64,000 nt of DNA from Micromonospora sp. WMMD1120 (lineage in GTDB: Bacteria; Actinomycetota; Actinomycetes; Mycobacteriales; Micromonosporaceae), in the NCBI RefSeq assembly GCF_029626235.1, contig NZ_JARUBO010000005.1, forward strand, positions 5,614,001 to 5,678,000, in the 5' to 3' direction. Position numbers and translations under genes: made by a program. Numbering within the stretch: position 1 is the first letter of the stretch; the number at the start of each line of letters is the position of its first letter. This document shows, one piece after another, positions 1 to 64,000 of the stretch. The notes under the pieces are model-generated. The model searched no databases. It was not told where the DNA came from and saw only the letters and a list, made by a program, of their open reading frames with translations.

Positions 1-1
1 G

Positions 2-499
2 CGGGAGAGCCTGCTGGAGGACGACCTCGACCCGTACCGGGTGATCGTGGAGACGCTGACCGACGAGTTCGACCTGATGGAGGTCGCCCTCGCCGCCGTG
101 AAGCTGGCCCACGAGGTGACGTCGCCGGGCTCCGACGACGAGGAGGAGATCCCGCAGGTACCGGTCCGCGGTCCGCGCGAGGGTCGGCCGGACACCGGCG
201 GCCGGGGCGGCGACCGGCGCGGCGGGGGGCGGCCACGCTCGGGCGGCGGCAACACCGTGCAGGTCTTCGTCGGCCTGGGCCGGCGCGCCGGGGTGCGCCC
301 GCAGGACCTGGTGGGCGCTATCACCGGCGAGACCGGGATCCGTGGTCGGGACATCGGCTCGATCGAGATCGCCGACCGGTTCTCGCTGGTGGAGGTGCCG
401 CAGGGGGTGGCCGACGAGGTGATCTCCGGACTGCGCGGCAGCACGATCAAGGGCCGCAAGGCCACGGTGCGCCGCGACCGCGGACGCGACGAGCGCTGA
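2..499 (+). CDS. DEAD/DEAH-box ATP-dependent RNA helicase, C-terminal end (5' truncated by window)
   Basis: Only the C-terminal part of this RNA helicase lies in the window; frame 2 is open from base 2. About 50 residues of helicase tail are followed by a Gly/Arg/Asp-rich linker (about residues 55-85) and then a DbpA-type RNA-binding domain (RRM-like, beginning TVQVFVGLGRRAG) that ends in a basic RGRDER tail. In DeaD/CsdA/DbpA helicases this domain targets the ATPase to structured RNA, so a role in ribosome assembly or RNA remodelling is likely. The motor motifs are off-window, so the subfamily cannot be fixed. It ends 45 bp before the convergent DoxX gene, with a hairpin between them. Confidence 0.85.
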   Translation, partial: RESLLEDDLDPYRVIVETLTDEFDLMEVALAAVKLAHEVTSPGSDDEEEIPQVPVRGPREGRPDTGGRGGDRRGGGRPRSGGGNTVQVFVGLGRRAGVRPQDLVGAITGETGIRGRDIGSIEIADRFSLVEVPQGVADEVISGLRGSTIKGRKATVRRDRGRDER

Positions 500-508
500 C
501 GCGCCGCC

Positions 509-533
509 GGCGACCGGGAGGCGCCCGGTCGCC
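509..533. terminator. Bidirectional hairpin between helicase and doxX
   Basis: A perfect 10-bp inverted repeat (509-518 with 524-533) and a 5-nt loop sit between two convergent genes. There is no U-tract, as is usual for actinomycete terminators. Confidence 0.6.
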
Positions 534-544
534 GACGGCCCGGG

Positions 545-949
545 TCAGAAGGCGTACGGGCCGAAGCGCCCCCACGCCACCACGGCGGCGAGCACGAGCA
601 GCACGCTGCACATGATCACGCCCTGGGTCTCCAGCTGCCGCTCCTGGGGCGTCTCGCGCCTCGCCCGGTCGCGCAGGTGCACGAGGATGGCGCCGATCAT
701 GACGATGACCAGGCCGACGGCCGCGAGCGGGGTCAGCACCGTGGCGATGCCGGTGAGCGGGGGCAGCACCAACCCGATCGCACCCAGCACCTCGACCGCG
801 CCAAGCGCCTTGACCTGTGACAACGGGACCGGGTCGACCCACTTCATCCGGTCGCGCAGCTTCTCCTTGGGCTGGGTCAGCTTGGCCAGACCGGCGCCGG
901 CGAAGATGACGGCGAGCAGGATCTGAATGATCCAGAGCACCAGGTTCAC
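545..949 (-). CDS. DoxX family membrane protein
   Basis: A small integral membrane protein of about 134 aa with four hydrophobic segments, starting NLVLWIIQILLAVIFAG and keeping the family's AGLAKL motif. DoxX-family proteins are membrane components linked to redox or thiol stress in actinobacteria; the function of this one is not known. The reading frame stays open 28 codons upstream. I chose the GTG at 949 because GGAGGAA lies 6-7 nt before it and the extra upstream residues do not resemble DoxX. A strong hairpin separates it from the upstream lon gene, so it is probably transcribed alone. Confidence 0.8.
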   Translation of the reverse strand: MNLVLWIIQILLAVIFAGAGLAKLTQPKEKLRDRMKWVDPVPLSQVKALGAVEVLGAIGLVLPPLTGIATVLTPLAAVGLVIVMIGAILVHLRDRARRETPQERQLETQGVIMCSVLLVLAAVVAWGRFGPYAF

Positions 950-1031
950 GGGCTTCCTCCAGGGGCGTCCGCCTCGCGGCGGAAAGATCGTTGAAGGTTC
1001 ACGCGAACAGTAGCCGCTATGGGCGTACGTC

Positions 1032-1069
1032 AATGACCCCCGCCGTCCGGCGGGACGGCGGGGGTCATT
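1032..1069 (-). terminator. Strong terminator hairpin after lon
   Basis: A perfect 17-bp stem (1032-1048 with 1053-1069) closed by a 4-nt loop lies 12 bp beyond the lon stop codon. It probably insulates doxX from lon transcription. Confidence 0.75.
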
Positions 1070-1080
1070 GGTTCGGGGCG

Positions 1081-3411
1081 TCAGGCGGTGGCGAGAGCCG
1101 GACCGTCGAGCGCCTCGACGTCGGCCGGGCGCAGCGCCAGGGCGAGCACGTCGGCCACGTCGGCCAGGGTGTGCACGGTCAGCGCCGCGCGCACCTCGTC
1201 CGGCAGGTCGTCCAGGTCCGGCTCGTTGCGGGCCGGGATGATGACCTCGGTGAGGCCGGCCCGGTGCGCGGCGAGCAGCTTCTGCTTCACCCCGCCGATC
1301 GGCAGCACCCGGCCGGACAGGGTCACCTCGCCGGTCATCCCGAACTCGGGTCGGACCGGCCGACCGGTGACCAGCGACGCCAGGGCCGTGACCATGGTGA
1401 TGCCGGCGCTCGGGCCGTCCTTGGGCACCGCGCCCGCCGGGAAGTGGACGTGGATCCGCCGCCCGGCCAGGGCGTTCGGGTCGATGCCGAACCGTCGCCC
1501 GTTCGAGCGCAGGTACGACAGGGCGATGTGCGCCGACTCCTTCATCACGTCACCGAGCTGACCGGTCAGGGTCAGCCCCGGCTCGCCCTCCATGCTCGTC
1601 GCCTCGATGAAGAGCACGTCCCCACCGGCGCCGGTCACGGCCAGGCCGGTCGCCACGCCGGGCACCGCGGTGCGCTCGGCCGACTCCGGGGTGAACTTCG
1701 GCCGCCCCAGGTAGCGGGCGAGGTTGTCGCGATCGACGCGGACCGGGGTCGGGTCGGTCGCCAGCTCCACCGCCACCTTGCGCAGGATCTTGGCCAGGCC
1801 GCGTTCGAGCTGCCGGACGCCGGCCTCCCGGGTGTACTCGCCGGCGATCAGCGCGAGCGCCCCGTCGGCGACGCCCACCTCGTCGGCGGTCAGCCCGGCC
1901 CGCTCCCGCTGCCGGGGCAGCAGGTGGTCGCGGGCGATGGCGACCTTCTCGTCCTCGGTGTACCCGTCCAGCATGACCAGCTCCATCCGGTCCAGCAGCG
2001 GGCCGGGGATGGACTCCACCACGTTGGCGGTGGCCAGGAAGAGCACGTCGGACAGGTCCAGGTCGACCTCCAGGTAGTGGTCCCGGAAGGTGTGGTTCTG
2101 GGCCGGGTCGAGCACCTCCAGCAGGGCGGCGGCCGGGTCGCCGGCGTAGCCGGCGGCCAGCTTGTCCACCTCGTCGAGGAGCACGACCGGGTTCATCGAA
2201 CCGGCCTCGCGCAGGGCGCGGACGATCCGGCCGGGCAGGGCGCCCACGTAGGTGCGCCGGTGACCCCGGATCTCCGCCTCGTCCCGGACGCCGCCGAGCG
2301 AGACCCGGACGAAGTTGCGCCCGAGCGCCCGCGCCACGGACTCGCCGAGGCTGGTCTTGCCCACGCCGGGAGGGCCGGCGAGGGCGAGCACCGCGCCGGA
2401 GCCGCGACCGCCGACCACGCCGAGGTTGCGCTCGGCGCGCCGGTTGCGCACGGCCAGGTACTCCAGGATGCGGTCCTTCACGTCGGCCAGGCCGGCGTGG
2501 TCGGCGTCGAGCACCGCCCGGGCCGCGGCCAGGTCCGTGTTGTCCTGGGTACGCGTGCCCCACGGCATCTCGAGCACGGTGTCCAGCCAGGTGCGAATCC
2601 AACCCGCCTCCGGGGAGGCGTCACTGGCGCGCTCCAGCTTGCCGACCTCGCGCAGGGCCGCGTCGCGGACCTTCTCCGGCAGCTCGGCGGACTCCACCCG
2701 GGACCGGTAGTCGGCGGAGCCGTCCGGCTCGTCCTCGCCCAGCTCCTTACGGATCGCGGCGAGCTGCTGGCGCAGCAGGAACTCCCGCTGCGACTTCTCC
2801 AGCCCCTCGCGGACGTCGCTGTTGATCTGCTCGGTGACCTCCTGCTCGGCCAGGTAGTCCTTCACCCAGCCGACCAGCAGCTCCAGTCGGGAGGTGACGT
2901 CCGGCGCGGCGAGCAGTTCGGTCTTCTGCTCCAGCGTCAGCCAGGGCGCGTAACCGGCCGAGTCGGCCAGCTCGGAGAGGTCGGTCATCCGCTCCACCGC
3001 GTCGATGACCTGCCAGGCGCCGCGCTGTTGGAGCACGGAGGTCACCAGGGCGCGGTACTCGCGGGCGAGTTCGCGGGCCTTGCCGGCGTAGGCGGGTTCG
3101 TCGAGTTCGGTCGCCTCGACCCAGAGCGCGGCGCCGGGGCCGGGCACACCGGAACCGATCCGGGCCCGGGACAGGCCACGGATGACGGCGGCGGGCTCGC
3201 CCTCGGGGAGCCGGCCGACCTTCTCGATGGTGGCGATGACGCCGACCGGGCCGTACTCGCCGTCGATGCGCGGCACGGCCAGCAGCTTGCGGTCGCCGGT
3301 CGCGCGGGCCGCGTCGACAGCGGCCTGGGTTGTCGGGTCGAGGGTCACCGGAATGACCATGCCGGGCAGCAGCACGGCGTCCGTCAGGGGAAGTACCGGA
3401 AGAGTTGCCAT
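1081..3411 (-). CDS. lon: ATP-dependent Lon protease
   Basis: A full-length LonA-type AAA+ protease (776 aa) that degrades misfolded and regulatory proteins in the cytosol. Order: N-terminal substrate-binding domain starting MATLPVLPLTDAVLLPGM, coiled middle, AAA+ module with Walker A GPPGVGKTS and Walker B VVLLDEVDK, then the peptidase domain with catalytic Ser in PKDGPSAGITM and Lys in GGVKQKLLAAHRAG. The frame is open 46 codons further upstream. ATG 3411 is chosen because it begins the conserved LON domain and has an AGGTG before it. A HAIR inverted repeat 23 bp upstream implies HspR-controlled heat-shock expression. The gene is monocistronic, bounded by hairpins on both sides. Confidence 0.97.
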   Translation of the reverse strand: MATLPVLPLTDAVLLPGMVIPVTLDPTTQAAVDAARATGDRKLLAVPRIDGEYGPVGVIATIEKVGRLPEGEPAAVIRGLSRARIGSGVPGPGAALWVEATELDEPAYAGKARELAREYRALVTSVLQQRGAWQVIDAVERMTDLSELADSAGYAPWLTLEQKTELLAAPDVTSRLELLVGWVKDYLAEQEVTEQINSDVREGLEKSQREFLLRQQLAAIRKELGEDEPDGSADYRSRVESAELPEKVRDAALREVGKLERASDASPEAGWIRTWLDTVLEMPWGTRTQDNTDLAAARAVLDADHAGLADVKDRILEYLAVRNRRAERNLGVVGGRGSGAVLALAGPPGVGKTSLGESVARALGRNFVRVSLGGVRDEAEIRGHRRTYVGALPGRIVRALREAGSMNPVVLLDEVDKLAAGYAGDPAAALLEVLDPAQNHTFRDHYLEVDLDLSDVLFLATANVVESIPGPLLDRMELVMLDGYTEDEKVAIARDHLLPRQRERAGLTADEVGVADGALALIAGEYTREAGVRQLERGLAKILRKVAVELATDPTPVRVDRDNLARYLGRPKFTPESAERTAVPGVATGLAVTGAGGDVLFIEATSMEGEPGLTLTGQLGDVMKESAHIALSYLRSNGRRFGIDPNALAGRRIHVHFPAGAVPKDGPSAGITMVTALASLVTGRPVRPEFGMTGEVTLSGRVLPIGGVKQKLLAAHRAGLTEVIIPARNEPDLDDLPDEVRAALTVHTLADVADVLALALRPADVEALDGPALATA

Positions 3412-3433
3412 CGAACACCTACCATCGCATTGG

Positions 3434-3454
3434 GTTGAGCGTGTCTGACTCAAG
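3434..3454. promoter_or_regulatory. HAIR operator (HspR-associated inverted repeat) upstream of lon
   Basis: Two 7-nt half sites flank a 7-nt spacer: GTTGAGC at 3434-3440 and ACTCAAG at 3448-3454. The published HAIR consensus is CTTGAGT-N7-ACTCAAG. The right half is perfect and the left half matches 5 of 7. It lies 23 bp before the lon ATG. In Streptomyces, lon belongs to the HspR regulon, so repression by HspR with DnaK as co-repressor is the likely mechanism. Confidence 0.85.
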
Positions 3455-3506
3455 TAACAAAGCGTTCCCCTTGTTCCGCCCTGTGACCCAGACCACTCCC
3501 CCACAG

Positions 3507-3544
3507 CCCGGCGGGTCGCCCGCCGGCGCGGGCGACCCGCCGGG
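3507..3544 (-). terminator. Terminator hairpin after Mn-catalase
   Basis: A perfect 16-bp stem (3507-3522 with 3529-3544) with a 6-nt loop lies 6 bp past the catalase stop codon, between it and the HAIR/lon promoter region. Confidence 0.7.
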
Positions 3545-3550
3545 ACCACC

Positions 3551-4420
3551 TCAGGTGAGCTTGCTCTTCACCGTGTTGACCACCGAGCCGGCCACGCCCG
3601 GGTTGGTGCCGTACAGCCGAGGGTCACCCGGGGGCAGCACCGGCTCCGGTGCGTTCGCGCGCGGAGCGTCGTCGTAGCGGAACTCGCCCTTGCCGTCCGG
3701 CGCGGGCCCGGACGCCCAGCGCCCCTCGGCGGCGTCGGTGCCGGACGAGAAGCCCAGGTAGGTGTAGCCGTACTCCTCGGTGAGGTCACCGGGGTCCGGG
3801 AACGCCTCGGGCACCGGCATGTCCTCCAGCCCGTCCTCCCTGAGCTGTTCGATCGCCGCCAGCCACATGTTCTGGTGCATGGTGTCGCGGGCCAGCAGGA
3901 AGCGCAGCATCTGCTTGACGCCCGGGTCGTCGGTCATGTGGAACAGGCGGGCGACCTGCAGCCGGCCCTGCGCCTCGGCTGTCACGTTCAGCTGGAAGTC
4001 GGCGAGCAGGTTCCCGCTCGCGGTGACGTACGCGCCGTTCCACGGCACCCCGCTGGAGTCGGCCGGCAACGCCCCGGCGCCGCCGTGGATGAAGTGCGCC
4101 GGGTTCGACCCGGCGTAGGTGGCCGCCCCGCCGGGATCCTCCGCGATGCCCTCCGACAGCGACAGCGGCGCGCTGTCCAGCAGGCGGGTGATCATCGTGC
4201 AGATCATCTCGACGTGACCCAACTCCTCGGTGCCGACGTCGAGCAGCAGATCCTTGTACTTGCCGGGCAGCCGGCAGTTCCAGCCCTGGAAGAGGTACTG
4301 GTTGGCGACTGTCATCTCGCCCCACTTGCCGCCCAGGACCTCCTGCAACCGGCGGGCGAAGGCGGCGTCCGGGCCGTCCGGTTTGGCCTCGAACTGTAGA
4401 TCCTTGACATGACTGAACAC
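3551..4420 (-). CDS. Manganese (non-heme) catalase
   Basis: Di-manganese catalase (289 aa) that disproportionates hydrogen peroxide in the cytosol. The ferritin-like four-helix core is recognisable from FSHVKDLQFEAKPDG at the N-terminus through GKWGEMTVANQYLFQGW, the E-x2-H metal-ligand region GTEELGHVEMI, and a second ligand region around LARDTMHQNMWLAAIEQL. The C-terminal extension ending NTVKSKLT is usual for the family. GTG 4420 is preferred over upstream in-frame starts because AGGAGG lies 4 nt before it; the ATG at 4438 has no ribosome site. Flanked by its own terminator. Confidence 0.93.
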   Translation of the reverse strand: MFSHVKDLQFEAKPDGPDAAFARRLQEVLGGKWGEMTVANQYLFQGWNCRLPGKYKDLLLDVGTEELGHVEMICTMITRLLDSAPLSLSEGIAEDPGGAATYAGSNPAHFIHGGAGALPADSSGVPWNGAYVTASGNLLADFQLNVTAEAQGRLQVARLFHMTDDPGVKQMLRFLLARDTMHQNMWLAAIEQLREDGLEDMPVPEAFPDPGDLTEEYGYTYLGFSSGTDAAEGRWASGPAPDGKGEFRYDDAPRANAPEPVLPPGDPRLYGTNPGVAGSVVNTVKSKLT

Positions 4421-4506
4421 GGGGCCTCCTACGGGCATCGACAACGGGTCGACACAGCTGTCCCCGTCCTGCTGACCCGGTGGGGTCAACCCCTGGCCCG
4501 CCCGGG

Positions 4507-5238
4507 TCAGCCCGTCGGGCGGACCACCGGAAAGAGCACCTCCACCGCGAGACCACGTGGCCGCAGCCGGTGCACCCGCAGCGTTCCGCCGTCGGCCGCG
4601 ACGAGCCGCCGGACGATCCACAGGCCGAGCCCCGACATCCCGACCGCCGGCGCCGGGCGGCGCAGCGCGGCCAGCAGCGCGTCGTCCACCCGGCCCTCGT
4701 CGGTCACCAGGACGCTCAGATCGCCACCCCGCACCGTGGCGTAGAGGCCGACCTGGCCCTGCGGCGGGCCGTGCCGCAGCGCGTTCTCGACCAGGTTCAC
4801 CAGCACCTGCCGGGTCCGCCCGGCGGGCACCGGGCAGGAGACCGCGCGCCGGGTGGCCCGCGCACGTCGGCGATCGACAGGCACCAGCGCGGCGGCCTCA
4901 CGCAGGATGCCGGCGAGCGGCACCGACGGCTCCGGCCGCGGGGCCAGCATCAGCGCACCGGCGCCGGCGGTCGCGCCGCGCAGCAGACCCTGCAGGTGAA
5001 CGGCCTGGTCCCGGGCCAGTTCGATGATCGCCCGCTGGTCGTCGCCGGTCAGGTCGCGGTGCCTGTCGGCCAGCGCGCAGGTCAGGGCGCTCAGGGTGCT
5101 GACCGGCGTCCGGAACTCGTGGCAGAGCACCCGCAGCAACAGCTCGGAGTCGGCCGCCGACGGTCGCGCCTCACCGGGCACCGGCTCCATCCGGCGCGAT
5201 CCGCGCAGCAGGCCCTGCAGACGGTGCCGCACGCGCAT
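4507..5238 (-). CDS. Cytosolic sensor histidine kinase
   Basis: A small histidine kinase (243 aa) without membrane segments or an obvious sensor domain. HisKA has the phospho-acceptor His at about residue 40 in LCHEFRTPVSTL. The HATPase domain has the N box NLVENALRHG and the G box GMSGLGLWIVRRLV. Start ATG 5238 has AGGAG 7 nt upstream; the longer frame to 5319 would overlap the divergent gene. It diverges from the response regulator at 5303 with a 64-bp shared promoter region, so the two are probably a cognate pair. The signal is unknown. Confidence 0.88.
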   Translation of the reverse strand: MRVRHRLQGLLRGSRRMEPVPGEARPSAADSELLLRVLCHEFRTPVSTLSALTCALADRHRDLTGDDQRAIIELARDQAVHLQGLLRGATAGAGALMLAPRPEPSVPLAGILREAAALVPVDRRRARATRRAVSCPVPAGRTRQVLVNLVENALRHGPPQGQVGLYATVRGGDLSVLVTDEGRVDDALLAALRRPAPAVGMSGLGLWIVRRLVAADGGTLRVHRLRPRGLAVEVLFPVVRPTG

Positions 5239-5302
5239 CCGCCGACTCCTCTCATTCGGGGCGTAGCCGCATAATCGGTACCCGCTGGGGAACGGCGCAG
5301 AC

Positions 5303-5944
5303 ATGCCGGGAGCCTCCACCTTGCGCCTCGTCGTCGTGGACGATCACCCCCTCTTCGTCCGTGGCCTGGAGTTGCTGCTCCCGATCACCACCGACGGTCG
5401 CGCCCAGGTGGTCGCCTCGACGGGTGACGCCGCCGCGGCAGCGGCAGTGGTCACCCGCTGCCTGCCCGACCTGGTCCTGGTCGACCTGCACATGCCTGCC
5501 CCGGGTGGCATCCGGGCGGTCTCCGCGATCCGGCGGACCACCCCCCGGGTACGCGTGGTCGCGATGTCCGGCTCCACCGAACCGGCGCCGGCGCTGGAGG
5601 CGCTGCGCGCCGGCGCCGAGGGGTTCCTGCCGAAGACCAGTGAGCCGGAGGAGCTGCTGCCCCCGCTGCTGGCCGTCCTCGACGGCTGGGCGGTCCTTCC
5701 GGCCGCGCTGCTACGCGCCATGCTGCGGCCCACGCACGCCGCGGCGGTCGATCTGGACGGTGAGGAACGCCGGCTGCTGAGGGCGATCGCGGCCGGTCGG
5801 CACACCGTGGACATCGCCGAAGAACTGCACGTCTCGGAGCGGACAGTGAAACGGATGACCGCCGCCCTGCTGCGAAAGTTACGGGTTTCCAACCGGGCGG
5901 AGGCCGCCGCCGTGGCCGGTCACAGCGGCCTGCTCACCGAATGA
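5303..5944 (+). CDS. NarL/LuxR-type response regulator
   Basis: A receiver domain (about residues 8-125) with the acidic pair in VVVDDHPLF, phospho-acceptor Asp near residue 61 (LVLVDLHMPAPGG) and conserved Lys near 111 (GFLPKTS) is followed by a LuxR-type helix-turn-helix (about 150-205, ending SERTVKRMTAALLRKL). It is a DNA-binding transcription factor activated by phosphorylation, presumably by the divergent kinase. The start is uncertain: the ATG has only a weak GGGGAA-type site upstream, and a TTG seven codons in would also fit. Confidence 0.88.
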   Translation: MPGASTLRLVVVDDHPLFVRGLELLLPITTDGRAQVVASTGDAAAAAAVVTRCLPDLVLVDLHMPAPGGIRAVSAIRRTTPRVRVVAMSGSTEPAPALEALRAGAEGFLPKTSEPEELLPPLLAVLDGWAVLPAALLRAMLRPTHAAAVDLDGEERRLLRAIAAGRHTVDIAEELHVSERTVKRMTAALLRKLRVSNRAEAAAVAGHSGLLTE

Positions 5945-6087
5945 GGTCGCTTCATCGCGCTGATTCGCCGTTTTGCTCGGTAACGAAATCGCGACGCGCG
6001 GCAGGAATGAACGCATATTGTTGCGGATTACCGGGGTGATAGGTCAGACTTTGGACACATCCCGCCGCACACAGGGAGTAATCGGCA

Positions 6088-6435
6088 ATGGCGAGAAAAG
6101 TAATCACGGTCCTGACCGACGACCTCGACGGTGGGAAGGCCGACCGGACGGTGGAGTTCAGCCTCGACGGCGTGTCCTACACGATCGACGTATCGGACGA
6201 GAATGCCGGTGTCCTGCGCAAGGCGCTGGACCCGTACATCAATGCGGGCCGGCGGATCGGACGCGGCCCGGTGGAGAGCGCCCGCTCGCTGCGACGGCCG
6301 GGGCGACCCGGCGGCGCCGGAATGGATCGGGAGCAGAACCGGGCCATCCGGGAATGGGCCGTCAAGAACGGCTACAAAATCTCCGAGCGGGGCCGGATCC
6401 CGGTCGAGGTCGTCGAGGCGTACAAGAGCCGCTGA
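6088..6435 (+). CDS. lsr2: Lsr2-family nucleoid-associated protein
   Basis: An H-NS-like protein of 115 aa that silences AT-rich and horizontally acquired DNA in actinobacteria. The N-terminal oligomerisation domain ([15 protein letters not shown], with [16 protein letters not shown]) is followed by a basic linker (about 65-80) and the C-terminal AT-hook-like domain with the minor-groove RGR motif in [22 protein letters not shown] lies 9 nt before the ATG. A strong hairpin follows, so it is monocistronic. Actinomycetes often carry paralogues, so this need not be the main Lsr2. Confidence 0.93.
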
Positions 6436-6445
6436 CAGCGCGGAA

Positions 6446-6485
6446 CGACGAGGGGTCCCGCCGGAGACGGCGGGACCCCTCGTCG
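6446..6485 (+). terminator. Strong terminator after lsr2
   Basis: A perfect 18-bp stem (6446-6463 with 6468-6485) with a GAGA tetraloop, 10 bp past the lsr2 stop. It could also serve the convergent gene at 6562. Confidence 0.8.
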
Positions 6486-6561
6486 CGTCGGCACCCGCTG
6501 ACGACGCGGCGGTCGGCCACCCGGACGAGCCCGGGTGACCGACCGCCGTCGTGCGGATGGG

Positions 6562-7809
6562 TCAGTTGACGTCGATGCGCACCGAGTCGAAGGCGGGGGT
6601 CTGGTTGGCCCGCTCCATCATCGGCAGTCGGTGCGACCCGTCACCGGCCCACACCGAGCACTGGGCGGTCCCGGACTCCGGCAGACCCGGCACCTGGATG
6701 GTCACCTCGTCGGGCTGGGCCGAACCGCGACCGTCCTCGGTGGCCACGAAGAACGCGGGCACCTCCTGCGGCTCCGGCGGCGCGGTCAGGCTGTCCAGCA
6801 TCCGGCAGGCGGTGTGGAAGTGACCACGAACCAGGCCCTGGTCGTTGAGCAGCGAGCTCTCCACGTAGTAGCCGCCCTGACCGGCGGGCAGGAACCGGTC
6901 CCGGACCAGGTTGCGGGTGCTGACCCGAAGGGTGAAGGGCTGGTTCTGGCCGACCTGCTCGGGGAACTGGGTGATCAGCAGGGACGGGTTGTTGGCCGCC
7001 GCGCCCACCTCGCCGAACTCGGTGCTCACACAGCGGTTGCCGTTCTGGAAACCGTCGTGCGGCTGGAGGCGGCTCTCGTCACAGTCATTGGCCAGCACGC
7101 CGAGCCCGGAGCCGGGCGCGGTCCCGCCGTTGTTTCCACCGTTGTTGCCGCCGCCAGGGGTGGTGGTGGGGCTGGTGGTGCCGCCACCGTTGTTGCCGCC
7201 GGTCGGCCGCACCTGGCACTCGGCCAGCTGCGCGAGACCCTGCGGACGGGGGCCGACCCGGTCGATGGCGGTGGTGATCCGGTCCAGCACGGCGCGCCGC
7301 TTGCCGGCCAACGGCTGCAGGATCGCGTTGCGGATGAACGCGTCACCCTTGTTGCCCTCGGCGGCGAGTCGGCGGTCCGCCTCGGCGATCTGGGCCTGCA
7401 ACTGCGCGAGATTGCGGTCCACCTCGGCCCGCGCCCGCTCCGGCACCTGCGGCAACTGGGCCGCCACGTCCGGGCAGGCGATGGCGGTGCCGGTACCGAC
7501 GGTGCCGTCCCTGCCGTCCTCACACTCGGGGACCGACTGCTGCCCGTCACCCCAGTGGTTACGCACCCACCGACCGTTCTGCCAGGTCCGGCTGGTCGAA
7601 CCGCCGCCGCTCGGCGCGGTGGCGCCCGGGCTCGGTTCCACGCACTGCCCAGCGGCCGGACGTGGCTTATTGGTCCGCCGGTCCTGGGCCGACGAAATCT
7701 GGGTCACGGCGACAACTCCGCCGAAGACAGCGAGCGTGCCGACAACTGCCAGCAGACGCTTGCTCCGTGCGTTGCCGGATGACCGGCGCGCCCGTGTGGA
7801 CCTGCGCAT
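6562..7809 (-). CDS. Secreted or membrane-anchored protein of unknown function
   Basis: A protein of 415 aa with a basic N-terminus and one hydrophobic segment (about residues 18-40, RLLAVVGTLAVFGGVVAV), so exported by Sec or anchored in the membrane. About residues 130-180 form an alanine/arginine/glutamine-rich coiled coil. A low-complexity Gly/Asn/Thr/Pro linker (about 210-240) leads to a C-terminal domain with several Cys and motifs such as LQPHDGFQNGNRC and TEFGEVG. I do not recognise an enzymatic signature; the coiled coil, flexible linker and Cys-rich tail suggest a cell-surface protein. GGAGA lies 8 nt before the ATG. Confidence 0.7.
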   Translation of the reverse strand: MRRSTRARRSSGNARSKRLLAVVGTLAVFGGVVAVTQISSAQDRRTNKPRPAAGQCVEPSPGATAPSGGGSTSRTWQNGRWVRNHWGDGQQSVPECEDGRDGTVGTGTAIACPDVAAQLPQVPERARAEVDRNLAQLQAQIAEADRRLAAEGNKGDAFIRNAILQPLAGKRRAVLDRITTAIDRVGPRPQGLAQLAECQVRPTGGNNGGGTTSPTTTPGGGNNGGNNGGTAPGSGLGVLANDCDESRLQPHDGFQNGNRCVSTEFGEVGAAANNPSLLITQFPEQVGQNQPFTLRVSTRNLVRDRFLPAGQGGYYVESSLLNDQGLVRGHFHTACRMLDSLTAPPEPQEVPAFFVATEDGRGSAQPDEVTIQVPGLPESGTAQCSVWAGDGSHRLPMMERANQTPAFDSVRIDVN

Positions 7810-8105
7810 CGAATTGCTCTCCTTCTCGATCCGGTAGTGGATTCCTGCCCTCGGCGGACCGACGGATGTGAGATGGCATGCCGCGATGGCACCCCACCAA
7901 GACGTACCCGGTAATGCGTCGATGGCCGACGATGCCCTTTCCGCACCGTCTCCCGCGTCCGGCCGGACGCGGATGGTGAGATCCTGTTCATTCGCGCAGG
8001 AGTACGGGCCGGCGACGGGGAAGGTTCAACCGACTCACAGGAAATTGCCGCGATCCCGCGCGGCGCCGGTGTGCGGTGGTCTTCAGCAGGTGAAACGGAC
8101 GCCGG

Positions 8106-8972
8106 TCAGTCGGCGCAGAGGTGGTCGAAGGCGAATCCGCCCACCAGTTCGTCACGGCGCCGACCCAGGTCGGCGATCTGCGCCGTCAACTCGGCGCGCG
8201 GCAACAGGTCCCCGGTCACCGACCCGCGCAACCGCTCGCCGACGGCGACCGTGGCGAGGTCCTCGGCCAGCCGGGCGGCGTCGATGCCGCACGAGAAGCG
8301 CTGCTCCGTCACCGAGACCCGCTCGACGAGGCACGCGTCGGGGCGTACCTGCGCCCAACTCCACCCCTGCGCCGGCCCGTCCGCCCACCGCACGTGTAGG
8401 CCGCGCACGATCGGGTCACTGATCCGTCCGGCGACGTACGCCTCGACCGCCGCCGCGCGAGCCAGCGCGCCGAGATCGTTGACCGGCCCGGTGCGACCGT
8501 CCGGCAGTCGACCGAGGATGTCCCGGAAGCCCACCGGCGCCGGGTCCTCGCCGGCGCCGCCGGCGGCGTAGGCGCGCGCGTCGAGGACGTACTCCACCAG
8601 CCGGCGGCCGTGCTCGGCGGCCCGCAGGGCCGACGAGCCGATCCGCAGCACGGGCAGGCCGACGGCCGCGCCCACCGCGTCGGTCAGTCGCTGCACCCGC
8701 TGCTCGGCCGAGCCGGGGGCCGGAACCGGACCGATCTGCACGGCGACGACGGGCCGACCGGTGTCGGCGGCGTAGACCACGACGTCGAAGGTGGCGCGGC
8801 TGGCCGAACTCCACTGGCTGCCGGTGACACCCGGCGGTCGGCCCTGGACCAGGTCACTGAGCCGGCGGGCCGCGACGACCCGGTGGCCGGCGCGTTCCAG
8901 CGGGGCGTCGCGCCCCGCGTCGGCGGGCGCCGCCCGCAGCCAGCCGCGGCCGTCGCTGCCGGTGCTCGTCAT
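8106..8972 (-). CDS. Hypothetical cytosolic protein
   Basis: A protein of 288 aa without signal peptide or membrane segment. The region ATFDVVVYAADTGRPVVAVQ followed by LPVLRIGSSAL resembles the nuclease-like folds of DUF2726-type proteins (a chromosomally conserved Asp ... VAVQ ... LRIG pattern), but the similarity is weak and I give no function. The start has only a poor ribosome site. The 296 bp between this gene's stop and the start of the 7809 gene contains no feature I can support. Confidence 0.6.
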   Translation of the reverse strand: MTSTGSDGRGWLRAAPADAGRDAPLERAGHRVVAARRLSDLVQGRPPGVTGSQWSSASRATFDVVVYAADTGRPVVAVQIGPVPAPGSAEQRVQRLTDAVGAAVGLPVLRIGSSALRAAEHGRRLVEYVLDARAYAAGGAGEDPAPVGFRDILGRLPDGRTGPVNDLGALARAAAVEAYVAGRISDPIVRGLHVRWADGPAQGWSWAQVRPDACLVERVSVTEQRFSCGIDAARLAEDLATVAVGERLRGSVTGDLLPRAELTAQIADLGRRRDELVGGFAFDHLCAD

Positions 8973-9134
8973 CTGCCTGATCCATCCGCCGGTCGGTGAG
9001 CCGGGCCGAGTCTAGGTGGTCGATCATGGGCCGCCGCGCTGGGGTGTGATCGATGTCACACTCAGCCGACGTTCCAGGGGTGGCCGCCGGGTGTATCCAG
9101 CGATCGCCGGTACCGGGCCGGCCCGGAGGTGACC

Positions 9135-9326
9135 ATGTCGCGACAGCAGTTCGGCTTTCTCGCCGGGTTCCTCGCCGTGGCGGTCTGGGCGCTCGCCGGC
9201 GTCGGCGTCGCCGCCCTCGCCGTGCTCGCCGGCCTGCTCGGCTGGCTGGTCGTCCGGGTGCTCGACGGCGACCTCGCGGTGACCGGCCTCGGCGACCGTC
9301 GCGCCGACCCGCGGCGACGCCGATGA
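9135..9326 (+). CDS. Small DUF2273-like membrane protein, first gene of Asp23/AmaP operon
   Basis: A 63-aa protein with two short hydrophobic segments (GFLAGFLAVAVWALAGVG and VLAGLLGWLVVRVL) and a basic tail. Its size and position directly before an Asp23 gene match the DUF2273 membrane proteins of Gls24/Asp23 operons. GGAGG 5 nt before the ATG decides the start over the GTG at 9129. Its TGA overlaps the next ATG, so the genes are translationally coupled. Confidence 0.75.
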   Translation: MSRQQFGFLAGFLAVAVWALAGVGVAALAVLAGLLGWLVVRVLDGDLAVTGLGDRRADPRRRR

Positions 9327-9697
9327 CCACCCGACCGTCCACCGGGACGGGGCCCGGCCCGGCCGCCCCGACGACCGGTTCGCGACGAGACCCGCCCGAC
9401 GCGGTTGACGTCGCACGGATCGCGGCCCGCGCGGCGAGCCTCGTGCCGGGCGTGTCCGTCGTCCGTCCGGCGGCGGTCCGCGTGGACGACCGGACCGTCG
9501 GACTCGACCTGCACCTGATCACCTGGTACGGACACAGCGTGCCGACGATCGCCGAGACCGTCCGGACGGTGGTCGCCGAGCAGGTCGCCGCCGACACCGG
9601 CCTCACCGTGGCGGTGGTGACGGTCACCGTCGACGACCTGCTCGTCCCCGGCGTCGACGTCTCCGGCGCCCTGGGCGTCCGCCCCGAGGACGGGTGA
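9323..9697 (+). CDS. Asp23/Gls24 family envelope stress protein
   Basis: A 124-aa protein. After a low-complexity N-terminus it has the Asp23 alpha/beta core: VARIAARAASLVPGVSVV, then TVGLDLHLITWYGHSVPTIA and a C-terminal VTVTVDDLLVPG strand. Asp23 proteins line the inner face of the membrane, anchored by AmaP, and are linked to cell-envelope or alkaline stress. The ATG overlaps the upstream stop (ATGA), and the next gene starts 1 bp after this stop. Confidence 0.85.
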   Translation: MTTRPSTGTGPGPAAPTTGSRRDPPDAVDVARIAARAASLVPGVSVVRPAAVRVDDRTVGLDLHLITWYGHSVPTIAETVRTVVAEQVAADTGLTVAVVTVTVDDLLVPGVDVSGALGVRPEDG

Positions 9698-9698
9698 G

Positions 9699-10220
9699 AT
9701 GCGCAGCGTCAACCGGATCGCCACCGTGCTGCTGGCCGTCGCCGGGCTCGTCGGCGGGGCGCTGGTGGCCCTCCAGGCGCTGCTGCGCGCCCTGGACCGG
9801 CCGGCCCCCGTCGACACCGGCGGCTGGCTCGACGCGCTGACCGACACCCGGTGGCACGACCCGGTGGTGCGGGCGGTGGCCGGCGCGGGCCTGCTGGCCG
9901 GCCTGGTCATCCTGGTCGCCCAGCTACGCCGGTGGCGCCCGGTACGGCTGCGCGCCGACGACCGGGACGGCTGGCACCTGCACCGGCGCTGCGTGGAACG
10001 CCGGCTCGCCGACGCCGCCCGCGCGGTGCCGGGCGTCCGCCACGCCCGGGTCCAGGTCGGTCGGCGCGACGGCCGGTGGCAGCCCCGGGTCCGCGCGACG
10101 GGCGATCCGGCCGCCCGCGCGGAGGTCGAGTTCGCGGTACGGCGGGAACTGCACCGCCTGACCGCGCCGCGTCCCGGCCGGATCGACGTCCGGCTGCTGC
10201 CCTCGCGGCGGCCGGCATGA
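9699..10220 (+). CDS. Membrane protein with DUF6286/AmaP-like cytosolic domain
   Basis: A protein of 173 aa with two membrane segments (IATVLLAVAGLVGGALVAL and VAGAGLLAGLVILVAQL) around a short extracytoplasmic loop, then a cytosolic domain with an Asp23-like pattern, CVERRLADAARAVPGVRHAR. This layout fits the DUF6286 / AmaP membrane anchors that recruit Asp23. It overlaps the next gene by 4 nt and is part of one operon. Confidence 0.75.
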   Translation: MRSVNRIATVLLAVAGLVGGALVALQALLRALDRPAPVDTGGWLDALTDTRWHDPVVRAVAGAGLLAGLVILVAQLRRWRPVRLRADDRDGWHLHRRCVERRLADAARAVPGVRHARVQVGRRDGRWQPRVRATGDPAARAEVEFAVRRELHRLTAPRPGRIDVRLLPSRRPA

Positions 10221-10777
10221 CCAACGCCGGGCACCGCCTGCTGTGGACCGTCGTCGCGCTGCTGCTGGTGGCGGCCAGCGCGACGGCGCTGGCGGCCGGC
10301 GCCGGCACGCTGCCCGGCGTCGATCCCACCACGGCGCTGCTCAGCCCCGGGCTGGTCGCGCGATGGCGGACCAGCACCCCGTGGGGCACCCTGGCCGTCG
10401 GGGTCGCCGGAGCGCTCGTCGCCCTGGCCGGGCAGCGGCTGCTGGCCCGGGAGCTGCGGCGGCCCGGTGGCGCGCTGCGGGGCACGCTGAGCCGTCCCGG
10501 CCGGCGTCCGGGCCGGACCAGACTCGCCGCCGAGGTCCTCACCGACGCGCTGGTCCGCGACCTGACCGCCGATCCCGGTGTCCGTCGGGCACGCGTGGTG
10601 CTCACCGGCGCGCCACCGCACCCCGGCCTGTGGATCAGGGTGGACCTGACCGCCGACGCCCCGCCCGCCGGCGTTCGCGACCACGTGCGCGCGGCGGTTC
10701 GCCGGTTCGCCGCGACGACCGAGTGCCGGCCCGCCCACCTCGACGTGACAGCGCGCATCGAGCCCGGCCACCGGTGA
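10217..10777 (+). CDS. AmaP-like membrane anchor, last gene of Asp23 operon
   Basis: A protein of 186 aa with the same architecture as the preceding gene: two hydrophobic segments ([20 protein letters not shown] and LAVGVAGALVALAGQRLL) followed by a cytosolic alpha/beta domain ending TECRPAHLDVTARIEPGHR. It is probably a paralogous or partner anchor, so the operon encodes one soluble Asp23, two anchors and one small membrane protein. ATGA overlap with the upstream gene. Confidence 0.75.
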   Translation: MTNAGHRLLWTVVALLLVAASATALAAGAGTLPGVDPTTALLSPGLVARWRTSTPWGTLAVGVAGALVALAGQRLLARELRRPGGALRGTLSRPGRRPGRTRLAAEVLTDALVRDLTADPGVRRARVVLTGAPPHPGLWIRVDLTADAPPAGVRDHVRAAVRRFAATTECRPAHLDVTARIEPGHR

Positions 10778-10819
10778 CCCGGGCGGCGACGACCCGGTCC
10801 GCCCGGCGCAACCGTGGGC

Positions 10820-11008
10820 TCAGCCGGCGGTCCGGCCGCGACGGGCGGACAGCACGCTGGCGCCGATGGCGACCACCAGGGTCAGCACCACCACCGCGAG
10901 GGTCAGCCACACCGGCAGCTTGCCCACCGGCGTCTCGGCGAGGATGAGTTTCAGCCCGGCGAAGGCCAGCAGCAGCGCGAGCCCGTACCGCAGGTAGCCG
11001 CCGAATCC
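10820..11008 (-). pseudogene. C-terminal remnant of a TerC-family membrane protein
   Basis: About 62 codons before a TGA encode YLRYGLALLLAFAGLKLILA and LPVWLTLAVVVLTLVVAIGA, which look like the last two membrane helices of TerC-type (tellurite/manganese) proteins. Immediately upstream the frame turns into unrelated arginine/proline-rich sequence with no start codon or ribosome site. I read this as a 5'-deleted gene. A genuine small membrane protein cannot be excluded. Confidence 0.5.
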
Positions 11009-11164
11009 CGGGCGGGCCGACGGCCGTCGGCAGCAGCCCTCCCCGGGGGGTCGAACGTCCCGAGCGGACGCGTCGGTGGGCCCTGCCGGGCCGGGGTGCC
11101 GGGAGCGTCCACTGGAGATGCCACCGGGAAGCGCGGTGCGACGCAGAGAAGGGACGTGGACACC

Positions 11165-11713
11165 ATGACCGCGACGATCGACCGGGTCACCGCAGAGCAG
11201 ACCACCGCGACGACCGAGACCCCCCGCCAGCGGGCCGTCCGGTACCTCCTGGCCGGCACCCGACTGGCGCTCGGCTGGATCTTCCTCTGGGCGTTCCTCG
11301 ACAAGTTGTTCGGCCTCGGGATCGCCACCGAGTCGAAGAACGCCTGGATCAACGGGGGCAGCCCCACCCGGGGATTCCTGACCTTCGGCGTGCAGGGTCC
11401 GTTCACGGACCTCTACGCCGCGATCGCCGGCGCCACCTGGGCCGACTGGCTCTTCATGGCCGGCCTGGTCGGTATCGGTGTCGCCCTGCTGCTCGGCATC
11501 GGCGTACGGGTCGCCGCCGTCACCGGTGGGCTGCTGCTGGTCCTGATGTGGACCGCCGTGCTGCCTCCGGAGAACAACCCGGTCGTGGACGACCACCTGG
11601 TCTACACCGCCGTGCTGGCGGTTCTGGCGCTGGTCGACGCCGGAGACACCTGGGGCTTCGGTCGGGTGTGGGCGCGGGTGCCGATCGTGCGGCGGCTGCC
11701 CTGGCTCCGCTGA
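11165..11713 (+). CDS. DoxX/DoxD-type membrane protein
   Basis: A protein of 182 aa with four hydrophobic segments, starting after a polar N-terminus at YLLAGTRLALGWIFLWAFLD. It is longer than the DoxX at 545 and closer to the quinone-linked (thiosulfate:quinone oxidoreductase DoxD-like) branch; whether it has that activity is not visible. ATG 11165 is the first methionine before the conserved region, with a weak AAGGGA upstream. A 17-bp hairpin follows. Confidence 0.8.
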   Translation: MTATIDRVTAEQTTATTETPRQRAVRYLLAGTRLALGWIFLWAFLDKLFGLGIATESKNAWINGGSPTRGFLTFGVQGPFTDLYAAIAGATWADWLFMAGLVGIGVALLLGIGVRVAAVTGGLLLVLMWTAVLPPENNPVVDDHLVYTAVLAVLALVDAGDTWGFGRVWARVPIVRRLPWLR

Positions 11714-11728
11714 CGCGTCGTACCTCCC

Positions 11729-11766
11729 CCCGGCGGGCGGCACCGGTCTCGGTGCCGCCCGCCGGG
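11729..11766 (+). terminator. Terminator after DoxX-type gene
   Basis: A perfect 17-bp stem (11729-11745 with 11750-11766) and a GTCT loop, 15 bp downstream of the stop. Confidence 0.75.
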
Positions 11767-11905
11767 CCGTGTCGCGCCGCTGGTCGCCCACCCGCGGGAC
11801 CCCGTCGCCGAGCGCGACCGGGTGGTGCCGCCGTCCATCGGTGAGGTGCGATCCGGCAGGATCGGGGGTGACCGGACACATCACCCGAACGGCAGGAGAA
11901 CCCGC

Positions 11906-12298
11906 ATGAGTCAGGCAGCAGGCGCCGGATCCGGCAAGCCCGAGGTCGGTCCGATCGAGGGCGCGCCGCCGGCGGACCTCGTGATCGAGGACATCACCGT
12001 GGGCGACGGCCCGCAGGCCGAGGCGGGTCAGCTGGTCAGCGTGCACTACGTCGGCGTCTCGCACTCCACCGGCGGCGAGTTCGACTCCTCCTGGAACCGG
12101 GGCCAGGCGTTCGAGTTCCCGCTCGGCGGCGGTCAGGTCATCGCCGGCTGGGACCGGGGCGTGGTCGGCATGCGCGTCGGTGGCCGGCGCCGCCTCACCA
12201 TCCCGCCGCACCTGGGCTACGGCGACCGGGGCGCGGCGGGCGTGATCGCGCCCGGCGAGACCCTGATCTTCGTCGTCGACCTGCTCGGCGTGCGCTGA
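11906..12298 (+). CDS. FKBP-type peptidyl-prolyl cis-trans isomerase
   Basis: A single-domain cytosolic FKBP (130 aa) that speeds proline isomerisation during folding. Motifs seen: VSVHYVGVSHSTGGEFDSSW, FEFPLGGGQVIAGWDRG, then RRRLTIPPHLGYGDRG and the final FVVDLLGV strand, which together form the usual aromatic active-site pocket. No signal peptide. AGGAG is 7 nt before the chosen ATG; upstream codons in the same frame are not FKBP-like. Confidence 0.94.
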   Translation: MSQAAGAGSGKPEVGPIEGAPPADLVIEDITVGDGPQAEAGQLVSVHYVGVSHSTGGEFDSSWNRGQAFEFPLGGGQVIAGWDRGVVGMRVGGRRRLTIPPHLGYGDRGAAGVIAPGETLIFVVDLLGVR

Positions 12299-12309
12299 CC
12301 TGTCACACG

Positions 12310-12336
12310 GGGGTCGCCGGCCAGGCCGGCGGCCCC
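12310..12336. terminator. Bidirectional hairpin between FKBP and STAS genes
   Basis: An inverted repeat of 13 bp with one mismatch (12310-12322 with 12324-12336) sits between two convergent stop codons. Confidence 0.55.
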
Positions 12337-12338
12337 GG

Positions 12339-12779
12339 TCAGGCGACCAGTTGCAGGTCCGCGGTCGGGCTGGCCGGCCGGTGGGCGGTCGCGCCGATCG
12401 GCCGGCGCGCGCTCTCGTCGGCCTGCGCCGACGTCAGGATCGGCATCACCCGGTGCAGCCCGGTGACCCGCAGCACCCGCGCCACCACCAGGCTCGGGTC
12501 GACCACCACCAACTCGCCACCGCAGGCCCGGACGCGCAGGTGCGCGGCGAGCAGGGTGCGCACGCCCGCCGCGGAGAGCAGTCGCAGCTCGGACAGCTCC
12601 AACCGGAGCACGCGGCGTGCCGGCGCGGACCACAGGGCGGACCGGAACGCCGCCACCGTGGCGATGTCGACCTCGCCGGCCACCCGCATGACGACCGTCT
12701 GGTCACCCACGCTGACCTGCACGTCGAGCCGACCGCTGCGCTCTTCCATGACCAGAAATCTAGCCGCCACCTGTGACAT
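12339..12779 (-). CDS. STAS-domain anti-sigma factor antagonist
   Basis: A 146-aa protein dominated by one STAS domain (about residues 16-115): VVMRVAGEVDIATV, then LRLELSELRLLSAAGVRTLL, where the Ser of LSAAG is at the position phosphorylated in SpoIIAA/RsbV proteins. Such proteins free alternative sigma factors by binding anti-sigma kinases. No kinase or sigma gene is adjacent, so the partner is unknown. The start may instead be the ATG at 12749; neither has a clear ribosome site. Confidence 0.85.
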   Translation of the reverse strand: MSQVAARFLVMEERSGRLDVQVSVGDQTVVMRVAGEVDIATVAAFRSALWSAPARRVLRLELSELRLLSAAGVRTLLAAHLRVRACGGELVVVDPSLVVARVLRVTGLHRVMPILTSAQADESARRPIGATAHRPASPTADLQLVA

Positions 12780-12981
12780 TTCCGCCGGTCGGCGGAGTGA
12801 TTCCGGGTACGCCCAGGGTCATACCCCGAGGTGCGTCGTATCCGTCTCGGGGTGGAGCCGGCACGGCGCCCGGCCTCTGGCCGGCCGGGCTGAGGCGGGC
12901 CCGGGTCGACCGCGTACCGCCGGGACGAGGGCCGGCCCGCCTGGCGATGACGGGCCGGCCCCGAGCCGCGCGCGGCGTGTC

Positions 12982-14250
12982 TCAGCGACCGCTGACCGAG
13001 GGCGCCGGTACGGGTGAGCCACCGGCCACCGCGCCGGGGTGCGCCGGGGCGACCGGCGCGGGCTTGAGACCGGGCGGCACCGGCAGGGCGCTGCCCCGGA
13101 CGAACTCGTCCCAGCTCACGTTCCACGCGGTCCAGCCGTTGCCCGGCTGCAACTCCACCTCGGTGCCCTTCACGGTGACCAGGTCGCCGACCTGCGTGAC
13201 CCCCATCAACCAGTCGGCCGCGGCGGCGGAGACGTTGGCGCAGCCGTGCGAGACGTTGGTGTTGCCCTGGTCCCCCTCCGACCAGGGGGCGGAGTGGATG
13301 AACTCGCCACCCCAGGTGTAGCGCTGGGCGTCGTCGACGTCGACCACGTAACCGCCGTTCGGCTCACCTCGCGTGTCGAAGGTGGTCCGCTCGTGCTTCT
13401 CCATGATCACCATCTTGCCGCTGGAGCTGGGCGTGCTCGGCTTGCCGAGGCTCACCGGGATCCGGCGGATCTGCTTGCCGTCGCGCAGCACCGTCATCTG
13501 CTTGGTGGCGTTGTCGATCTCCAGCGAGACCTGCCGTCCGATGGTGGAGGTGGCGCTGTGCTCGGCATCGCCGATCTTGTCCTTGCCGATCGGCAGGCCC
13601 TTCAGACCGGCCCGGACGCTGATCGTGGTCCCCGGCTTCCAGAAATCGGGTGCCCGATAATAGACCTGGGTGCCGTCCTCGAGCCAGGACCAGGTGCCCG
13701 GTTGCGGCGGATTGGTCTTCACGAACAATCGTCGCTGCACATCCGCCCTGGCCTCTTTCGGGATTCCCGGGTCGAACGCCACCGTTACCGGCATCGCCGT
13801 GCCGTACGTCCGATTACCGTTGAAATAGAGGGTGCTGGTGATCTGCGGTTTGGTCGAGGTGGCCGCCGTGGTGAAGGTCGTGGTGCGGGTGGTCGTGGCA
13901 CCCGAGTCACCGGTCGCCGTCACCTCGGCGGTGTAGGTCCGTCGCGGTTGCAGCGGCGCGCTCGGCACCCAGCCCGAGCCGTCCTCGCGCGGCTCGGCGC
14001 TGACCTGCTTGCCCTTGTCGTCGGTGAGGCGTACGCCGGTGACCCGCCCGCCCTTGACCACGGTGCCCACCTCGGCGCTGATCGGCACCTCCCGGGCCTT
14101 GTCCCCCGGTGTCACGACGAGCTCCGGCGCGGCGGCGTGCTTCTTGGCCGAGCCGGTCGCCGACCTCCCGTCGGCGGTGCACCCACCCAGGACGAGCGGC
14201 GCGGCCGCGATGGTTACCGCCAACAGCGTCAATCGCCGCCTAGACGTCAT
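12982..14250 (-). CDS. Lipoprotein L,D-transpeptidase (Ig-like plus YkuD domains)
   Basis: A cell-wall cross-linking enzyme (422 aa) that makes 3-3 peptidoglycan links. The N-terminal signal peptide LLAVTIAAAPLVLGGC has a lipobox with Cys near residue 23, so it is a membrane-anchored lipoprotein. Two Ig-like domains (about 45-250) precede the YkuD catalytic domain, whose HGC motif is seen in VSHGCANVSAAAADWL with the partner His in GEFIHSAPW. This matches the LdtB/LdtMt2 architecture. ATG 14250 is chosen because GGGGGG lies 7 nt upstream and the signal peptide starts there. Confidence 0.93.
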   Translation of the reverse strand: MTSRRRLTLLAVTIAAAPLVLGGCTADGRSATGSAKKHAAAPELVVTPGDKAREVPISAEVGTVVKGGRVTGVRLTDDKGKQVSAEPREDGSGWVPSAPLQPRRTYTAEVTATGDSGATTTRTTTFTTAATSTKPQITSTLYFNGNRTYGTAMPVTVAFDPGIPKEARADVQRRLFVKTNPPQPGTWSWLEDGTQVYYRAPDFWKPGTTISVRAGLKGLPIGKDKIGDAEHSATSTIGRQVSLEIDNATKQMTVLRDGKQIRRIPVSLGKPSTPSSSGKMVIMEKHERTTFDTRGEPNGGYVVDVDDAQRYTWGGEFIHSAPWSEGDQGNTNVSHGCANVSAAAADWLMGVTQVGDLVTVKGTEVELQPGNGWTAWNVSWDEFVRGSALPVPPGLKPAPVAPAHPGAVAGGSPVPAPSVSGR

Positions 14251-14934
14251 CTTGTGTCCCCCCGTTTTCGGCTTCCCCTCCGGCACATTCTCGCCCTTTT
14301 GGTGGGGGCACCCACGGCATTTCGCCAATAATCGTTGGCGCATTTATCCGCGCAATTTCCGACAATGTTCCGCTTGGCCGCCGGGAGGCTCGACCGACCT
14401 TGTCGCGTCCTTTGCTCTGCTTCTACGGAGGCGCCACCGGCTGTCCGGTTCACCGGGCCGCCGACGGCGGGTCGGCCTTGACCGGCTCGGCGTCGGCGGT
14501 CGGCCTTGACCGACTCGCCCTACGGGCAAGCCGGGCCATCCGACGGCGTGGGACACCGCGACTTCCAGGAACGCGAGTGGATCACGACCGACCCGGCGGC
14601 GGGCGGGGAGGTGGAGGTCATGCCCGCTGGCGCACGTCGGGGACGAACTTTTGTCATTTGGAGCGAAACTTCTGCCGAACGCGACGAAGCTTTGCCTTCG
14701 TCCGGACGCGCGGGTAGGGTCTCGATCTAGATACAGGGTTGCCCATTCGTCGATCCTCTTGCCGCCACCCTGCCGGGTTACCGCGTCCCGCCCCCGCGTG
14801 GGATACGGGCCGCACCCGAGCCGTCCATAACCGTCAGCCGGAGACCGCCTCCGGCCGGTTCGGCGCGCCCGGCAGACGGCGGTCAGGTCGACCGCCGCCG
14901 ACGGCGTACCCGCCGTCAGGAAGGGACCACCACC
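14251..14934. other. Long intergenic region, no gene supported
   Basis: This 684-bp divergent region holds no ORF with convincing coding features. Visible items: an AT-richer stretch at about 14285-14375 just upstream of the transpeptidase; a 14-nt direct repeat GTCGGCCTTGACCG at 14471 and 14499; and a second AT-richer stretch at about 14645-14735 with two similar half-sites (GAACTTTTG and GAAACTTCTG), a plausible promoter/operator area for the sugar-processing genes. Confidence 0.4.
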
Positions 14935-15891
14935 ATGGCACAACAGCTCAACCGGCCGGAGCCGACGGCGACGTCGGAGCCGGTCAGCCGGCGCGGAGTG
15001 CTGCGCGCCGCGACCGTCACCGCCGCCGCGGTCGGCGCAGCCGGCCTGCTCACCGGCCCGGCCAGCGCCGCACCCGCCGCGCAGCCCCAGGGCCGGCGTC
15101 GGGTGCCGGTCGACCGGATCAGCATCCAGCTCTACACGCTGCGTGACCAGCTCGCCGCCGACCTGCCCGGCACCCTGGACGCGCTGCGCCGGATCGGCTA
15201 CCGGCGCGTGGAGCACGCCGGTTTCGTCGGACGTACCGCCGCGCAGTTCCGCGCCGCGCTCGACGCCGCCGGCCTGCGCTCCACCTCCGGGCACGTCGGC
15301 ATCCCGCAGCCCTTCGACGCCGCGACCTGGGAGCAGGCGCTCGCCGACGCCAACGTCGTGGGCTGCAAGAAGATCGTCCACCCGTACTTCGGGCGGGACG
15401 CCAGCGGCCAGCCGATCCGCGACCCCGAGGTCTACCGGGCCCTGGCCCGGGACCTGAACCGTGCCGGTCGGCTCGCCGAACGCGCCGGTCTGGAGTTCGG
15501 CTACCACAACCACCAGCTCGAGTTCGTGCCGCTGACCGACGGCTCGACCGGGTTCGACATCCTCACCGCGCAGACCGATCCGCGGCTCGTCCACTTCGAG
15601 CTCGACCTCTACTGGACCTGGCGGGGCGCGCACGACCCGGTCGACGTGATCCGGGCCAACCGGGGCCGCATCCGCCAGGTGCACGTGAAGGACCTCGACG
15701 TCGAGGGCGGTTTCGCCGACCTCGGCGACGGCGTCATCGACTTCGGCCGGATCTTCGCCCACGAGCGGGAGGCCGGCATCGAGGAGTACATCGTGGAACG
15801 TGACGACGCGGGCACCCCGCCGCGCTCCCCCGCCGACGCCCTGGACACCGCCCGCGTCGGCTTCGACTATCTCGCTTCACTCCGGTACTGA
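14935..15891 (+). CDS. Exported sugar phosphate isomerase/epimerase-like TIM-barrel protein
   Basis: A 318-aa protein with a twin-arginine signal (SRRGVLRAATV, hydrophobic region to about residue 47), so folded before export. The mature part is an AP-endonuclease-2-type TIM barrel: ISIQLYTLRDQLAAD, then VEHAGF, GYHNHQLEF and a metal-site pattern with HFELDLYWTW and VHVKDLD. Relatives isomerise or epimerise sugars and cyclitols. It lies 23 bp before an exported sugar dehydrogenase, so both probably act on the same extracellular carbohydrate. AGGAAGGGA precedes the ATG. Confidence 0.88.
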   Translation: MAQQLNRPEPTATSEPVSRRGVLRAATVTAAAVGAAGLLTGPASAAPAAQPQGRRRVPVDRISIQLYTLRDQLAADLPGTLDALRRIGYRRVEHAGFVGRTAAQFRAALDAAGLRSTSGHVGIPQPFDAATWEQALADANVVGCKKIVHPYFGRDASGQPIRDPEVYRALARDLNRAGRLAERAGLEFGYHNHQLEFVPLTDGSTGFDILTAQTDPRLVHFELDLYWTWRGAHDPVDVIRANRGRIRQVHVKDLDVEGGFADLGDGVIDFGRIFAHEREAGIEEYIVERDDAGTPPRSPADALDTARVGFDYLASLRY

Positions 15892-15914
15892 CACCACCTC
15901 GGGGGAACATCCTG

Positions 15915-18014
15915 ATGAACAGGACCGCATTAGCGTCCGCCCTGCTGCTGGTGACGGCCGGCCTGGTCGTGCCGCCGTCGGCGGCGTCCGCCGCGCCGGC
16001 CCCACCGCCGGACAGCAGCTTCCAGAAGGTGACACTCAACGACTTCCCGGGCGAGCCGATCAGCCTCGCCGTCCTGCCCGACCTGCGGGTGCTGCACACC
16101 TCCCGCACCGGCGAGGTCCGCATCCACGACCCGCGCACCGGGCTGAACACCCTCGCCGCCGACATCCCGGTCTACCAGCACGACGAGGAGGGGTTGCAGG
16201 GGGTCGCGATCGACCCGAACTTCGCCCAGAACAAGTGGGTGTACCTCTACTACTCGCCGCCGATGGACACCCCGGTGGACGACCCGGCGACCCCGGGCGT
16301 CAACGAGGGGGACGCGCCGGAGACCGGCACCGCTGCCGACTGGGAGCGGTTCCGCGGCGCACTGCGGCTGTCCCGGTTCAAGTTGGAGGGGATGAAGCTC
16401 AACCTCGCCAGCGAACAGCAGATCATCGACGTGCCGACCGACCGGGGCATCTGCTGCCACGTCGGGGGCCAGATCGACTTCGACAGCAAGGGCAACCTCT
16501 ACCTGTCGACGGGTGACGACACCAACCCGTTCGCCTCCGACGGCTACATCCCGATCGACGAGCGGGCCGACCGCAACCCGGCGTACGACGCGCAGCGCAC
16601 CTCGGCCAACACCAACGACCTGCGCGGCAAGCTGCTGCGGATCAAGCCGAAGGCCGGTGGTGGTTACACGGTGCCGGCCGGCAACCTGTTCAAGCCCGGC
16701 ACGGCGCAGACCCGCCCGGAGATCTACGCGATGGGGCTGCGCAACGCGTTCCGCTTCGCTGTCGACCGACGTACGGACAACGTTTACCTGGCCGACTACT
16801 CGCCGGACGCGTCCACGCCGAACCCGGAGCGCGGTCCGGCCGGACACGGTCGGTGGATGCTGATCGACAAGCCCGCGAACTACGGCTGGCCGTACTGCGT
16901 GACGCCGACCATCGCGTACCGCGACTACGACTTCGCCACCGGCGAGTCCGGCCCGAAGTTCAACTGCAAGCGCCCGGTCAACGACTCACCGCACAACACC
17001 GGCAAGCGGCAGCTGCCACCGGTGGAGCAGCCGGAGGTCTGGTACCCCTCCGCCGCGTCGGGTGAGTTCCCGCAGCTGGGCACCGGCGGCATCGGCCCGA
17101 TGGGCGGCCCGGCGTACGACTACGACGGGACCAGCACGTCGCGGACGCGGTGGCCGGCCTACTACGACGGCGTGCCGCTGTTCTACGAGTGGACCCGCGA
17201 CTACATCAAGGAGTTCCGCCTCGACGCCGACGGTGACGTCGCGGACATCCGCCCGGTGGTGCCCTCCATCGTGGTGGACAACCCGATGGACATGGAGTTC
17301 GGCCCGGACGGCTCGCTCTACGTGCTGGAGTACGGCGACGGCTACTTCGCCGAGAACCCGGACGCGCAGCTGGCCCGGATCGACTTCGTGCGGGGCAACC
17401 GGACGCCGATCCCGAAGATCAGCGCCGACCCGACCGTCGGGCAGGCCCCACTGACCGTGAAGTTCTCCAGCGCGGGCACCACCGACCCGGACGGTGACAA
17501 GCTCTCCTACGCGTGGGACTTCAACGCGGACGGCTCGGTGGACAGCACCAACCCGAACCCGACCTGGACGTTCCCGGAGAACGGCTCGTACAACCCGACG
17601 TTGAAGGTGACCGACCGCACCGGCCGGTCCGCCTCGGCGACCCTGCCGCTGGTGGTCGGGCCGACCGCGCCGGTGATCGAGTTCGTCACCCCGGAGGCCG
17701 GGCAGCCCTTCCAGTTCGGGCAGACCGTGGCGTACGAGGTGAAGGTCACCGACGACCTGCCGGTGGACTGCTCCAAGGTGACGGTGACCTACGTGCTCGG
17801 GCACGACGAGCACGGGCACCCGCTGTCCACGTCGACCGGCTGCACCGGCAGCATCCCCACCTTCGTGGATGGTGGGCACGCCGGGGCGGACAACCTGACC
17901 GCCGTGTTCGTCGCGGAGTACACCGACGCGCCGACCGAGCCGGGCGTACCGCCGCAGTCCGCCTCGGCGACAGTGGTGCTGGACCCGGACCCGGTGGCCG
18001 GCCTGGCCGGCTGA
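15915..18014 (+). CDS. Secreted PQQ-type sugar dehydrogenase with PKD domain
   Basis: A secreted 699-aa protein with a Sec signal peptide (ALASALLLVTAGLVVPPSAA, cleavage near residue 27). Residues about 35-490 form a glucose/sorbosone dehydrogenase beta-propeller (HDEEGLQGVAIDPNF, GGQIDFDSKGNLYLSTGDD, EIYAMGLRNAFRFAVD). A PKD domain follows (about 500-580, DPDGDKLSYAWDFNADG) and then another Ig-like region. The family oxidises sugars with PQQ. Actinomycete homologues are often fused to or paired with ThuA-like domains, but none is here. Operon with the upstream isomerase. Confidence 0.9.
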   Translation: MNRTALASALLLVTAGLVVPPSAASAAPAPPPDSSFQKVTLNDFPGEPISLAVLPDLRVLHTSRTGEVRIHDPRTGLNTLAADIPVYQHDEEGLQGVAIDPNFAQNKWVYLYYSPPMDTPVDDPATPGVNEGDAPETGTAADWERFRGALRLSRFKLEGMKLNLASEQQIIDVPTDRGICCHVGGQIDFDSKGNLYLSTGDDTNPFASDGYIPIDERADRNPAYDAQRTSANTNDLRGKLLRIKPKAGGGYTVPAGNLFKPGTAQTRPEIYAMGLRNAFRFAVDRRTDNVYLADYSPDASTPNPERGPAGHGRWMLIDKPANYGWPYCVTPTIAYRDYDFATGESGPKFNCKRPVNDSPHNTGKRQLPPVEQPEVWYPSAASGEFPQLGTGGIGPMGGPAYDYDGTSTSRTRWPAYYDGVPLFYEWTRDYIKEFRLDADGDVADIRPVVPSIVVDNPMDMEFGPDGSLYVLEYGDGYFAENPDAQLARIDFVRGNRTPIPKISADPTVGQAPLTVKFSSAGTTDPDGDKLSYAWDFNADGSVDSTNPNPTWTFPENGSYNPTLKVTDRTGRSASATLPLVVGPTAPVIEFVTPEAGQPFQFGQTVAYEVKVTDDLPVDCSKVTVTYVLGHDEHGHPLSTSTGCTGSIPTFVDGGHAGADNLTAVFVAEYTDAPTEPGVPPQSASATVVLDPDPVAGLAG

Positions 18015-18030
18015 CCGGTACCCGATGATC

Positions 18031-18066
18031 GTGGCGGCGGCCGGAGCCTTCTCCGGCCGCCGCCAC
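18031..18066. terminator. Hairpin between sugar dehydrogenase and beta-helix gene
   Basis: A perfect 15-bp stem (18031-18045 with 18052-18066) and a 6-nt loop lie between convergent genes, 17 bp after the dehydrogenase stop. Confidence 0.7.
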
Positions 18067-18127
18067 ACGTCTTCCCCCGGGCGGACCGCCGCGGCGCCGC
18101 GTGGCGCGGCCGGGCGCGAGCCGCCGC

Positions 18128-19807
18128 TCATTCCCAGTCGCTGTCCACGTGGTTGTCCCGCCACCGCCCGCCCACCGGCGGGGTGTCCAGGCACATCCCG
18201 TGGTCGGCGTTGCCGGCCAGGTCGTTGTCCTCGACCCGGCAGCCGACACAACTGCCCCGCTCGGTGATCCACAGTCCGTGCGTCTGCGTCTGTTCGTCGC
18301 GGCTGTCCCAGATCCGGTTGCCGCGGACGGTCGCGGAGTCGAACGGGGCGTTGATGGTGATCCCAGCCCGCCGCCGCGGCGCGGCGGCCAACTCGTACCC
18401 GCAGCCCGGTGGTGGCACGTCCCCGCTCCACGCGCTGAACGCGTCCGGGCGTACCGGAGCGAGGGTGAGTTCGGTGCCGGTGTTGGCCGCCACCATCGCG
18501 ACCGATCGTCCGACCCGCAGGACCTTGCCCCGGTGCCCGTCGTGCGGCCAGTTCGCCGAGCGGTCCACCAGGGACCGCTCGGCGTAGCGGACGGTCTCGC
18601 CGACACCGCCGGTGCCCTCGGCGTACTGCCGGCCGTTGTCGCGAATGCGGTTGTTGAGCAGCACCGCGTCGGTCATCTGGTGGTCGATCCGGACGGCGTC
18701 GAGCCCGTTGCCCCAGAGATCGTTGCTCTCGATCACCACGTCCCGGATCGCGCCCTGGTAGCCGCGTCCGATGTCGTGCGTGTGGTACCCGTGCCGGCCG
18801 TTGCCGCTGATCCGGTTGCCCCGCACGGTGTACGGGCCGGGGCTGTTGCCGATGCTGACGCCGTCGCGCAGGTTGCCGTCGATGACGCAGTCGGTGAGCA
18901 GCCCACCCCGGCCGGCCACGGCGGCGGTGCCCTGCCCGGACACGTCGAACCCGCTCTCCAGGTTGCCGGTCATCGTGCAGGCGGAGACGATCAGCCCGTC
19001 GGCGCCCCAGTCGGAGATGCCGAACCGGTTGCCCTGGCTGTGGCAGCCGACGATGCGGTACCCGCGCGGCGGCACCCAGTAGTCCTTCTGCAACTCCAGG
19101 AAGATGCCGTTGGTCCCGTTGGCCAGGGCGGTGCAGTTGGCGATGGTCAACCGCTCCTCTCCGCCCCAGCCGCCGATGCCGATCCCGATGCCCGCGCCGC
19201 CGATCTGCTCGCCGTTGTCCAGGCGGCCGCAGCCGACCACCACCACCCCGTCGATCAGGGAGTCCTGGAGGAAGTCGCAGCCCAGCCCGGTGGCCGCGGT
19301 GTGGTGGATGTAGAGGTTGCGGAAGACACCGCGCACCACGTACTGCAGGCCCAGGCCCTTGGCCAGGTAGCTGTACTCGGCCATGGCGACGCCCGACCCG
19401 TCGATCTGGAAGTCCGCGAAGGTGCAGTCGGCGATGTGCCGGTCCCGGTCGGCGCCGTGCTGCACGGTGGTCCAGAAGGCGAGCGGGGTCGGGTCGGCCC
19501 GGTTGCCCTCGTTGCTGAGCATGAACCGGGTGGCCGCCGGGCCGGCCCCGATCAGCGACACGCCGCTGCGCCACACCGTGCCGGCGTCGCGGATCGAGTA
19601 GATGCCCGGCGGGCAGTAGATCACCCGGGCCCGACCATCCGAGGCGTACCCGGCGCCGAGGCGGTCCACGAGGGCGGCCAGCGCCGGCTGGTCGTTCGTC
19701 GCGCCGTCGCCGGTCAGGCCGTACTCCAGGGCGTCGCAGTACAGCGGCGCGCCGGCAGCGGCGGGTCGCCGCACCCGGACCGAGTTGAGCAGCAGCTCTT
19801 TCCCCAC
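18128..19807 (-). CDS. Right-handed parallel beta-helix protein (pectate-lyase/glycosidase-like)
   Basis: A 559-aa protein made of repeated NN-type beta-helix coils, for example VIDGNLRDGVSIGNSPG, TVRGNRISGNGRHGYHTHD and VIESNDLWGNGLDAVRID. It starts with a pectate-lyase-3-like cap (LEYGLTGDGATNDQPALAAL, then VIYCPPGIYSI). Such proteins bind or cleave polysaccharides. Notably no signal peptide is seen after the chosen GTG (19807; AGGGAG 7 nt upstream), so it may be cytosolic or leave by another route. It is convergent with the sugar dehydrogenase. Confidence 0.8.
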   Translation of the reverse strand: MGKELLLNSVRVRRPAAAGAPLYCDALEYGLTGDGATNDQPALAALVDRLGAGYASDGRARVIYCPPGIYSIRDAGTVWRSGVSLIGAGPAATRFMLSNEGNRADPTPLAFWTTVQHGADRDRHIADCTFADFQIDGSGVAMAEYSYLAKGLGLQYVVRGVFRNLYIHHTAATGLGCDFLQDSLIDGVVVVGCGRLDNGEQIGGAGIGIGIGGWGGEERLTIANCTALANGTNGIFLELQKDYWVPPRGYRIVGCHSQGNRFGISDWGADGLIVSACTMTGNLESGFDVSGQGTAAVAGRGGLLTDCVIDGNLRDGVSIGNSPGPYTVRGNRISGNGRHGYHTHDIGRGYQGAIRDVVIESNDLWGNGLDAVRIDHQMTDAVLLNNRIRDNGRQYAEGTGGVGETVRYAERSLVDRSANWPHDGHRGKVLRVGRSVAMVAANTGTELTLAPVRPDAFSAWSGDVPPPGCGYELAAAPRRRAGITINAPFDSATVRGNRIWDSRDEQTQTHGLWITERGSCVGCRVEDNDLAGNADHGMCLDTPPVGGRWRDNHVDSDWE

Positions 19808-19911
19808 CGCCCGGCTCCCTTCGACGCGTTCGGCGCGCTTCGGCGGGGCCGACTTCCCGATCGCCGGGCCGGGAAACCCCCGGTCGCCGGCGCCGACGAC
19901 CGGGGTACGCG

Positions 19912-21312
19912 TCAGACGGCCGCGATCAGCAGCGCGGGCCGCTCCACGCAGTCGGCGACGTGCCGCAGGAAGCCACCGGCCACCCCACCGTCGCAGACCC
20001 GGTGGTCGAAGGTGAGGCTGAGCTGGGTGACCTTGCGGACCGCGAGCTGCCCGTCCACCACCCACGGCTTGTCCACGATCCGCCCGACGCCGAGCAGGGC
20101 CGCCTCGGGGTGGTTGATGATCGGCGTGGAGCCGTCGACGCCGAACACCCCGTAGTTGTTCAGCGTGAAGGTCCCCCCGGTGAGCCGGGCCGGCGGCAGG
20201 CTGCCGGCGCGCGCGGCGGCGGTGGTGGCCGTCAGCTCGGCGGCCAGCTCGGCGGTGGTGAGTCGCTGGGCGTCGCGCAGCACCGGCACCAGCAGACCCC
20301 GGTCGGTCTGCGCGGCGATGCCGAGGTGCACCCCGGCGGACTGGACGATCCGCTGCCCCTCGGTGTCCACCCGGGCGTTGAGCTGCGGGAACCGCCGCAG
20401 CCCGCTGAGGCAGATCCGGGCCAGCAGGGCCAGGATGCTCACCGGGGCGTCGGGCGTGGCGGCGTTGATCGCGGCCCGGGTCTCCAGCAGCCCGGTGGCG
20501 TCCACGTCGACCCAGATGGTCACCTCGGGAATCTCCCGCCGGCTGCGGGAGAGCTTGTCGGCGATCGCCTTGCGGACGCCGGTGAGGGGGACGATGACGT
20601 CGCCGTCAGCGGTCGGGGCCAGCCCCACGTGCGGCTCCGGCACGGCGGCGAGCCGGGCGGCGGGCGCGGTCAGCGCGGCCTCCACGTCGGCGCGGCGGAT
20701 CACGCCACCGGGCCCGGTGCCCCGCACGGTGGCGAGGTCGACGCCGCGCTCGCGGGCCAGCCGGCGCACGATCGGCGAGATGACCAGGGCCGCCGTCGGT
20801 CGGGCCGGGCCGCCGGGCGTGGCGTCCGTGTCGGGGGTACGCGCTGCCGTCGGGCCGTCGTCCGCGGACCGGGTGGCGGCGGAGGCGGTGCCGTCGGCCG
20901 GGCCGGCGTCGACCGGCTCGGGGGCGAGGGCGAGCCGCGGTCGGCGGCGACGCCGGGTGGCCCCGCCGTGCCCGGTGCCGTACCCGATCAGCACGTTGCC
21001 GGAGCCGGCCCGCTCCTCCTCGCGGTAGGTGGCGTGCCCGGCGGGCTCGTGGCCCCCGTCCAGCGGCGCGATGGTGATCAACGGCTGGCCGACGGGGCGT
21101 ACCTCACCGGCCGCGCCGTGCAGGGTGACCACGCGACCGGCGTACGGGCAGGGCACGTCGACGACGGCCTTGGCGGTCTCCACCTCGACCACGCTCTGGT
21201 CGACGGCGACCACGTCGCCCACGGCGACGCGCCACTCGACGATCTCCGCCTCGCTCAGCCCCTCGCCCAGGTCGGGAAGGAGGAAGACCCGCGTTCCCTC
21301 GACGGTGGTCAT
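19912..21312 (-). CDS. bkdC: Branched-chain 2-oxoacid dehydrogenase E2 (dihydrolipoamide acyltransferase)
   Basis: E2 core subunit (466 aa). A single lipoyl domain (about 5-80) carries the lipoyl-Lys in VEVETAKAVVDVP. An Ala/Pro/Thr linker leads to the E1/E3-binding domain (about 165-200, ISPIVRRLARERGVDLATV) and the catalytic acyltransferase domain ending with the active-site FDHRVCDGGVAGGFLR. It transfers branched acyl groups to CoA, supplying iso/anteiso fatty acid and polyketide starters. Its ATG overlaps the E1-beta stop (ATGA). Confidence 0.93.
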   Translation of the reverse strand: MTTVEGTRVFLLPDLGEGLSEAEIVEWRVAVGDVVAVDQSVVEVETAKAVVDVPCPYAGRVVTLHGAAGEVRPVGQPLITIAPLDGGHEPAGHATYREEERAGSGNVLIGYGTGHGGATRRRRRPRLALAPEPVDAGPADGTASAATRSADDGPTAARTPDTDATPGGPARPTAALVISPIVRRLARERGVDLATVRGTGPGGVIRRADVEAALTAPAARLAAVPEPHVGLAPTADGDVIVPLTGVRKAIADKLSRSRREIPEVTIWVDVDATGLLETRAAINAATPDAPVSILALLARICLSGLRRFPQLNARVDTEGQRIVQSAGVHLGIAAQTDRGLLVPVLRDAQRLTTAELAAELTATTAAARAGSLPPARLTGGTFTLNNYGVFGVDGSTPIINHPEAALLGVGRIVDKPWVVDGQLAVRKVTQLSLTFDHRVCDGGVAGGFLRHVADCVERPALLIAAV

Positions 21313-22310
21313 GCCGCCGCCCACCGCGCGTCGGGCTGGTCGTCCCACTGCAGGCGGGCCACCGCGTCGAGGACCCGGTCCACGCCGGGCAGGTAAGTGT
21401 GCTCCAGCATCGGCGCCGGGTACGGGATGTCCAGCCCGGCGACCCGCAACACCGGCGCGTGCAGCGCGTGGAAGCAGCGCTCCTGCACCCGGGCGGCGAT
21501 CTCCGCGCCGACACCGGCGAAGCCGGGCGCCTCCTGGATGACCACGCACCGGCCGGTACGCCGGACCGAGGCGGTGACGGTGGCGTCGTCGAACGGCACG
21601 ATGGTGCGCACGTCGACAACCTCCAGGTCCCAGCCCTCCTCGCGGGCGGCCTCGGCGGCCTCCAGCGCGACCGGCACCGCCGGCCCGTACGCGACGAGGG
21701 TGGCGTCGCGGCCGGGGCGGCGCACGACCGCCCGGCCGAACGGCTCGGTGCGGGTCGGCAGGGACGCCTCGGCGCTGGCGAAGTAGAGCTTCTTGGGCTC
21801 CATGAAGACCACCGGGTCGGGGTCGTCGATCGCCTCGCGCAGCAGCGAGTACGCGTCGTCGACGGTCGCCGGCGTCACCACCTTGAGGCCCGGGGTGTGC
21901 GCGTAGTACGCCTCGGACGAGTCACAGTGGTGCTCGACACCGCCGATCCCGCCGGCGTACGGCACGCGGATGACGATGGGCACGCTCAGCGCGCCCCGGG
22001 TGCGGTTGCGCAGCTTCGCCACGTGCGAGGCGATCTGCTCGAACGCCGGGTACGCGAACGCGTCGAACTGCATCTCGACCACCGGGCGCAGCCCGGACAT
22101 GGCCATTCCGACGGCGAAGCCGACGATGCCGGCCTCGGCGAGCGGGGTGTCGAAGCAGCGGGTGTCCCCGAAGCGGGCCTGGAGGCCGTCGGTGATCCGG
22201 AAGACGCCGCCGAGCGCGCCGACGTCCTCACCGAAGACGACGACCTTCTCGTCGGCGGCGAGGGCGTCGGCGAGCGCGGCGTTGAGCGCCTTCGCCATGG
22301 TGGTGGCCAT
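21309..22310 (-). CDS. bkdB: Branched-chain 2-oxoacid dehydrogenase E1 beta
   Basis: Beta subunit (333 aa) of the TPP-dependent E1. Seen: the pyrimidine-binding region VVVFGEDVGALGGVFRIT and DTPLAEAGIVGFAVGMA, the transketolase C-domain with VVDVRTIVPFD, and VIQEAPGFAGVGAEIAA. It forms an alpha2-beta2 heterotetramer with the upstream gene, with which it shares a TGATG overlap. Closest in type to BkdB rather than pyruvate E1, judged by the E2 and the Lrp-type regulator beside it. Confidence 0.92.
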   Translation of the reverse strand: MATTMAKALNAALADALAADEKVVVFGEDVGALGGVFRITDGLQARFGDTRCFDTPLAEAGIVGFAVGMAMSGLRPVVEMQFDAFAYPAFEQIASHVAKLRNRTRGALSVPIVIRVPYAGGIGGVEHHCDSSEAYYAHTPGLKVVTPATVDDAYSLLREAIDDPDPVVFMEPKKLYFASAEASLPTRTEPFGRAVVRRPGRDATLVAYGPAVPVALEAAEAAREEGWDLEVVDVRTIVPFDDATVTASVRRTGRCVVIQEAPGFAGVGAEIAARVQERCFHALHAPVLRVAGLDIPYPAPMLEHTYLPGVDRVLDAVARLQWDDQPDARWAAA

Positions 22311-23476
22311 CAGGCGTCCCCCTCCTCGTCGTGCGCGGCGGCCAGCTCGGCGCGCACCTGCTCGCGCTGTTCGACGAGTTGCGGTGTGGGCTCGGCGTAG
22401 ACGTGCTCGAAGAGGCTCAGCGGGTCGACGGCGGGCTGCTCGTGCATCCGGGTCCGCAGGTCCGCCGCGTACGCCTCGGCCTGCTCGGCGATGTCGGCGA
22501 CCGCCGCGTCGTCGAGCACCCCGCGGGCGCGCAGGTAGGTCTCCAGGCGGGCGATCGGGTCCCGGTCGCGCCAGGCGTCGACCTCGGCGCCGTCGCGGTA
22601 GCGGCTGGCGTCGTCGGCGTTGGTGTGCGGCTCCATCCGGTAGGTGTGCGCCTCCACCAGGAACGGGCCCTTGCCGGCGCGGGCGTGCGCGACGGCACGG
22701 GTGAGCACGGCGAGCACCGCCACCGGGTCGTTGCCGTCGACCTGCTCGCTGGGTACGCCGTAGCCGACGCCCTTGTAGGCCAGCGACGGCGCGGCGGTCT
22801 GCCGGGACAGCGGGACGCTGATCGCGTACCTGTTGTTCTGCACGAAGTAGACGACCGGCGCCTTGAACACGGCGGCGAAGTTGATCCCCTCGTGGAAGTC
22901 GCCCTCGCTGGTCGCGCCGTCACCGATGAAGGCCAGCGCCACCGTGTCGCGGCCCTGGTACGCCTCACCGTGCGCCAGCCCGGCGGCGTGCACGCACTGG
23001 GTGGCGAGCGGGGTGCACTGCGGCGCGGTGTGCACCGCGCTCGGGTCGTAGCCGCAGTGCCAGTCGCCGCGCAGCAGGGTGAGCACCTCGACGGGGTCGA
23101 TGCCCCGGGCAACCAGCGCCATCGATTCGCGGTACGTGGGGAACACCCAGTCGGTGTCGCGGACCGCGAGCACCGCGCCGACCTGGCACGCCTCCTGGCC
23201 GCGCGAGGACGGGTAGACGGCGAGCCGACCCTGCTTGGTCAGGGCGGTCGCCTGGGTGTCGAAGCGGCGCCCGAGCACCATCCGGCGGTACAGCTCGCGC
23301 AGCGCCTCGGCGGGGGGCTCGGGGTAGTCGGTGCGGGCGGGCAGCGCCCTGCCCTGCTGGTCGAGCAGGCGGACTGGCTCGGCGTCCGGCAGCAACGGGC
23401 GCGCCGGGTCGGGCGGGGTGACCGCCCGACGGGTGCGCGGGGATGCCCTGCGGACCGCCTGGGGAGTGGTCGTCAC
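22310..23476 (-). CDS. bkdA: Branched-chain 2-oxoacid dehydrogenase E1 alpha
   Basis: Alpha subunit (388 aa) with the TPP-binding GDG...N motif in FIGDGATSEGDFHEGINFAA and YFVQNNRYAISVP. It decarboxylates branched-chain 2-oxoacids. It is first in the bkd operon; the GTG start has AGGAGG 7 nt upstream. A 106-bp divergent promoter region separates it from the Lrp/AsnC gene, which probably controls it in response to branched-chain amino acids. Confidence 0.93.
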   Translation of the reverse strand: MTTTPQAVRRASPRTRRAVTPPDPARPLLPDAEPVRLLDQQGRALPARTDYPEPPAEALRELYRRMVLGRRFDTQATALTKQGRLAVYPSSRGQEACQVGAVLAVRDTDWVFPTYRESMALVARGIDPVEVLTLLRGDWHCGYDPSAVHTAPQCTPLATQCVHAAGLAHGEAYQGRDTVALAFIGDGATSEGDFHEGINFAAVFKAPVVYFVQNNRYAISVPLSRQTAAPSLAYKGVGYGVPSEQVDGNDPVAVLAVLTRAVAHARAGKGPFLVEAHTYRMEPHTNADDASRYRDGAEVDAWRDRDPIARLETYLRARGVLDDAAVADIAEQAEAYAADLRTRMHEQPAVDPLSLFEHVYAEPTPQLVEQREQVRAELAAAHDEEGDA

Positions 23477-23510
23477 GGCGGAACCTCCTGGGACGTGTGG
23501 TGAGCCTATG

Positions 23511-23551
23511 CTTCCGCTTGTCGGATGATTGACTCAAGATCCACGCGGAAG
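23511..23551. promoter_or_regulatory. Inverted repeat in the bkd/Lrp divergent promoter
   Basis: CTTCCGC at 23511-23517 and GCGGAAG at 23545-23551 form a 7-bp inverted repeat with a 27-nt spacer between the divergent bkdA and regulator genes. This spacing could suit two subunits of an Lrp-type octamer. Speculative; the half sites are short. Confidence 0.3.
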
Positions 23552-23582
23552 GCGGGACGATTGGTATGCGGAGGATTCATCT

Positions 23583-24089
23583 GTGAGCCAGGAGACCGCC
23601 GGTGAAGCGGGCCGGGCAGCGGGATCGGGACGATCGGTCCGAGCCCTCGACGAGGTGGACCGGCGGATCGTCGACGAGCTGGTCCGGGACGGTCGCACGT
23701 CGGTACGCACCCTCGCCGAACGGATCCACATCTCCCGCACCAACGCGTACGCGCGGGTGGAGCGGCTGGTGCGCGACGGGGTGATCACCGGCTTCCACGC
23801 GCGGGTGGCGCCTGAGGCGGCCGGGTTGGGCACCTCGGCGTACATGGCGTTGACGATCGAACAGAACACCTGGCGGGAGGTGTCGGCCGAGCTGGCCCAG
23901 GTCCGCTACGTCGAGCACGTCGCGTTGCTCAGCGGCGAACACGACGTGCTGGCCCTGGTCCGCGCCCCGGACAACGCCGCGCTGCGGGACGTGGTGCTGG
24001 ACCGGGTGCAACGCATCGCCGGGGTGCTGTCGACACGTTCCTGGCTGGTCTTCGAGGAGTTCGGCGGGACGCGGAGCCCGTGGCAGTAG
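23583..24089 (+). CDS. bkdR: Lrp/AsnC family regulator, probable BkdR
   Basis: A 168-aa feast/famine regulator: an N-terminal winged HTH (about 38-90, LDEVDRRIVDELVRDGRTSV, then HISRTNAYARVERLVRDG) and a C-terminal RAM ligand-binding domain. In actinomycetes the Lrp gene divergent from bkd controls branched-chain 2-oxoacid degradation. GTG 23583 with GGAGG 8 nt upstream is favoured over the longer frame from 23529. It ends only 10 bp from the convergent LigD gene. Confidence 0.88.
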   Translation: MSQETAGEAGRAAGSGRSVRALDEVDRRIVDELVRDGRTSVRTLAERIHISRTNAYARVERLVRDGVITGFHARVAPEAAGLGTSAYMALTIEQNTWREVSAELAQVRYVEHVALLSGEHDVLALVRAPDNAALRDVVLDRVQRIAGVLSTRSWLVFEEFGGTRSPWQ

Positions 24090-24099
24090 GCCCGGTCGG

Positions 24100-25071
24100 T
24101 CACCGCTCGGGCGGGGCCTCCAGCCCGTCCCGGTCGGCCAACTCCAGCAGCGGCTCCAGCGAGTGCCGGTCGCCGTCCAGGCCGGCGTGCGGGTCGCCCC
24201 GCTCGGCGAACCGGGCCGGCATGCTGCGCACGTCGAAGTCCTCCGGACTGACCTGGTCCAGCTCCGACCAGTCGAGTGGCGCGGAGACCAACGCGGCGGG
24301 CGTCGGCCGGATCGAGTACGCCGACGTCACCGTGTGGTCGCGGGCCATCTGGTTGTAGTCGACGAAGACCGGCCGGTCCCGCTGCTCGCGCCACCAGGTG
24401 GTGGTGACCAGGTCCGGCAGCCGGCGCTGCATCTCCCGGCCGAGGGCGAGCACCGCCCGCCGGCAGTCACCGAAGCTCCACAGCGGCTCGATGGACAGGT
24501 AGACGTGCAGGCCCCGACCGCCGGTGGTCTTCGGGTAGGCGGTCATGCCCAGCTCGGCGAGGAACGCCCGCACCTCGTGCGCCACCGGCACCACCTGGTC
24601 GAAGCCGACGCCGGGCAGCGGGTCCAGGTCGATGCGCAGCTGGTCGGGGCGCTCCACGTCGGCGGCGGTCACCGGCCACGGGTGGAACCGCAGGGTGCCC
24701 AGGTTGACCGCCCAGATGACCACCGCCAGCTCGCTCGGCGCGACCTCGTCCGCGCTACGCCCACTCGGGAAGGTGATGTGCGCGGTGCGCACCCACTCGG
24801 GCGCGCCCGCCGGCAGCCGCTTCTGGTAGAACGCGTCACCCCGGTTGGTCTGCCGGGTCGCTATCGTCGCGCCCTCGAACACGCCGCGCGGCCACCGTTC
24901 CAGCATCGTCGGGCGGTCGCGCAGCGCGCGCAGGATGCCGTCGCCCACCGCCAGGAAGTAGCGGACCACGTCCAGCTTGGTCAGCCCCCGCTCCGGAAAG
25001 TACGGCTTGTCGGGGCTGGAGACGCGAACCAGCCGCTCCCCCACCTGGATCTCCTGCGCCGCCGTCGCCAC
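24100..25071 (-). CDS. ligD: LigD-type polymerase/primase domain protein
   Basis: A stand-alone archaeo-eukaryotic primase-like domain (323 aa) of the LigD PolDom type, used in non-homologous end joining for gap filling with ribonucleotides. Seen: VSSPDKPYFPERGLTKLDVV, the metal-binding DLD in QLRIDLDPLPG, and PKTTGGRGLHVYLSIEPLW. There is no ligase or phosphoesterase domain, and no Ku gene is in the window. The frame is open a further 60 codons upstream but that part is low complexity. GTG 25071 starts the conserved region; no ribosome site is seen, so it may be leaderless. Confidence 0.88.
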   Translation of the reverse strand: MATAAQEIQVGERLVRVSSPDKPYFPERGLTKLDVVRYFLAVGDGILRALRDRPTMLERWPRGVFEGATIATRQTNRGDAFYQKRLPAGAPEWVRTAHITFPSGRSADEVAPSELAVVIWAVNLGTLRFHPWPVTAADVERPDQLRIDLDPLPGVGFDQVVPVAHEVRAFLAELGMTAYPKTTGGRGLHVYLSIEPLWSFGDCRRAVLALGREMQRRLPDLVTTTWWREQRDRPVFVDYNQMARDHTVTSAYSIRPTPAALVSAPLDWSELDQVSPEDFDVRSMPARFAERGDPHAGLDGDRHSLEPLLELADRDGLEAPPER

Positions 25072-25154
25072 GGGATGAGGGTACGACGCACAGGCGGCCC
25101 CGTACGCCCACCGACCGGACACTGGCGCGGCGTCGACGGTGGTCGCCCTCGCTA

Positions 25155-25200
25155 GGCGGCGGCGGGCGGCGGGCGGCGGGCGGCGGGCGGCGGGCGGGCC
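25155..25200. repeat. Microsatellite of GGCGGGC units
   Basis: About five head-to-tail copies of a 7-bp GGCGGGC unit, framed by GGC triplets, fill the space between the ligD and phosphatase starts. It is prone to slippage and close to both promoters. Confidence 0.8.
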
Positions 25201-25235
25201 GATTACCGCACGCTCGTGCCGGGTAGGGGGGCCGC

Positions 25236-25967
25236 ATGGCGGAACTGGCAACCCTCTGGATCGTCCGGCACGGCGAGAGCACCGCGAACGTCGCGGCGAC
25301 GCACGCCGAGGCGTCGGGCGCGGAGCTGATCGACCTCACCCACCGCGACGCCGACGTGCCGCTCTCCGCGACCGGCGAGGACCAGGCCCGGGCCACCGGC
25401 CGTTGGCTCGCCGAGTTGCCGGACGCGAAGCGGCCGCACGTGGCGGTGGTGTCGCCGTACCTGCGGGCGGTGCAGACCGCGCGGCTGGCGCTGGCCGGCA
25501 CCGACGTCCCCGTGCACCGCGACGAGCGGCTGCGCGACCGGGAGCTGGGCATCCTCGACGGGCTGACCGGGCACGGGGTCCGCCGCCGGTACCCGGAGGA
25601 GGCCGAGCGACGGGCCCGGCTGGGCAAGTTCTACTACCGGCCGCCCGGCGGGGAGTCCTGGACCGACGTGGCCCTACGGCTGCGCACGCTGCTGGGCGAC
25701 CTGCGCCGCGACCACGAGGGCTGCCAGGTGCTGCTCTTCGGCCACGACGCGCTGGTCTTCCTGCTGCGTTATCTGGTGGAGGGGTTGACCGAGGAGGAGC
25801 TGATGGGGCACACCCGGCGCGAGGTGATCGCCAACTGCTCGATCACCGAGTGGTCGGCGGACACCGAAGGGCGGTTGGTCCTCACCGCGTTCAACGCCGT
25901 CGGGCACCTGCGACCGCGGGGCGCCGAGCCGACCAGGGAGGACGAGATCAATGCCGAGCCGGTCTGA
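25236..25967 (+). CDS. Histidine phosphatase (phosphoglycerate-mutase-like)
   Basis: A 243-aa branch-1 histidine phosphatase with the phospho-acceptor RHGES motif at LWIVRHGESTANVAA, VVSPYLRAVQTARLAL, and the second catalytic His in LLFGHDALVFLLRYL. Substrate unknown; the family includes cofactor-dependent phosphoglycerate mutases and small-molecule phosphatases. GGGGGG precedes the ATG. It overlaps the next gene by 17 bp, so the two are co-translated. Confidence 0.88.
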   Translation: MAELATLWIVRHGESTANVAATHAEASGAELIDLTHRDADVPLSATGEDQARATGRWLAELPDAKRPHVAVVSPYLRAVQTARLALAGTDVPVHRDERLRDRELGILDGLTGHGVRRRYPEEAERRARLGKFYYRPPGGESWTDVALRLRTLLGDLRRDHEGCQVLLFGHDALVFLLRYLVEGLTEEELMGHTRREVIANCSITEWSADTEGRLVLTAFNAVGHLRPRGAEPTREDEINAEPV

Positions 25968-26820
25968 GGTACGGGTGATCACGCCGGGGCTGCTGCGGGA
26001 CTGGGCGCTGCCGGTGCCGGCCGGTGGGAAGGAGAGCCGGGGCACCGTACTGGTGGTCGGCGGCTCCCGCTTCACCCCGGGCGCGGTGCTGCTGGCCGGG
26101 GTGGCCGCGCTGCGCGCCGGCGCCGGCGTGCTCCAGCTCGCCGCCGCCGAGTCCACCGCCGCCACGCTGAGCATCCAGGTGCCGGAGGCGCTGGTGGTGG
26201 GCCTGCCGGAGACCCGCGACGGGGCGGTGGCCGCCGACCGCGACGGCCAACTCGGCGAGCTGGTGGCCGAGGCCGACGTGGTGACGCTCGGCCCCGGCCT
26301 GAAGGCGATCGACGAGACCAACCGCCTGCTGGAGCTGGTCCTGGACGCGGCTCGGCCGGACACGTCTCTCGTGCTCGACGCGTACGCCCTCGGGGCGCTC
26401 AGCCACACGCCGGACGTGCTGCTTGGCTCGGGCCGGCCGGTGGTGCTCACCCCCAACGTCACCGAGGCCGGGCACCTGCTGGGGCGCGAGCCGGGCGACG
26501 ACCTGGACGCCGAGGCGGCCGAGCTGGCCGCCCGGTACGAGGCGGTCGTCTCGCTGTACGGACATGTCGCCGCCCCGGACGGACGCGGCTGGCGGGAGGA
26601 GAGCGGCGACGCCGGGCTGGGCACCTCCGGCAGCGGGGACGTGCTCGCCGGATTGCTGGCGGGCCTGCTGTCGCGCGGGGCCGACCCGGCACAGGCCGCC
26701 TGCTGGGGCTCGTTCGCGCACGCGGTCAGCGGTCAGCGGCTCATCCCCCGCTACGGCCGGATCGGCTTCCTGGCCCGGGAACTGCTCGACGAGATCCCGG
26801 GCACCCTTGCCATGGTGTGA
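25951..26820 (+). CDS. nnrD: ADP/ATP-dependent NAD(P)H-hydrate dehydratase
   Basis: A ribokinase-fold enzyme (289 aa) that repairs damaged NADHX/NADPHX. Seen: the N-terminal VLVVGGSRFTPGAVLLAG, the glycine-rich DVVTLGPGL, and the anion-hole/catalytic Asp in GTSGSGDVLAGLLAGLL. It lacks the epimerase (NnrE) half found in many fused homologues. GGGAGG lies before the ATG. It shares an operon with the phosphatase. Confidence 0.9.
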   Translation: MPSRSEVRVITPGLLRDWALPVPAGGKESRGTVLVVGGSRFTPGAVLLAGVAALRAGAGVLQLAAAESTAATLSIQVPEALVVGLPETRDGAVAADRDGQLGELVAEADVVTLGPGLKAIDETNRLLELVLDAARPDTSLVLDAYALGALSHTPDVLLGSGRPVVLTPNVTEAGHLLGREPGDDLDAEAAELAARYEAVVSLYGHVAAPDGRGWREESGDAGLGTSGSGDVLAGLLAGLLSRGADPAQAACWGSFAHAVSGQRLIPRYGRIGFLARELLDEIPGTLAMV

Positions 26821-26898
26821 GGCGCTCTCACCTGTTTCCGCGACCGGCGTCGGGGTACCGGAGCCGCACCAGCACCGATTCTCAGGGAGGTCACACCG

Positions 26899-27399
26899 GT
26901 GTCGACCGATGCCATCGTCCTGCTCAAAGAGGACCACAAGGAGATGCGCCGCCTGTTCAAGGCCTTCCAGGACGCCGAGGAGGGGCCGGCCAGCCAGCGG
27001 CAGAAGCTGGTGGACCAGATCCTGGAGGCACTGACGGTGCACACCTATCTGGAGAACGAGGTGATGTACCCCGAGATCCGCCGGCTGCTGCCCGACCTGG
27101 AGGACGACATCCTCGAGTCGTACGAGGAGCACCACGTCGCGGATGTGCTCTGCGCCGAGCTGGCCAGCATGGACGCCAGTGACGAGCGGTTCACCGCCAA
27201 GACGACGGTGCTGATCGAGAACGTCACCCACCACGTCGAGGAGGAAGAGGAGGAGTGGTTCCCCAAGGTCCGCGACGCGCTGGGCCGCAAGCAGCTCCAG
27301 GAGATCGGCGAGAAGATGATCGCCCTGCGTCCGGACGCCCCGCGCTCCCCCACCGACCCGAAGGCGATCAAGAAGGCGGTGGACGCGGTAACCGCCTGA
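26899..27399 (+). CDS. Hemerythrin-domain protein
   Basis: A 166-aa cytosolic four-helix HHE protein that probably binds a di-iron centre (oxygen, NO or redox sensing/storage). Metal-ligand patterns: LLKEDHKEMRRLFKAF, VHTYLENEVMYPEI, ESYEEHHVADVL and NVTHHVEEEEEEWFPKV. GTG 26899 has GGGAGG 8 nt upstream. Followed by a terminator and a repeat element. Confidence 0.92.
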   Translation: MSTDAIVLLKEDHKEMRRLFKAFQDAEEGPASQRQKLVDQILEALTVHTYLENEVMYPEIRRLLPDLEDDILESYEEHHVADVLCAELASMDASDERFTAKTTVLIENVTHHVEEEEEEWFPKVRDALGRKQLQEIGEKMIALRPDAPRSPTDPKAIKKAVDAVTA

Positions 27400-27416
27400 C
27401 GCTCACAGTCCACCCC

Positions 27417-27444
27417 GAAGGGCCCGGCACCCGCCGGGCCCTTC
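27417..27444 (+). terminator. Terminator after hemerythrin gene
   Basis: A perfect 12-bp stem (27417-27428 with 27433-27444) and an ACCC loop, 18 bp past the stop. Confidence 0.65.
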
Positions 27445-27449
27445 ACGCT

Positions 27450-27620
27450 CCCCCGCCCCACCCCGCCCCCGCTCCCGCTCCCGCCCCCGCTCCCGCTCCC
27501 GTCGATCTTGCAGTTGCTGTTGTCGATACGCGCAAGAAGGCGGCTTTTGTCGCAACAGGAAGTGCAAGATCGGCGGGGGCGGGGGCGGGGGCGGGGGCGG
27601 GGGCGGGACTTGGGCGGGGG
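27450..27620. repeat. C-tract / palindromic core / G-tract element A
   Basis: A C-rich tract (27450-27500), a 68-bp core (27504-27571) bounded by GATCTTGCA and TGCAAGATC, and a G-rich tract (27572-27620) of GGGGGC units. The core ends match as a 19-bp inverted repeat with two mismatches, and the C and G tracts are mutually complementary, so the whole can fold as one long hairpin. It lies between two convergent genes. Related copies: element B at 53320, and the IS-split element C at 42390. Confidence 0.8.
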
Positions 27621-27635
27621 TGCGGGGGGTGTGGG

Positions 27636-28442
27636 TTAGCTGTTGGAGCCTGGTTCGGCCATGTGGCGGTGTTGCTCGGACTTGAGCTTGTCCGGGATGA
27701 TCTTGCCGGCCGCGGTCTGCACCTTGTTGAGCAGCGAACCCGCGGTGACCGTCTGGTCACCCCTCATCAGCGCGTCGAAGCCCTGGGCGGCCACCTTCGC
27801 CGGATCGTCCTTGCTGCCGGCGCCGACCCGGGTGTCCCGCATCTCGGCGCGGTCGAAGAACTCGGTGTCGGTGGGCCCCGGCATCAGCGCGGTCACCGTG
27901 ACACCGGTGTCCTTCAGCTCGTTGCGCAGCGCCTCGGCGAAGGACTGCACGAACGACTTCGACGCGTTGTAGACCGCCTGGAACGGCCCCGGCATGGTGG
28001 AGGCGATCGACGAGGTGAACAGCACCCGGCCCACGCCCCGCTCGACCATGCCGGGCAGCAGCCGCTTCGCCAGGTGCACCGTCGAGCGCACGTTCAGGTC
28101 GATGATCTCCAGCTCGTCGCGTAGGTCGGTGCCGTCGACGAAGGCCCCACCGGCGCCCCGGCCGGCGTTGAGCGCGAGCGCGTCCACCGGACGCCCGGTC
28201 CCGGCGATCGTCGACGCCAGCTCCTCCACGCCCTGCTCGCGGGCCAGGTCGACACGGACCGGCCGCACCTGCGCGCCGCCGTCGCGGCGCAGCTTGTCGG
28301 CCGCCGCCGAGATGCCGTCGTCCTCGGCGGCCACGATCAGGTCGAAACCGTGCTCGGCGAACTGCGCGGCCAACTCGTACCCGATGCCGCTGGACGCCCC
28401 GGTCACCACGGCGAGCGGCCGCTCGGTGGTCGGTGTGGTCAT
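27636..28442 (-). CDS. Short-chain dehydrogenase/reductase
   Basis: A classical SDR (268 aa) with the nucleotide-binding TGASSGIG near residue 13, the active-site Ser in LFTSSIAS and the YNASK catalytic Tyr-Lys pair at about 160. The C-terminal extension (KSEQHRHMAEPG) is common to actinobacterial homologues of unknown substrate. ATG 28442 has GGAGGGAG upstream. Its 3' end abuts the G-tract of element A. Confidence 0.88.
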   Translation of the reverse strand: MTTPTTERPLAVVTGASSGIGYELAAQFAEHGFDLIVAAEDDGISAAADKLRRDGGAQVRPVRVDLAREQGVEELASTIAGTGRPVDALALNAGRGAGGAFVDGTDLRDELEIIDLNVRSTVHLAKRLLPGMVERGVGRVLFTSSIASTMPGPFQAVYNASKSFVQSFAEALRNELKDTGVTVTALMPGPTDTEFFDRAEMRDTRVGAGSKDDPAKVAAQGFDALMRGDQTVTAGSLLNKVQTAAGKIIPDKLKSEQHRHMAEPGSNS

Positions 28443-28544
28443 GATGGGTGACTCCCTCCGTGCGAATGGCGGTCGTACCGGATGCGGCACCCGCTACCTA
28501 CCGGGTGCCCCGCCACCCCGCGCCCAACCCTCCCGGTAGGATCT

Positions 28545-28635
28545 GCCTGGGCCGTTACTGGCGCGTGGGGATGGAGAACCATCGGGGAGCGGCCCCGTCA
28601 CGAGGACGTTTGCCGAGCGCCTGGGCCTTCCCGCA
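28545..28635 (+). ncRNA. ZTP (pfl motif) riboswitch upstream of glyA
   Basis: The leader shows the pfl-motif layout. P1 is GGGCCG (28549-28554) pairing with CGGCCC (28590-28595), enclosing the conserved ACTGGCG. A GATGG/CCATC hairpin (28570-28583) is followed by GGGGAGC. After a linker hairpin comes the conserved 3' domain GAGCGCCTGGGC (about 28615-28626). ZTP riboswitches sense the purine intermediate ZMP/ZTP, which builds up when one-carbon folate is short, and glyA is a known target. The ribosome site follows about 10 nt later, so control could act on transcription or translation. Confidence 0.85.
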
Positions 28636-28652
28636 CGTCTGTTGGAGGTCGC

Positions 28653-30089
28653 ATGTCGCGCAACGCCGAATCCACCGCATTCCGCAGTGCCCTTGAGGTG
28701 ATCCGGGCGGTCGAGCCCCGGGTGGCCGACGCCATCGGCGCCGAGCTGACCGACCAGCGGGAGTCGCTCAAGCTGATCGCCAGCGAGAACTACGCCTCCC
28801 CGGCGACGCTGCTGGCGATGGGCAACTGGTTCAGCGACAAGTACGCCGAGGGCACCGTCGGCCGCCGCTTCTACGCCGGCTGCCAGAACGTCGACACCGT
28901 CGAGGCGCTCGCCGCGGAGCACGCCCGGGAGCTGTTCGGCGCGGCCCACGCGTACGTGCAGCCGCACTCCGGCATCGACGCCAACCTGGTCGCGTTCTGG
29001 GCGGTGCTGGCCGACCGGGTGGAGTCCCCCGCGCTGAAGAAGGCGCAGGTCCGCCAGGTCAACGACCTCACCGAGGCGGACTGGTTCGCGCTGCGCCGTG
29101 AGCTGGGCAACCAGCGGATGCTCGGCATGTCGCTGGACGCCGGGGGCCACCTCACCCACGGGTTCCGGCCGAACATCTCCGGCAAGATGTTCGACCAGCG
29201 CAGTTACGGCACCGACCCGGCGACCGGCCTGATCGACTACGACCGGGTGGCCGAGGCGGCCCGCGAGTTCAAGCCGCTGATCCTGGTCGGCGGCTACTCG
29301 GCGTACCCCCGGAAGGTGAACTTCCGGATCCTGCGGGAGATCGCCGACTCGGTCGGCGCGACCTTCATGGTCGACATGGCGCACTTCGCCGGTCTGGTGG
29401 CCGGCAAGGTGTTCACCGGCGACTTCGACCCGGTGCCGCACGCGCACATCGTCACCACCACCACCCACAAGTCGCTGCGCGGCCCGCGCGGCGGCATGGT
29501 GCTCTGCCAGCCGGAGCTGGCCGACCAGGTGGACCGGGGCTGCCCGATGGTGCTCGGCGGGCCGCTGCCGCACGTGATGGCCGCCAAGGCGGTCGCGCTC
29601 GCCGAGGCCCGCCGGCCGGACTTCGCCGACTACGCCCAGCGGATCGTGGACAACGCGCAGGCGCTCGCCGAGGGGCTGCTGCGCCGGGGCGCGACGCTGG
29701 TCACCGGCGGCACCGACAACCACCTGGTGCTGATCGACGTGTCCGGTTACGGGCTCACCGGCCGGCAGGCCGAGCAGGCACTGCTGGACTCGGGCATCGT
29801 CACCAACCGCAACTCGGTCCCGCAGGACCCGAACGGCGCGTGGTACACGTCGGGCATCCGGATCGGCACCCCGGCGCTGACCACCCGGGGGCTGGGCACC
29901 GCCGAGATGGACCAGACCGCCGAGCTGATCCACACGGTGCTGACCCAGACCACCGCCGGGGCGAACGCGGACGGCACCCCGTCGAAGGCGAAGTACGCGC
30001 TCGACGCCGACCTGGCCGACAAGGTCGCCCGCCAGGCCGCCGACCTGCTGGCCCCGCACCCGCTCTACCCGGGCATCGACCTGGCCTGA
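28653..30089 (+). CDS. glyA: Serine hydroxymethyltransferase
   Basis: A PLP enzyme (478 aa) that interconverts serine and glycine and charges tetrahydrofolate with a one-carbon unit. Seen: [19 protein letters not shown], the PLP Lys in [14 protein letters not shown], and [20 protein letters not shown]. It is longer than E. coli GlyA, with an insertion after the N-terminal third, as in one actinobacterial branch. TGGAGG precedes the ATG. Preceded by a ZTP riboswitch, which links expression to folate status. Confidence 0.95.
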
Positions 30090-30112
30090 GCGGCGGGGCG
30101 GCGTCACTCTGC

Positions 30113-30162
30113 CGAGCGGTATACCTCTGGGGCATAGATATGACTCAGAGGTATACCGCTCG
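30113..30162. repeat. Perfect 17-bp palindrome downstream of glyA
   Basis: Arms 30113-30129 (CGAGCGGTATACCTCTG) and 30146-30162 are perfect reverse complements around a 16-nt AT-rich loop. It sits between convergent genes and may work as a bidirectional terminator. The TATACC-centred arm is less GC-rich than its surroundings and looks like a dispersed repeat unit rather than a simple terminator. Confidence 0.75.
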
Positions 30163-30197
30163 CGGAAGGACCAGCGGCGTCGGCCCGACCGACGGTG

Positions 30198-30458
30198 TCA
30201 GGCGATCGGACGCTTCAGGTGGTAGCGGTGCACCTCGGTGCTGCCCTGGACGTTGTTCACGTCCTCGGCGGCGGACACCAGCTCCCACCCCTCCCGACCC
30301 GCGCGGTTGAGGTGCGCGATGGCGGTGTCGCCGAAGGCGGTGATGTCCTTGCGCGAGCCGTCCGGGCCGTACCAGACGAACGAGACGTGGAAATTGCGGC
30401 CCTGTCCCTGATAGCGGCGGACAAGCAAGGCGTACTCCCAGGCAACCATGCGGCCCAT
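30198..30458 (-). CDS. DUF5703 family small protein
   Basis: An 86-aa cytosolic protein with the family pattern WEYALLVRRYQGQGRNFHVS, then GREGWELVSAAEDVNNVQG and a final RYHLKRPI. DUF5703/DUF4177-like proteins are small alpha/beta folds without known function. ATG 30458 is used, though the ATG three codons later is equally possible; no clear ribosome site for either. Confidence 0.75.
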   Translation of the reverse strand: MGRMVAWEYALLVRRYQGQGRNFHVSFVWYGPDGSRKDITAFGDTAIAHLNRAGREGWELVSAAEDVNNVQGSTEVHRYHLKRPIA

Positions 30459-30514
30459 TATGACCGTCCACTTGCGAAACCCGGCGCTCGGCGGGCCGAC
30501 TCCCCGGTCACGGC

Positions 30515-31618
30515 TCACCCCACCCCGAGGGTACGCAGGTCGGCCGCCGCCGCCGGGCCGGCGCAGCCGGCCAGGGTGAGCGCGTCCCGCAGTTCGGTGG
30601 CGAGCAGCGCCAGCGCGTCCCGCGCGCCACGTTCGCCGTCGACGGACAACGCCCAGAGCAGCGGCCTGCCGACCAGCACGCCGGCCGCGCCCAACGCCAG
30701 CGCCCGCAGCACGTCGGTGCCGCTACGGATGCCGCTGTCCAGCAGCACCTGAGCGTCGCCGCCGACCGCGTCGACGACCTCCGGCAACATGGTGACGCTC
30801 GCCGGCGCCCCGTCGAGCTGCCGTCCGCCGTGGTTGGAGACCACCACCGCGTCCGCGCCCACCCGGACCGCCTCGACCGCGTCGCGCGGGTCCAGCAGGC
30901 CCTTGACCACCAGCGGCAGGTCGACCCGCTCGCGCAGCCAGGCGAGGTCCGCCCAACGCAGCGCCGGCGCGAACGAGGCGGCGGTGTGCGCGGCGATCCC
31001 GGACACGCCGGGGGCGCCGGCGTGCGCCAGGGCGTCGCGGCCGTCCGGAAGGTTCGCGGCCAGCACGTCGGCCGGCAGCCGGAACGCGTTGCGCAGGTCC
31101 CGGGGACGCCGGCCGAGCACCGGGACGTCAACGGTGACCACCAGGGCACGGCAGCCCGCCCCGACGACCCGGTCCAGCAGATCCTCAATCAGCGCCCGGT
31201 CGCGCAACCAGTAGAGCTGGAACCACACCTCAGCGCCCGCGCCGACGACCTGCTCGATCGGTGTGCTGCTCAGCGTGCTCGCCAGGTACGGAATCCGCGC
31301 GGCGCCGGCGGCGGCGGCCAGCCCGCGTTCCCCGTCCGGGTGCACCAGCCGCTGGTACGCCATCGGCGCCACAGCGACCGGCATGGCGTAGCGGCGACCG
31401 AGCAGCCGGGCGCCGAGGTCGACGGTGTCCACCCCACGCAGCACCCGGGGCAGCACCGCGACCCGGTCCAGCGCGTGCCGGTTCGCCGCGAGCGTCACCT
31501 CGGACGCGCTGCCGCCGGCCACGTAGTCCCACACGTCCGGCGGCAGCACGGCCCGGGCCCGCTCGGCGTAGTCGGCGAGCGACACGACCGGCAGGTCGGT
31601 GAGCGCCCGCTCACCCAT
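30515..31618 (-). CDS. FMN-dependent alpha-hydroxy-acid oxidase, 4-hydroxymandelate oxidase-like
   Basis: A flavoprotein of 367 aa in the lactate/glycolate/mandelate oxidase family: PVAVAPMAYQRLVHPDGE, WFQLYWLRDRALIEDLL, the FMN-site TVDVPVLGRRPRDLRN, and the catalytic-His motif SNHGGRQLDG. The wording of these motifs is close to HmO of glycopeptide clusters, which oxidises 4-hydroxymandelate to 4-hydroxybenzoylformate. An HmaS-like enzyme is encoded at 48831, which supports this, but a lactate oxidase role cannot be excluded. It overlaps the hydrolase gene by 8 bp and lies in a three-gene unit with it and a P450. Confidence 0.8.
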   Translation of the reverse strand: MGERALTDLPVVSLADYAERARAVLPPDVWDYVAGGSASEVTLAANRHALDRVAVLPRVLRGVDTVDLGARLLGRRYAMPVAVAPMAYQRLVHPDGERGLAAAAGAARIPYLASTLSSTPIEQVVGAGAEVWFQLYWLRDRALIEDLLDRVVGAGCRALVVTVDVPVLGRRPRDLRNAFRLPADVLAANLPDGRDALAHAGAPGVSGIAAHTAASFAPALRWADLAWLRERVDLPLVVKGLLDPRDAVEAVRVGADAVVVSNHGGRQLDGAPASVTMLPEVVDAVGGDAQVLLDSGIRSGTDVLRALALGAAGVLVGRPLLWALSVDGERGARDALALLATELRDALTLAGCAGPAAAADLRTLGVG

Positions 31619-32573
31619 CGCCCACCGCCGTGCCGCCGGCCGCGAGGCCGAACCGGTCCCGCAGGAACGCCGCCGCGCCCGCCTGTGCCCGCCGGCCGTC
31701 GGTGAAGACCCCGGGCATGGCGAAGAAACCGTGGATCATGCCCGGATAGTGTTCCACCCGGGTGGGCACGCCGGCCGCGCGCAGCCGCTCGGCGTACCGC
31801 TGCCCCTCGGCGCACAGCGGGTCCAGCTCGGCGGTGACCACCAGCGCCGGGGGCAGGCCGGACAGGTCCTCGGCGAGCAACGGCGACGCCAACGGGTCCC
31901 GCGCGTGGGCGGGATCGGCCAGGTAGTGGCTCCGGTACCAGGCCACCGAGCGGCTGTTGAACAGGGTCGGGTCGACCTCCCCGCCCGGGTCGGCCGGCTC
32001 GCCGCTCTGGTCGGTGTTCGGGTAGACCAGCAGCTGCGCGACGAGTGGTGGCCCGCCGGTACGGCAGAGCAGGGTGACCGCGGCGGCCAGGTTGCCGCCC
32101 GCGCTGTCCCCGCCCACCGCCAGCCGGGCCGGGTCCACGCCCCACTTCTCGGCGTGTCGGGCGATCCAGGTGACGGCGGCGTGGCAGTCGTGCACCGCGG
32201 CCGGGAAGGGGTGCTCCGGGGCGAGGCGGTACCCGACGGTGATCACCTGGCACGGCACCGCGTTGGCCAGCCGCCGGCAGATGCCGTCGGCGGTGTCGAT
32301 GCCGCCGAGCGTCCAGCCACCGCCGAAGAAGTACAGCAGCGTGGGCAGCGGGCCGGGGCGGGCCGGCCGGTACACCCGCAGCGGCAGCTCGCCGGCGGGG
32401 CCGGGGATCCGCTCGTCGCGTACCTCGGTCACCGGCTCGACCGGGCCGCCGCCGGCGCGGATCGCGGCCAGGTCCGCGGCGCGCGCCTCGGCCAGGGTCT
32501 GCGCGTACAGCGGCGGGGCGCCGGCCGCGGCGCGGGCCGACCGGTACGCCGCGACCTGCGGGTGTACGGCCAT
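31611..32573 (-). CDS. HSL-type alpha/beta hydrolase with altered oxyanion motif
   Basis: A 320-aa hydrolase of the hormone-sensitive-lipase family. The nucleophile is in the GDSAGGN motif, the acid in AELDPLCAEG and the His in IHGFF. The usual HGGG oxyanion-hole motif reads FGGG here (about residues 83-86, YFFGGGWTLGG), so the His is lost. This might tune or abolish esterase activity. ATG 32573 has AGGAG 4 nt upstream and begins 7 bp after the P450 stop. Confidence 0.85.
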   Translation of the reverse strand: MAVHPQVAAYRSARAAAGAPPLYAQTLAEARAADLAAIRAGGGPVEPVTEVRDERIPGPAGELPLRVYRPARPGPLPTLLYFFGGGWTLGGIDTADGICRRLANAVPCQVITVGYRLAPEHPFPAAVHDCHAAVTWIARHAEKWGVDPARLAVGGDSAGGNLAAAVTLLCRTGGPPLVAQLLVYPNTDQSGEPADPGGEVDPTLFNSRSVAWYRSHYLADPAHARDPLASPLLAEDLSGLPPALVVTAELDPLCAEGQRYAERLRAAGVPTRVEHYPGMIHGFFAMPGVFTDGRRAQAGAAAFLRDRFGLAAGGTAVGDG

Positions 32574-32580
32574 GTCGCTC

Positions 32581-33792
32581 CTATCCACTGGTGCTGACCA
32601 GCAGCTCGTCGATGCCGCGCAGGAACAGGCTGCCGCTGTACGTCGGCGTCTCGGTGACCCGCAGCGCGGGGAACCGCGCCAACAGCCGGGGCAGGGCGAG
32701 GCGTCCCTCCAGCCTCGACACCGCCGCGCCGAGGCAGAAGTGCAGACCCACGCCGAAGGCCAGCGACGGCGGGCCGGGACGGGTCGGGTCGAACGTGTCC
32801 GGGTCGGGGAACCGGGCCGGGTCCCGGTTGGCCGCGCCGATCATGATCAGGACGTTGTCGTCGGCGGCGACCGGCACCCCGTCGAGCACCGTGTCGGCCG
32901 GCGCGGCGCGGGCCAGGAAGTGCACCGGGCTCTCCAGCCGCAGCACCTCGTCGACGCAGCCCCGCGCCAGCGCGTCGTCGGTGGGTAGCGCGGCGACCGT
33001 CTCCGGGTGGGCCAGCAGCAGCGGCAACCCGTTGCTGAACATGTAGACGGTGGTGACGAAGCTGGCGTTGAACAGCACGATCAGGTTGCTGACCAGTTCT
33101 TCCTCGGTCAGCTCCACCCCGCCCGCGTCGAGCGCCTCGACCAGCCCGCTGAGCAGGTCGTCGGTGGGTGCCCTGCGGCGGTGCGCCAGCAGCTCCCGGT
33201 AGAAGACCCGCAGCTCCTGCGCGGCGGTGTTGGCGGCGGCCAGCCGCTGCGGGGTCTTCCCGGCGACGTCCAGGAACTCGTCGATCCGCTCCACCCGCTC
33301 GCGGTACCAGGCCAACTCGGCCGTCGGGATGCCGATGAACTCGGCCATCACCAGCGCCGGGATCGGGTACGCGAAGTCGGCCACGAAGTCGACGACGGTG
33401 TCCCCGGCGTCGGCCATCCGGTCCAACAGGTCGTCGACCACCCGCAGGATCACCGGTCGCAGAGCATCGAGCCGGCGCGGTGTGAAGGTGTGGGCGAAGA
33501 CGTGCCGCATCCGGGTGTGCTCGGGCGGGTTGACGAACATCATCGAGGTCTGGAAGGCGCGCAGGATCTCCTGCTCCTCCCAGCCCGGCGGCGGCTGTTT
33601 CGTCCACTCCGGATCGCGCAGCAGCCTGTCGACGAGGTCGTAGCCGACCGCGACGGCGGCCACCGTGCGGTGCTCGGCGCGGGCCGGCACCGCACTGACC
33701 GGGCCGAGCCGGTGCAGGCCGGCATACCACGGGTACGGGTTCTGTCTGCCCTGCTCGCTGTAGAGACCGGTGAGCAGCTCGTCCACGGTCAT
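32581..33792 (-). CDS. Cytochrome P450 with non-canonical I-helix
   Basis: A bacterial class-I P450 (403 aa). Heme-binding loop: FGVGLHFCLGAAVSRLEG with the axial Cys. The ExxR motif is in DEVLRLESPV. In the I-helix, where AGxET/AGxDT normally occurs, the sequence is NASFVTT, so the acidic residue of the acid-alcohol proton relay is replaced by Val. Such changes are seen in P450s with unusual oxygen chemistry. No ferredoxin gene is adjacent. ATG 33792 (GGAGG 7 nt upstream) is preferred to the ATG two codons earlier. Confidence 0.9.
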   Translation of the reverse strand: MTVDELLTGLYSEQGRQNPYPWYAGLHRLGPVSAVPARAEHRTVAAVAVGYDLVDRLLRDPEWTKQPPPGWEEQEILRAFQTSMMFVNPPEHTRMRHVFAHTFTPRRLDALRPVILRVVDDLLDRMADAGDTVVDFVADFAYPIPALVMAEFIGIPTAELAWYRERVERIDEFLDVAGKTPQRLAAANTAAQELRVFYRELLAHRRRAPTDDLLSGLVEALDAGGVELTEEELVSNLIVLFNASFVTTVYMFSNGLPLLLAHPETVAALPTDDALARGCVDEVLRLESPVHFLARAAPADTVLDGVPVAADDNVLIMIGAANRDPARFPDPDTFDPTRPGPPSLAFGVGLHFCLGAAVSRLEGRLALPRLLARFPALRVTETPTYSGSLFLRGIDELLVSTSG

Positions 33793-33857
33793 GGCCATTC
33801 CTCCCCAGGAATTCGGTGGCCGGGGACAGCGGGAAGGTCCGCTGCCCCCGACCGGTG

Positions 33858-35162
33858 TCACAGGCCGAGCACCCGCAACGGCACGGCGTCGGCGAGGGCC
33901 TGGTTGCCGGCGTCGTTCGGGTGGATGTGGTCCCCCGAGTCGTACGCGGGCAGCAACTGGCTGGGCCGCGCCGGGTCGCGCAGCACCCGGTCGAAGTCGA
34001 GCAGCCCGTCGAACTCGCGGCTGCCGCGCAGGTACGCGTTCACCGCCTGCCGGGTGGCCTCCTTCTGCGCCGTCCACACGCCCGGGGCGCCGTGCCCCTC
34101 GTACGGGGTCAGCGTGGCCACCAGGCTGGTCAGTCCGCGCTGCTGGATTTGCTGGTTGATCTGCCGGAGGGTCGCGATGATCGCCTCCGGTGAGTCGTTG
34201 GACATCCAGATGTCGTTGATGCCCAGGTGGGTGACGACGGTGCGCACGCCGGTCTGGGCGAAGACGTCCTCGTTGAGCCGGGCTGCCGCGTTCGGGCCGA
34301 GCTGGTGGTAGCCGGGGTAGTTGCCGTCGCCCGGTTCGGTGCCCTCGTGGTTGAGCCGGTTGCCGGCGAGGCTCAGGTTGAGCACGCCCGGGGTGCGCCT
34401 GTCCGGCCGCGCCGCGAGCAGCCGGTCGGCGAGCAGGTCGGGCCAGCGGCGGTTGGCGTTGACGGTGCTGCCGTTGCCGTCCCCGATGGAGTCGCTGAGC
34501 ACGACCAGCGCCCCGGAGGTCCCCTCGCGCCGCACGTCGACGCCGGAGAGGAAGAACCAGCAGCAGGTCGGGCGGGTGGTGAAGCCGCGGCCTTCGGCCG
34601 CACCGGTGAGGTCGCCGGCGCCGATGAAGTTCGCCTGCTGGGACTGCCCGTGGAAGGTGGTCGGGCCGGTCGGCGTCGGGAAGTGCACGGTGACCACCAG
34701 GTCGCTGTCGTCGGCGACCGGGAACGGCAACGGGTCGCTGAGCAGTTCCGCGCCCCGGTTCATGGTGGCCGTGGACGCGCCGGTGAAGGTCAGCGGGCGT
34801 ACCGACGACGCGTCGATGTCGGCGAGGTCGTCGGGGGTGGCGGTGTTCGGCAGGGCGACGGTGGCCCGGCCCACCCGTACCGCCTGCTCGCCGTAGAGGT
34901 TGCTCAGCCGTACCCGCAGCGCCGGGCCGCCCACCGAGACGTGCACGATCATCCGGACGCTCTGGTCGTTCAGGCCGGTGTTGGTCAACCCGACCGAGTT
35001 GCCCCGGGTCACCGCCGTGGCCCAACTGCCGGCCCACTCGCCCCGTCCGGCGGCCCCGGCGGTGGTCGCGCTCGGACCGGCGCTGGCGACGACGGCGGGT
35101 GTACCGGTGACCAGCAGCGTGGCCGCCGCGGCGATGACGTGCCATCTCTTCGGGGTTGCCAT
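33858..35162 (-). CDS. Secreted SGNH/GDSL hydrolase
   Basis: A 434-aa secreted esterase-type hydrolase with a signal peptide (HVIAAAATLLVTGTPAVVAS, cleavage near residue 29). A jelly-roll-like N-terminal half leads into the SGNH catalytic domain: ALVVLSDSIGDGNGST (block I, with GDS replaced by SDS), block III LGINDIW and the final DHIHPNDAGNQALAD with the Asp-His pair. ATG 35162 has GGAGG 4 nt upstream. Probably transcribed before the P450 group; the substrate is unknown. Confidence 0.85.
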   Translation of the reverse strand: MATPKRWHVIAAAATLLVTGTPAVVASAGPSATTAGAAGRGEWAGSWATAVTRGNSVGLTNTGLNDQSVRMIVHVSVGGPALRVRLSNLYGEQAVRVGRATVALPNTATPDDLADIDASSVRPLTFTGASTATMNRGAELLSDPLPFPVADDSDLVVTVHFPTPTGPTTFHGQSQQANFIGAGDLTGAAEGRGFTTRPTCCWFFLSGVDVRREGTSGALVVLSDSIGDGNGSTVNANRRWPDLLADRLLAARPDRRTPGVLNLSLAGNRLNHEGTEPGDGNYPGYHQLGPNAAARLNEDVFAQTGVRTVVTHLGINDIWMSNDSPEAIIATLRQINQQIQQRGLTSLVATLTPYEGHGAPGVWTAQKEATRQAVNAYLRGSREFDGLLDFDRVLRDPARPSQLLPAYDSGDHIHPNDAGNQALADAVPLRVLGL

Positions 35163-35431
35163 GGAACCTCCATCGTGTGGCAGCTCAGGGCCGCCCGCTG
35201 GCGGCACCCGCCTGAACGATGGTTCCGCCGCTGCTGACGGTCGTCAATCGACCTGATCGACGCCATCAAATGTCCGGCGGGCCCGCCGGATCGACCGTCC
35301 GGCACGGTCCCGACCAGGCGGTCGCGGCCTAGGCTTCCAGGCGGCGGCGGTGCGGTCGCCACGCGCGCCACCGTCGCGTCGTCACCGGGAGACGCCCCGG
35401 GGACCGCCGTTTCTCCGATGGGGGCTGCCGG

Positions 35432-36994
35432 ATGACTGACGGACCTGAGCGCACGACCACCTACGTGAACCGGGTGCTGGAGCTCTTCGCCGAGTTCGGC
35501 GACCGGGAGGCGCTCGTCGGTGGGGGCCGCCGGCTCACCTACCCGCAGGCCGCCGGGCTGGTCCGGACGATGGCCGCGACGCTGACCCGGCACGGCGTAC
35601 GGCCCGGGTCGGCGGTGCTGGTGACCGTCGCGAACGCGGTGGAGGCTCCGCTGCTCCAGCTCGCGCTGCACGCGCTCGGCTGCCGCACGATGTGGGTCGC
35701 CCCGGTCACCGCGCGCCGGGAGGTCGACGAGTTCGTCCGGTCGGCCCGCCCGGACGCCCTGGTCTACGACGCCCGGGACCCGGCCGGTCTGGGCCCGGAG
35801 CTGGTCGCCGCGCTGCCCGGCGTACCGGTGTGCTGTCTGGGCGCCGGCGGAGCAGGCCCGGATCTCACCGGCGTCGCGGCCGGCGAGCCGGTCGGCCTGC
35901 CGGCGTCGGTGCCGGCGCCCGAGTCGTTCCTGCAGACCAGCGGCACCACCGGCGCCCCCAAGCTGGTGCACCACCGGGAGAGCTTCTACGCCCAGATCCT
36001 CGCCCTGGCCGCCGACTTCCGCGCCGCCGGTTTCCCGCTGCTGCGGCACCTGTCGCACTCGCCGATGTGGCTGGCCAGCGGCCAGATCACCACGCTGTTC
36101 AACCTGTTCACCGGCGGGGTGCTGTTCCTGCACGACGACTGGGACCCGGCGGTCTTCGTGGACACCGTGCAGCGGGAGCGGATCAATTCGACCTTCGTCA
36201 CCCCGCCGATGCTCTACGAGGTGCTGGACCACCCGGCGCTGGTCGGCGCGGACTTCTCCAGCATGTTCATGTTCAACGTGGGCGCCGGGCCCGCCGCGCC
36301 CGCCCGGCTGCGCCAGGCCATCGCGCGGTTCGGCCCGGTGCTGCGCATCGTGTACGGCCTCAGCGAGGCCGTCGTCATCACCGCTCTGCCCGGGCTGACC
36401 GACGACCCCGCGCACCCGCAGCGGCTGCGTTCCTGCGGGCGACCGTACGGCGACGTCCGCGTCGAGATCCGCGACGACGACGGTGCGGTGCTGCCGCCCG
36501 GACGCGACGGCGAGGTGTGGGTGCGGACCCGGTTGAGTTTCGCCGGCTACCACGGTCAGCCCGAGCTGACCGCGCAGACGTTGGTCGACGGGTGGGTGCG
36601 CACCCGCGACATCGGCCACCTCGACGAGGACGGTTACCTCTACCTGGTCGACCGGGCGCACGACATGATCGTGACCAGTCGACGGAACTGGGCGATCTTC
36701 TGCCGCCCGATCGAGGACGTGCTGGTCGGGCACCCGCAGGTGCGGGCCGCGGCGGTGATCGGGGTGCCGGACGCCACGGTGGGCGAGGTGCCGTACGCGT
36801 ACGTGGTGCTGACGCCGGGGGCGACGGTGACCGGAGCGGAGCTGATCGGGGCGGTGACCGCCGACCTCAACGAGATGTGGGCGCCGGCCACTGTGGAGGT
36901 GATCGACCGGTTGCCGGTGAACCGGTCGATGAAGGTGGACAAACAGGCGTTGCGCGCACGGTACGCGGCGGGCCGGGCGGCGGTCGGGGCGTGA
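35432..36994 (+). CDS. Acyl-CoA synthetase / AMP-dependent ligase (ANL family)
   Basis: A 520-aa adenylating enzyme. The P-loop-like A3 motif is SFLQTSGTTGAPKLVHHRE, then the A5 region VYGLSEAVVITALPG, A7/A8 in VRTRDIGHLDEDGYLYLVDRAHD, and the A10 Lys in NRSMKVDKQALR. It activates a carboxylic acid as acyl-AMP and then CoA or an ACP thioester; specificity is not readable. It overlaps the MFS gene by 4 nt (GTGA), so the substrate or its product is probably exported by it. Confidence 0.88.
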   Translation: MTDGPERTTTYVNRVLELFAEFGDREALVGGGRRLTYPQAAGLVRTMAATLTRHGVRPGSAVLVTVANAVEAPLLQLALHALGCRTMWVAPVTARREVDEFVRSARPDALVYDARDPAGLGPELVAALPGVPVCCLGAGGAGPDLTGVAAGEPVGLPASVPAPESFLQTSGTTGAPKLVHHRESFYAQILALAADFRAAGFPLLRHLSHSPMWLASGQITTLFNLFTGGVLFLHDDWDPAVFVDTVQRERINSTFVTPPMLYEVLDHPALVGADFSSMFMFNVGAGPAAPARLRQAIARFGPVLRIVYGLSEAVVITALPGLTDDPAHPQRLRSCGRPYGDVRVEIRDDDGAVLPPGRDGEVWVRTRLSFAGYHGQPELTAQTLVDGWVRTRDIGHLDEDGYLYLVDRAHDMIVTSRRNWAIFCRPIEDVLVGHPQVRAAAVIGVPDATVGEVPYAYVVLTPGATVTGAELIGAVTADLNEMWAPATVEVIDRLPVNRSMKVDKQALRARYAAGRAAVGA

Positions 36995-38217
36995 CCCCGC
37001 GTCGGCAACTGGTCGTCCTGGTCGGCGCGGACCTCGTCTCCAACCTGGGCACCCGCATCTCGGTGGTGACCATCCCGTGGCTGGTGCTGGTCACCACCGG
37101 CAGTCCCACCAAGATGGGGCTCGTCGCGTTCGCCGAGACCCTGCCGTACCTGCTGTCCAGCGCGTTGGGCACACCCTGGGCGGACCGGTTCGGCCTGCGC
37201 CGTACCTCGATAGTCTGCGACGCGGGCAGCGCCGTCGCGATGGTCGTGGTGGCGCTCACCCCGTGGCTGGGTTTCGCGCCGCTGGTGGCGTTGGTGGCGG
37301 TGGCCGGCGCGCTGCGCGGCATCGGCGACCGGGTGAAGCACGTGATGTTCCGGCCGGCCGCGCAGGCCGCCGGGGTGCCGCTGATCCGGCTGACCTCCGC
37401 GTACGACGGGTTGAGCCGGGTCGTGACGCTGTTCGGCGCCGCCGTCGGCGGGCTGCTGATCGCCGCGTTCGGGGTGACCGAGGCGATCCTCATCGACGCG
37501 GCCAGCTTCGGCGTCTGCGCGCTGCTGATCGGCGTCCTGGTCCGTCCACCGGCCGCCGCGACGCCACCCGCCCAGCCGGAGGGCTACCTGCGGGCGCTGC
37601 GCGGCGGCTTCGGCTACCTGGCCCGGGACCGACAGCTACTCGGCATGCTGGTGGTGGTCTCGGCGCTGAACATGGTGGCCAACGCCAGCGTCGCCGTCTA
37701 CATCCCGGTCTGGGTCGCCCGGGAACTGCACGGGCCTGGCGGGCTCGGCCTGGTGCTGGCGGCGTTCTCGGCCGGCGCGCTGCTGGGCAACCTGGCGTTC
37801 ACCGCGCTCGGGCCACGGCTCCCCCGATGGATGACGTTCGTGGTCGGCGCGCTGGTCGCCGGAACACCCCGGCTGGTGGCGCTGGCGGTCAGCGACGAGC
37901 TGCCGACGGTGCTCGCCGTGACGTTCCTGTCCGGCATCGGCATCGCGGCGGTCAACCCGCTGCTCGGCGTGGCGCTCTACGAGCGGGTGCCGCCGGAGTT
38001 GCAGACCCGGGTCATCGGCATCGCCGGGTCGCTGGCCTTCCTCGGGTTGCCGGTCGGCGCGCTACTCGGCGGCTGGTCGGTGGACGCCCTCGGGCTCACC
38101 CCGGCGCTGTGGGCGATGGCGGCGGCCTGTCTGCTCGTCACCGCGTACCCCCTGGTGATGGGGGGATCCGGACGCCCGCGGACGCCGACGCGCCCGGCGC
38201 CCGCCACGGCGGCCTGA
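36991..38217 (+). CDS. MFS transporter
   Basis: A 408-aa membrane protein with 10-12 hydrophobic segments and MFS_3-like motifs (DRFGLRRTSIVCDAGSA after helix 2, GLPVGALLGGWSVDALG near the end). This branch is typical of drug/metabolite exporters in biosynthetic regions. The GTG overlaps the ligase stop. Confidence 0.88.
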   Translation: MTPRRQLVVLVGADLVSNLGTRISVVTIPWLVLVTTGSPTKMGLVAFAETLPYLLSSALGTPWADRFGLRRTSIVCDAGSAVAMVVVALTPWLGFAPLVALVAVAGALRGIGDRVKHVMFRPAAQAAGVPLIRLTSAYDGLSRVVTLFGAAVGGLLIAAFGVTEAILIDAASFGVCALLIGVLVRPPAAATPPAQPEGYLRALRGGFGYLARDRQLLGMLVVVSALNMVANASVAVYIPVWVARELHGPGGLGLVLAAFSAGALLGNLAFTALGPRLPRWMTFVVGALVAGTPRLVALAVSDELPTVLAVTFLSGIGIAAVNPLLGVALYERVPPELQTRVIGIAGSLAFLGLPVGALLGGWSVDALGLTPALWAMAAACLLVTAYPLVMGGSGRPRTPTRPAPATAA

Positions 38218-38301
38218 CCGCACGTCACGGCCCGCCGGGCCGGTGCCGGGCCTGGCGTAAAGCGGTTGCGGTCGATCGGCGCGGCCCGCAGGCTCGGGCG
38301 G

Positions 38302-39216
38302 ATGAACGCGCAACCCCGGCCCGCTGTGCCGGACCTCGACGGTGCCCGGATCGACACGGACCTGGTCCGCCGCCTGGTCGCGGAGCAGTTCCCGCACTGG
38401 GCCCGACTGCCGGTGCGCCCGGTCGAGGTCGGTGGCTGGGACAACCGCACCTTCCACCTCGGCGACGAGATGACCGCACGACTGCCCAGCGGCCCGGGGT
38501 ACGCCGCGCAGGTCGCCAAGGAACAGCGCTGGCTGCCGGCGCTCGGTCCGCACCTGCCGCTGGAGATTCCCGTCCCGCTGGCGCACGGCGCGCCCGGCGT
38601 CGGCTATCCGTACCCGTGGTCGGTCTACCGGTGGATCGACGGACAGACCGCCCGCGCCGAGCGGATCGCCGACCTGACCCGGTTCGCCACCGACCTCGCC
38701 GCCTTCCTGCGTGCCCTGCGCGCCTCGGACACCACCGGCGGCCCGGCCGCCGGGCCGCACAGCGCCTGGCGGGGAGGCCCACTGTCCACCTACGACACGG
38801 AGACCCGGCTGGCGATCGAGACGCACCGCGACCGGCTGCCCGCCGACGCCGTCACCGACATCTGGCAGACCGCCCTCGACGCCTCCTGGGCCGGGCCGCC
38901 GGTCTGGTTCCACGGCGACGTCGCGTACGGCAACCTGCTGGTCCGCGACGGTCGGCTCGCCGCCGTCATCGACTTCGGCTGCTGCGGCGTGGGCGACCCG
39001 GCCTGCGACACGGTGATCGCCTGGACGCTGCTGCGCGGCCCCGCCCGGGCCGCGTTCCACGACGCGCTCGGCCTCGACGCGGCCACCTGGGCGCGGGGTC
39101 GGGGCTGGGCGTTGTGGAAGGCGCTGATCACGCTCGACGACCCGGACCCGGCCAAGGCCGCCGAGGCCCGGCACGTGCTGGGCGAACTGCTCGCCGAGCG
39201 CTCCCGAACCCACTGA
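38302..39216 (+). CDS. Aminoglycoside-phosphotransferase-like kinase
   Basis: A 304-aa APH/ChoK-fold kinase: Brenner motif VWFHGDVAYGNLLV (catalytic Asp) and the metal-binding DFG in AVIDFGCCGVGDPACD. Family members phosphorylate antibiotics, choline-like or sugar substrates. Here it may be a self-resistance enzyme for the nearby cluster, but that is a guess. ATG 38302 is chosen over 38266 because the upstream residues are not conserved. Confidence 0.82.
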   Translation: MNAQPRPAVPDLDGARIDTDLVRRLVAEQFPHWARLPVRPVEVGGWDNRTFHLGDEMTARLPSGPGYAAQVAKEQRWLPALGPHLPLEIPVPLAHGAPGVGYPYPWSVYRWIDGQTARAERIADLTRFATDLAAFLRALRASDTTGGPAAGPHSAWRGGPLSTYDTETRLAIETHRDRLPADAVTDIWQTALDASWAGPPVWFHGDVAYGNLLVRDGRLAAVIDFGCCGVGDPACDTVIAWTLLRGPARAAFHDALGLDAATWARGRGWALWKALITLDDPDPAKAAEARHVLGELLAERSRTH

Positions 39217-39345
39217 CCGTCACCCAGCGGTCGGCGTCGACCTGACGCCCCCGCCCCGATGTTCGCCGGCCGTTGCAGTTGTCGCCACCCACCCGTCGGC
39301 CGGGCGGGCTAGCGTCGGCGCCCGCACCCCAGGAGGCCGCCGGGT

Positions 39346-40284
39346 ATGACACCGTCACCCACTCGCCGCAGCAGCGCCGAGATCACCGCCGTACACCGGA
39401 TCGGCGACCACGCCCCGCACAGCGCGTTCACCGACCTCGTCCGGCACGCCGGCAGCTGGTTCTGCGCCTTCCGGGAGGGACGGACCCACCTCAGCGCCGA
39501 CGGCGTGATCCGGGTGCTGACGTCGGTCGACGGTCGGACGTGGACGTCCGCGGCGGTCATCCGGCAGGCCGGTGTCGACCTGCGCGACCCGCGCTTCGTC
39601 GTGCGCCCCGACGGCCGGCTGCAACTGTTCGGCGCGGCGGCGACCGGTGAGGCCGACAAGACGTTCCAGACGGTGACCTGGCACTCCGCCGACGGGCACG
39701 CCTGGGGAAACCCGACGCCGGTGGGCGAACCGGGCGTCTGGGTGTGGCGGGCGGTCTGGCACGACGAGGTGATGTACGGCATCGGCTACGCCACCGGTGA
39801 GCCGAGGTTTGCCCGGCTCTACCGCAGCGAGGACGGTGTGGACCTGCGAACCTGGGTGCCGACGTTGTTCGCCGACGGGTACCCGAACGAGTCCGGGTTG
39901 GTCTTCGCCCCGGACGGCGTCGCCCTCTGCCTGCTGCGCCGGGACGGCGTCGACGCGAGCGCGCAGCTCGGCCGGGCCACCCCACCCTACCGGGAGTGGA
40001 CCTGGACCGACCTCGGTGTCCGGGTGGGCGGGCCGACGCTGCTGCGGCTGCCCGACGGGCGACTGCTGGCCGGCGTACGCCTGCACGACGGCGCGGTCCG
40101 CACCGCGATCTGCGCCGTCGACCCGGACCGGGGCGGGCTGACCGAGGTGGTCGCGCTGCCCTCCGGCGGCGACACCAGCTATCCCGGGATGGTGTGGCAC
40201 GACGACCTGCTGTGGGTGAGCTACTACTCCTCCCACGAGGGACGGACCTGCGTGTACCTGGCCGAGGTGCGGCTCACGGGGTGA
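39346..40284 (+). CDS. Sialidase-like beta-propeller protein
   Basis: A 312-aa protein with repeated Asp-box-type turns (SVDGRTWTS, SADGHAWGN, SEDGVDLRTW) and propeller blades such as GPTLLRLPDGRLLAGVRL, plus an FREG motif near residue 44. It resembles exo-alpha-sialidase/BNR proteins but has no signal peptide. AGGAGG lies 9 nt before the ATG. The substrate is unknown. Confidence 0.75.
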   Translation: MTPSPTRRSSAEITAVHRIGDHAPHSAFTDLVRHAGSWFCAFREGRTHLSADGVIRVLTSVDGRTWTSAAVIRQAGVDLRDPRFVVRPDGRLQLFGAAATGEADKTFQTVTWHSADGHAWGNPTPVGEPGVWVWRAVWHDEVMYGIGYATGEPRFARLYRSEDGVDLRTWVPTLFADGYPNESGLVFAPDGVALCLLRRDGVDASAQLGRATPPYREWTWTDLGVRVGGPTLLRLPDGRLLAGVRLHDGAVRTAICAVDPDRGGLTEVVALPSGGDTSYPGMVWHDDLLWVSYYSSHEGRTCVYLAEVRLTG

Positions 40285-40553
40285 CTGTCGCCCCACGCGG
40301 GACGGCGCACGGGACCACGCCGCCGGACGCGGCCCGCTATCGTCACCACGACAGAGGGTGCCGACGACCTCACGGATCTGGGCATGCGCGTTCATGGATC
40401 GGTCGGTCTCGTGACCGGGCGCTGCCCACGACATGGTGCGTGGGCCATCGCGCCTCGTCGGATGTCATCCGCCCGGCTCTCCGCACCGCCGACCGCACCC
40501 GGCGCGGCGGTCAGGACGTCCCCGCCCGCGCAGGGCTGACAAGAGGGAGCGCG

Positions 40554-41623
40554 ATGAGGATCACCCGCAGTCGCCTGGCCAACGGGGCGGCGTTGCTCGC
40601 CGTCGGGACGTCACGGCGATCAATCCGAGCGTCAACGCCTACCTGACTGTCTATCCGCACGGGTCACCGCGGCCAGCCTCGTCCTCGCTCAACGCGTCCG
40701 CCGGCGAGACGATCTCCACGACCCAGGTGGTCACCGTCGGACAGAACGGCCGGCTCGCCGTCTACCACAACGGCGGCAGTACGCACGTCCGCATCGACGT
40801 GCACGGCTACTTCACCAACAGCGCAGGAGGCGGCCTCGTCGCCGTGGAGCACGGGCGCGTCGTGGACACGCGCGACGGCACCGGCATGATCCCCACCAAC
40901 GGCAGTCGCACCGTCACCCTCACCGGGAGCGGCATTCCGGCCGGAGCGAGCAACGCGCTGCTCGGCGTGACGGTCGTCGGCGCCGCCTCCGGCGGTTACC
41001 TCAGCGCCTACCCGGCCGGTGGCGCGGCCGATCCGAGCAGCGTGGTCGACTACGCCGGCGGGACCACCTCACAGGGCATCGCCGTCGCGCTCTCCTCGGC
41101 CGGCACTGTCACCTTCGTGAACCGTGGCCCGGCCGTACACCTGGTCCTGGTCCAGCAGGGCTGTGTCACGGCCTCCCCGAGCAGCGGCGCCGACCTGCGC
41201 ACCACGCAGCCCCTCACGGTCGCCGACACCCGGGCCAACGGCGGGGCGCCGCTGGCGGCGAAGGGCGGGCTGATCGTCAAGCTCACCGGCGCCAACGGCC
41301 TGCCACTGAACGCGATGGACGGCGCCTTCATCTCGGTCACCACGATCGGCCCCACCGCGAGCGGTTTCGTCACCGTCGAACCGTCCGGGCTCTTCCCGGC
41401 CACCGAGGACGGCCCGGTGGTGCTGAACCCCCCGGCGTCGAACGTCACGGCGGGTCAGCACGCCCGCACGACAATGGTCGTGACAAAGGTCGGCCGGATC
41501 GTCACCGACCGCCCCAATGTCAGCAAACCCGGCGAGATCAGGATCCTGAACGTCAGCAGCGGCACCGTCCACGTGGTCGTCACCCTGCACGGATGGTTCA
41601 ACCAACCGGTCGGCAGCAACTGA
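40554..41623 (+). pseudogene. Secreted WxG-type repeat protein, disrupted by internal deletion/frameshift
   Basis: ATG 40554, with GAGGGAG before it, starts a plausible signal peptide (MRITRSRLANGAALLAVG) but that frame stops at 40646. From about 40610 a different frame (ending 41623) carries several repeats of a common actinobacterial secreted module, for example NPSVNAYLTVYPHG, RLAVYHNGG...VDVHGYF-like ends and VVDTRDGTGMIP. The signal peptide and repeat region were evidently joined out of frame, with the first repeats lost. The same 3' frame is open upstream but has no signal or start, so I call it a pseudogene. Confidence 0.7.
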
Positions 41624-41629
41624 GCCCGA

Positions 41630-41675
41630 GCCTCGCCGCTGCTGTCGCGCACCGTCACGGCAGCAGCGGCGAGGC
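41630..41675 (+). terminator. Hairpin after disrupted secreted-repeat gene
   Basis: A perfect 15-bp stem (41630-41644 with 41661-41675), extendable to 18 bp with one mismatch, starts 6 bp past the stop. Confidence 0.7.
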
Positions 41676-41712
41676 GCTGTCCACCGCCAGAGCGAACGAC
41701 TAATCTGCCGGC

Positions 41713-42387
41713 ATGGCATCGACGCTCACCGAGTCGACCGACCCGTACTGCCTGCGCCCCGGCGAGGCCGGGGAGCTGCTGCGCGGGCACCCGTGGCGGC
41801 GGTTCGTGGCGCTCGGCGACAGCGTGGTCGAGGGCATGTGCGAGCCGTCGCCGGGCTACCCGGACGTGCAGTGGGTCGACCGGATCGCCGCCGAGCTGAC
41901 CGCCGTACGCCCCGAGCTGGCGTACCGGAATCTGGGTCGACGTGGACTACGCGCGCACCAGGTACGCGCCACCCAGCTCGCCCCGGCCCTCGCGTTCGCG
42001 CCCGACCTCGCGCTCGTCGTCTGCGGCGGCAACGACGCCTTCCACCCGGCGTACGACGCCGAGGCGGTGGACGTCGAGCTGACCGCCATGATCAGCGCCT
42101 TACGGGCAGCCGGGGCGGACGTGATCACCGTCGGCATGTTCGACGTGTCGCACAGCCCGGCCGTCCCCGAGGCGCTACGACAGGGCCTGCGGGACCGGAT
42201 GCGTCGCCTGTCCGCGCACACGGCGCGCCTGGCCGAACGCCTGCGCACGATCCACGTGCACCTGACCGACCATCCTTTGACCGCCGACCCGACCCTCTAC
42301 AGCACCGACGGCCGCCACGGCAGCGCCCGCAGCGACGCGATAGCCACCGCCGAAACCCTAAGAGCCCTAACCCCCCACAAACCCTAA
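41713..42387 (+). CDS. Cytosolic SGNH/GDSL hydrolase
   Basis: A 224-aa SGNH hydrolase: block I FVALGDSVVEGMCEP, the Asn of block III in VCGGNDAFHP, and a C-terminal TDGRHGSARSDAIA with a weakly conserved Asp/His pair. It is slightly shorter than usual and its C-terminus (ALTPHKP) runs straight into the C-rich tract of repeat element C, so the natural end may have been altered. No signal peptide. Confidence 0.78.
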   Translation: MASTLTESTDPYCLRPGEAGELLRGHPWRRFVALGDSVVEGMCEPSPGYPDVQWVDRIAAELTAVRPELAYRNLGRRGLRAHQVRATQLAPALAFAPDLALVVCGGNDAFHPAYDAEAVDVELTAMISALRAAGADVITVGMFDVSHSPAVPEALRQGLRDRMRRLSAHTARLAERLRTIHVHLTDHPLTADPTLYSTDGRHGSARSDAIATAETLRALTPHKP

Positions 42388-42389
42388 CC

Positions 42390-42465
42390 CCCCACCCCGG
42401 ACCCCACCCCGGCCCCGGCCTGGCCCCACCCCACCCCCGCCCGGCCCCGTTGATCATGAAGTTAT
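42390..42465. repeat. Element C, left half (C-tract plus palindrome arm)
   Basis: A C-rich tract (about 42390-42448) is followed by the arm GTTGATCATGAAGTTAT (42449-42465). Its exact reverse complement is at 43645-43661, on the other side of the IS30 element. Layout is the same as elements A and B, but with a different core sequence. Confidence 0.8.
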
Positions 42466-42489
42466 CGACATGACACGCCGGGTGGTTTC

Positions 42490-43620
42490 TAGGCTTCAGT
42501 GCAACTGATCTTGGTTGGGCTGGGGGTGCTGGTGGCGAGGCCGGGTGTGGTGACGTTTGGGCATCGGCAGGTGTTGGAGCATCTGTGGGGGGCAGGGCGG
42601 ACGATTTCGCAGATCGCGGGTGTGCTCGGGGTGTCGGTGAGCACGGTCTCGCGGGAGGTGGGCCGGTATCACAGTGCCCGGCATGGGACGAAGAACCCGT
42701 TGGGGCGGTCGTTGCCGTCGGGGCGGGCTCGGGCGCCGTATCGGTGGGGGTATCAGGCGCAGTGGGCGCAGCGGCGTGCTGACGCGGCGCGGCGTCGGCC
42801 GAAGGCGACGAAGTTGGGGGCCGGGACGCGGCTGCGGCAGGTGGTGCAGGGCAGACTGGCGCGTAGGTGGTCTCCGACGCAGATCGCCGCGTGGCTGCGG
42901 GCCATGTTCGCTGACCGGCCGGAGTTGCAGGTGTCTCACGAGACGATCTACCAGGCGATCTACGTTCAGTCGCGGGGCAGCCTGCGGGAGGAGTTGACTC
43001 GGCAGGTCGCTCTGCGCTCGGGACGCGCCGACCGGCGTGCCCAGTCGCGGCTGGCGGCAGCGGATCGGGGCCGCCGCCCCTGGATCGGGGACCTGCACAT
43101 CAGTAACCGGCCCGCCGAGGCCACCGACCGGGCCGTGCCGGGTCACTGGGAAGGTGATCTGGTCATCGGCAAGGGCGGCCGCTCGGCGATCGTGACACTG
43201 GTCGAACGCGCCACCCGCTACGTGATGCTCGGCGCGCTGCCGCACGGGCGTGACACCGAAGCCGTCATCGGCGTGCTCACCGACCTCGCCGCCCGACTAC
43301 CGACGCACCTACGCCGCTCACTGACCTGGGACCAAGGCAGCGAGATGGCCGCCCACGCGGTCTTCACCGTCGCCACCGGCTGCCCGGTCTACTTCTGCGA
43401 CCCCCACAGCCCCTGGCAACGCGGCAGCAACGAGAACACCAACGGCCTGCTACGCCAGTACTTCCCCAAAGGCAGCTACGACTTCCGCAGCATCAACCAG
43501 AGCGGCCTCGACGAGATCGCCCACGAACTGAACACCCGCCCCCGCCAAACACTCGACTGGGCAACCCCAGCCGAACGCCTAGACCACCTCATCGCCGCCT
43601 AACGATTGCACTCACCCCTT
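42490..43620 (+). mobile_element. IS30-family insertion sequence
   Basis: About 1.13 kb. Imperfect terminal repeats are visible: 42490-42504 and 43606-43620 share 11 of 15 positions when one is reverse-complemented, including AGTGCAA. It carries one transposase gene. It lies between the two arms of palindromic element C. Exact ends and target duplication cannot be fixed by eye. Confidence 0.8.
42499..43602 (+). CDS. IS30-family transposase
   Basis: A DDE transposase of up to 367 aa. The N-terminal HTH (ISQIAGVLGVSVSTVSREV) binds the IS ends. The integrase-core residues are seen as Asp in GHWEGDLVIGKG, Asp in LTWDQGSEMA and Glu in NENTNGLLRQYFPKG. The frame is intact, so the element may be active. 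The GTG at 42499 falls inside the left terminal repeat; a GTG about 17 codons on (before TFGHRQVLEHL) is a likelier start. Its first third is rich in G/T-ending codons unlike the neighbours. Confidence 0.9.
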   Translation: MQLILVGLGVLVARPGVVTFGHRQVLEHLWGAGRTISQIAGVLGVSVSTVSREVGRYHSARHGTKNPLGRSLPSGRARAPYRWGYQAQWAQRRADAARRRPKATKLGAGTRLRQVVQGRLARRWSPTQIAAWLRAMFADRPELQVSHETIYQAIYVQSRGSLREELTRQVALRSGRADRRAQSRLAAADRGRRPWIGDLHISNRPAEATDRAVPGHWEGDLVIGKGGRSAIVTLVERATRYVMLGALPHGRDTEAVIGVLTDLAARLPTHLRRSLTWDQGSEMAAHAVFTVATGCPVYFCDPHSPWQRGSNENTNGLLRQYFPKGSYDFRSINQSGLDEIAHELNTRPRQTLDWATPAERLDHLIAA

Positions 43621-43644
43621 GACCCCAAGCCGCTGCGGCTGGTC

Positions 43645-43743
43645 ATAACTTCATGATCAACCCCGCCGGGCCGGGGTGGGTGGGCGGGGCCGGGGTGGGG
43701 GTGGGGGTGGGGGTGGGGGTGGGGGTGGGGGTGGGGGTGGGGG
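43645..43743. repeat. Element C, right half (palindrome arm plus G-tract)
   Basis: The arm 43645-43661 is the exact reverse complement of 42449-42465. It is followed by a G-rich tract that ends in about eight copies of GGGGGT (about 43694-43743) running up to the stop codon of the ATP-grasp gene. This tract is a candidate G-quadruplex former. Confidence 0.8.
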
Positions 43744-45102
43744 TCAGGATTTTAGGAGGACTCCGGTGAGGAGGACTCCGTGGGCCAGGTTGAGCACTCC
43801 GTCGCAGCCGGGGTAGCCGACCCGGGCCAGGGCGCCGGAGGAGCGTCGGCCGAAGAGGTACGGGGCCAGCGAGTACGGGACGTCGGCGGTGACGGTGTCG
43901 CCGGTTTCGATGTGCACGAAGTCCATCGACACCCGGTCGGTGGGCAGGTACTCCTGCAGGATCGCGCCGCCCTGCTCGACGGCGGCGCGTAGGCCGTCGG
44001 CCCAGTCCGCCGGGCTCAGCTCCGGGCCGAGCAGCACGCCGTGCCCTGCCGAGCCGTCCGCCGGCTTCGCCACCAGCGTGGCCTGCTCGGTGATCGCCCG
44101 GTCCAGCACGGCGGCGGTCAGCGGCACCGTGTACGGCACGTGCCGACGGATGAGGGCCTGGTCGGCGGCGGCGAGGGTGTCCACGTCCTCCCACAGCCAG
44201 GCGAACGTGGTCTTGTTGCCGAGCAGCCAGGCCGCCGCCGACACGAACATCGGCAGGGTGCCGGCCGCGAGCGCCAGGGCCACGGCGTCCAGGCCGGCGG
44301 TCGGGGTGACCCGGTTGGGCACGAACAGCCGGAACAGCGCGTCGACCGGCGCGCCGGCCACGACGAGGCGGTTCTCGGCGTCCACGGTGGCGGTGGACAC
44401 CGGGGCGATGACCAGGTCGATGCCGAAGTCACTGGCGCGTACGGCCAGCGGGTCGAGGATCCGGATGAACGTCTCCGGGTCGTCCAGGCCGGGGTAGTCC
44501 GCGTCGAAGTCCATCAGCAGGGCCACCCGTGCCCCGTCGGGCAGGCGCAGTTCCTCGCGGATCGCCACGAACCGCTGGTCCAGCAGTGACCCGGCGGCGC
44601 GGACCGGCAGGTCGTCGAGGATGCCCCGCTCCTGGTAGAGCCGGGCGAACCGCTGGATGACGGTGTCGGCGTCGAAGCCGCCGCCGAGGCTGCTGTCGAT
44701 GTTGTACTCGACGAACTTCGGCACCCCGTCGGTGAAGATGACGTCCGGGCGGTACGCGGCCAGCAACGCCTCGGTCAGCGGCTCGGACTCGTCCAGCAGG
44801 CGGGTCTCCCCCGCCGGCACGCCGAGCAGCCGGCGCAGCGCGCCCGCGGTGTCCGCGCGGCGTCGGCAGGCGTCGAGAATGAGCTGGGCGAGCCGGTCGC
44901 ACACCTCGTTGAGCTCCCGCCAGGCGTCCGCGGCGAGGACCGGGGGGCGGGCCAACCGCCACTGTTTGTTGTAGGTGGCCCGGCCGTGGAAGACCTGCTC
45001 CCAGGCCGCCGCGCCGCTGTTCACCATGGCGGCGCGGGCCGACTCGGGCAGTGCGGCCCAGGCCCCCGACAGCGGCGGCCACGGGTAGTTCGGGTCGATC
45101 AT
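43744..45102 (-). CDS. Circularly permuted ATP-grasp ligase-like protein
   Basis: A 452-aa protein with features of permuted ATP-grasp enzymes: FVEYNIDSSLGGGFDADT in the first half, LVAKPADGSAGHGVLLG as the glycine-rich ATP loop, then ILQEYLPTDRVSMDFV and a metal-site region. Relatives make amide or peptide bonds via acyl-phosphates (glutathionylspermidine-synthase-like and natural-product ligases), so it may amidate the cluster's product. Its ATG overlaps the E1-beta stop. It is the last gene of the operon; a G/C-rich tract starts at its stop codon. Confidence 0.8.
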   Translation of the reverse strand: MIDPNYPWPPLSGAWAALPESARAAMVNSGAAAWEQVFHGRATYNKQWRLARPPVLAADAWRELNEVCDRLAQLILDACRRRADTAGALRRLLGVPAGETRLLDESEPLTEALLAAYRPDVIFTDGVPKFVEYNIDSSLGGGFDADTVIQRFARLYQERGILDDLPVRAAGSLLDQRFVAIREELRLPDGARVALLMDFDADYPGLDDPETFIRILDPLAVRASDFGIDLVIAPVSTATVDAENRLVVAGAPVDALFRLFVPNRVTPTAGLDAVALALAAGTLPMFVSAAAWLLGNKTTFAWLWEDVDTLAAADQALIRRHVPYTVPLTAAVLDRAITEQATLVAKPADGSAGHGVLLGPELSPADWADGLRAAVEQGGAILQEYLPTDRVSMDFVHIETGDTVTADVPYSLAPYLFGRRSSGALARVGYPGCDGVLNLAHGVLLTGVLLKS

Positions 45103-46067
45103 GATCCGTCCTTCATGGTCAGCTGGATGGCGGCGGCGAGCTGGTCCCGACCGGGTTGCACGGCCCGGTCCAGCGCCGGGGCGAACGGCAGCACCGCGCC
45201 GTCCGGTCGGGTCACCCGGCGGGGTGGGGCGAGCAGCCGGACCCGCCCCACCACCGAGGCGATGATCTCGGCGGCCATTCCGCAGGCCCGGTTGGCGTCG
45301 TCGAGCACCACGAGTCGGCCGGTGCGACGCACCGACTCGGTGAGACCATCGATGTCGAACGGGTACAGGGTGCGCGGGTCGAACACCTCCACCGACACCT
45401 GGTCGTCCAGCTCCTGCGCCACCGCGAGCGCGTCGTGCACCAGGTGCCCGACCGCGACCACGGTGACGTCGGCCCCGAAACGGTGGATCCGGCCCCGTCC
45501 CAGCGGCACCGGCGTCAGGTCGTCGACGTCGTCGCGCACGTCCATCGCGGCGGCCGGCGCGAACACCACCACCGGGTCGTCGTGGCGGATCGCGGTGACC
45601 AGCAGCCCGTACGCGTCGGCCGGGGTGGCCGGCACGACGGTGACCACGCCGACGTGGGCGAAGAGACTGTACGGGTGGTCGGAGTGCTGTCCGGCCCACC
45701 CGGTCCGCGAGCCGGAGCCGGGCACCAGGTAGGTGACCGGCACCGCGCACTGCCCGCCGGTCATCAGCGGGAACTTGTGCGCGTGGTTGACGATCTGCTC
45801 GAAGACCAGGAACAGCAGCGACGGGATCTGGAACTCGATCACCGGGCGCAGCCCGGCCAGCGCCGCCCCGGTGGCGAAGCTGGTGAACGCCTGTTCCGAC
45901 AGCGGGGTGTCGCGGACCCGCTGCACGCCGAACCGTTTGGCCAGGCCGGTGGTCACCATCGACGCGCCGACCCGGACGTCCTCGCCGAGCAGGAAGACCG
46001 CCTCGTCGCGGGCGAGTTCGTCGGCGAGGGCCCGGGTCAGCGCCCGGCGGTAGGACAGTCGGGGCAC
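45099..46067 (-). CDS. TPP-dependent 2-oxoacid dehydrogenase E1 beta (cluster copy)
   Basis: A 322-aa E1 beta/transketolase-like subunit: VFLLGEDVRVGASMVTTGL, RDTPLSEQAFTSFATGAALA, VFDPRTLYPFD and a C-terminal NRACGMAAEIIAS. It differs clearly from bkdB at 21309 and lacks a neighbouring E2 or E3. It therefore may act in a decarboxylation or acyl/aldehyde-transfer step with the ACPs. GTG 46067 is chosen because GGAGG lies 8 nt upstream and the upstream mini-ORF stops 1 nt before it; the frame also allows GTG 46076. Confidence 0.85.
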   Translation of the reverse strand: MPRLSYRRALTRALADELARDEAVFLLGEDVRVGASMVTTGLAKRFGVQRVRDTPLSEQAFTSFATGAALAGLRPVIEFQIPSLLFLVFEQIVNHAHKFPLMTGGQCAVPVTYLVPGSGSRTGWAGQHSDHPYSLFAHVGVVTVVPATPADAYGLLVTAIRHDDPVVVFAPAAAMDVRDDVDDLTPVPLGRGRIHRFGADVTVVAVGHLVHDALAVAQELDDQVSVEVFDPRTLYPFDIDGLTESVRRTGRLVVLDDANRACGMAAEIIASVVGRVRLLAPPRRVTRPDGAVLPFAPALDRAVQPGRDQLAAAIQLTMKDGS

Positions 46068-46068
46068 C

Positions 46069-46147
46069 TCAACCACCTCCGGTGGGAACGGTCATCAGCC
46101 ACCTCCGGTGGGAACGGTCATCAGCCACCTCCGGTGGGGACGGTCAT
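46069..46147 (-). repeat. Three tandem 26-bp repeats encoding coupled 8-aa mini-ORFs
   Basis: Between the E1 genes, three 26-bp direct repeats each contain GGAGGTGG and a nine-codon [12 protein letters not shown]: 46147-46121, 46121-46095 and 46095-46069. Each ATG overlaps the preceding stop as TGATG; the first overlaps the E1-alpha stop and the last stop lies 1 nt before the E1-beta GTG. The period (26) is exactly ORF length (27) minus one overlap base, so the coupling is preserved at every copy. Confidence 0.85.
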
Positions 46148-47118
46148 CAGCCACCTCCGGCGCGGCCGGTCAGGCCGCTGGCGTACAGGTGGACCAGCGC
46201 GTCGGCCGGGTCGGGCTCCGGGCTGTTGACCGCGAACCGCTCCGCGGCGTCGAGCGTCGCCTCGACCTCGGCGTCCACCGCCGCCCGGTCGACGTCGGCA
46301 AGTCGTGCCCCCTGGATGTCCACCGGGTCGCGGGACCGGCCCCGGCGCACCTCGTCCGGCGGGCGGTAGTCGAGGCGTACCGCGTGTTCGAAGGTGTGGT
46401 GGACGTCGAATCGGTACGTGCGGGCCTCGACCAGCTCCGGGCCGCCGCCGGCGCGCATCCGCGCGACGGCGGCGCGGGCGGCGTCGCGTACCGTCTCCGG
46501 GTCCTGTCCATCGACCTGGACGGCTGGGATGCCGAAGGCGGCGGCCCGGCCGGCGATGCTGCCGGCCACCGCGCCGTCGACCGGCATGGTGGTGGCGTAG
46601 CCGTTGTCCTCGCAGACGAACAGCACCGGCACCCGCCAGAGCGCGGCCAGGTTGAACGCCTCCAGCAGCATCCCCTCGTTGACGGCGCCGTCGCCGAAGA
46701 AGCTCACGCCGACGGTGTCGCGGCCCCGGCGGCGGTGCGCCCAGACCGCGCCCGTGACGATCGCGCCGGACGCGCCGACGATGGCGTTCGCGCCGAGGAC
46801 GCCGAGGCTCAGGTCGGCGGCGTGCATGGAGCCGCCGCGCCCGGCGTTGAGGCCGGTGACCCGCCCGCACAGCTCGGCGAGCATCCGGGCCGGGTCGGCG
46901 CCGCGCGCCAGCACGTGCCCGTGCCCGCGGTGGGTGCCGGCGAGCACGTCGTCGGGGCCCAGCGCCGCGCAGACTCCGGCGGCGATCCCCTCCTGACCGA
47001 GGTACGGGTGGATGCCGCCGACGATCTGCCCGGAGTGGACCAGCTCCACCGCCCGCTCCTCGAACCGACGGATCAGCCGGACCGTGCGGTAGAGCCGCAC
47101 CCCGTCGGCGTCGGTCAC
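46147..47118 (-). CDS. TPP-dependent 2-oxoacid dehydrogenase E1 alpha (cluster copy)
   Basis: A 323-aa E1 alpha subunit with the TPP/Mg motif [20 protein letters not shown] and [18 protein letters not shown]. It resembles acetoin/pyruvate E1-alpha subunits more than the bkdA type and is shorter. The GTG 47118 overlaps the DUF3050 gene stop by 4 nt; the frame upstream is unlike the family. It ends in the triplicated GGAGGTGG linker. With the beta subunit it could decarboxylate an aryl-2-oxoacid. Confidence 0.87.
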
Positions 47119-47906
47119 GCCGGGCCCTTGACGGCGGTCAGGATGTCGTCCCAGAGCCGGGCACGGGCGGTCAGCGCGAGGTTGACGGTGTCCGCGCACT
47201 CCTGCCACCTGGCGTCGTCGTCACCGCACAGGTCGGCGAGCATCTGCATGGCCATCGGCGTGTGCTGTTCGCCGTCGACCTCGATGTGCCGCCGAAGGTA
47301 GTCGACGAAGGTGTGCAGACGGTCGCTGTGCTCGTTGACCGCGACGACCTGAAGGAACATGTCCGGGATGAGGTCCTCCCGGCCGAACGCGAACGCCGCC
47401 GCCTGGCAGTGCACCGGGGACGACTCGATGATCTGCCAGGTGGTGGCGGCGAACCTGGCGGACGGCGCCGGGACGCCCGCCTCGGTGAGCGCGTCGCGCA
47501 CCGGCCGGCCGGCGCGCAGCAGAGCGACGAGGGCGTTCACGGCCGTGGTGTCCGCCCCGGCCTCGGTCATCCCCCGCACGTACAGCTCGAAGTGGCTGAT
47601 GTAGCCGCCACCCAGCTCGTCGCTCTCCTCCACCATCACGATGTCGTTGATGAGGCGGCGACTGCCGGTCGGACCGGTCGGGATCCACGGAACGTCGACG
47701 CAGGTGAGCTGCCGCTGCAACGACTTCAGCAGGGACATGAAGTCCCAGACCGCGAAGACGTGGTGCTCCATGAAGGTGACCAGCGCCCGGTGGGTGTCCA
47801 GGTTGGCGTAGAGCGGGTGCTTGACCACGGCGTCGCGCCGGTCGGTCACCGCGCGCTCCAGCCGTTCGATGCCGGGGTGTGTCTGTCCCCAGTCGTAGCG
47901 TGACAT
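47115..47906 (-). CDS. DUF3050 protein, predicted heme-oxygenase-like di-metal oxidase
   Basis: A 263-aa all-helical protein matching the DUF3050 family: [52 protein letters not shown] and [19 protein letters not shown]. The Glu/His pairs in these blocks sit where heme-oxygenase-like diiron oxidases (HDOs) bind metals. HDOs cleave C-C bonds or oxidise nitrogen in natural-product pathways. The exact reaction of DUF3050 members is, to my knowledge, not established. ATG 47906 has GGAGG 5 nt upstream and begins 1 nt after the PhyH stop. Confidence 0.85.
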
Positions 47907-47907
47907 G

Positions 47908-48834
47908 TCAGCCTCCCTGCGGGGCGCGGTGGCGCCAGATGACCGGGCAGTAGTCGGGGTCGGCGTAGTCGGGCCGTCCGTCCGGGGTGCGGCGGACCAG
48001 CACGTCGTGGTTGTACGCGGCGAGTGTGCCGTCGGAGAGCGGGTACTCCCGCCAGGCGTTGTCGCCGTCCTGCAGGTGCAGCGAGATCGCCTGCCGGGGG
48101 CGTCCGCTGACGTTGGGGCCGCTGCCGTGGTAGGTGCGGCAGTGGTGGAAGCTCACGTGCCCCTTCGGGATCACCATGGGGATCTTGCGGATCTCCGCGC
48201 CGTTGTACGTGGCGTTCTCGGCGAGCATCGCCTCCAACTGGCCGCGGTCGCGGTCGGCGAAGTGCCGCACCACGGTGTCGTCGGCGCCGATCTCCGTCCA
48301 CCGGTGCGAGCCGTCGACCATGGTGATGGTGCCCATCTCCTCCCCGCAGTCGTGGAAGGGAATGAACGCAGTGAGCATCTTCTCCGACGACGAGGACGCC
48401 CAGTAGTGCTTGTCGAAGTGCCAGGGCACGACGTTGCTCGGCTCGCCGTCGATCGGCGGCTTGTAGATCAGCGTGGACTGGAACACCCGGATCTCGTCGG
48501 CCTGGGCCAACCGGGCGGCGACCGCGCCGAGCAACGGCTTGCGCAGGATCGCGCCCAGTCCGTCGTGCTCGTGGTGGACGTAGTCGTTGTGCCGCTGCAC
48601 CGGCCCCTTCGACGGGTCCCAGTAGGCAAGCTTCGGTGGCCGCACCGGCAACCGGCGGTCGCGCTCGCCGTCGTAGTAGCGCTGCGCGGCGGCGGCCAGC
48701 GCGTCCACCTCGTCGTCGGCGAACAGCTTGCCCGACAGGTACCAGCCGTGCTCGGCGTAGTGCCGCACGTCGTCGTCGGAGGGCAGCAGCGCCCGCTCCG
48801 CGGCGGTGAGCGTCGGCTCACTCCGCACGATCAC
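47908..48834 (-). CDS. Phytanoyl-CoA dioxygenase family Fe(II)/2-oxoglutarate oxygenase
   Basis: A 308-aa PhyH-type oxygenase. The iron ligands are visible as H-x-D in [11 protein letters not shown] and a distal His in [16 protein letters not shown], where the following Arg binds 2-oxoglutarate. These enzymes hydroxylate, halogenate or desaturate small molecules; no halogenase-type replacement of the Asp is seen. The GTG start overlaps the stop of the HmaS-like gene by 4 nt, so the two are co-translated. Confidence 0.88.
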
Positions 48835-49919
48835 GCGCCCACCCCCTCTGGTGTGGCCGCCCGGGAGGCCAGCTCCCGCTCTTTCGCCTCGTAGAGCGCC
48901 TTGATGTTGCCGCTGCCGAAGCCCCGCGCGCCCCGCCGCTCGATCAGCTCGAGGAAGAGCGTGCGACGCACGTGCACCGACTCGGCGAAGATCTGCAACA
49001 GTTGGCCGTCATGGTCGGAGTCGACGAGCACGCCCAGCTCGCGCAGCCGGTCCAGGGGTGCGTCCAGCGGGCCCACCCGCGCCTCCAACCCGTCGTAGTA
49101 GCTGGCCGGCGTCCCGGCGAAACGCACCCCGCGACCGCGGAGCGTCTGCACGGCGGTGATGATGTCGTCGGTGCGCAGGCCGAGGTGCTGCACTCCCCCA
49201 CCGGCGTGCTGGTCCAGGAACGCGTCGATCTGCCCCGGCCGCCGGCCCAGGTCCGGTTCCAGCAGCACCACCGTGACCCGCCCGGACGGGCTCTGCACCA
49301 CCGTGGAGTTCATGCCCTGCCCGTCGACCTCGACGTGCTCCTCGAAGACCTGCGCGAAGTCGAACAACCCCGCGAAGTGCCGAGCCGTCGCGTCGAGCTG
49401 GCCCGGCGGCACGCAGACCGCCAGGTGGTCGATCTCGGCCAGCACCGGCGGGTGGGCCTGCCCGGTCGGTTCGGTGGGCGCGATGAGGCCGGGCAGGACG
49501 TCGGCCCGGTCGCCCCGGCGCTGCACGAGCCGGTGCCGCACGTCGGCGAAGCCCTCCACCTCGGCGGTCACCACGTCGTCCGCGCCGCCACGGCTGGTCG
49601 GTGGCGTCACCCCGGTCGCGCCCCGACCCACCAGCTCGGTGTACGCGGCCACGACGTCGTCGACGGCGACGGCGACGACGGCGATGCCGTCACCGTGGCG
49701 CCGCACGTACCGGGCCGCCGGATGCTCGGCGGTCAACCCCGAGGTGAGCAGCAGCCGGATGTCGCCGTGGCGCAGCAGCAGCGAGCGCTGCCCCGCCAGC
49801 CCGGTCTCCGGGCCCCCCTGCCCGCAGACCTCGAAGCCGACGGCGGTGCTGAAGTAGTGGGCCGCCTGCCGGGCGTCCCCCACGTAGAGTTCGATGTGGT
49901 CGATCCCACGGATGTCCAT
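48831..49919 (-). CDS. 4-Hydroxymandelate synthase / 4-hydroxyphenylpyruvate dioxygenase family enzyme
   Basis: A 362-aa two-VOC-domain Fe(II) enzyme. Iron ligands: His165 (EIDHLAV), His245 (GGVQHLGL) and Glu324 (LFLELIE). The C-terminal block GFGSGNIKALYEAKERE closes the active site. At the substrate pocket it reads MNSTVVQSPSGRVTVVLLEP, which matches the HmaS wording rather than the HPPD form with a Pro-Ile-Asn strand. I therefore favour hydroxymandelate formation from 4-hydroxyphenylpyruvate (or mandelate from phenylpyruvate). ATG 49919 is the first Met before the conserved IDHIELYV. Confidence 0.83.
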   Translation of the reverse strand: MDIRGIDHIELYVGDARQAAHYFSTAVGFEVCGQGGPETGLAGQRSLLLRHGDIRLLLTSGLTAEHPAARYVRRHGDGIAVVAVAVDDVVAAYTELVGRGATGVTPPTSRGGADDVVTAEVEGFADVRHRLVQRRGDRADVLPGLIAPTEPTGQAHPPVLAEIDHLAVCVPPGQLDATARHFAGLFDFAQVFEEHVEVDGQGMNSTVVQSPSGRVTVVLLEPDLGRRPGQIDAFLDQHAGGGVQHLGLRTDDIITAVQTLRGRGVRFAGTPASYYDGLEARVGPLDAPLDRLRELGVLVDSDHDGQLLQIFAESVHVRRTLFLELIERRGARGFGSGNIKALYEAKERELASRAATPEGVGA

Positions 49920-49991
49920 GTCCCTGTAAGCCCTTCGCACCTGGTTCCCCCGCTTGCCGTCCGGGCGCGCCCGCCCGGGGTGCCGCGTCGA

Positions 49992-51230
49992 TCACCTCCT
50001 CGGCTCGGCGACGCGCGCGAGCAGCAGGCTGACGTTCTGTCCGCCGAACCCGAACGAGTTGGTGACCGCGTACTCCGGGTCGGCCTTGCGGGGCGCGTCA
50101 CGGATGTGGTCCGCCGGGCAGGCCGGGTCCGGGTCGTCGAGGTGGTACGTCGGCGGCAGCAGCCCCCGACCGAGCGCCAGGGCGGTGGCCGCCGCCTCCA
50201 GCGCCCCGGAGGCGCCCAGCAGGTGGCCGGTGAGCGCCTTGGTGGAGCTGACCGGCACGCCGCCGACGCCGAACACGTCGGCGAGGGCGGTGGCCTCCGC
50301 GATGTCGCCGAGTTTGGTGCCGGTGCCGTGCGCGTTGACGTAACCGACCACCGCCGCCGGCACACCGGCGCTGCGCAGCGCCCGCCGCAGGCAGGCCGCC
50401 GCCCCGGCGCCGTCCGGGCGGGGCGCCGTCGGGTGGTACGCGTCGGTCGTCACCCCGTACCCGGCCACCTCGGCGTACGCGGCGACACCTCGCGCGGCGG
50501 CGTGTTCGGCGCGTTCCAGCACCAGCAGGGCCGCGCCCTCGGACAGCACGAAGCCGGTGCGGGAGGTGTCGAACGGCCGGCTCGCCCGGCCCGGGTCGGT
50601 GCCGGCGCGGGCCAGCGCCCGGGCGTTGCCGAAGGTGTCGGCGAAGGTCGGGAAGAGCGGCGCCTCGCTCGCCCCGCAGAGCACCACGTCGGCGTCCCCG
50701 GTCGCGATCAGCCGGACCGCGTCGGCGACCGCCTGCGCGCCGGAGGCGCAGGCCGTGCCGACCGACGAGCTGTAGCCCCGGATGCCGTGCGCGATGGCGA
50801 TCCGCGCCGCCGGCATGTTCGGCAGGATGCCGGTGAGCAGGTACGGGCTGACCGCCGCCCGTCCCCGGGCGGCCCGCGCCAGCACCTGCGACTCCAGGGT
50901 GGCCAGTCCGCCGACACCGCCGACGATCACGGCGATCCGGTCGCTGTCGACGTCGCGGCCCACCTCGATGCCCGCGTCGGCGAGCGCGTCGGCGGCGGCG
51001 AGCAGGGCGAGCACCACGATGCGGTCGAGCACCCGGGTCTCCGGCCCGGACGCGACGGTCCGTGGGTCGACGGCCGGCAGCAGGCCGGCGACGTCCAGCG
51101 ACGCCCGCGCCGGGTGGTCCTCGGGCGGGCGGGTCAGCCCGGACCGCCCGGTGGTCAACGCCTCGAAGGTCTCCTCCACACCCCGCCCGACCGGGGTGAA
51201 CAGGCCCATCCCGGTGATCAGCGCGGTCAC
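49992..51230 (-). CDS. Beta-ketoacyl-ACP synthase, FabF-like, with full catalytic triad
   Basis: A 412-aa condensing enzyme: active-site Cys161 in SSVGTACASGAQAV, His in NAHGTGTKLGD and His in KALTGHLLGASG. Closest in style to FabF-like ketosynthases of aryl-polyene or similar type II systems. The GTG 51230 overlaps the ligase stop by 4 nt. It probably pairs with the defective ketosynthase or the CLF-like protein of the same operon. A 72-bp gap separates it from the HmaS-like gene. Confidence 0.92.
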   Translation of the reverse strand: MTALITGMGLFTPVGRGVEETFEALTTGRSGLTRPPEDHPARASLDVAGLLPAVDPRTVASGPETRVLDRIVVLALLAAADALADAGIEVGRDVDSDRIAVIVGGVGGLATLESQVLARAARGRAAVSPYLLTGILPNMPAARIAIAHGIRGYSSSVGTACASGAQAVADAVRLIATGDADVVLCGASEAPLFPTFADTFGNARALARAGTDPGRASRPFDTSRTGFVLSEGAALLVLERAEHAAARGVAAYAEVAGYGVTTDAYHPTAPRPDGAGAAACLRRALRSAGVPAAVVGYVNAHGTGTKLGDIAEATALADVFGVGGVPVSSTKALTGHLLGASGALEAAATALALGRGLLPPTYHLDDPDPACPADHIRDAPRKADPEYAVTNSFGFGGQNVSLLLARVAEPRR

Positions 51231-52843
51231 GAGGACACCTCGCTGAGGTGGCGCTCGCGCAGGACCACCTTGCGGACCTTGCCGGTCACGGTGACCGGGA
51301 TGTCGTCGGGGCGTACCGGCACGACCCGGCGCAGCGTCGCGCCGACGTCCGGGCCGAGCGCGGCGCGGATCCGCTCGGTGCGGTCCTCGTTCTCGTCGGC
51401 GGCGGGAGCCACCTCCAGCAGCACGTCGGTGACCACCCCGCCGGGCCCGCCGACCATCACCACTGTGCAGTCGGTGACGTCCGGGCAGGCGGCGAGGATG
51501 CGCTCCTCGGACAGGGCGGTGTAGAAGCGCCGGCCGTCCCCGGCGTCGACAGCGTCCACCGCCCGGTCCACGTGGTAGTACCGACCGTCGGCGTCGACGC
51601 GGACCAGGTCCCCGGTGAGGTACCAGCCGCGTTGGCGGAACCGGTAGGTGGTGACCGAGTCGTTCCAGTAGCCGCGGAACAGCGACGGCGAGTCGATGCC
51701 CAGGAAACCCACAGCGCCGGTGGGTACCGGCTCGCCGTCGGCGTCGAGCACGGCGACCCGGGCGAACCGGTACGGGCGGCCGATGCAGCGGCCGTACCGG
51801 TCGGTGTCGGCGCGGTGGGTGATGTGGAACATCGAGTGCCCCATCTCGCTGGAACCCAGCCCGTCGATGAAGATCGAGCCGGGCACCGTGGCCACCCCGT
51901 CGCGGGTGACGGTGTCGTGCCAACCGACGGCGACCAGACGACGGATGTGCGGCTCGTGCGAGGCGTCACCGGTGTTGAACCACAGCCGCACCGAGTTGAG
52001 GTCGTACGCGGACAGGTCGAGGCGGGCCAGCTCCGCCCAGGTCACCGAGAACCCGAACACGCCGTCGGGCCGCCAGCGTTGGATGGCGTCGACGACCCGT
52101 TCGCCGCTCTGCTCGGACAGCAGCAGCATCTGCGCCCGGTTGCCCAACGCCTGGTTGACCATCAGCACGGTGGCGGTGTGCGGGGCGGGCAACGCGTTGA
52201 GGATCCGGCTGGTGCCCTGCGCCTGCGGCATGCCGAGCAGGTGCCGGGTGGCGGCGAACAGGCTGGCGTGCGAGTGCAACACCGACTTGGGAACCCCCGT
52301 CGTCCCGGAGGTGTGGGTGATCACGATCGGGTCGTCCGGATGGTGCCGGTGGTGCGCCGGGGCCGCCGCCGGGTCGCCCGTGCCCGCCCGCGCGGGCGTG
52401 CCCAGCAGTGGTACGCCCAGGTCATGCCCGGCCAGCGACGCGGCGTGCGCGTCGTCGGCGAGCACACCCACACCCCGCAGGCGGCGGATGTACTCGGCGG
52501 CGATCTCCGGCCGCAGGGCACCGTTCATCAGCGCCGGGATCGCCCCGAGCCGGGTCAGCGCCAGGTAGCTGAGCACCATGTCGGCGGCGGCCGAGGACCA
52601 GACGGCGACCGGGTCGCGCGGGCGTACCCCGCGTCCGTGCAGCCAGGCGGCGCGGGCGGCGACCCGCTCGTCGAGCTGTCCGAGGGTGAGGGGCGTCTCG
52701 GCGGGGTGGCCGTCGACGGCGGTGTCGAAGGTCAGGCCGGGCCCGTCCGGGTCGGCGCCGTGCGCCAGCACCCGGGCCAGGACGTTGCCCGCGCCCACCT
52801 CGGTGTCGGCGGCCAGCGTGCCGCGTAGTCCCGGTGTCCTCAT
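51227..52843 (-). CDS. Acyl-CoA/ACP synthetase (ANL family)
   Basis: A 538-aa adenylating enzyme: A3 motif IVITHTSGTTGVPKSVLHSH, A5 region FIDGLGSSEMGHSMFH, then WYLTGDLVRVDADGRYYHVDR and the A10 Lys in TVTGKVRKVVLRE. It would activate a carboxylic acid starter or precursor for loading on one of the ACPs. GGAGGAG lies 7 nt before the ATG. Both ends overlap neighbours by 4 nt, the tightest coupling in the operon. Confidence 0.9.
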   Translation of the reverse strand: MRTPGLRGTLAADTEVGAGNVLARVLAHGADPDGPGLTFDTAVDGHPAETPLTLGQLDERVAARAAWLHGRGVRPRDPVAVWSSAAADMVLSYLALTRLGAIPALMNGALRPEIAAEYIRRLRGVGVLADDAHAASLAGHDLGVPLLGTPARAGTGDPAAAPAHHRHHPDDPIVITHTSGTTGVPKSVLHSHASLFAATRHLLGMPQAQGTSRILNALPAPHTATVLMVNQALGNRAQMLLLSEQSGERVVDAIQRWRPDGVFGFSVTWAELARLDLSAYDLNSVRLWFNTGDASHEPHIRRLVAVGWHDTVTRDGVATVPGSIFIDGLGSSEMGHSMFHITHRADTDRYGRCIGRPYRFARVAVLDADGEPVPTGAVGFLGIDSPSLFRGYWNDSVTTYRFRQRGWYLTGDLVRVDADGRYYHVDRAVDAVDAGDGRRFYTALSEERILAACPDVTDCTVVMVGGPGGVVTDVLLEVAPAADENEDRTERIRAALGPDVGATLRRVVPVRPDDIPVTVTGKVRKVVLRERHLSEVSS

Positions 52844-53277
52844 TGTCGTGCTCCTCCCCCCAGCAGCACCGCGACCGCCGCGCAGGACGCGTCGGGTGCC
52901 TGTTCGATCAGGATCAGCAACACCTCGTCGGCGTCGCCGTCGTGGCGCAGCAGGTCCGCCTCGGCCAGACCGTCGGCGTACGGGTCACCGGTCGGGCTGA
53001 GGCAGACCACCGGGCCGAGAAGACCCCAACGGGCCGCGACGTGTCCGGCGACGCTGTTGGGCACGGACTGGAAGAAGAACAGCGGGCCGACCCGCCCGCC
53101 GGCCGCGACGCTCGCCCGTACGTGTTCGGCGCTGGCGAGGTCGCCGCTGGCGCTGACCAGCACGACCGCCGTCCGCACCCCCGCCGGCACGCCGCCGGAC
53201 CCGTACCCGCGCCGCAGGCACCGCTCGGCGACGGCCACCACGACCGGCGCGAAGTCCGAGTGCACGAACCCCGGCAC
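52840..53277 (-). CDS. Ketoacyl-synthase-fold 'chain length factor' family protein (PF13723-like), N-terminally short
   Basis: A protein of about 145 aa whose body matches the small CLF-like proteins of aryl-polyene clusters: AVVLVSASGDLASAEHVRAS, then PLFFFQSVPNSVAGHVAARW and LLGPVVCLSP. It keeps the thiolase-fold strand/helix pattern but has no catalytic Cys. Family members are about 230-250 aa, so about 90 N-terminal residues are missing. The upstream DNA is repeat element B, which may have replaced them. GTG 53277 or 53265 could start it; the frame is open through the element. Confidence 0.65.
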   Translation of the reverse strand: MPGFVHSDFAPVVVAVAERCLRRGYGSGGVPAGVRTAVVLVSASGDLASAEHVRASVAAGGRVGPLFFFQSVPNSVAGHVAARWGLLGPVVCLSPTGDPYADGLAEADLLRHDGDADEVLLILIEQAPDASCAAVAVLLGGGARQ

Positions 53278-53319
53278 CCCCGCCGCCCGCCCGTCCCCGC
53301 GTTCAGGCCAACAAGCCCG

Positions 53320-53490
53320 CGCCCTCTCCCCCGCCCCGTCCCCCGCCCTGTCCCCCGGCGATCTTGCACTTTCGGTCGCCGTTTCGCGGGCTTTGTCGAG
53401 TTCGTCGGGACAGGAAGTGCAAGATCGCGGGGAGGGGTGGGGGGTGGGGTGGGGGGTGGGGTGCGGGGTGGGGTGGGGGGTGGGGGTTGG
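53320..53490. repeat. C-tract / palindromic core / G-tract element B
   Basis: A C-rich tract (53320-53358), a 67-bp core (53360-53426) with perfect 12-bp ends GATCTTGCACTT / AAGTGCAAGATC, and a G-rich tract of GGGGTGGGG units to 53490, two bases from the KS stop codon. The core's right end (ACAGGAAGTGCAAGATC) is shared with element A. It interrupts an operon whose other junctions mostly overlap. Confidence 0.82.
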
Positions 53491-53492
53491 GG

Positions 53493-54599
53493 TCATGGGG
53501 CGCCCACCAGGAGGGCGGTGTTGGCACCGCCGAAGGCGGCGTTCAGGGTCAGGGCGTTGCGCGTCGTTGTTCGTCGAGGACCGTCGAGGATGACGTTCAG
53601 CGGGCACGCCTCGTCGGGGCCGAGCCAGCCGGTGTTGACCGGCAGCGTGCCGTCGCGCAGCGCCAGCGCGGTGACCACCAGTTCGAGCAGGCCGGACGCC
53701 TCCAACGCGTGCCCGTGCAGCGCCTTCGTGGAGCTGATCGGAACCCGCACGCCGTACCCGCCGAGGGCCCGGCGCAGCGCGGCGGCCTCGGCGGCGTCGC
53801 TCTGCGCGGTGCCGGTGGCGTTGGCGTTGACGTACCCGACGGCCTCCGGCGACACCCCGGCCCGACGCAGCGCGCCCCCGACAGCGCGGGCCAGCCCGGT
53901 GCCCGCCGGGTCCGGCTGGCAGGGGTGGAACGCGTCGCCGGCCCGCCCCCAACCGGCCACCGTGGCCACCGCGTCGGCACCGGTTGGCGGGCGCTCGTCG
54001 CGCGACTCGAGCACCACGGCGGCGACGCCGTCGCCGAGCAGCAGCCCACGGCGGCCGACGCTGAACGGGCGGACCACCCCGTCGACGGCGAGGGCGCGGC
54101 CGGCGTCGAAGAGCGCGAACTGGTCCGGTTCCACCAGGTAGCCGGCGGCGACCACGACCCGGTCGACGCTGCCCCGGCTGATCAGGGCGGCGGCGTCGGC
54201 CACCGCCGTGCTCGCCGACACGCAGGCGCTGGTGTAGACCCGGGTGTGCCCGGAGAGCCCGCACCGGGCGGCGAGCCGGCCGGCGAGAGCGGCCGGGCCG
54301 CCGCCGGGAGCCGGGCCGCCGTGCACGGCGAGCAGCAGGGCGCATCCGGTACGCCGGGCGCGGTCCAGGCCGGCCGCCGCGCAGGCCTCCACGATCGCGT
54401 CGGTCAGCTCGTCGGCGAGCGTCCCGACGTCGGGCAGGGTGGCCGCCACGGTGCTCCGGCGGCCGGTGGTGTCGAACCGGCGGACCGGGCCGAACGCCGG
54501 CACACCGGCCAGCACACCGGCGAGCTGCGCCGACGCGCCGCGACCGAGGGCGCTGACCGCGTGGACACCGGTGAGCTGGACGACCCGGGCGTCAACCAT
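53493..54599 (-). CDS. Ketosynthase-like protein with Asn in place of a catalytic His
   Basis: A 368-aa condensing-enzyme homologue. Cys126 (VYTSACVSASTAV) and the second His297 (KALHGHALEASG) are kept, but the first His of the NAHGTGT motif is Asn260 here (VNANATGTAQSD), so the site is Cys-Asn-His. It is shorter than normal in the region before the active-site Cys. It could be a decarboxylation-impaired condensing enzyme, an acyltransferase or a partner subunit. It overlaps the ACP gene by 8 bp. Next to its stop lies repeat element B. Confidence 0.85.
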   Translation of the reverse strand: MVDARVVQLTGVHAVSALGRGASAQLAGVLAGVPAFGPVRRFDTTGRRSTVAATLPDVGTLADELTDAIVEACAAAGLDRARRTGCALLLAVHGGPAPGGGPAALAGRLAARCGLSGHTRVYTSACVSASTAVADAAALISRGSVDRVVVAAGYLVEPDQFALFDAGRALAVDGVVRPFSVGRRGLLLGDGVAAVVLESRDERPPTGADAVATVAGWGRAGDAFHPCQPDPAGTGLARAVGGALRRAGVSPEAVGYVNANATGTAQSDAAEAAALRRALGGYGVRVPISSTKALHGHALEASGLLELVVTALALRDGTLPVNTGWLGPDEACPLNVILDGPRRTTTRNALTLNAAFGGANTALLVGAP

Positions 54600-54837
54600 C
54601 CGCGCGGGCGGTCAGTGACGCCCGGAACACCCCCAGGGCGTCGTCGACGGTACGGATGCGCGCCAGCTCGTCGTCGGTGAGGTCGAGCTGGTGCTGGTAG
54701 CGCTGTTCGACGAGATGCACCAGCCAGGCCAGTTCCATCGAGCCGATCCGGTCGGGCACCTCGGCGGTCGGTTTCGCGGTGAGTTCGGCGAGCATGGCCA
54801 GCAGGTCCGCTCGCCCCAGTTCGGGCGGAGCGCCCAT
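54592..54837 (-). CDS. Acyl carrier protein 1
   Basis: An 81-aa acidic helical protein; the phosphopantetheine Ser is probably Ser33 in RIGSMELAWLV, where the usual DSL is GSM. Size and position between a ketosynthase and a second ACP support the call. The ATG forms a TGATG overlap with ACP 2. Confidence 0.8.
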   Translation of the reverse strand: MGAPPELGRADLLAMLAELTAKPTAEVPDRIGSMELAWLVHLVEQRYQHQLDLTDDELARIRTVDDALGVFRASLTARADG

Positions 54838-55103
54838 CAGGACCGGTCGCTCGTCGCCTCGGCGACCCGGTTGGCGACCATCGTCGTGAACTCGCCGACC
54901 GTCATCAGCGCCAGTTGCTCCGACTCGTCGTCGGCGAACGTCAGGCCGTAGCGGTCCTCGACCCGGACCGACAGGTCGGCCAGGGCCAGTGACTCCAGGT
55001 CGACGCCGGACGGGCCGAGCGTGGTGTCGTCGTCGATCCCCTCGACGTCGTAGTTCATGTCGGCGAGCTGCTCGACGACGAAGGCGCGGACCTCGGCTCT
55101 CAT
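54837..55103 (-). CDS. Acyl carrier protein 2
   Basis: An 88-aa ACP with Ser38 in GVDLESLALADLSVRVED as the likely carrier site (ESL for the usual DSL). It is the first gene of the minus-strand operon. AGAGGG is upstream of the ATG. The divergent phosphopantetheinyl transferase starts only 15 bp away, so the two promoters must overlap or be placed inside the genes. Confidence 0.85.
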   Translation of the reverse strand: MRAEVRAFVVEQLADMNYDVEGIDDDTTLGPSGVDLESLALADLSVRVEDRYGLTFADDESEQLALMTVGEFTTMVANRVAEATSDRS

Positions 55104-55118
55104 GGATACCCTCTCTGG

Positions 55119-55832
55119 GTGGGCCAGCTGACGGTGCCCGGTCGGGACACCGCCTACGTGTGGGTCGGTCGGGACACCGGCGGTCAGCCGGACCCTGCCG
55201 TTGTTCTGCTGCGGCGGGCGGGCGCCCTGCTGCTCGGGTGCGCCGAGGCCGAGCTGACGCTCGGCCACGACGGCGTGGGGCGACCGTGCGTCCGCGTCCA
55301 CGAGAGGGTGGCGGCCCTGTCCGTCAGCGTCAGCCGTACCGCCGGGTGGGTGGTCGTGGCCGCGCGCCGGACCGGCGAGGTCGGTGTGGACGTGGAGCTG
55401 GTCCGCGACCTGCCCGCGCTGGCGTTGGCCCGCCGCTGGTTCCCGCCCGCTGAGAGCGCCTGGCTGGCCGAGCGGTCCGAGGCGGACCGGGGCGTCGACT
55501 TCCTGCGACTGTGGACGGCGAAGGAGGCGGTCGGCAAGGCCCTCGGGCTGGGGCTGCGCGGCGGTGGGCTGCTCCGGGAGATGCCGCCGCCGGGGATGCC
55601 GCCGCGCCGGGTGCCCGGCGTCGAGCGCCTCTGGGTCGGCCATCCCGAGCTGGGCGCGGGGCTCGTCCTGGCCGTCGCGGCGCGGGCCGGCGGGCCGGTC
55701 GACGTCGAGGTGGCGCAACGGCCCGGTCACGACGTGACCGCCGAGCGCAGCGCGTCGGTCGAACGGACCAGTTTGCCGGTGGTGGTGCGCGGCAACCGGT
55801 CGAGCAGGTGCAGCACCCGGGGGCGTTTGTAG
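55119..55832 (+). CDS. Sfp-type 4'-phosphopantetheinyl transferase
   Basis: A 237-aa PPTase that activates the ACPs with phosphopantetheine from CoA. Signature motifs: VGVDVELVRD with the Mg-binding residues and FLRLWTAKEAVGKALGLGL. The last 35 or so residues (from about VTAERSASV) are antisense to the 3' end of the facing ligase and look unlike PPTases, so the original stop has probably been lost. GTG 55119 is the first start; with no ribosome site it may be leaderless. Confidence 0.88.
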   Translation: MGQLTVPGRDTAYVWVGRDTGGQPDPAVVLLRRAGALLLGCAEAELTLGHDGVGRPCVRVHERVAALSVSVSRTAGWVVVAARRTGEVGVDVELVRDLPALALARRWFPPAESAWLAERSEADRGVDFLRLWTAKEAVGKALGLGLRGGGLLREMPPPGMPPRRVPGVERLWVGHPELGAGLVLAVAARAGGPVDVEVAQRPGHDVTAERSASVERTSLPVVVRGNRSSRCSTRGRL

Positions 55833-57121
55833 CCGGCCAGCCGTTGGGCGAGCAGCGCGTCCACCGTCTGCTCGGACAGCGGGCCGTCCGGCTGGATGTA
55901 CGCGGTGATGCCGTCGTCCCACACCACCACCGCGCCGGCCACCCCGGGCAGCTCGGCGACGGTGGTCTCCACCTCGGTCAGGTCGACCTTCATCCCGCCC
56001 ACCGAGACCTGGGAGTCGAGCCGGCCGCGTACGGTGACCAGGCCGGTGTCCGCATCGACGGTGCCGGCGTCGCGGGTGTGCAGCCAGCCGTCCGCCCACC
56101 GCGTCGGGTCGCTCAGGCCGACGTACGGCGACGCCGGGCAGGACACATGTAGCTCACCGCCGGACTCGCGGACCTCGATGCCGGGCGCCGGGGCGATCGA
56201 CGGCCGGTGCGTCCCGTGCAGGTCGGTGCCGATCACCCCGACCTCGGTCATCCCGTACATGTTGCCCAGCGGCACCCCGTACCGGTCGGTGAACGCCCGG
56301 GCGACGGCGGCCGGCACCAGCTCGCCACCGGTGGTCATCCGGCGTAGCTGGGGCAGCGGCCCGGCCGGCCGGGTGGAGGCCAGCAGTCCGATGTGGAACG
56401 GGACGCCCAGCACGGTGGCCGGCGTCGTGTCGGCGGCGATCGCGGCCAGCACGGCGTCGCCGCTGAGCCGCTGTGGTGGGACCAGCTCGACCCCGGCGTG
56501 CAGGCCGTAGAGCAGGCCGCCGACCAGACCGAGGACGTGCACCATCGAGGGCAGCAGGATGATCCGCTCACCGGGCAGCGCCACCCCGTCGATCAGCGTG
56601 TAGCGGCGCACCTCGGCGACCAGGTCGGCGGCCGTGCGGCCGATCACCTTGGACGGGCCGGTGGAGCCGGAGCTGAGCTGGATCACGGCGTGGCCGCTGA
56701 CGGCCGGACGGTCGGCGTACGGGGTGACCGTCTCGGTGACGTCGACGAAGACCTTCAACGCCCCGCCGCCGGCGTGCACCGGCGCGACCACCACCTGCGG
56801 GGTCAACCGGCGCAGCGCCCGGTCCACCTCGTGGTCGGTCAACCGGTGGTCGAGCAGGATCGCCTGCCCCCCGGCCCGCCAGGTGGCCAGCAGGTTCACC
56901 ACGTACGCCAGCGACGGCGGCAACCGCAGCGCGGCGGCGCCACCGGGGCGCAGTCCGGCGGCGGTGAGCCGGTCCTGCGCGGCGGTGACCAGCCGGTGCA
57001 GCGTGGCCCTGTCGACCGGCTCGGGCAGACGGAGACACACGTCGGTCGGACGGCCCGCGAACAGGACTTCGTCCACCCAGACCGGGTCATCTACCGTAAA
57101 ATTTTCGGCGAAATGCTTCAT
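55727..57121 (-). CDS. Acyl-CoA synthetase / AMP-dependent ligase 2
   Basis: A 464-aa ANL-family enzyme of the shorter type: A3 motif AVIQLSSGSTGPSKVIGRT, A5 region NMYGMTEVGVIGTDLH, GWLHTRDAGTVDADTGLVTV and the A10 Lys in PRTTTGKLVRSTDAL. Aryl-acid or fatty-acid activation is likely. It is divergent from nothing and convergent with the PPTase gene, overlapping it by about 106 bp. ATG 57121 is preceded by GGTGGGGG. The codons just after the start are AT-rich (ACNFTVDD region). Confidence 0.88.
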   Translation of the reverse strand: MKHFAENFTVDDPVWVDEVLFAGRPTDVCLRLPEPVDRATLHRLVTAAQDRLTAAGLRPGGAAALRLPPSLAYVVNLLATWRAGGQAILLDHRLTDHEVDRALRRLTPQVVVAPVHAGGGALKVFVDVTETVTPYADRPAVSGHAVIQLSSGSTGPSKVIGRTAADLVAEVRRYTLIDGVALPGERIILLPSMVHVLGLVGGLLYGLHAGVELVPPQRLSGDAVLAAIAADTTPATVLGVPFHIGLLASTRPAGPLPQLRRMTTGGELVPAAVARAFTDRYGVPLGNMYGMTEVGVIGTDLHGTHRPSIAPAPGIEVRESGGELHVSCPASPYVGLSDPTRWADGWLHTRDAGTVDADTGLVTVRGRLDSQVSVGGMKVDLTEVETTVAELPGVAGAVVVWDDGITAYIQPDGPLSEQTVDALLAQRLAGYKRPRVLHLLDRLPRTTTGKLVRSTDALRSAVTS

Positions 57122-57223
57122 TGCCCCCACCGTTCGACGCGCAGCGCAAAGTAGGGCATAAGAGCCAATTCCTGGCATCTTTCGAGGTGCTGCCGGAACC
57201 CTACGACAGCCTCGCTCGGCATC

Positions 57224-57244
57224 GCTAGATGCAAATGGCTAGAT
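57224..57244. promoter_or_regulatory. Heptamer direct repeat in AT-richer promoter region
   Basis: GCTAGAT occurs at 57224-57230 and 57238-57244 with 7 nt between (period 14), about 100 bp upstream of the ligase start. A possible activator site; not confirmed. Confidence 0.3.
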
Positions 57245-57383
57245 CGAATTGAGCGCCCGGACCGATTGCCACATACCGCCGCTGACCGCTCGTTCCCACC
57301 TGCCGGCCATGATCGACTCGGCTACCTGGAAGCCGGGCTGTCCCCCGCGATGAGACACCGCGGTTTCCGGGAATCCGAGTCGA

Positions 57384-57614
57384 TCAGGCACGGGAGAGGC
57401 CGATGAGGTCGGCCAGCCGAGCCACGCCCGCAGCCGCCGGGCCGCGATGGGCGATCTTGGCGATCAGGGTACGGGCGGCAGGGCGAAGACGGATCTCGCC
57501 GGGTGCGATGACGTGGGCGTCGGCCAACGCGCGCCCCGCTCCGGTGACGTCGCCGCTGTCGAGGTGGGCGCACGCAGCATCGACGAGGTGAGCCGCGCGG
57601 TGTTCGGCGCGGGC
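57384..57614 (-). pseudogene. C-terminal remnant of a transcriptional regulator
   Basis: About 70 codons before a TGA at 57386 read HRAAHLVDAACAHLDSGDVT then LIAKIAHRG and VARLADLIGLSRA. This is the pattern of the C-terminal TPR-like tail of actinobacterial XRE-type regulators (hydrophobic repeats, an RALADAHVIAP segment). There is no start or HTH upstream in that frame. Probably a truncated gene at the edge of inserted DNA. Confidence 0.45.
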
Positions 57615-57703
57615 AGCCGGGGCCAGTCGTCGGCGCGGCCCGCCCCCAGTTGCCCAGCCGATCGCGGCGACTGAGGGGCTCCGAGAAAGGATCTGCCCCG
57701 AAG

Positions 57704-57730
57704 CCTCACATATCCCTGGCCTGCGTCGTC
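57704..57730 (+). promoter_or_regulatory. Putative ECF41-type promoter
   Basis: CCTCACA (57704-57710), 16 nt, then CGTC (57727-57730). The described ECF41 target is TGTCACA-N16-CGTC, so the -35 matches 5 of 7 and the -10 and spacing are exact. It lies about 45 bp before the oxidoreductase GTG and would let the ECF41 sigma factor encoded downstream drive its own operon. Confidence 0.65.
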
Positions 57731-57775
57731 ATAGTGGTGAGGGCGGCGACCGGTGGCCCCGGAACGGAGTGGGAA

Positions 57776-58510
57776 GTGAAGGTTTTCATCGCTGGTGGGC
57801 GCGGCCGCGTCGGCTCCCCCCTTGCTGACAAGTTGGAGGCCAGGGGCATCGAGGTGGCGTCGGGAGGACTTGATGACGGGATCGACGCGCTCTCTGGCGA
57901 AGGACTCGCCGAGGCCCTCGTCGGAGTCGACACCATCGTGAACGTCCTGAACACCCCCCGTTTTGACGCGGCGGGGGCGATTTCGTTCTTCGAGGAATCG
58001 ACCACCAATCTGAACGCGGAGGGCGAGCGGGCAGGTGTGCGTCGTCACGTCCTGCTCTCCATCGTCGGCGTCGGACAGGGAGACGCGTCCGACATCGGGT
58101 ACTACCTCGGCAAGGTGGCGCAGGAGAGGGCCGCACGATCCGGTTCGATCCCCGCAACCATCATCCGAGCCACTCAGTTCCAGAGCTACATTCCCATCCT
58201 CATCGACCAGCACACCGTGGACGGCAAGGTCCTCGCTCCCCGGTCGTTCATCCAGCCCGTCGAGTTGGATGAGGTCATCGAACTGCTCACCGAGGCTGCC
58301 ACGACATTGGAGCCGGGAAGCGAGATCGAGATCGCTGGACCCGACCGCTTCTACCACGATGACCTCTTCCGTGCCACGCTGGCCGATCGCGGAGACGACC
58401 GCGAGGTGGTGACCGTGGACGCGCAAGGGGCACCTGATGCCATGGTTCCACGTGGCGCCCACCGGGTAGGCACTGTTCGGTACCCCGTTCCAGGAATCCC
58501 CCTCGCCTGA
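57776..58510 (+). CDS. NAD(P)-binding NmrA/epimerase-like oxidoreductase (ECF41 partner)
   Basis: A 244-aa Rossmann protein: KVFIAGGRGRVGSPLADKL, VDTIVNVLNTPRFDA, then YYLGKVAQERAARSG and TIIRATQFQSYI. It is of the NmrA-like/atypical SDR type, which is the oxidoreductase/epimerase class (COE) that usually sits beside ECF41 sigma genes. GTG 57776 has GGAGTGGGAA before it. Codon third positions are less GC-rich than in the flanks. Confidence 0.82.
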   Translation: MKVFIAGGRGRVGSPLADKLEARGIEVASGGLDDGIDALSGEGLAEALVGVDTIVNVLNTPRFDAAGAISFFEESTTNLNAEGERAGVRRHVLLSIVGVGQGDASDIGYYLGKVAQERAARSGSIPATIIRATQFQSYIPILIDQHTVDGKVLAPRSFIQPVELDEVIELLTEAATTLEPGSEIEIAGPDRFYHDDLFRATLADRGDDREVVTVDAQGAPDAMVPRGAHRVGTVRYPVPGIPLA

Positions 58511-58592
58511 AACCAGCATAGGAGGACGATGGAACGGTCGACTGCCAGACGACAGTGGCGGGATGCCGCGCTTGGTTCGGAAAGGGCGCCCA

Positions 58593-59561
58593 ATGTCGGA
58601 AGATTTTCCTGTCGAATCCGCAGGGTGCGGAGGAGCCGAGCATGACGAATCGCGGAATCTCGATTCCGTCGCGGCCGAACGACGTCGTTTGATGTCGCTG
58701 GCCTTTCGCATGATGGGCACCCTGGCCGACGCTGAAGATGTGGTGCAAGAAACGTATGTCAGATGGTACCGCCTTGAGGCCGAGGAACGCGAAGCGATTG
58801 CCACGCCCGCTGCGTGGTTGATGCGAGTTGCTAGCCGCATCTCACTCGACATGCTGGGCTCCGCGCGGGCACGACGGGAGACGTACGTCGGACAATGGCT
58901 ACCGGAGCCAGTCCCATCTGACCTCTTCGCGGACGCAGCGAAGGAGCCAGCGGGTTCCAGTAATATCACCGCCGATCCGTTCGATCGCGTTTCCCTCGAC
59001 GACACGGTCAGCATGGCTTTGTTGACGGTCCTCGAGTCTATGACCCCAGCGGAGCGAGTAACGTTCGTACTGCATGACGTATTCGGCGTGCCGTTCGCTG
59101 AGATTGCCGGCGTGGTAGGCCGTTCACCAGGAGCCGTAAGGCAATTGGCGACGTCCGCACGTCGGCACGTTCGAGGAGGAAGGCGAGCACAAGTTCATCC
59201 TCAACAGCATGACGAAGTTGTTCGGGCATTCCGCGACGCAACGACGGGAGGGAATATTGAGGACCTGTTGCGCGTATTGGCCCCAGATGTCGAACTGCGC
59301 GTAGATGGCGGCGGATTCGTCAATGCCGCACCGCAGGTTATCCGTGGTTCGGATCATGTAGCGCGATGGTTCATGGGAGTGATGCGCAAGCAACCCGCTC
59401 TCCGTTTTGAGCGACGAGACACGGCTGACGGTCTCGGATACATAATCAGGAACGGGGAACGTCGATATGGAATGGCCACCTTTGACGTCAGTGCTGAATG
59501 TGTCACGAACGTGTGGCTGATGCTCAATCCGCTGAAGCTGACGAGTTGGTCACTGGACTAG
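58593..59561 (+). CDS. ECF41-type (SigJ-like) RNA polymerase sigma factor
   Basis: A 322-aa ECF sigma factor with the long C-terminal SnoaL-like extension of group 41. Region 2: RRLMSLAFRMMGTLADAEDV, then VQETYVRWYRLEAEERE. Region 4: PAERVTFVLHDVFGVPFAEI. The C-terminal domain contains the DGGG motif (ELRVDGGGFVNAAP) and NPLKL, a variant of NPDKL. This domain controls sigma activity without an anti-sigma factor. The stop interleaves with the stop of the convergent ABM gene (4-nt overlap). Confidence 0.92.
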   Translation: MSEDFPVESAGCGGAEHDESRNLDSVAAERRRLMSLAFRMMGTLADAEDVVQETYVRWYRLEAEEREAIATPAAWLMRVASRISLDMLGSARARRETYVGQWLPEPVPSDLFADAAKEPAGSSNITADPFDRVSLDDTVSMALLTVLESMTPAERVTFVLHDVFGVPFAEIAGVVGRSPGAVRQLATSARRHVRGGRRAQVHPQQHDEVVRAFRDATTGGNIEDLLRVLAPDVELRVDGGGFVNAAPQVIRGSDHVARWFMGVMRKQPALRFERRDTADGLGYIIRNGERRYGMATFDVSAECVTNVWLMLNPLKLTSWSLD

Positions 59562-59932
59562 GAGCTCCTGACTCTTTCAGCGGTGGAATCGACGCCAACA
59601 GCGCTCCCGATGGTCATGACAGTCTCGGGGGTCTGGGCGTGGATGTGGAAGCGCAGGGAGCGGGCGTCGGTGAAGCACTCCCGCATCGGGCGTACCAGGT
59701 CCCGGTGCTCCGGGCTGCGCTCCCACGCCTCGAAGTCGGCCAGGCTGGCCCACTCACTGGTGATCAGCCACTGCTCCGGGTCCGTCGACGACCGGCACAC
59801 CTGGTCGACCAGGTGCCCCGGCACACCCTCGGCGACCAGGTGCCGCACCTGCTCGTACGCGGCGAGGAACGCCTCGGTACGTGGCGCCGGCACCCGTACC
59901 AGGAACACCACCCGGGCCCGCTGCTCACTCAT
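59558..59932 (-). CDS. Antibiotic biosynthesis monooxygenase (ABM)-domain cyclase/oxygenase
   Basis: A 124-aa ABM-fold protein: VVFLVRVPAPRTEAFLAAYEQ and QWLITSEWASLADFEAWE. In spore-pigment type II PKS clusters an ABM/TcmI-like protein (WhiE ORFVII) acts as a late cyclase or quinone-forming monooxygenase. The last 20 residues (VMTIGSAVGVDST...) are derived from the less GC-rich DNA next to the sigma gene, so its natural C-terminus may have been replaced. The ATG overlaps the CLF stop (TGATG). Confidence 0.85.
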   Translation of the reverse strand: MSEQRARVVFLVRVPAPRTEAFLAAYEQVRHLVAEGVPGHLVDQVCRSSTDPEQWLITSEWASLADFEAWERSPEHRDLVRPMRECFTDARSLRFHIHAQTPETVMTIGSAVGVDSTAERVRSS

Positions 59933-61185
59933 CACGGCTCTCCTCTCGTCGGCGCGGCCCCCCGCAGGACCAGCGCGCTGTTGAACCCGTCGAAGCCCCG
60001 CGCGCAGACCAACGCGAGGCGGCCGCGGGGTCGCCGGTGCTCGCGCAGGAAGTCCAACTCGCACCCCGGAGCCACCTCGTCCGGCCCGGCCGACGCGGGC
60101 AGCGTGTCGTGCGCGAAGGCGAGCAGCGCGGTGGCCGCGTCCAGCGCCGAACCACCCTGGTACGCCCGGCCGGTCAACGGCTTCTGCGTGGTCACCGGGG
60201 GCGGCCGGTCCGCGAAGACGGCACGCAGCGCCTCGGCCTCGCTGCGGTCGTAGCGGGGCACCCCGAGCGCATCGGGCAGCACCACGTCGATCCCGTCGGC
60301 GGTGACCCCGGCCCGGTCCAGGGCCAGTCGCATCGCCCGCGCGTACTGGCCGGGGTCGCCGGCGCCGTCCGTCGTGGTGTGCGCGGCGTCGTGGGTGGAC
60401 CCCCAGCCACTCACCTCGCCGTAGATCCGGGCGCCCCGGGCCAGGGCGTGCCCCCGCTCCTCCACCACGAACACCGCTCCCCCCTCGGCCGGCAGATAGC
60501 CGCTGGCGGTGGCGTCGAACGGCCGGTACGCCCGCTCCGGGTCGGCCACGTCGCTGAGCAGCCCCGAGCGCAACTGGCAGGCCAGCGCGTACGGGCTCAG
60601 CGGGCACTCGGTCGCCCCGGCGATCACCACGGGGGTGCCCCGGCGTACCGCGCGGGCCGCGTGCGCCAGGCTGTCCAACCCGCCGGCCGACTCGGCGACC
60701 AGCACCCCGCTCGGACCCTTGAACTGGTGGTGGATGGAGAGCTGCCCGACGCTGGCCGCGTAGAACCAGGCGATCGACTGGTACGCCCCGACCGTCCGCG
60801 ACGGCCCACCCCAGAGCCGTTGCAGCTCCCGCTGACCGAACAGGTTGCCCCCGGACGAGCTGGCCAGGGTCACCGCGTAGCCGTACGGGTCGGGGGCCCG
60901 CTCGGGCAGGCCGGCGTCGGCCAGCGCCAGCCGGGTCGCGGCGAAACCGAGGTGCGTCCACCTGTCGGTCTGCACCAGCTGCCGACTGTCGGCGTAGGAG
61001 TCGGCGGCGAAGCCGGGTACCTCCCCGCCGAAGCGGGTCGGGTAACCGGACGGGTCGAACAGCGTGATCGGCCCGGTCCGGCGGGTGCCGGCCAGCACCG
61101 TACGCCAGTGCGCGTCCGCGCCGACACCGCTGGGCGCGACCACCCCGATGCCGGTCACCACCGCACGGGCCACCCCCGCGCTCAC
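59932..61185 (-). CDS. Type II PKS chain-length factor (KS-beta)
   Basis: A 417-aa CLF that pairs with KS-alpha to set polyketide chain length. At the active-site Cys position the sequence is VLVAESAGGLD, with Ser166 where most CLFs have Gln (AEQAGG). The His motifs of active ketosynthases are absent. It starts with VARAVVTGIGVVAPSGVGAD. GTG 61185 has GGAGT 7 nt upstream. The 76-bp gap to KS-alpha holds short GCTCGCT-type repeats. Confidence 0.93.
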   Translation of the reverse strand: MSAGVARAVVTGIGVVAPSGVGADAHWRTVLAGTRRTGPITLFDPSGYPTRFGGEVPGFAADSYADSRQLVQTDRWTHLGFAATRLALADAGLPERAPDPYGYAVTLASSSGGNLFGQRELQRLWGGPSRTVGAYQSIAWFYAASVGQLSIHHQFKGPSGVLVAESAGGLDSLAHAARAVRRGTPVVIAGATECPLSPYALACQLRSGLLSDVADPERAYRPFDATASGYLPAEGGAVFVVEERGHALARGARIYGEVSGWGSTHDAAHTTTDGAGDPGQYARAMRLALDRAGVTADGIDVVLPDALGVPRYDRSEAEALRAVFADRPPPVTTQKPLTGRAYQGGSALDAATALLAFAHDTLPASAGPDEVAPGCELDFLREHRRPRGRLALVCARGFDGFNSALVLRGAAPTRGEP

Positions 61186-61261
61186 GCCGGCACTCCGCTT
61201 CGCTCCGCGCCGGCGCGAGACGCCACGCTGCTGTGCCCGAAAGTTCGCTCGCTACGCTCGC

Positions 61262-62536
61262 TCACGCCGCCACCGGCCCGGACATCCGCCGGAACACCAT
61301 CGCCGACTGGAAACCGCCGAATCCGCTGCCCACCGACAGGGCCACGTCCACCGGGACCTCACGCGCCTCGTTCGGCACGTAGTCCAGGTCGCACTCCGGG
61401 TCCCGGGTACTCCAGTTCGCCGTCGGCGGCACCACACCGAACTCGATGGCGAGCGCGCAGGCGGCCATCTCGATCGACCCGATCGCACCGAGCGAGTGCC
61501 CGACCATCGACTTGATCGAGCTGATCGGCACCCGGTACGCGGCCTGGCCGAGCGCCCGTTTGAACGCCGCCGTCTCGTGCCTGTCGTTCTGCCGGGTGCC
61601 CGAGCCGTGCGCGCTGATGTAGGAAACCTGCTCGGGCATGATCCGGCCCTGCGTGAGGGCGTCGGTGACGGCCAGACTCATCTCCAGCCCGTCTGGGCGC
61701 AGCCCGGTCATGTGGTAGCCGTTGCTCCGGCTGGCGTAGCCGGCCACCTCGCAGTAGATGTGCGCCCCCCGGCGCAGGGCGTGCCCGGCCTCCTCCAGCA
61801 CGAGCACCGCGGCGCCCTCGGCCAGCACGAACCCGTGCCGGTCGGCGTCGAAGGGGCGGGAGGCGTGCGCCGGGTCGTCGTTGTCCGGGCTGGTCGCCTT
61901 GATCGCGTCGAACGAGGCCACGGTGACCGGTGAGATCGGCGAGTCGGACGCGCCGGCCAGCATCACGTCCGCCTCACCGTCCACGATGAGCTGGTGGGCG
62001 TACCCGATCGCGTCGATGCCGGAGGTGCAGCCGGTGGACACCACCTGCGCCGGGCCGTGCAGACCGTGCCGGCAGGCCACGTCGGCGGCCAGGCTGCTGG
62101 GCACCAACGCCTGGTAGAGGTACGGGCCGCCGCGCTCCGCGTCGACCAGCCAGCGCCGGCCGTGCTCGCTGACCGTGACGTACTCCTGCTCCAGCGCCAT
62201 CGTGCCGCCCACGGCGGTGCCCAGCACCACCCCGGCCCGGTCCCGCTGCGCGTCGGTGAGCGCCAACTGGGCGTCGGCGACCGCCTCCGCGGAGCAGGCC
62301 AGCGCGAACTGCACGTACCGGTCGGCCCGGCGTCGTTCGGCAGCGGTGAGCCCGGCGGCGACCGGGTCGAAGTCGCACTCGGCGGCGATCTGCGAGCGGA
62401 ACGCCGACGGGTCGAAGAAGCTGATCCGCCGGGTGGCGGTCCGCCCCTCGGTGATGGTCTTCCAGAAGCGGTCCCGGCTGGCGCCGCCCGGGGCGACCAC
62501 TCCCACCCCGGTCACCACCGTGCGGCGCCCGGTCAT
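61262..62536 (-). CDS. Type II PKS ketosynthase (KS-alpha)
   Basis: A 424-aa decarboxylative condensing enzyme. Catalytic Cys170 is in [18 protein letters not shown], with His in [11 protein letters not shown] and His in [14 protein letters not shown]. The sequence is of the WhiE/spore pigment type, which makes a long unreduced poly-beta-ketone (probably C24). AGAGGTG lies 5 nt before the ATG. With CLF, ACP and aromatase it makes the minimal PKS. Confidence 0.96.
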
Positions 62537-62591
62537 GGTGTCACCTCTGTTCGCGACTGCGGGGCTCGCAAACCCGGCTCACTCCTCGCGC

Positions 62592-64000
<1,409 letters not shown>

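Follow-up and report, generated by a model that had tools for sequence, protein, structure and literature searches.

INTRODUCTION

The glycopeptide-type cassette for L-4-hydroxyphenylglycine consists of HmaS, Hmo and HpgT genes. In the avenalumic/p-coumaric (ava/cma) systems, the starter acyl carrier protein CmaA3 has a Trp38/His41 pair, three residues apart, and loss of a putative reductase gene lowered cma production without abolishing it (PMC10777205). PMC11705231 names Tri17 as the N-N enzyme of triacsin and counts HamA, from the fragin pathway, among the putative N-N enzymes; in the literature consulted the HamA reaction is given as hypothetical. HamA is reported to be non-essential for hydroxylamine intermediates, and an mgoB mutant still makes mangotoxin, at a lower level.

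We describe a locus of Micromonospora sp. WMMD1120, located in a window of 64 kb (the whole stretch of DNA that was analysed), that looks built to make a small molecule not described before from a precursor derived from tyrosine. Two of its enzymes, DUF3050 and AMP2, resemble proteins linked to N-N bond formation.

RESULTS

Gene content and layout

The gene set, synteny, protein families and active-site residues were read from the sequence. The operon has 13 minus-strand genes (43744–57178) and a plus-strand phosphopantetheinyl transferase (PPTase):

43744..45102, minus: ATP-grasp ligase, glutathione-synthetase-like fold (model pLDDT 90.2)
45099..46076, minus: E1 beta (E1b; PF02779 and PF02780)
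46147..47118, minus: E1 alpha (E1a), ThDP-dependent 2-oxo acid decarboxylase subunit (PF00676, 212 bits)
47115..47906, minus: DUF3050, putative HamA-type haem-oxygenase-like diiron oxygenase (PF11251, 320 bits)
47908..48834, minus: PhyH-type Fe(II)/2-oxoglutarate oxygenase (PF05721, 86 bits)
48831..49940, minus: HmaS-like 4-hydroxymandelate synthase (best PDB chains 2r5v, 289 bits; 7yvv, 279; 3zgj, 270)
49992..51230, minus: KS1, FabF-like condensing enzyme with Cys-His-His motifs (PRK07314, 422.6 bits, cut-off 387)
51227..52843, minus: AMP2, ANL ligase of the ATP-dependent diazotase family (AvaA6 model, 496 bits, cut-off 975)
52840..53520, minus: KSg, short CLF/cyclisation-factor-like partner, start uncertain (PF13723, 32.3 bits)
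53493..54599, minus: KSf, condensing enzyme, triad Cys126-Asn260-His297 (fabF, 204.8 bits, cut-off 493.75)
54592..54837, minus: ACP2, carrier, AvaA3/CmaA3-like (starter), [GD]S[LM] serine motif in 38/38 rows
54837..55127, minus: ACP1, carrier, AvaA2/CmaA2-like (malonyl) by position (PF00550, 20.8 bits, at cut-off)
55119..55832, plus: Sfp-type 4'-phosphopantetheinyl transferase, between AMP1 and ACP1 (PF01648, 54.6 bits)
55727..57178, minus: AMP1, acyl/aryl-ACP ligase, AvaA1-like by position (PF00501, 105 bits, and PF13193)

The original prediction described twelve minus-strand genes, mostly overlapping by 1–8 nt; its gene types, interval and orientation hold, while the count is 13. Overlaps of 1–8 nt were found at seven junctions (45099/45102, 47115/47118, 48831/48834, 51227/51230, 52840/52843, 54592/54599 and 54837), the remaining ones having no clear overlap: a 1-nt gap separates DUF3050 from PhyH, E1b and E1a are ∼70 nt apart, HmaS and KS1 at least 51 nt, the KSg–KSf junction is uncertain given the ambiguous KSg start, and the ACP1–AMP1 gap of ∼600 nt contains the PPTase. 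That prediction had overlooked the PPTase, the AvaA6/Tri17 family of AMP2 and the HamA family of DUF3050, as well as the right half of the cluster (30515–42387), which comprises Hmo and six conserved neighbours (family counts refer to the 47 operon loci among the best 80 of at least 588 DUF3050 loci):

30515..31618, minus: FMN-dependent hydroxymandelate-oxidase-like enzyme, Hmo (PF01070, 419 bits)
31611..32573, minus: alpha/beta hydrolase (PF07859; LipP1, 351.8 bits, cut-off 350), syntenic in loci L153 and L156
32581..33792, minus: cytochrome P450 (PF00067, 120 bits), syntenic in L153 and L156
33858..35162, minus: large GDSL protein, 434 aa (PF13472), 16/47
35432..36994, plus: AMP-dependent ligase (PF00501, 169 bits), 21/47
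36991..38217, plus: predicted MFS exporter (PF07690), 20/47
41713..42387, plus: GDSL esterase (PF13472), 28/47

Distribution and conservation

DUF3050 loci were collected by a scan of named genomes, and the best 80 of at least 588 confirmed loci were analysed. The operon was present in 47 of these 80, spanning 10 actinobacterial groups, and since the same gene order recurs in all 47 it is not a matter of chance. All 13 genes were seen in 24 of the 47 operon loci among these best 80 of at least 588; many of the missing genes coincide with the end of a contig or with the 10-kb limit of retrieved sequence. The ATP-grasp gene was unseen in 20 of the 47. Not every part is universal, because AMP2 and KS1 were not seen within the retrieved stretch of L039 and L042, and in the 19.5 kb of L159 the operon is largely present but DUF3050 was not seen; among the operon loci surveyed AMP2 was not seen in L032 either. 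The hosts include many soil and marine actinobacteria (Micromonospora, Salinispora, Kribbella, Kitasatospora and others). The DUF3050 gene of the operon was found in 36 of 61 sampled Micromonospora genomes, giving 36 DUF3050-positive (operon-bearing) and 25 DUF3050-negative genomes for comparison.

Proposed supply of hydroxyphenylglycine

The 48831 gene product is supported as hydroxymandelate-synthase-like rather than HPPD. Its closest solved chains include 2r5v and 3zgj, which we take to be HmaS enzymes, and 47 of the 48 operon-family rows have Ile, and one has Val, at a C-terminal position that presumably distinguishes HmaS (Ile) from HPPD (Phe). Ile also stands there in PDB 2r5v and 7yvv and in the HmaS2 of the same genome, with Phe in its HPPD. 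These two lines agree with the earlier assignment to HmaS; the HPPD model TIGR01263 also matches the protein (341 bits, cut-off 277).

The FMN oxidase at 30515 is 56% identical to the oxidase of a second cassette in the same genome and 48% to another paralogue. It belongs to the locus, as the original prediction had it: 32 of the 36 Micromonospora genomes with the operon have the FMN_dh gene no more than 25 kb from DUF3050. The enzyme may have a second role, because 19 of the 25 DUF3050-negative genomes also have it, or 20 if a partial match in G014 is counted.

An HpgT-like gene (at least 74% identity), so named from its location (no curated HpgT model matched), was present in 34 of 36 DUF3050-positive Micromonospora genomes versus 2 of 25 DUF3050-negative ones (G022 and G053). 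It stands beside the FMN oxidase in 33 of the 36 operon-bearing genomes; in 35 of the 36 genomes having it, no more than 1.6 kb separates its start from that of FMN_dh, and 30 of the 34 operon-bearing ones have it at most 27 kb from DUF3050. The family also occurs in 11 operon loci outside Micromonospora (within the best 80 of at least 588). The gene is missing from the locus and the 64-kb window here, and from the locus in G002; both genomes have an Hmo–HpgT pair elsewhere, and that of WMMD1120 carries a compact second cassette with HmaS2, Hmo and the HpgT-like gene. Since 34 of 36 relatives have the gene and the pair is kept elsewhere here, its lack at this locus is probably a local deletion, and we infer that hydroxyphenylglycine would be supplied in WMMD1120 with HpgT acting in trans. 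The earlier argument against hydroxyphenylglycine as the obvious end point, drawn from the lack of HpgT in the window, is not supported.

E1 subunits, ATP-grasp protein and oxygenases

The GDG motif of E1 alpha is present in 46 of 47 rows (one gap), and the protein has no close paralogue, the two best full-length ones in the genome being 38% and 33% identical. No E2 or lipoyl match was found among the operon proteins scanned. Decarboxylation of 4-hydroxybenzoylformate by this E1 is possible. The ATP-grasp protein had no Pfam match above cut-off; the fold named in the original prediction is borne out by its structural model, whose best PDB match is glutathione synthetase (E 6e-16, TM ∼0.6, 14% identity).

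In the PhyH protein, WHFD and YHGS motifs were each kept in 48 of 48 rows. The DUF3050 protein is a member of the HamA family by sequence, with putative oxygenase activity: it shares 37% identity with HamA 9vwb (TM 0.82/0.87), and metal ligands E93, H105, E177, H207, D211 and H215 are present in at least 97% of 81 sequences. In a different cluster type DUF3050 adjoins an AvaA6-family ligase (L037, L043), with one gene between them in L038. A PabAB-like gene (47–51% to that of L143) stands at most one gene from DUF3050 in 13 of 33 non-operon loci (best 80 of at least 588).

AMP2 and nitrite genes

AMP2 is by sequence a member of the CreM/AvaA6/Tri17 ANL subfamily, its N-N chemistry being putative. 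It scores below the curated AvaA6 cut-off; its close PDB relatives are 8ztz (412 bits), Tri17 (333) and 9xb8 (264), the next ANL protein having 101 bits. The best nitrosuccinate lyase match in the genome, outside the window, reached 374.6 bits (cut-off 650); the nitrosuccinate pathway is also absent from 72 of 134 ava-like clusters. Of the 36 Micromonospora genomes that carry the operon, one has the lyase above cut-off (G019, at a distance of 466 kb from DUF3050); in G037 and G049 it scored 634 and 630 of 650, on contigs other than that of DUF3050. Twelve AMP2-family neighbourhoods were retrieved and genes tested in five. A nitrosuccinate lyase is encoded in L140 (694.6 bits against a cut-off of 650). 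L143 has a nitrate-reductase-like gene (738.6 bits against a cut-off of 1100) together with an aminodeoxychorismate synthase, and L141, L148 and L149 had none of these among the genes tested. The WMMD1120 genome itself has a nitrate-reductase-like gene below cut-off (547 and 211 bits).

Ligase, carrier and condensing enzymes

Six operon genes are collinear with the avenalumic/p-coumaric cassette: ligase, malonyl-ACP, starter-ACP, KS, CLF-like protein and diazotase-family ligase. The ACP/KS set of the original prediction is supported, with ligase loading. AMP1 (start at 57121 or 57178) was seen in 36 of the 47 operon loci and KSg in 41 of the 47 (best 80 of at least 588); among solved structures AMP1 comes closest to CoA ligases for oxalate and chlorobenzoate, at no more than 80 bits. 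Of 36 loci showing both AMP1 and ACP1, 21 have a PPTase match in the same gap and on the opposite strand, three of these matches being short. The DL[ED]SL serine of ACP1 is kept in 41 of 41 rows. ACP2 had no Pfam match; it has the Trp in 38 of 38 rows and Trp-x-x-His in 33 of 38, the starter pair (scored by spacing) being found in 0 of 41 ACP1 rows. The KSf triad, in an alignment of 43 rows less two paralogues, was C-N-H in 31, C-H-Q in nine and C-H-H in one of the 41 rows, and the Cys-His-His motifs of KS1 were kept in nearly all of 45 rows.

The 3,4-AHBA synthase (BagB/FevI aldolase model) had no match in the operon, nor at 1e-40 in the WMMD1120 genome. Among the 36 Micromonospora genomes with the operon, 33 likewise had none at this threshold; the exceptions (G019, 384 bits; G051, 186; G006, 177) fall below the cut-off of 500.

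DISCUSSION

Proposed pathway

We infer each reaction, and the product, from these genes. HmaS would convert tyrosine-derived 4-hydroxyphenylpyruvate to 4-hydroxymandelate, which the FMN oxidase at 30515 would oxidize to 4-hydroxybenzoylformate. One branch would lead to L-4-hydroxyphenylglycine through the HpgT-like aminotransferase, in trans here; in the other E1alpha/beta, with no E2 in the operon, would probably deliver or ligate a decarboxylated hydroxybenzoyl unit. The PPTase would arm the carrier proteins, AMP1 load an acyl or aryl acid onto ACP2 and ACP1 bring malonyl, and KSf–KSg (with KS1) could condense these units once or a few times, as happens in the collinear cassette. The product, carrier-bound or free, may be a substrate for oxidation by PhyH and by the HamA-type diiron enzyme; AMP2 may couple it to a nitrogen partner, as may the ATP-grasp enzyme in Micromonospora, Salinispora and Kribbella, and the MFS protein would export it. 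An unreduced chain, expected earlier as no ketoreductase or dehydratase was visible, does not follow, since a fatty-acid-synthase dehydratase is proposed to serve the collinear cma pathway (PMC10777205). We lean somewhat towards this hydroxyphenylglycine-linked pathway in full, taken jointly with the view that the whole locus (∼30.5–57.2 kb, ∼20 genes) is a dedicated, conserved biosynthetic cluster.

Alternative explanations

A possible, though rather doubtful, alternative is that the cluster installs an N-N or oxidized-nitrogen group, the HamA-type enzyme oxidizing an amine and AMP2, with nitrite and ATP, forming a diazo, nitroso or related group on a hydroxyphenylglycine-derived product. This would fit the only close PDB relatives of AMP2 (8ztz, 9xb8 and Tri17, an N-N enzyme according to PMC11705231, where HamA is listed as a putative one), the pairing of DUF3050 with AvaA6-family ligases in L037, L043 and L038, the nitrite-related genes of L140 and L143, the PabAB-like genes near DUF3050 in 13 of 33 non-operon loci (best 80 of at least 588) and the below-cut-off nitrate-reductase-like gene of this genome. 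Yet nitrosuccinate lyase passes its cut-off in only one of 36 operon-bearing Micromonospora genomes, AMP2 reaches 496 of 975 bits and went unseen in three loci (L032, L039 and L042), an mgoB mutant keeps some mangotoxin, and HamA is reportedly dispensable for hydroxylamine intermediates. It is unlikely that a hydroxyphenylglycine-derived, carrier-bound polyketide, made with a one-His condensing enzyme, is turned by DUF3050 and the AvaA6/Tri17-family ligase into a diazo-, nitroso- or diazeniumdiolate-type product; if it were, the pair, which recurs in L037, L038 and L043, would amount to an N-N module used more than once. The route of the original prediction, in which E1 makes a 4-hydroxybenzoyl starter from 4-hydroxybenzoylformate for extension by the PKS without hydroxyphenylglycine, we regard as doubtful: HmaS, FMN oxidase and E1 share the locus, the cassette is of aryl-starter type and the window has no HpgT, but 34 of 36 operon-bearing relatives have an HpgT-like gene, there is no E2 and the E1 substrate is putative.

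Tailoring of the neighbouring spore-pigment-type polyketide (59932–63744) is very unlikely: a pigment-type KSbeta adjoins the operon in nine loci (eight Micromonospora, one Salinispora; best 80 of at least 588) and the whole pigment set in L154, but G047 has pigment genes without the operon (L155). No pigment genes were seen beside the operon in Kribbella, Dactylosporangium and Catellatospora, a weak point because only 1–3 kb upstream of AMP1 was covered. Most improbable is that KSf–KSg form a cispentacin/coronafacic-type KS–CYF pair making a cyclopentenone from 2-oxoglutarate. A short KS with a CYF-like partner, an ACP and a ligase are present, the AmcF, AmcG and AmcB models match weakly and ‘minimal’ amcB-F-G-H clusters have been described (PMC10698177); however, AmcF reaches 140.5 bits (cut-off 325) and AmcG 30.3 (cut-off 80), fabF is the better model, AmcG is above cut-off in none of 296 sampled genomes, and the gene order and two-ACP signature match ava/cma instead.

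Significance and comparison with known systems

The hydroxyphenylglycine-linked pathway would be present in more than half of the sampled Micromonospora genomes and in other genera such as Salinispora, Kribbella and Kitasatospora; our literature search found no publication that deals with it. The function of DUF3050, to which HamA belongs, could be put to the test in this cluster. Its type II PKS has an altered catalytic triad, and diazotase-family chemistry may here reach past AHBA-derived amines.

Most operon-bearing relatives have all three gene types of the hydroxyphenylglycine cassette in the locus, the HpgT-like one being assigned by location, whereas here HpgT lies outside the window and the cassette genes are spread across the locus. 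HamA, MgoB and PvfA of the ham (fragin, valdiazen) and mgo/pvf systems belong to the same family as DUF3050 (37% to HamA), but no AurF-type N-oxygenase is among the proteins scanned here and the partner is a diazotase-family ligase. AMP2 shares its ANL subfamily with Tri17 of triacsin, in an operon without a nitrite pathway gene. Discrete ACP, ligase, KS and short KS-like partner are common to this operon and cispentacin amc/coronafacic cfa; unlike them it has no aminotransferase, thioesterase or hot-dog gene, and AmcF and AmcG are under their cut-offs. With ava/cma it shares the order ligase–ACP–ACP–KS–CLF–diazotase (compared by gene order, not by Ava/Cma sequences), the Trp/His pair of the second ACP at the same spacing and, in Table 1 of PMC10777205, the naming of no dehydratase gene. 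The operon differs from ava/cma in lacking genes for 3,4-AHBA synthase and nitrosuccinate lyase, in an AMP2 under the AvaA6 cut-off and in the altered KSf triad, and it adds KS1, HmaS, PhyH, DUF3050, E1 and ATP-grasp.

Gene content and distribution of the operon

Gene calling and profile searches found an operon-like run of 13 minus-strand genes at 43744-57178 (ATP-grasp, E1 beta, E1 alpha, DUF3050, PhyH, HmaS-like, KS1, AMP2, KSg, KSf, ACP2, ACP1 and AMP1) where the original prediction had counted twelve; its identification of the gene types was good. An Sfp-type phosphopantetheinyl transferase (PPTase) gene on the plus strand sits between AMP1 and ACP1. Of the 36 loci with both neighbours seen, 21 gave a tblastn match to the PPTase in this place (three of the 21 matches were short).

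From a DUF3050 scan of named genomes we took the best 80 of 588 confirmed loci. The operon accompanies PhyH and DUF3050 in 47 of these 80, and all 13 genes are present in 24 of the 47. In 20 of the 47 no ATP-grasp gene was seen; since the stretches stop at 10 kb or where a contig ends, absences at locus edges are weak.

Operon loci by group (n = 47, among the best 80 of 588 DUF3050 loci)
Micromonospora: 19
Kribbella: 5
Kitasatospora/Streptomyces: 5
Catenulisporales: 4
Salinispora: 3
Dactylosporangium: 3
Streptosporangiaceae: 3
Actinophytocola: 2
Catellatospora: 2
Phytohabitans: 1

Among 61 Micromonospora genomes sampled, 36 have the DUF3050 gene (E-value 1e-60). Not every version of the cluster shows a DUF3050 gene: locus L159 (G307:C164:60000-79500) has most other operon genes and no DUF3050 was seen in its 19.5 kb. 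This variant also carries condensation-domain, KS III-like and second PPTase-like genes.

The cluster is real and conserved. No description of it was found in the literature searched (most subscription papers were outside its reach), so that, as far as these searches show, the biosynthetic cluster is undescribed. What is new is the gene combination, together with two relatives of nitrogen-chemistry enzymes within the cluster.

Extent of the cluster and neighbouring genes

The cluster extends beyond the interval originally proposed. In another Micromonospora (locus L153) the order is SHMT, small gene, HpgT-like gene (a putative aminotransferase gene), FMN oxidase, alpha/beta hydrolase, P450 and large GDSL; then, on the other strand, ligase, MFS and small GDSL, followed by the operon. 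From 30515 the window has the same gene order, with an IS element and three further genes lying within it. The transposase of this element we take to be IS30-like.

Features flanking the operon
42499-43602, plus strand: transposase with rve integrase core (IS element), flanked by the genes for the small GDSL protein and ATP-grasp
59932-63744, minus strand: type II PKS of the spore-pigment type (KSbeta, KSalpha, cupin, carrier-cyclase fusion), adjoining the operon on its upstream side

An APH-type phosphotransferase gene (38326-39216, plus strand) lies beside genes for two proteins with no Pfam match at default threshold; this stretch of the locus is variable. The stretch that separates the operon from the pigment genes holds an NAD-binding-like gene and an ECF sigma factor gene with a SnoaL-like tail (57650-59561, plus strand).

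Given the position of the pigment genes, which also occur in several Micromonospora loci and one Salinispora locus, the operon could be thought to tailor spore pigment. We set this possibility low: in one genome (G047, locus L155) the pigment genes adjoin the FMN oxidase gene and the operon is gone, though the converse evidence is weak.

HpgT-like gene and FMN oxidase

Hydroxyphenylglycine had been discounted as an end point on the ground that the window has no HpgT-type aminotransferase. The gene is indeed missing there, the small gene and the hydroxymandelate-oxidase-like FMN oxidase gene (30515-31618, minus strand) being neighbours; this argument is undercut by the related genomes. Of the 36 DUF3050-positive Micromonospora genomes, 34 have an HpgT-like gene (identity 74% or more), versus two of the 25 DUF3050-negative ones (Fisher p = 2e-12, shared ancestry ignored); in one of the latter two (G053) the copy contains a stop. 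The HpgT-like gene begins no more than 1.6 kb from the start of the FMN oxidase gene in 35 of the 36 genomes that have it, 33 of them DUF3050-positive. Its distance from DUF3050 is at most 27 kb in 30 of the 34 genomes and 41 kb in one; in three the two genes are on different contigs. The name HpgT is putative and rests on the gene's place; none of the curated models for HpgT gave a match.

The two DUF3050-positive genomes without the gene are the window's own genome (G000) and G002. The former has a compact HmaS2-Hmo2-HpgT2 cassette outside the window (contig C5, 6361339-6364909), and in G002 an Hmo-HpgT pair lies near C1:1128840. Three genomes (G008, G012, G037) have a second HpgT-like gene besides the in-cluster copy; since they keep both, a second copy alone does not explain loss from the cluster.

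The FMN oxidase gene was found in 35 of the 36 DUF3050-positive genomes, within 25 kb of DUF3050 in 32, at 40 kb in one and on another contig in two. Because it is also present in 19 of the 25 genomes without DUF3050 (20 if a partial 68% match in G014 is counted; the tally leaves out this and a 49% match in G055), the oxidase may have an independent role.

HmaS-like, E1 and ATP-grasp proteins

The closest solved chains to the HmaS-like protein are 2r5v (289 bits), 7yvv (279) and 3zgj (270), with the HPPD 1t47 behind at 233; 2r5v and 3zgj are, we assume, HmaS enzymes. At a C-terminal position presumably having a role in product choice, Ile is found in the operon protein, HmaS2, 2r5v and 7yvv, and Phe in the genome's own HPPD (GKGNFKAL); within the operon family the residue is Ile in 47 of 48 sequences and Val in one. 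Metal-binding motifs (His, His, Glu) are kept in most rows. The HPPD model TIGR01263 matches the operon protein too (341 bits, cut-off 277).

Of 47 E1 alpha rows, 46 show the GDG motif and the other has a gap; the protein is 38% and 33% identical to its two best full-length paralogues in the same genome. As the operon has no E2, E1 is likely to transfer its product to a carrier or to catalyse carboligation. A second E1 alpha/beta pair lies at 19912-23395 (minus strand; alpha 38% identical to the operon E1 alpha), followed by a 470-aa gene; together they probably encode a branched-chain 2-oxo acid dehydrogenase complex.

No Pfam model matches the ATP-grasp protein over cut-off. Its predicted structure (pLDDT 90.2) shows a glutathione/glutathionylspermidine synthetase fold, which would be consistent with amide formation.

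DUF3050 and the HamA family

Residues E93, H105, E177, H207, D211 and H215 of DUF3050 are kept in 97% or more of 81 sequences and are invariant in a 30-row alignment; the six ligands described in the accessible part of PMC4520260 correspond to the same-numbered residues. The predicted structure (pLDDT 87.4) has HamA (9vwb) as best match (TM 0.82/0.87, 37% identity), and in a sequence search HamA was the sole match at E 0.01 (185 bits). HamA is described as a putative N-N enzyme of fragin (PMC11705231, accessible part). According to the accessible texts, it is reported as non-essential for hydroxylamine intermediates (PMC11659414), and mangotoxin is still made, at a lower level, by an mgoB mutant (PMC3298696).

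Among the 33 non-operon loci in the best 80 of 588, a ligase of the AvaA6 (ATP-dependent diazotase) family adjoins DUF3050, or is one gene off, in three (L037, L038, L043). It is preceded there by an adenylation domain and an amine-oxidase-like flavoprotein (genes identified in L043, and by similarity to it in the other two), and is 44-45% identical to the ligase of L140, a locus from the AMP2-family neighbourhoods. This small cluster is a possible second N-N module. In 13 of the same 33 loci a PabAB-like gene (47-51% identity) is adjacent to DUF3050 or one gene away; that of L072 was confirmed as aminodeoxychorismate synthase.

DUF3050 loci with a PabAB-like gene (mainly Streptomyces)
L064, L071-L074, L077-L081, L083, L085, L088

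In most of these loci there are also ligases, an FAD monooxygenase-like gene and a gene resembling class IV aminotransferases. Such neighbourhoods suggest an aromatic amine substrate. Taken together, the two kinds of neighbour favour nitrogen oxidation, by guilt by association and not as proof.

AMP2 and possible sources of nitrite

Against the AvaA6 diazotase model, whose cut-off is 975, AMP2 reaches 496 bits. Among solved proteins its close relatives are 8ztz (412 bits), Tri17 (333) and 9xb8 (264), with the next ANL protein at 101; Tri17 is an N-N enzyme according to the accessible part of PMC11705231. In a tree the AMP2 sequences form a single family far from two outgroup ligases; its deep forks are not resolved and hence we claim no sister group. 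A plasmid search with AMP2 found only relatives of <40% identity. Another Micromonospora has a second AMP2-like gene (L150, G012:C1:2331981-2333582; 59% identity); the neighbouring genes include KS III-like ones and a glycosyltransferase-like one.

Twelve AMP2-family neighbourhoods were fetched and genes were tested in five. L140 has a nitrosuccinate lyase over cut-off and a DhnA-type aldolase, and L143 a nitrate-reductase-like gene as well as an aminodeoxychorismate synthase; in L141, L148 and L149 none of the genes tested was of these kinds. L143 and L145, the latter resembling the former by gene sizes only, each carry a ligase of the AvaA6 family that very closely resembles PDB 9xb8, and are perhaps a nitrate-fed diazotase cluster.

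A nitrosuccinate route to nitrite was rejected for the window's genome, the best match there reaching 374.6 bits (cut-off 650). Of the 61 Micromonospora genomes, three have a nitrosuccinate lyase over cut-off. One of the three bears the operon (G019), where the lyase gene and DUF3050 are 466 kb apart; two more operon-bearing genomes fall just short (G037, 634 bits; G049, 630), with the gene on other contigs. A 3,4-AHBA starter was likewise rejected, as the aldolase model had no match at 1e-40 in the window's genome; the same held in 33 of the 36 operon-bearing genomes, and G019 gave 384 bits. CreD-like matches of 28-30% (L041, L055-L057, L059) were dropped as a nitrite link: L055, the one tested, is over the adenylosuccinate lyase cut-off. 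The window's genome has a nitrate-reductase-like gene, below cut-off.

Comparison with known type II PKS clusters

The order AMP1-ACP1-ACP2-KSf-KSg-AMP2 is that of cmaA1-A6 and avaA1-A6 in the p-coumaric (cma) and avenalumic (ava) acid clusters, compared by description in the accessible part of PMC10777205. The same text gives the cma starter ACP a Trp/His pair three residues apart. ACP2 has the Trp in 38 of 38 sequences and both residues in 33; in ACP1 neither residue of the pair was seen (0/41). KSf keeps Cys and, as a rule, one His (C-N-H in 31 of 41, C-H-Q in nine, C-H-H in one; 43 rows minus L009 and L023, where contig ends left a paralogue alone). Judging by sequence, we read it as having a Cys/His/amide triad like that of KAS III.

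The lack of ketoreductase and dehydratase genes had been taken to mean an unreduced product. In cma, however, a dehydratase is proposed to come from fatty-acid synthase, and loss of a putative reductase gene lowers production and does not abolish it (PMC10777205, accessible part); absence from the operon therefore does not show that the product is unreduced.

Weak matches of KSf to AmcF and of KSg to AmcG (30 bits, cut-off 80) prompted a cispentacin/coronafacic reading, and cispentacin (PMC10698177, accessible part) was the first lead. It was set aside: the matches fail the cut-offs, and the gene order and ACP signature fit ava/cma better.
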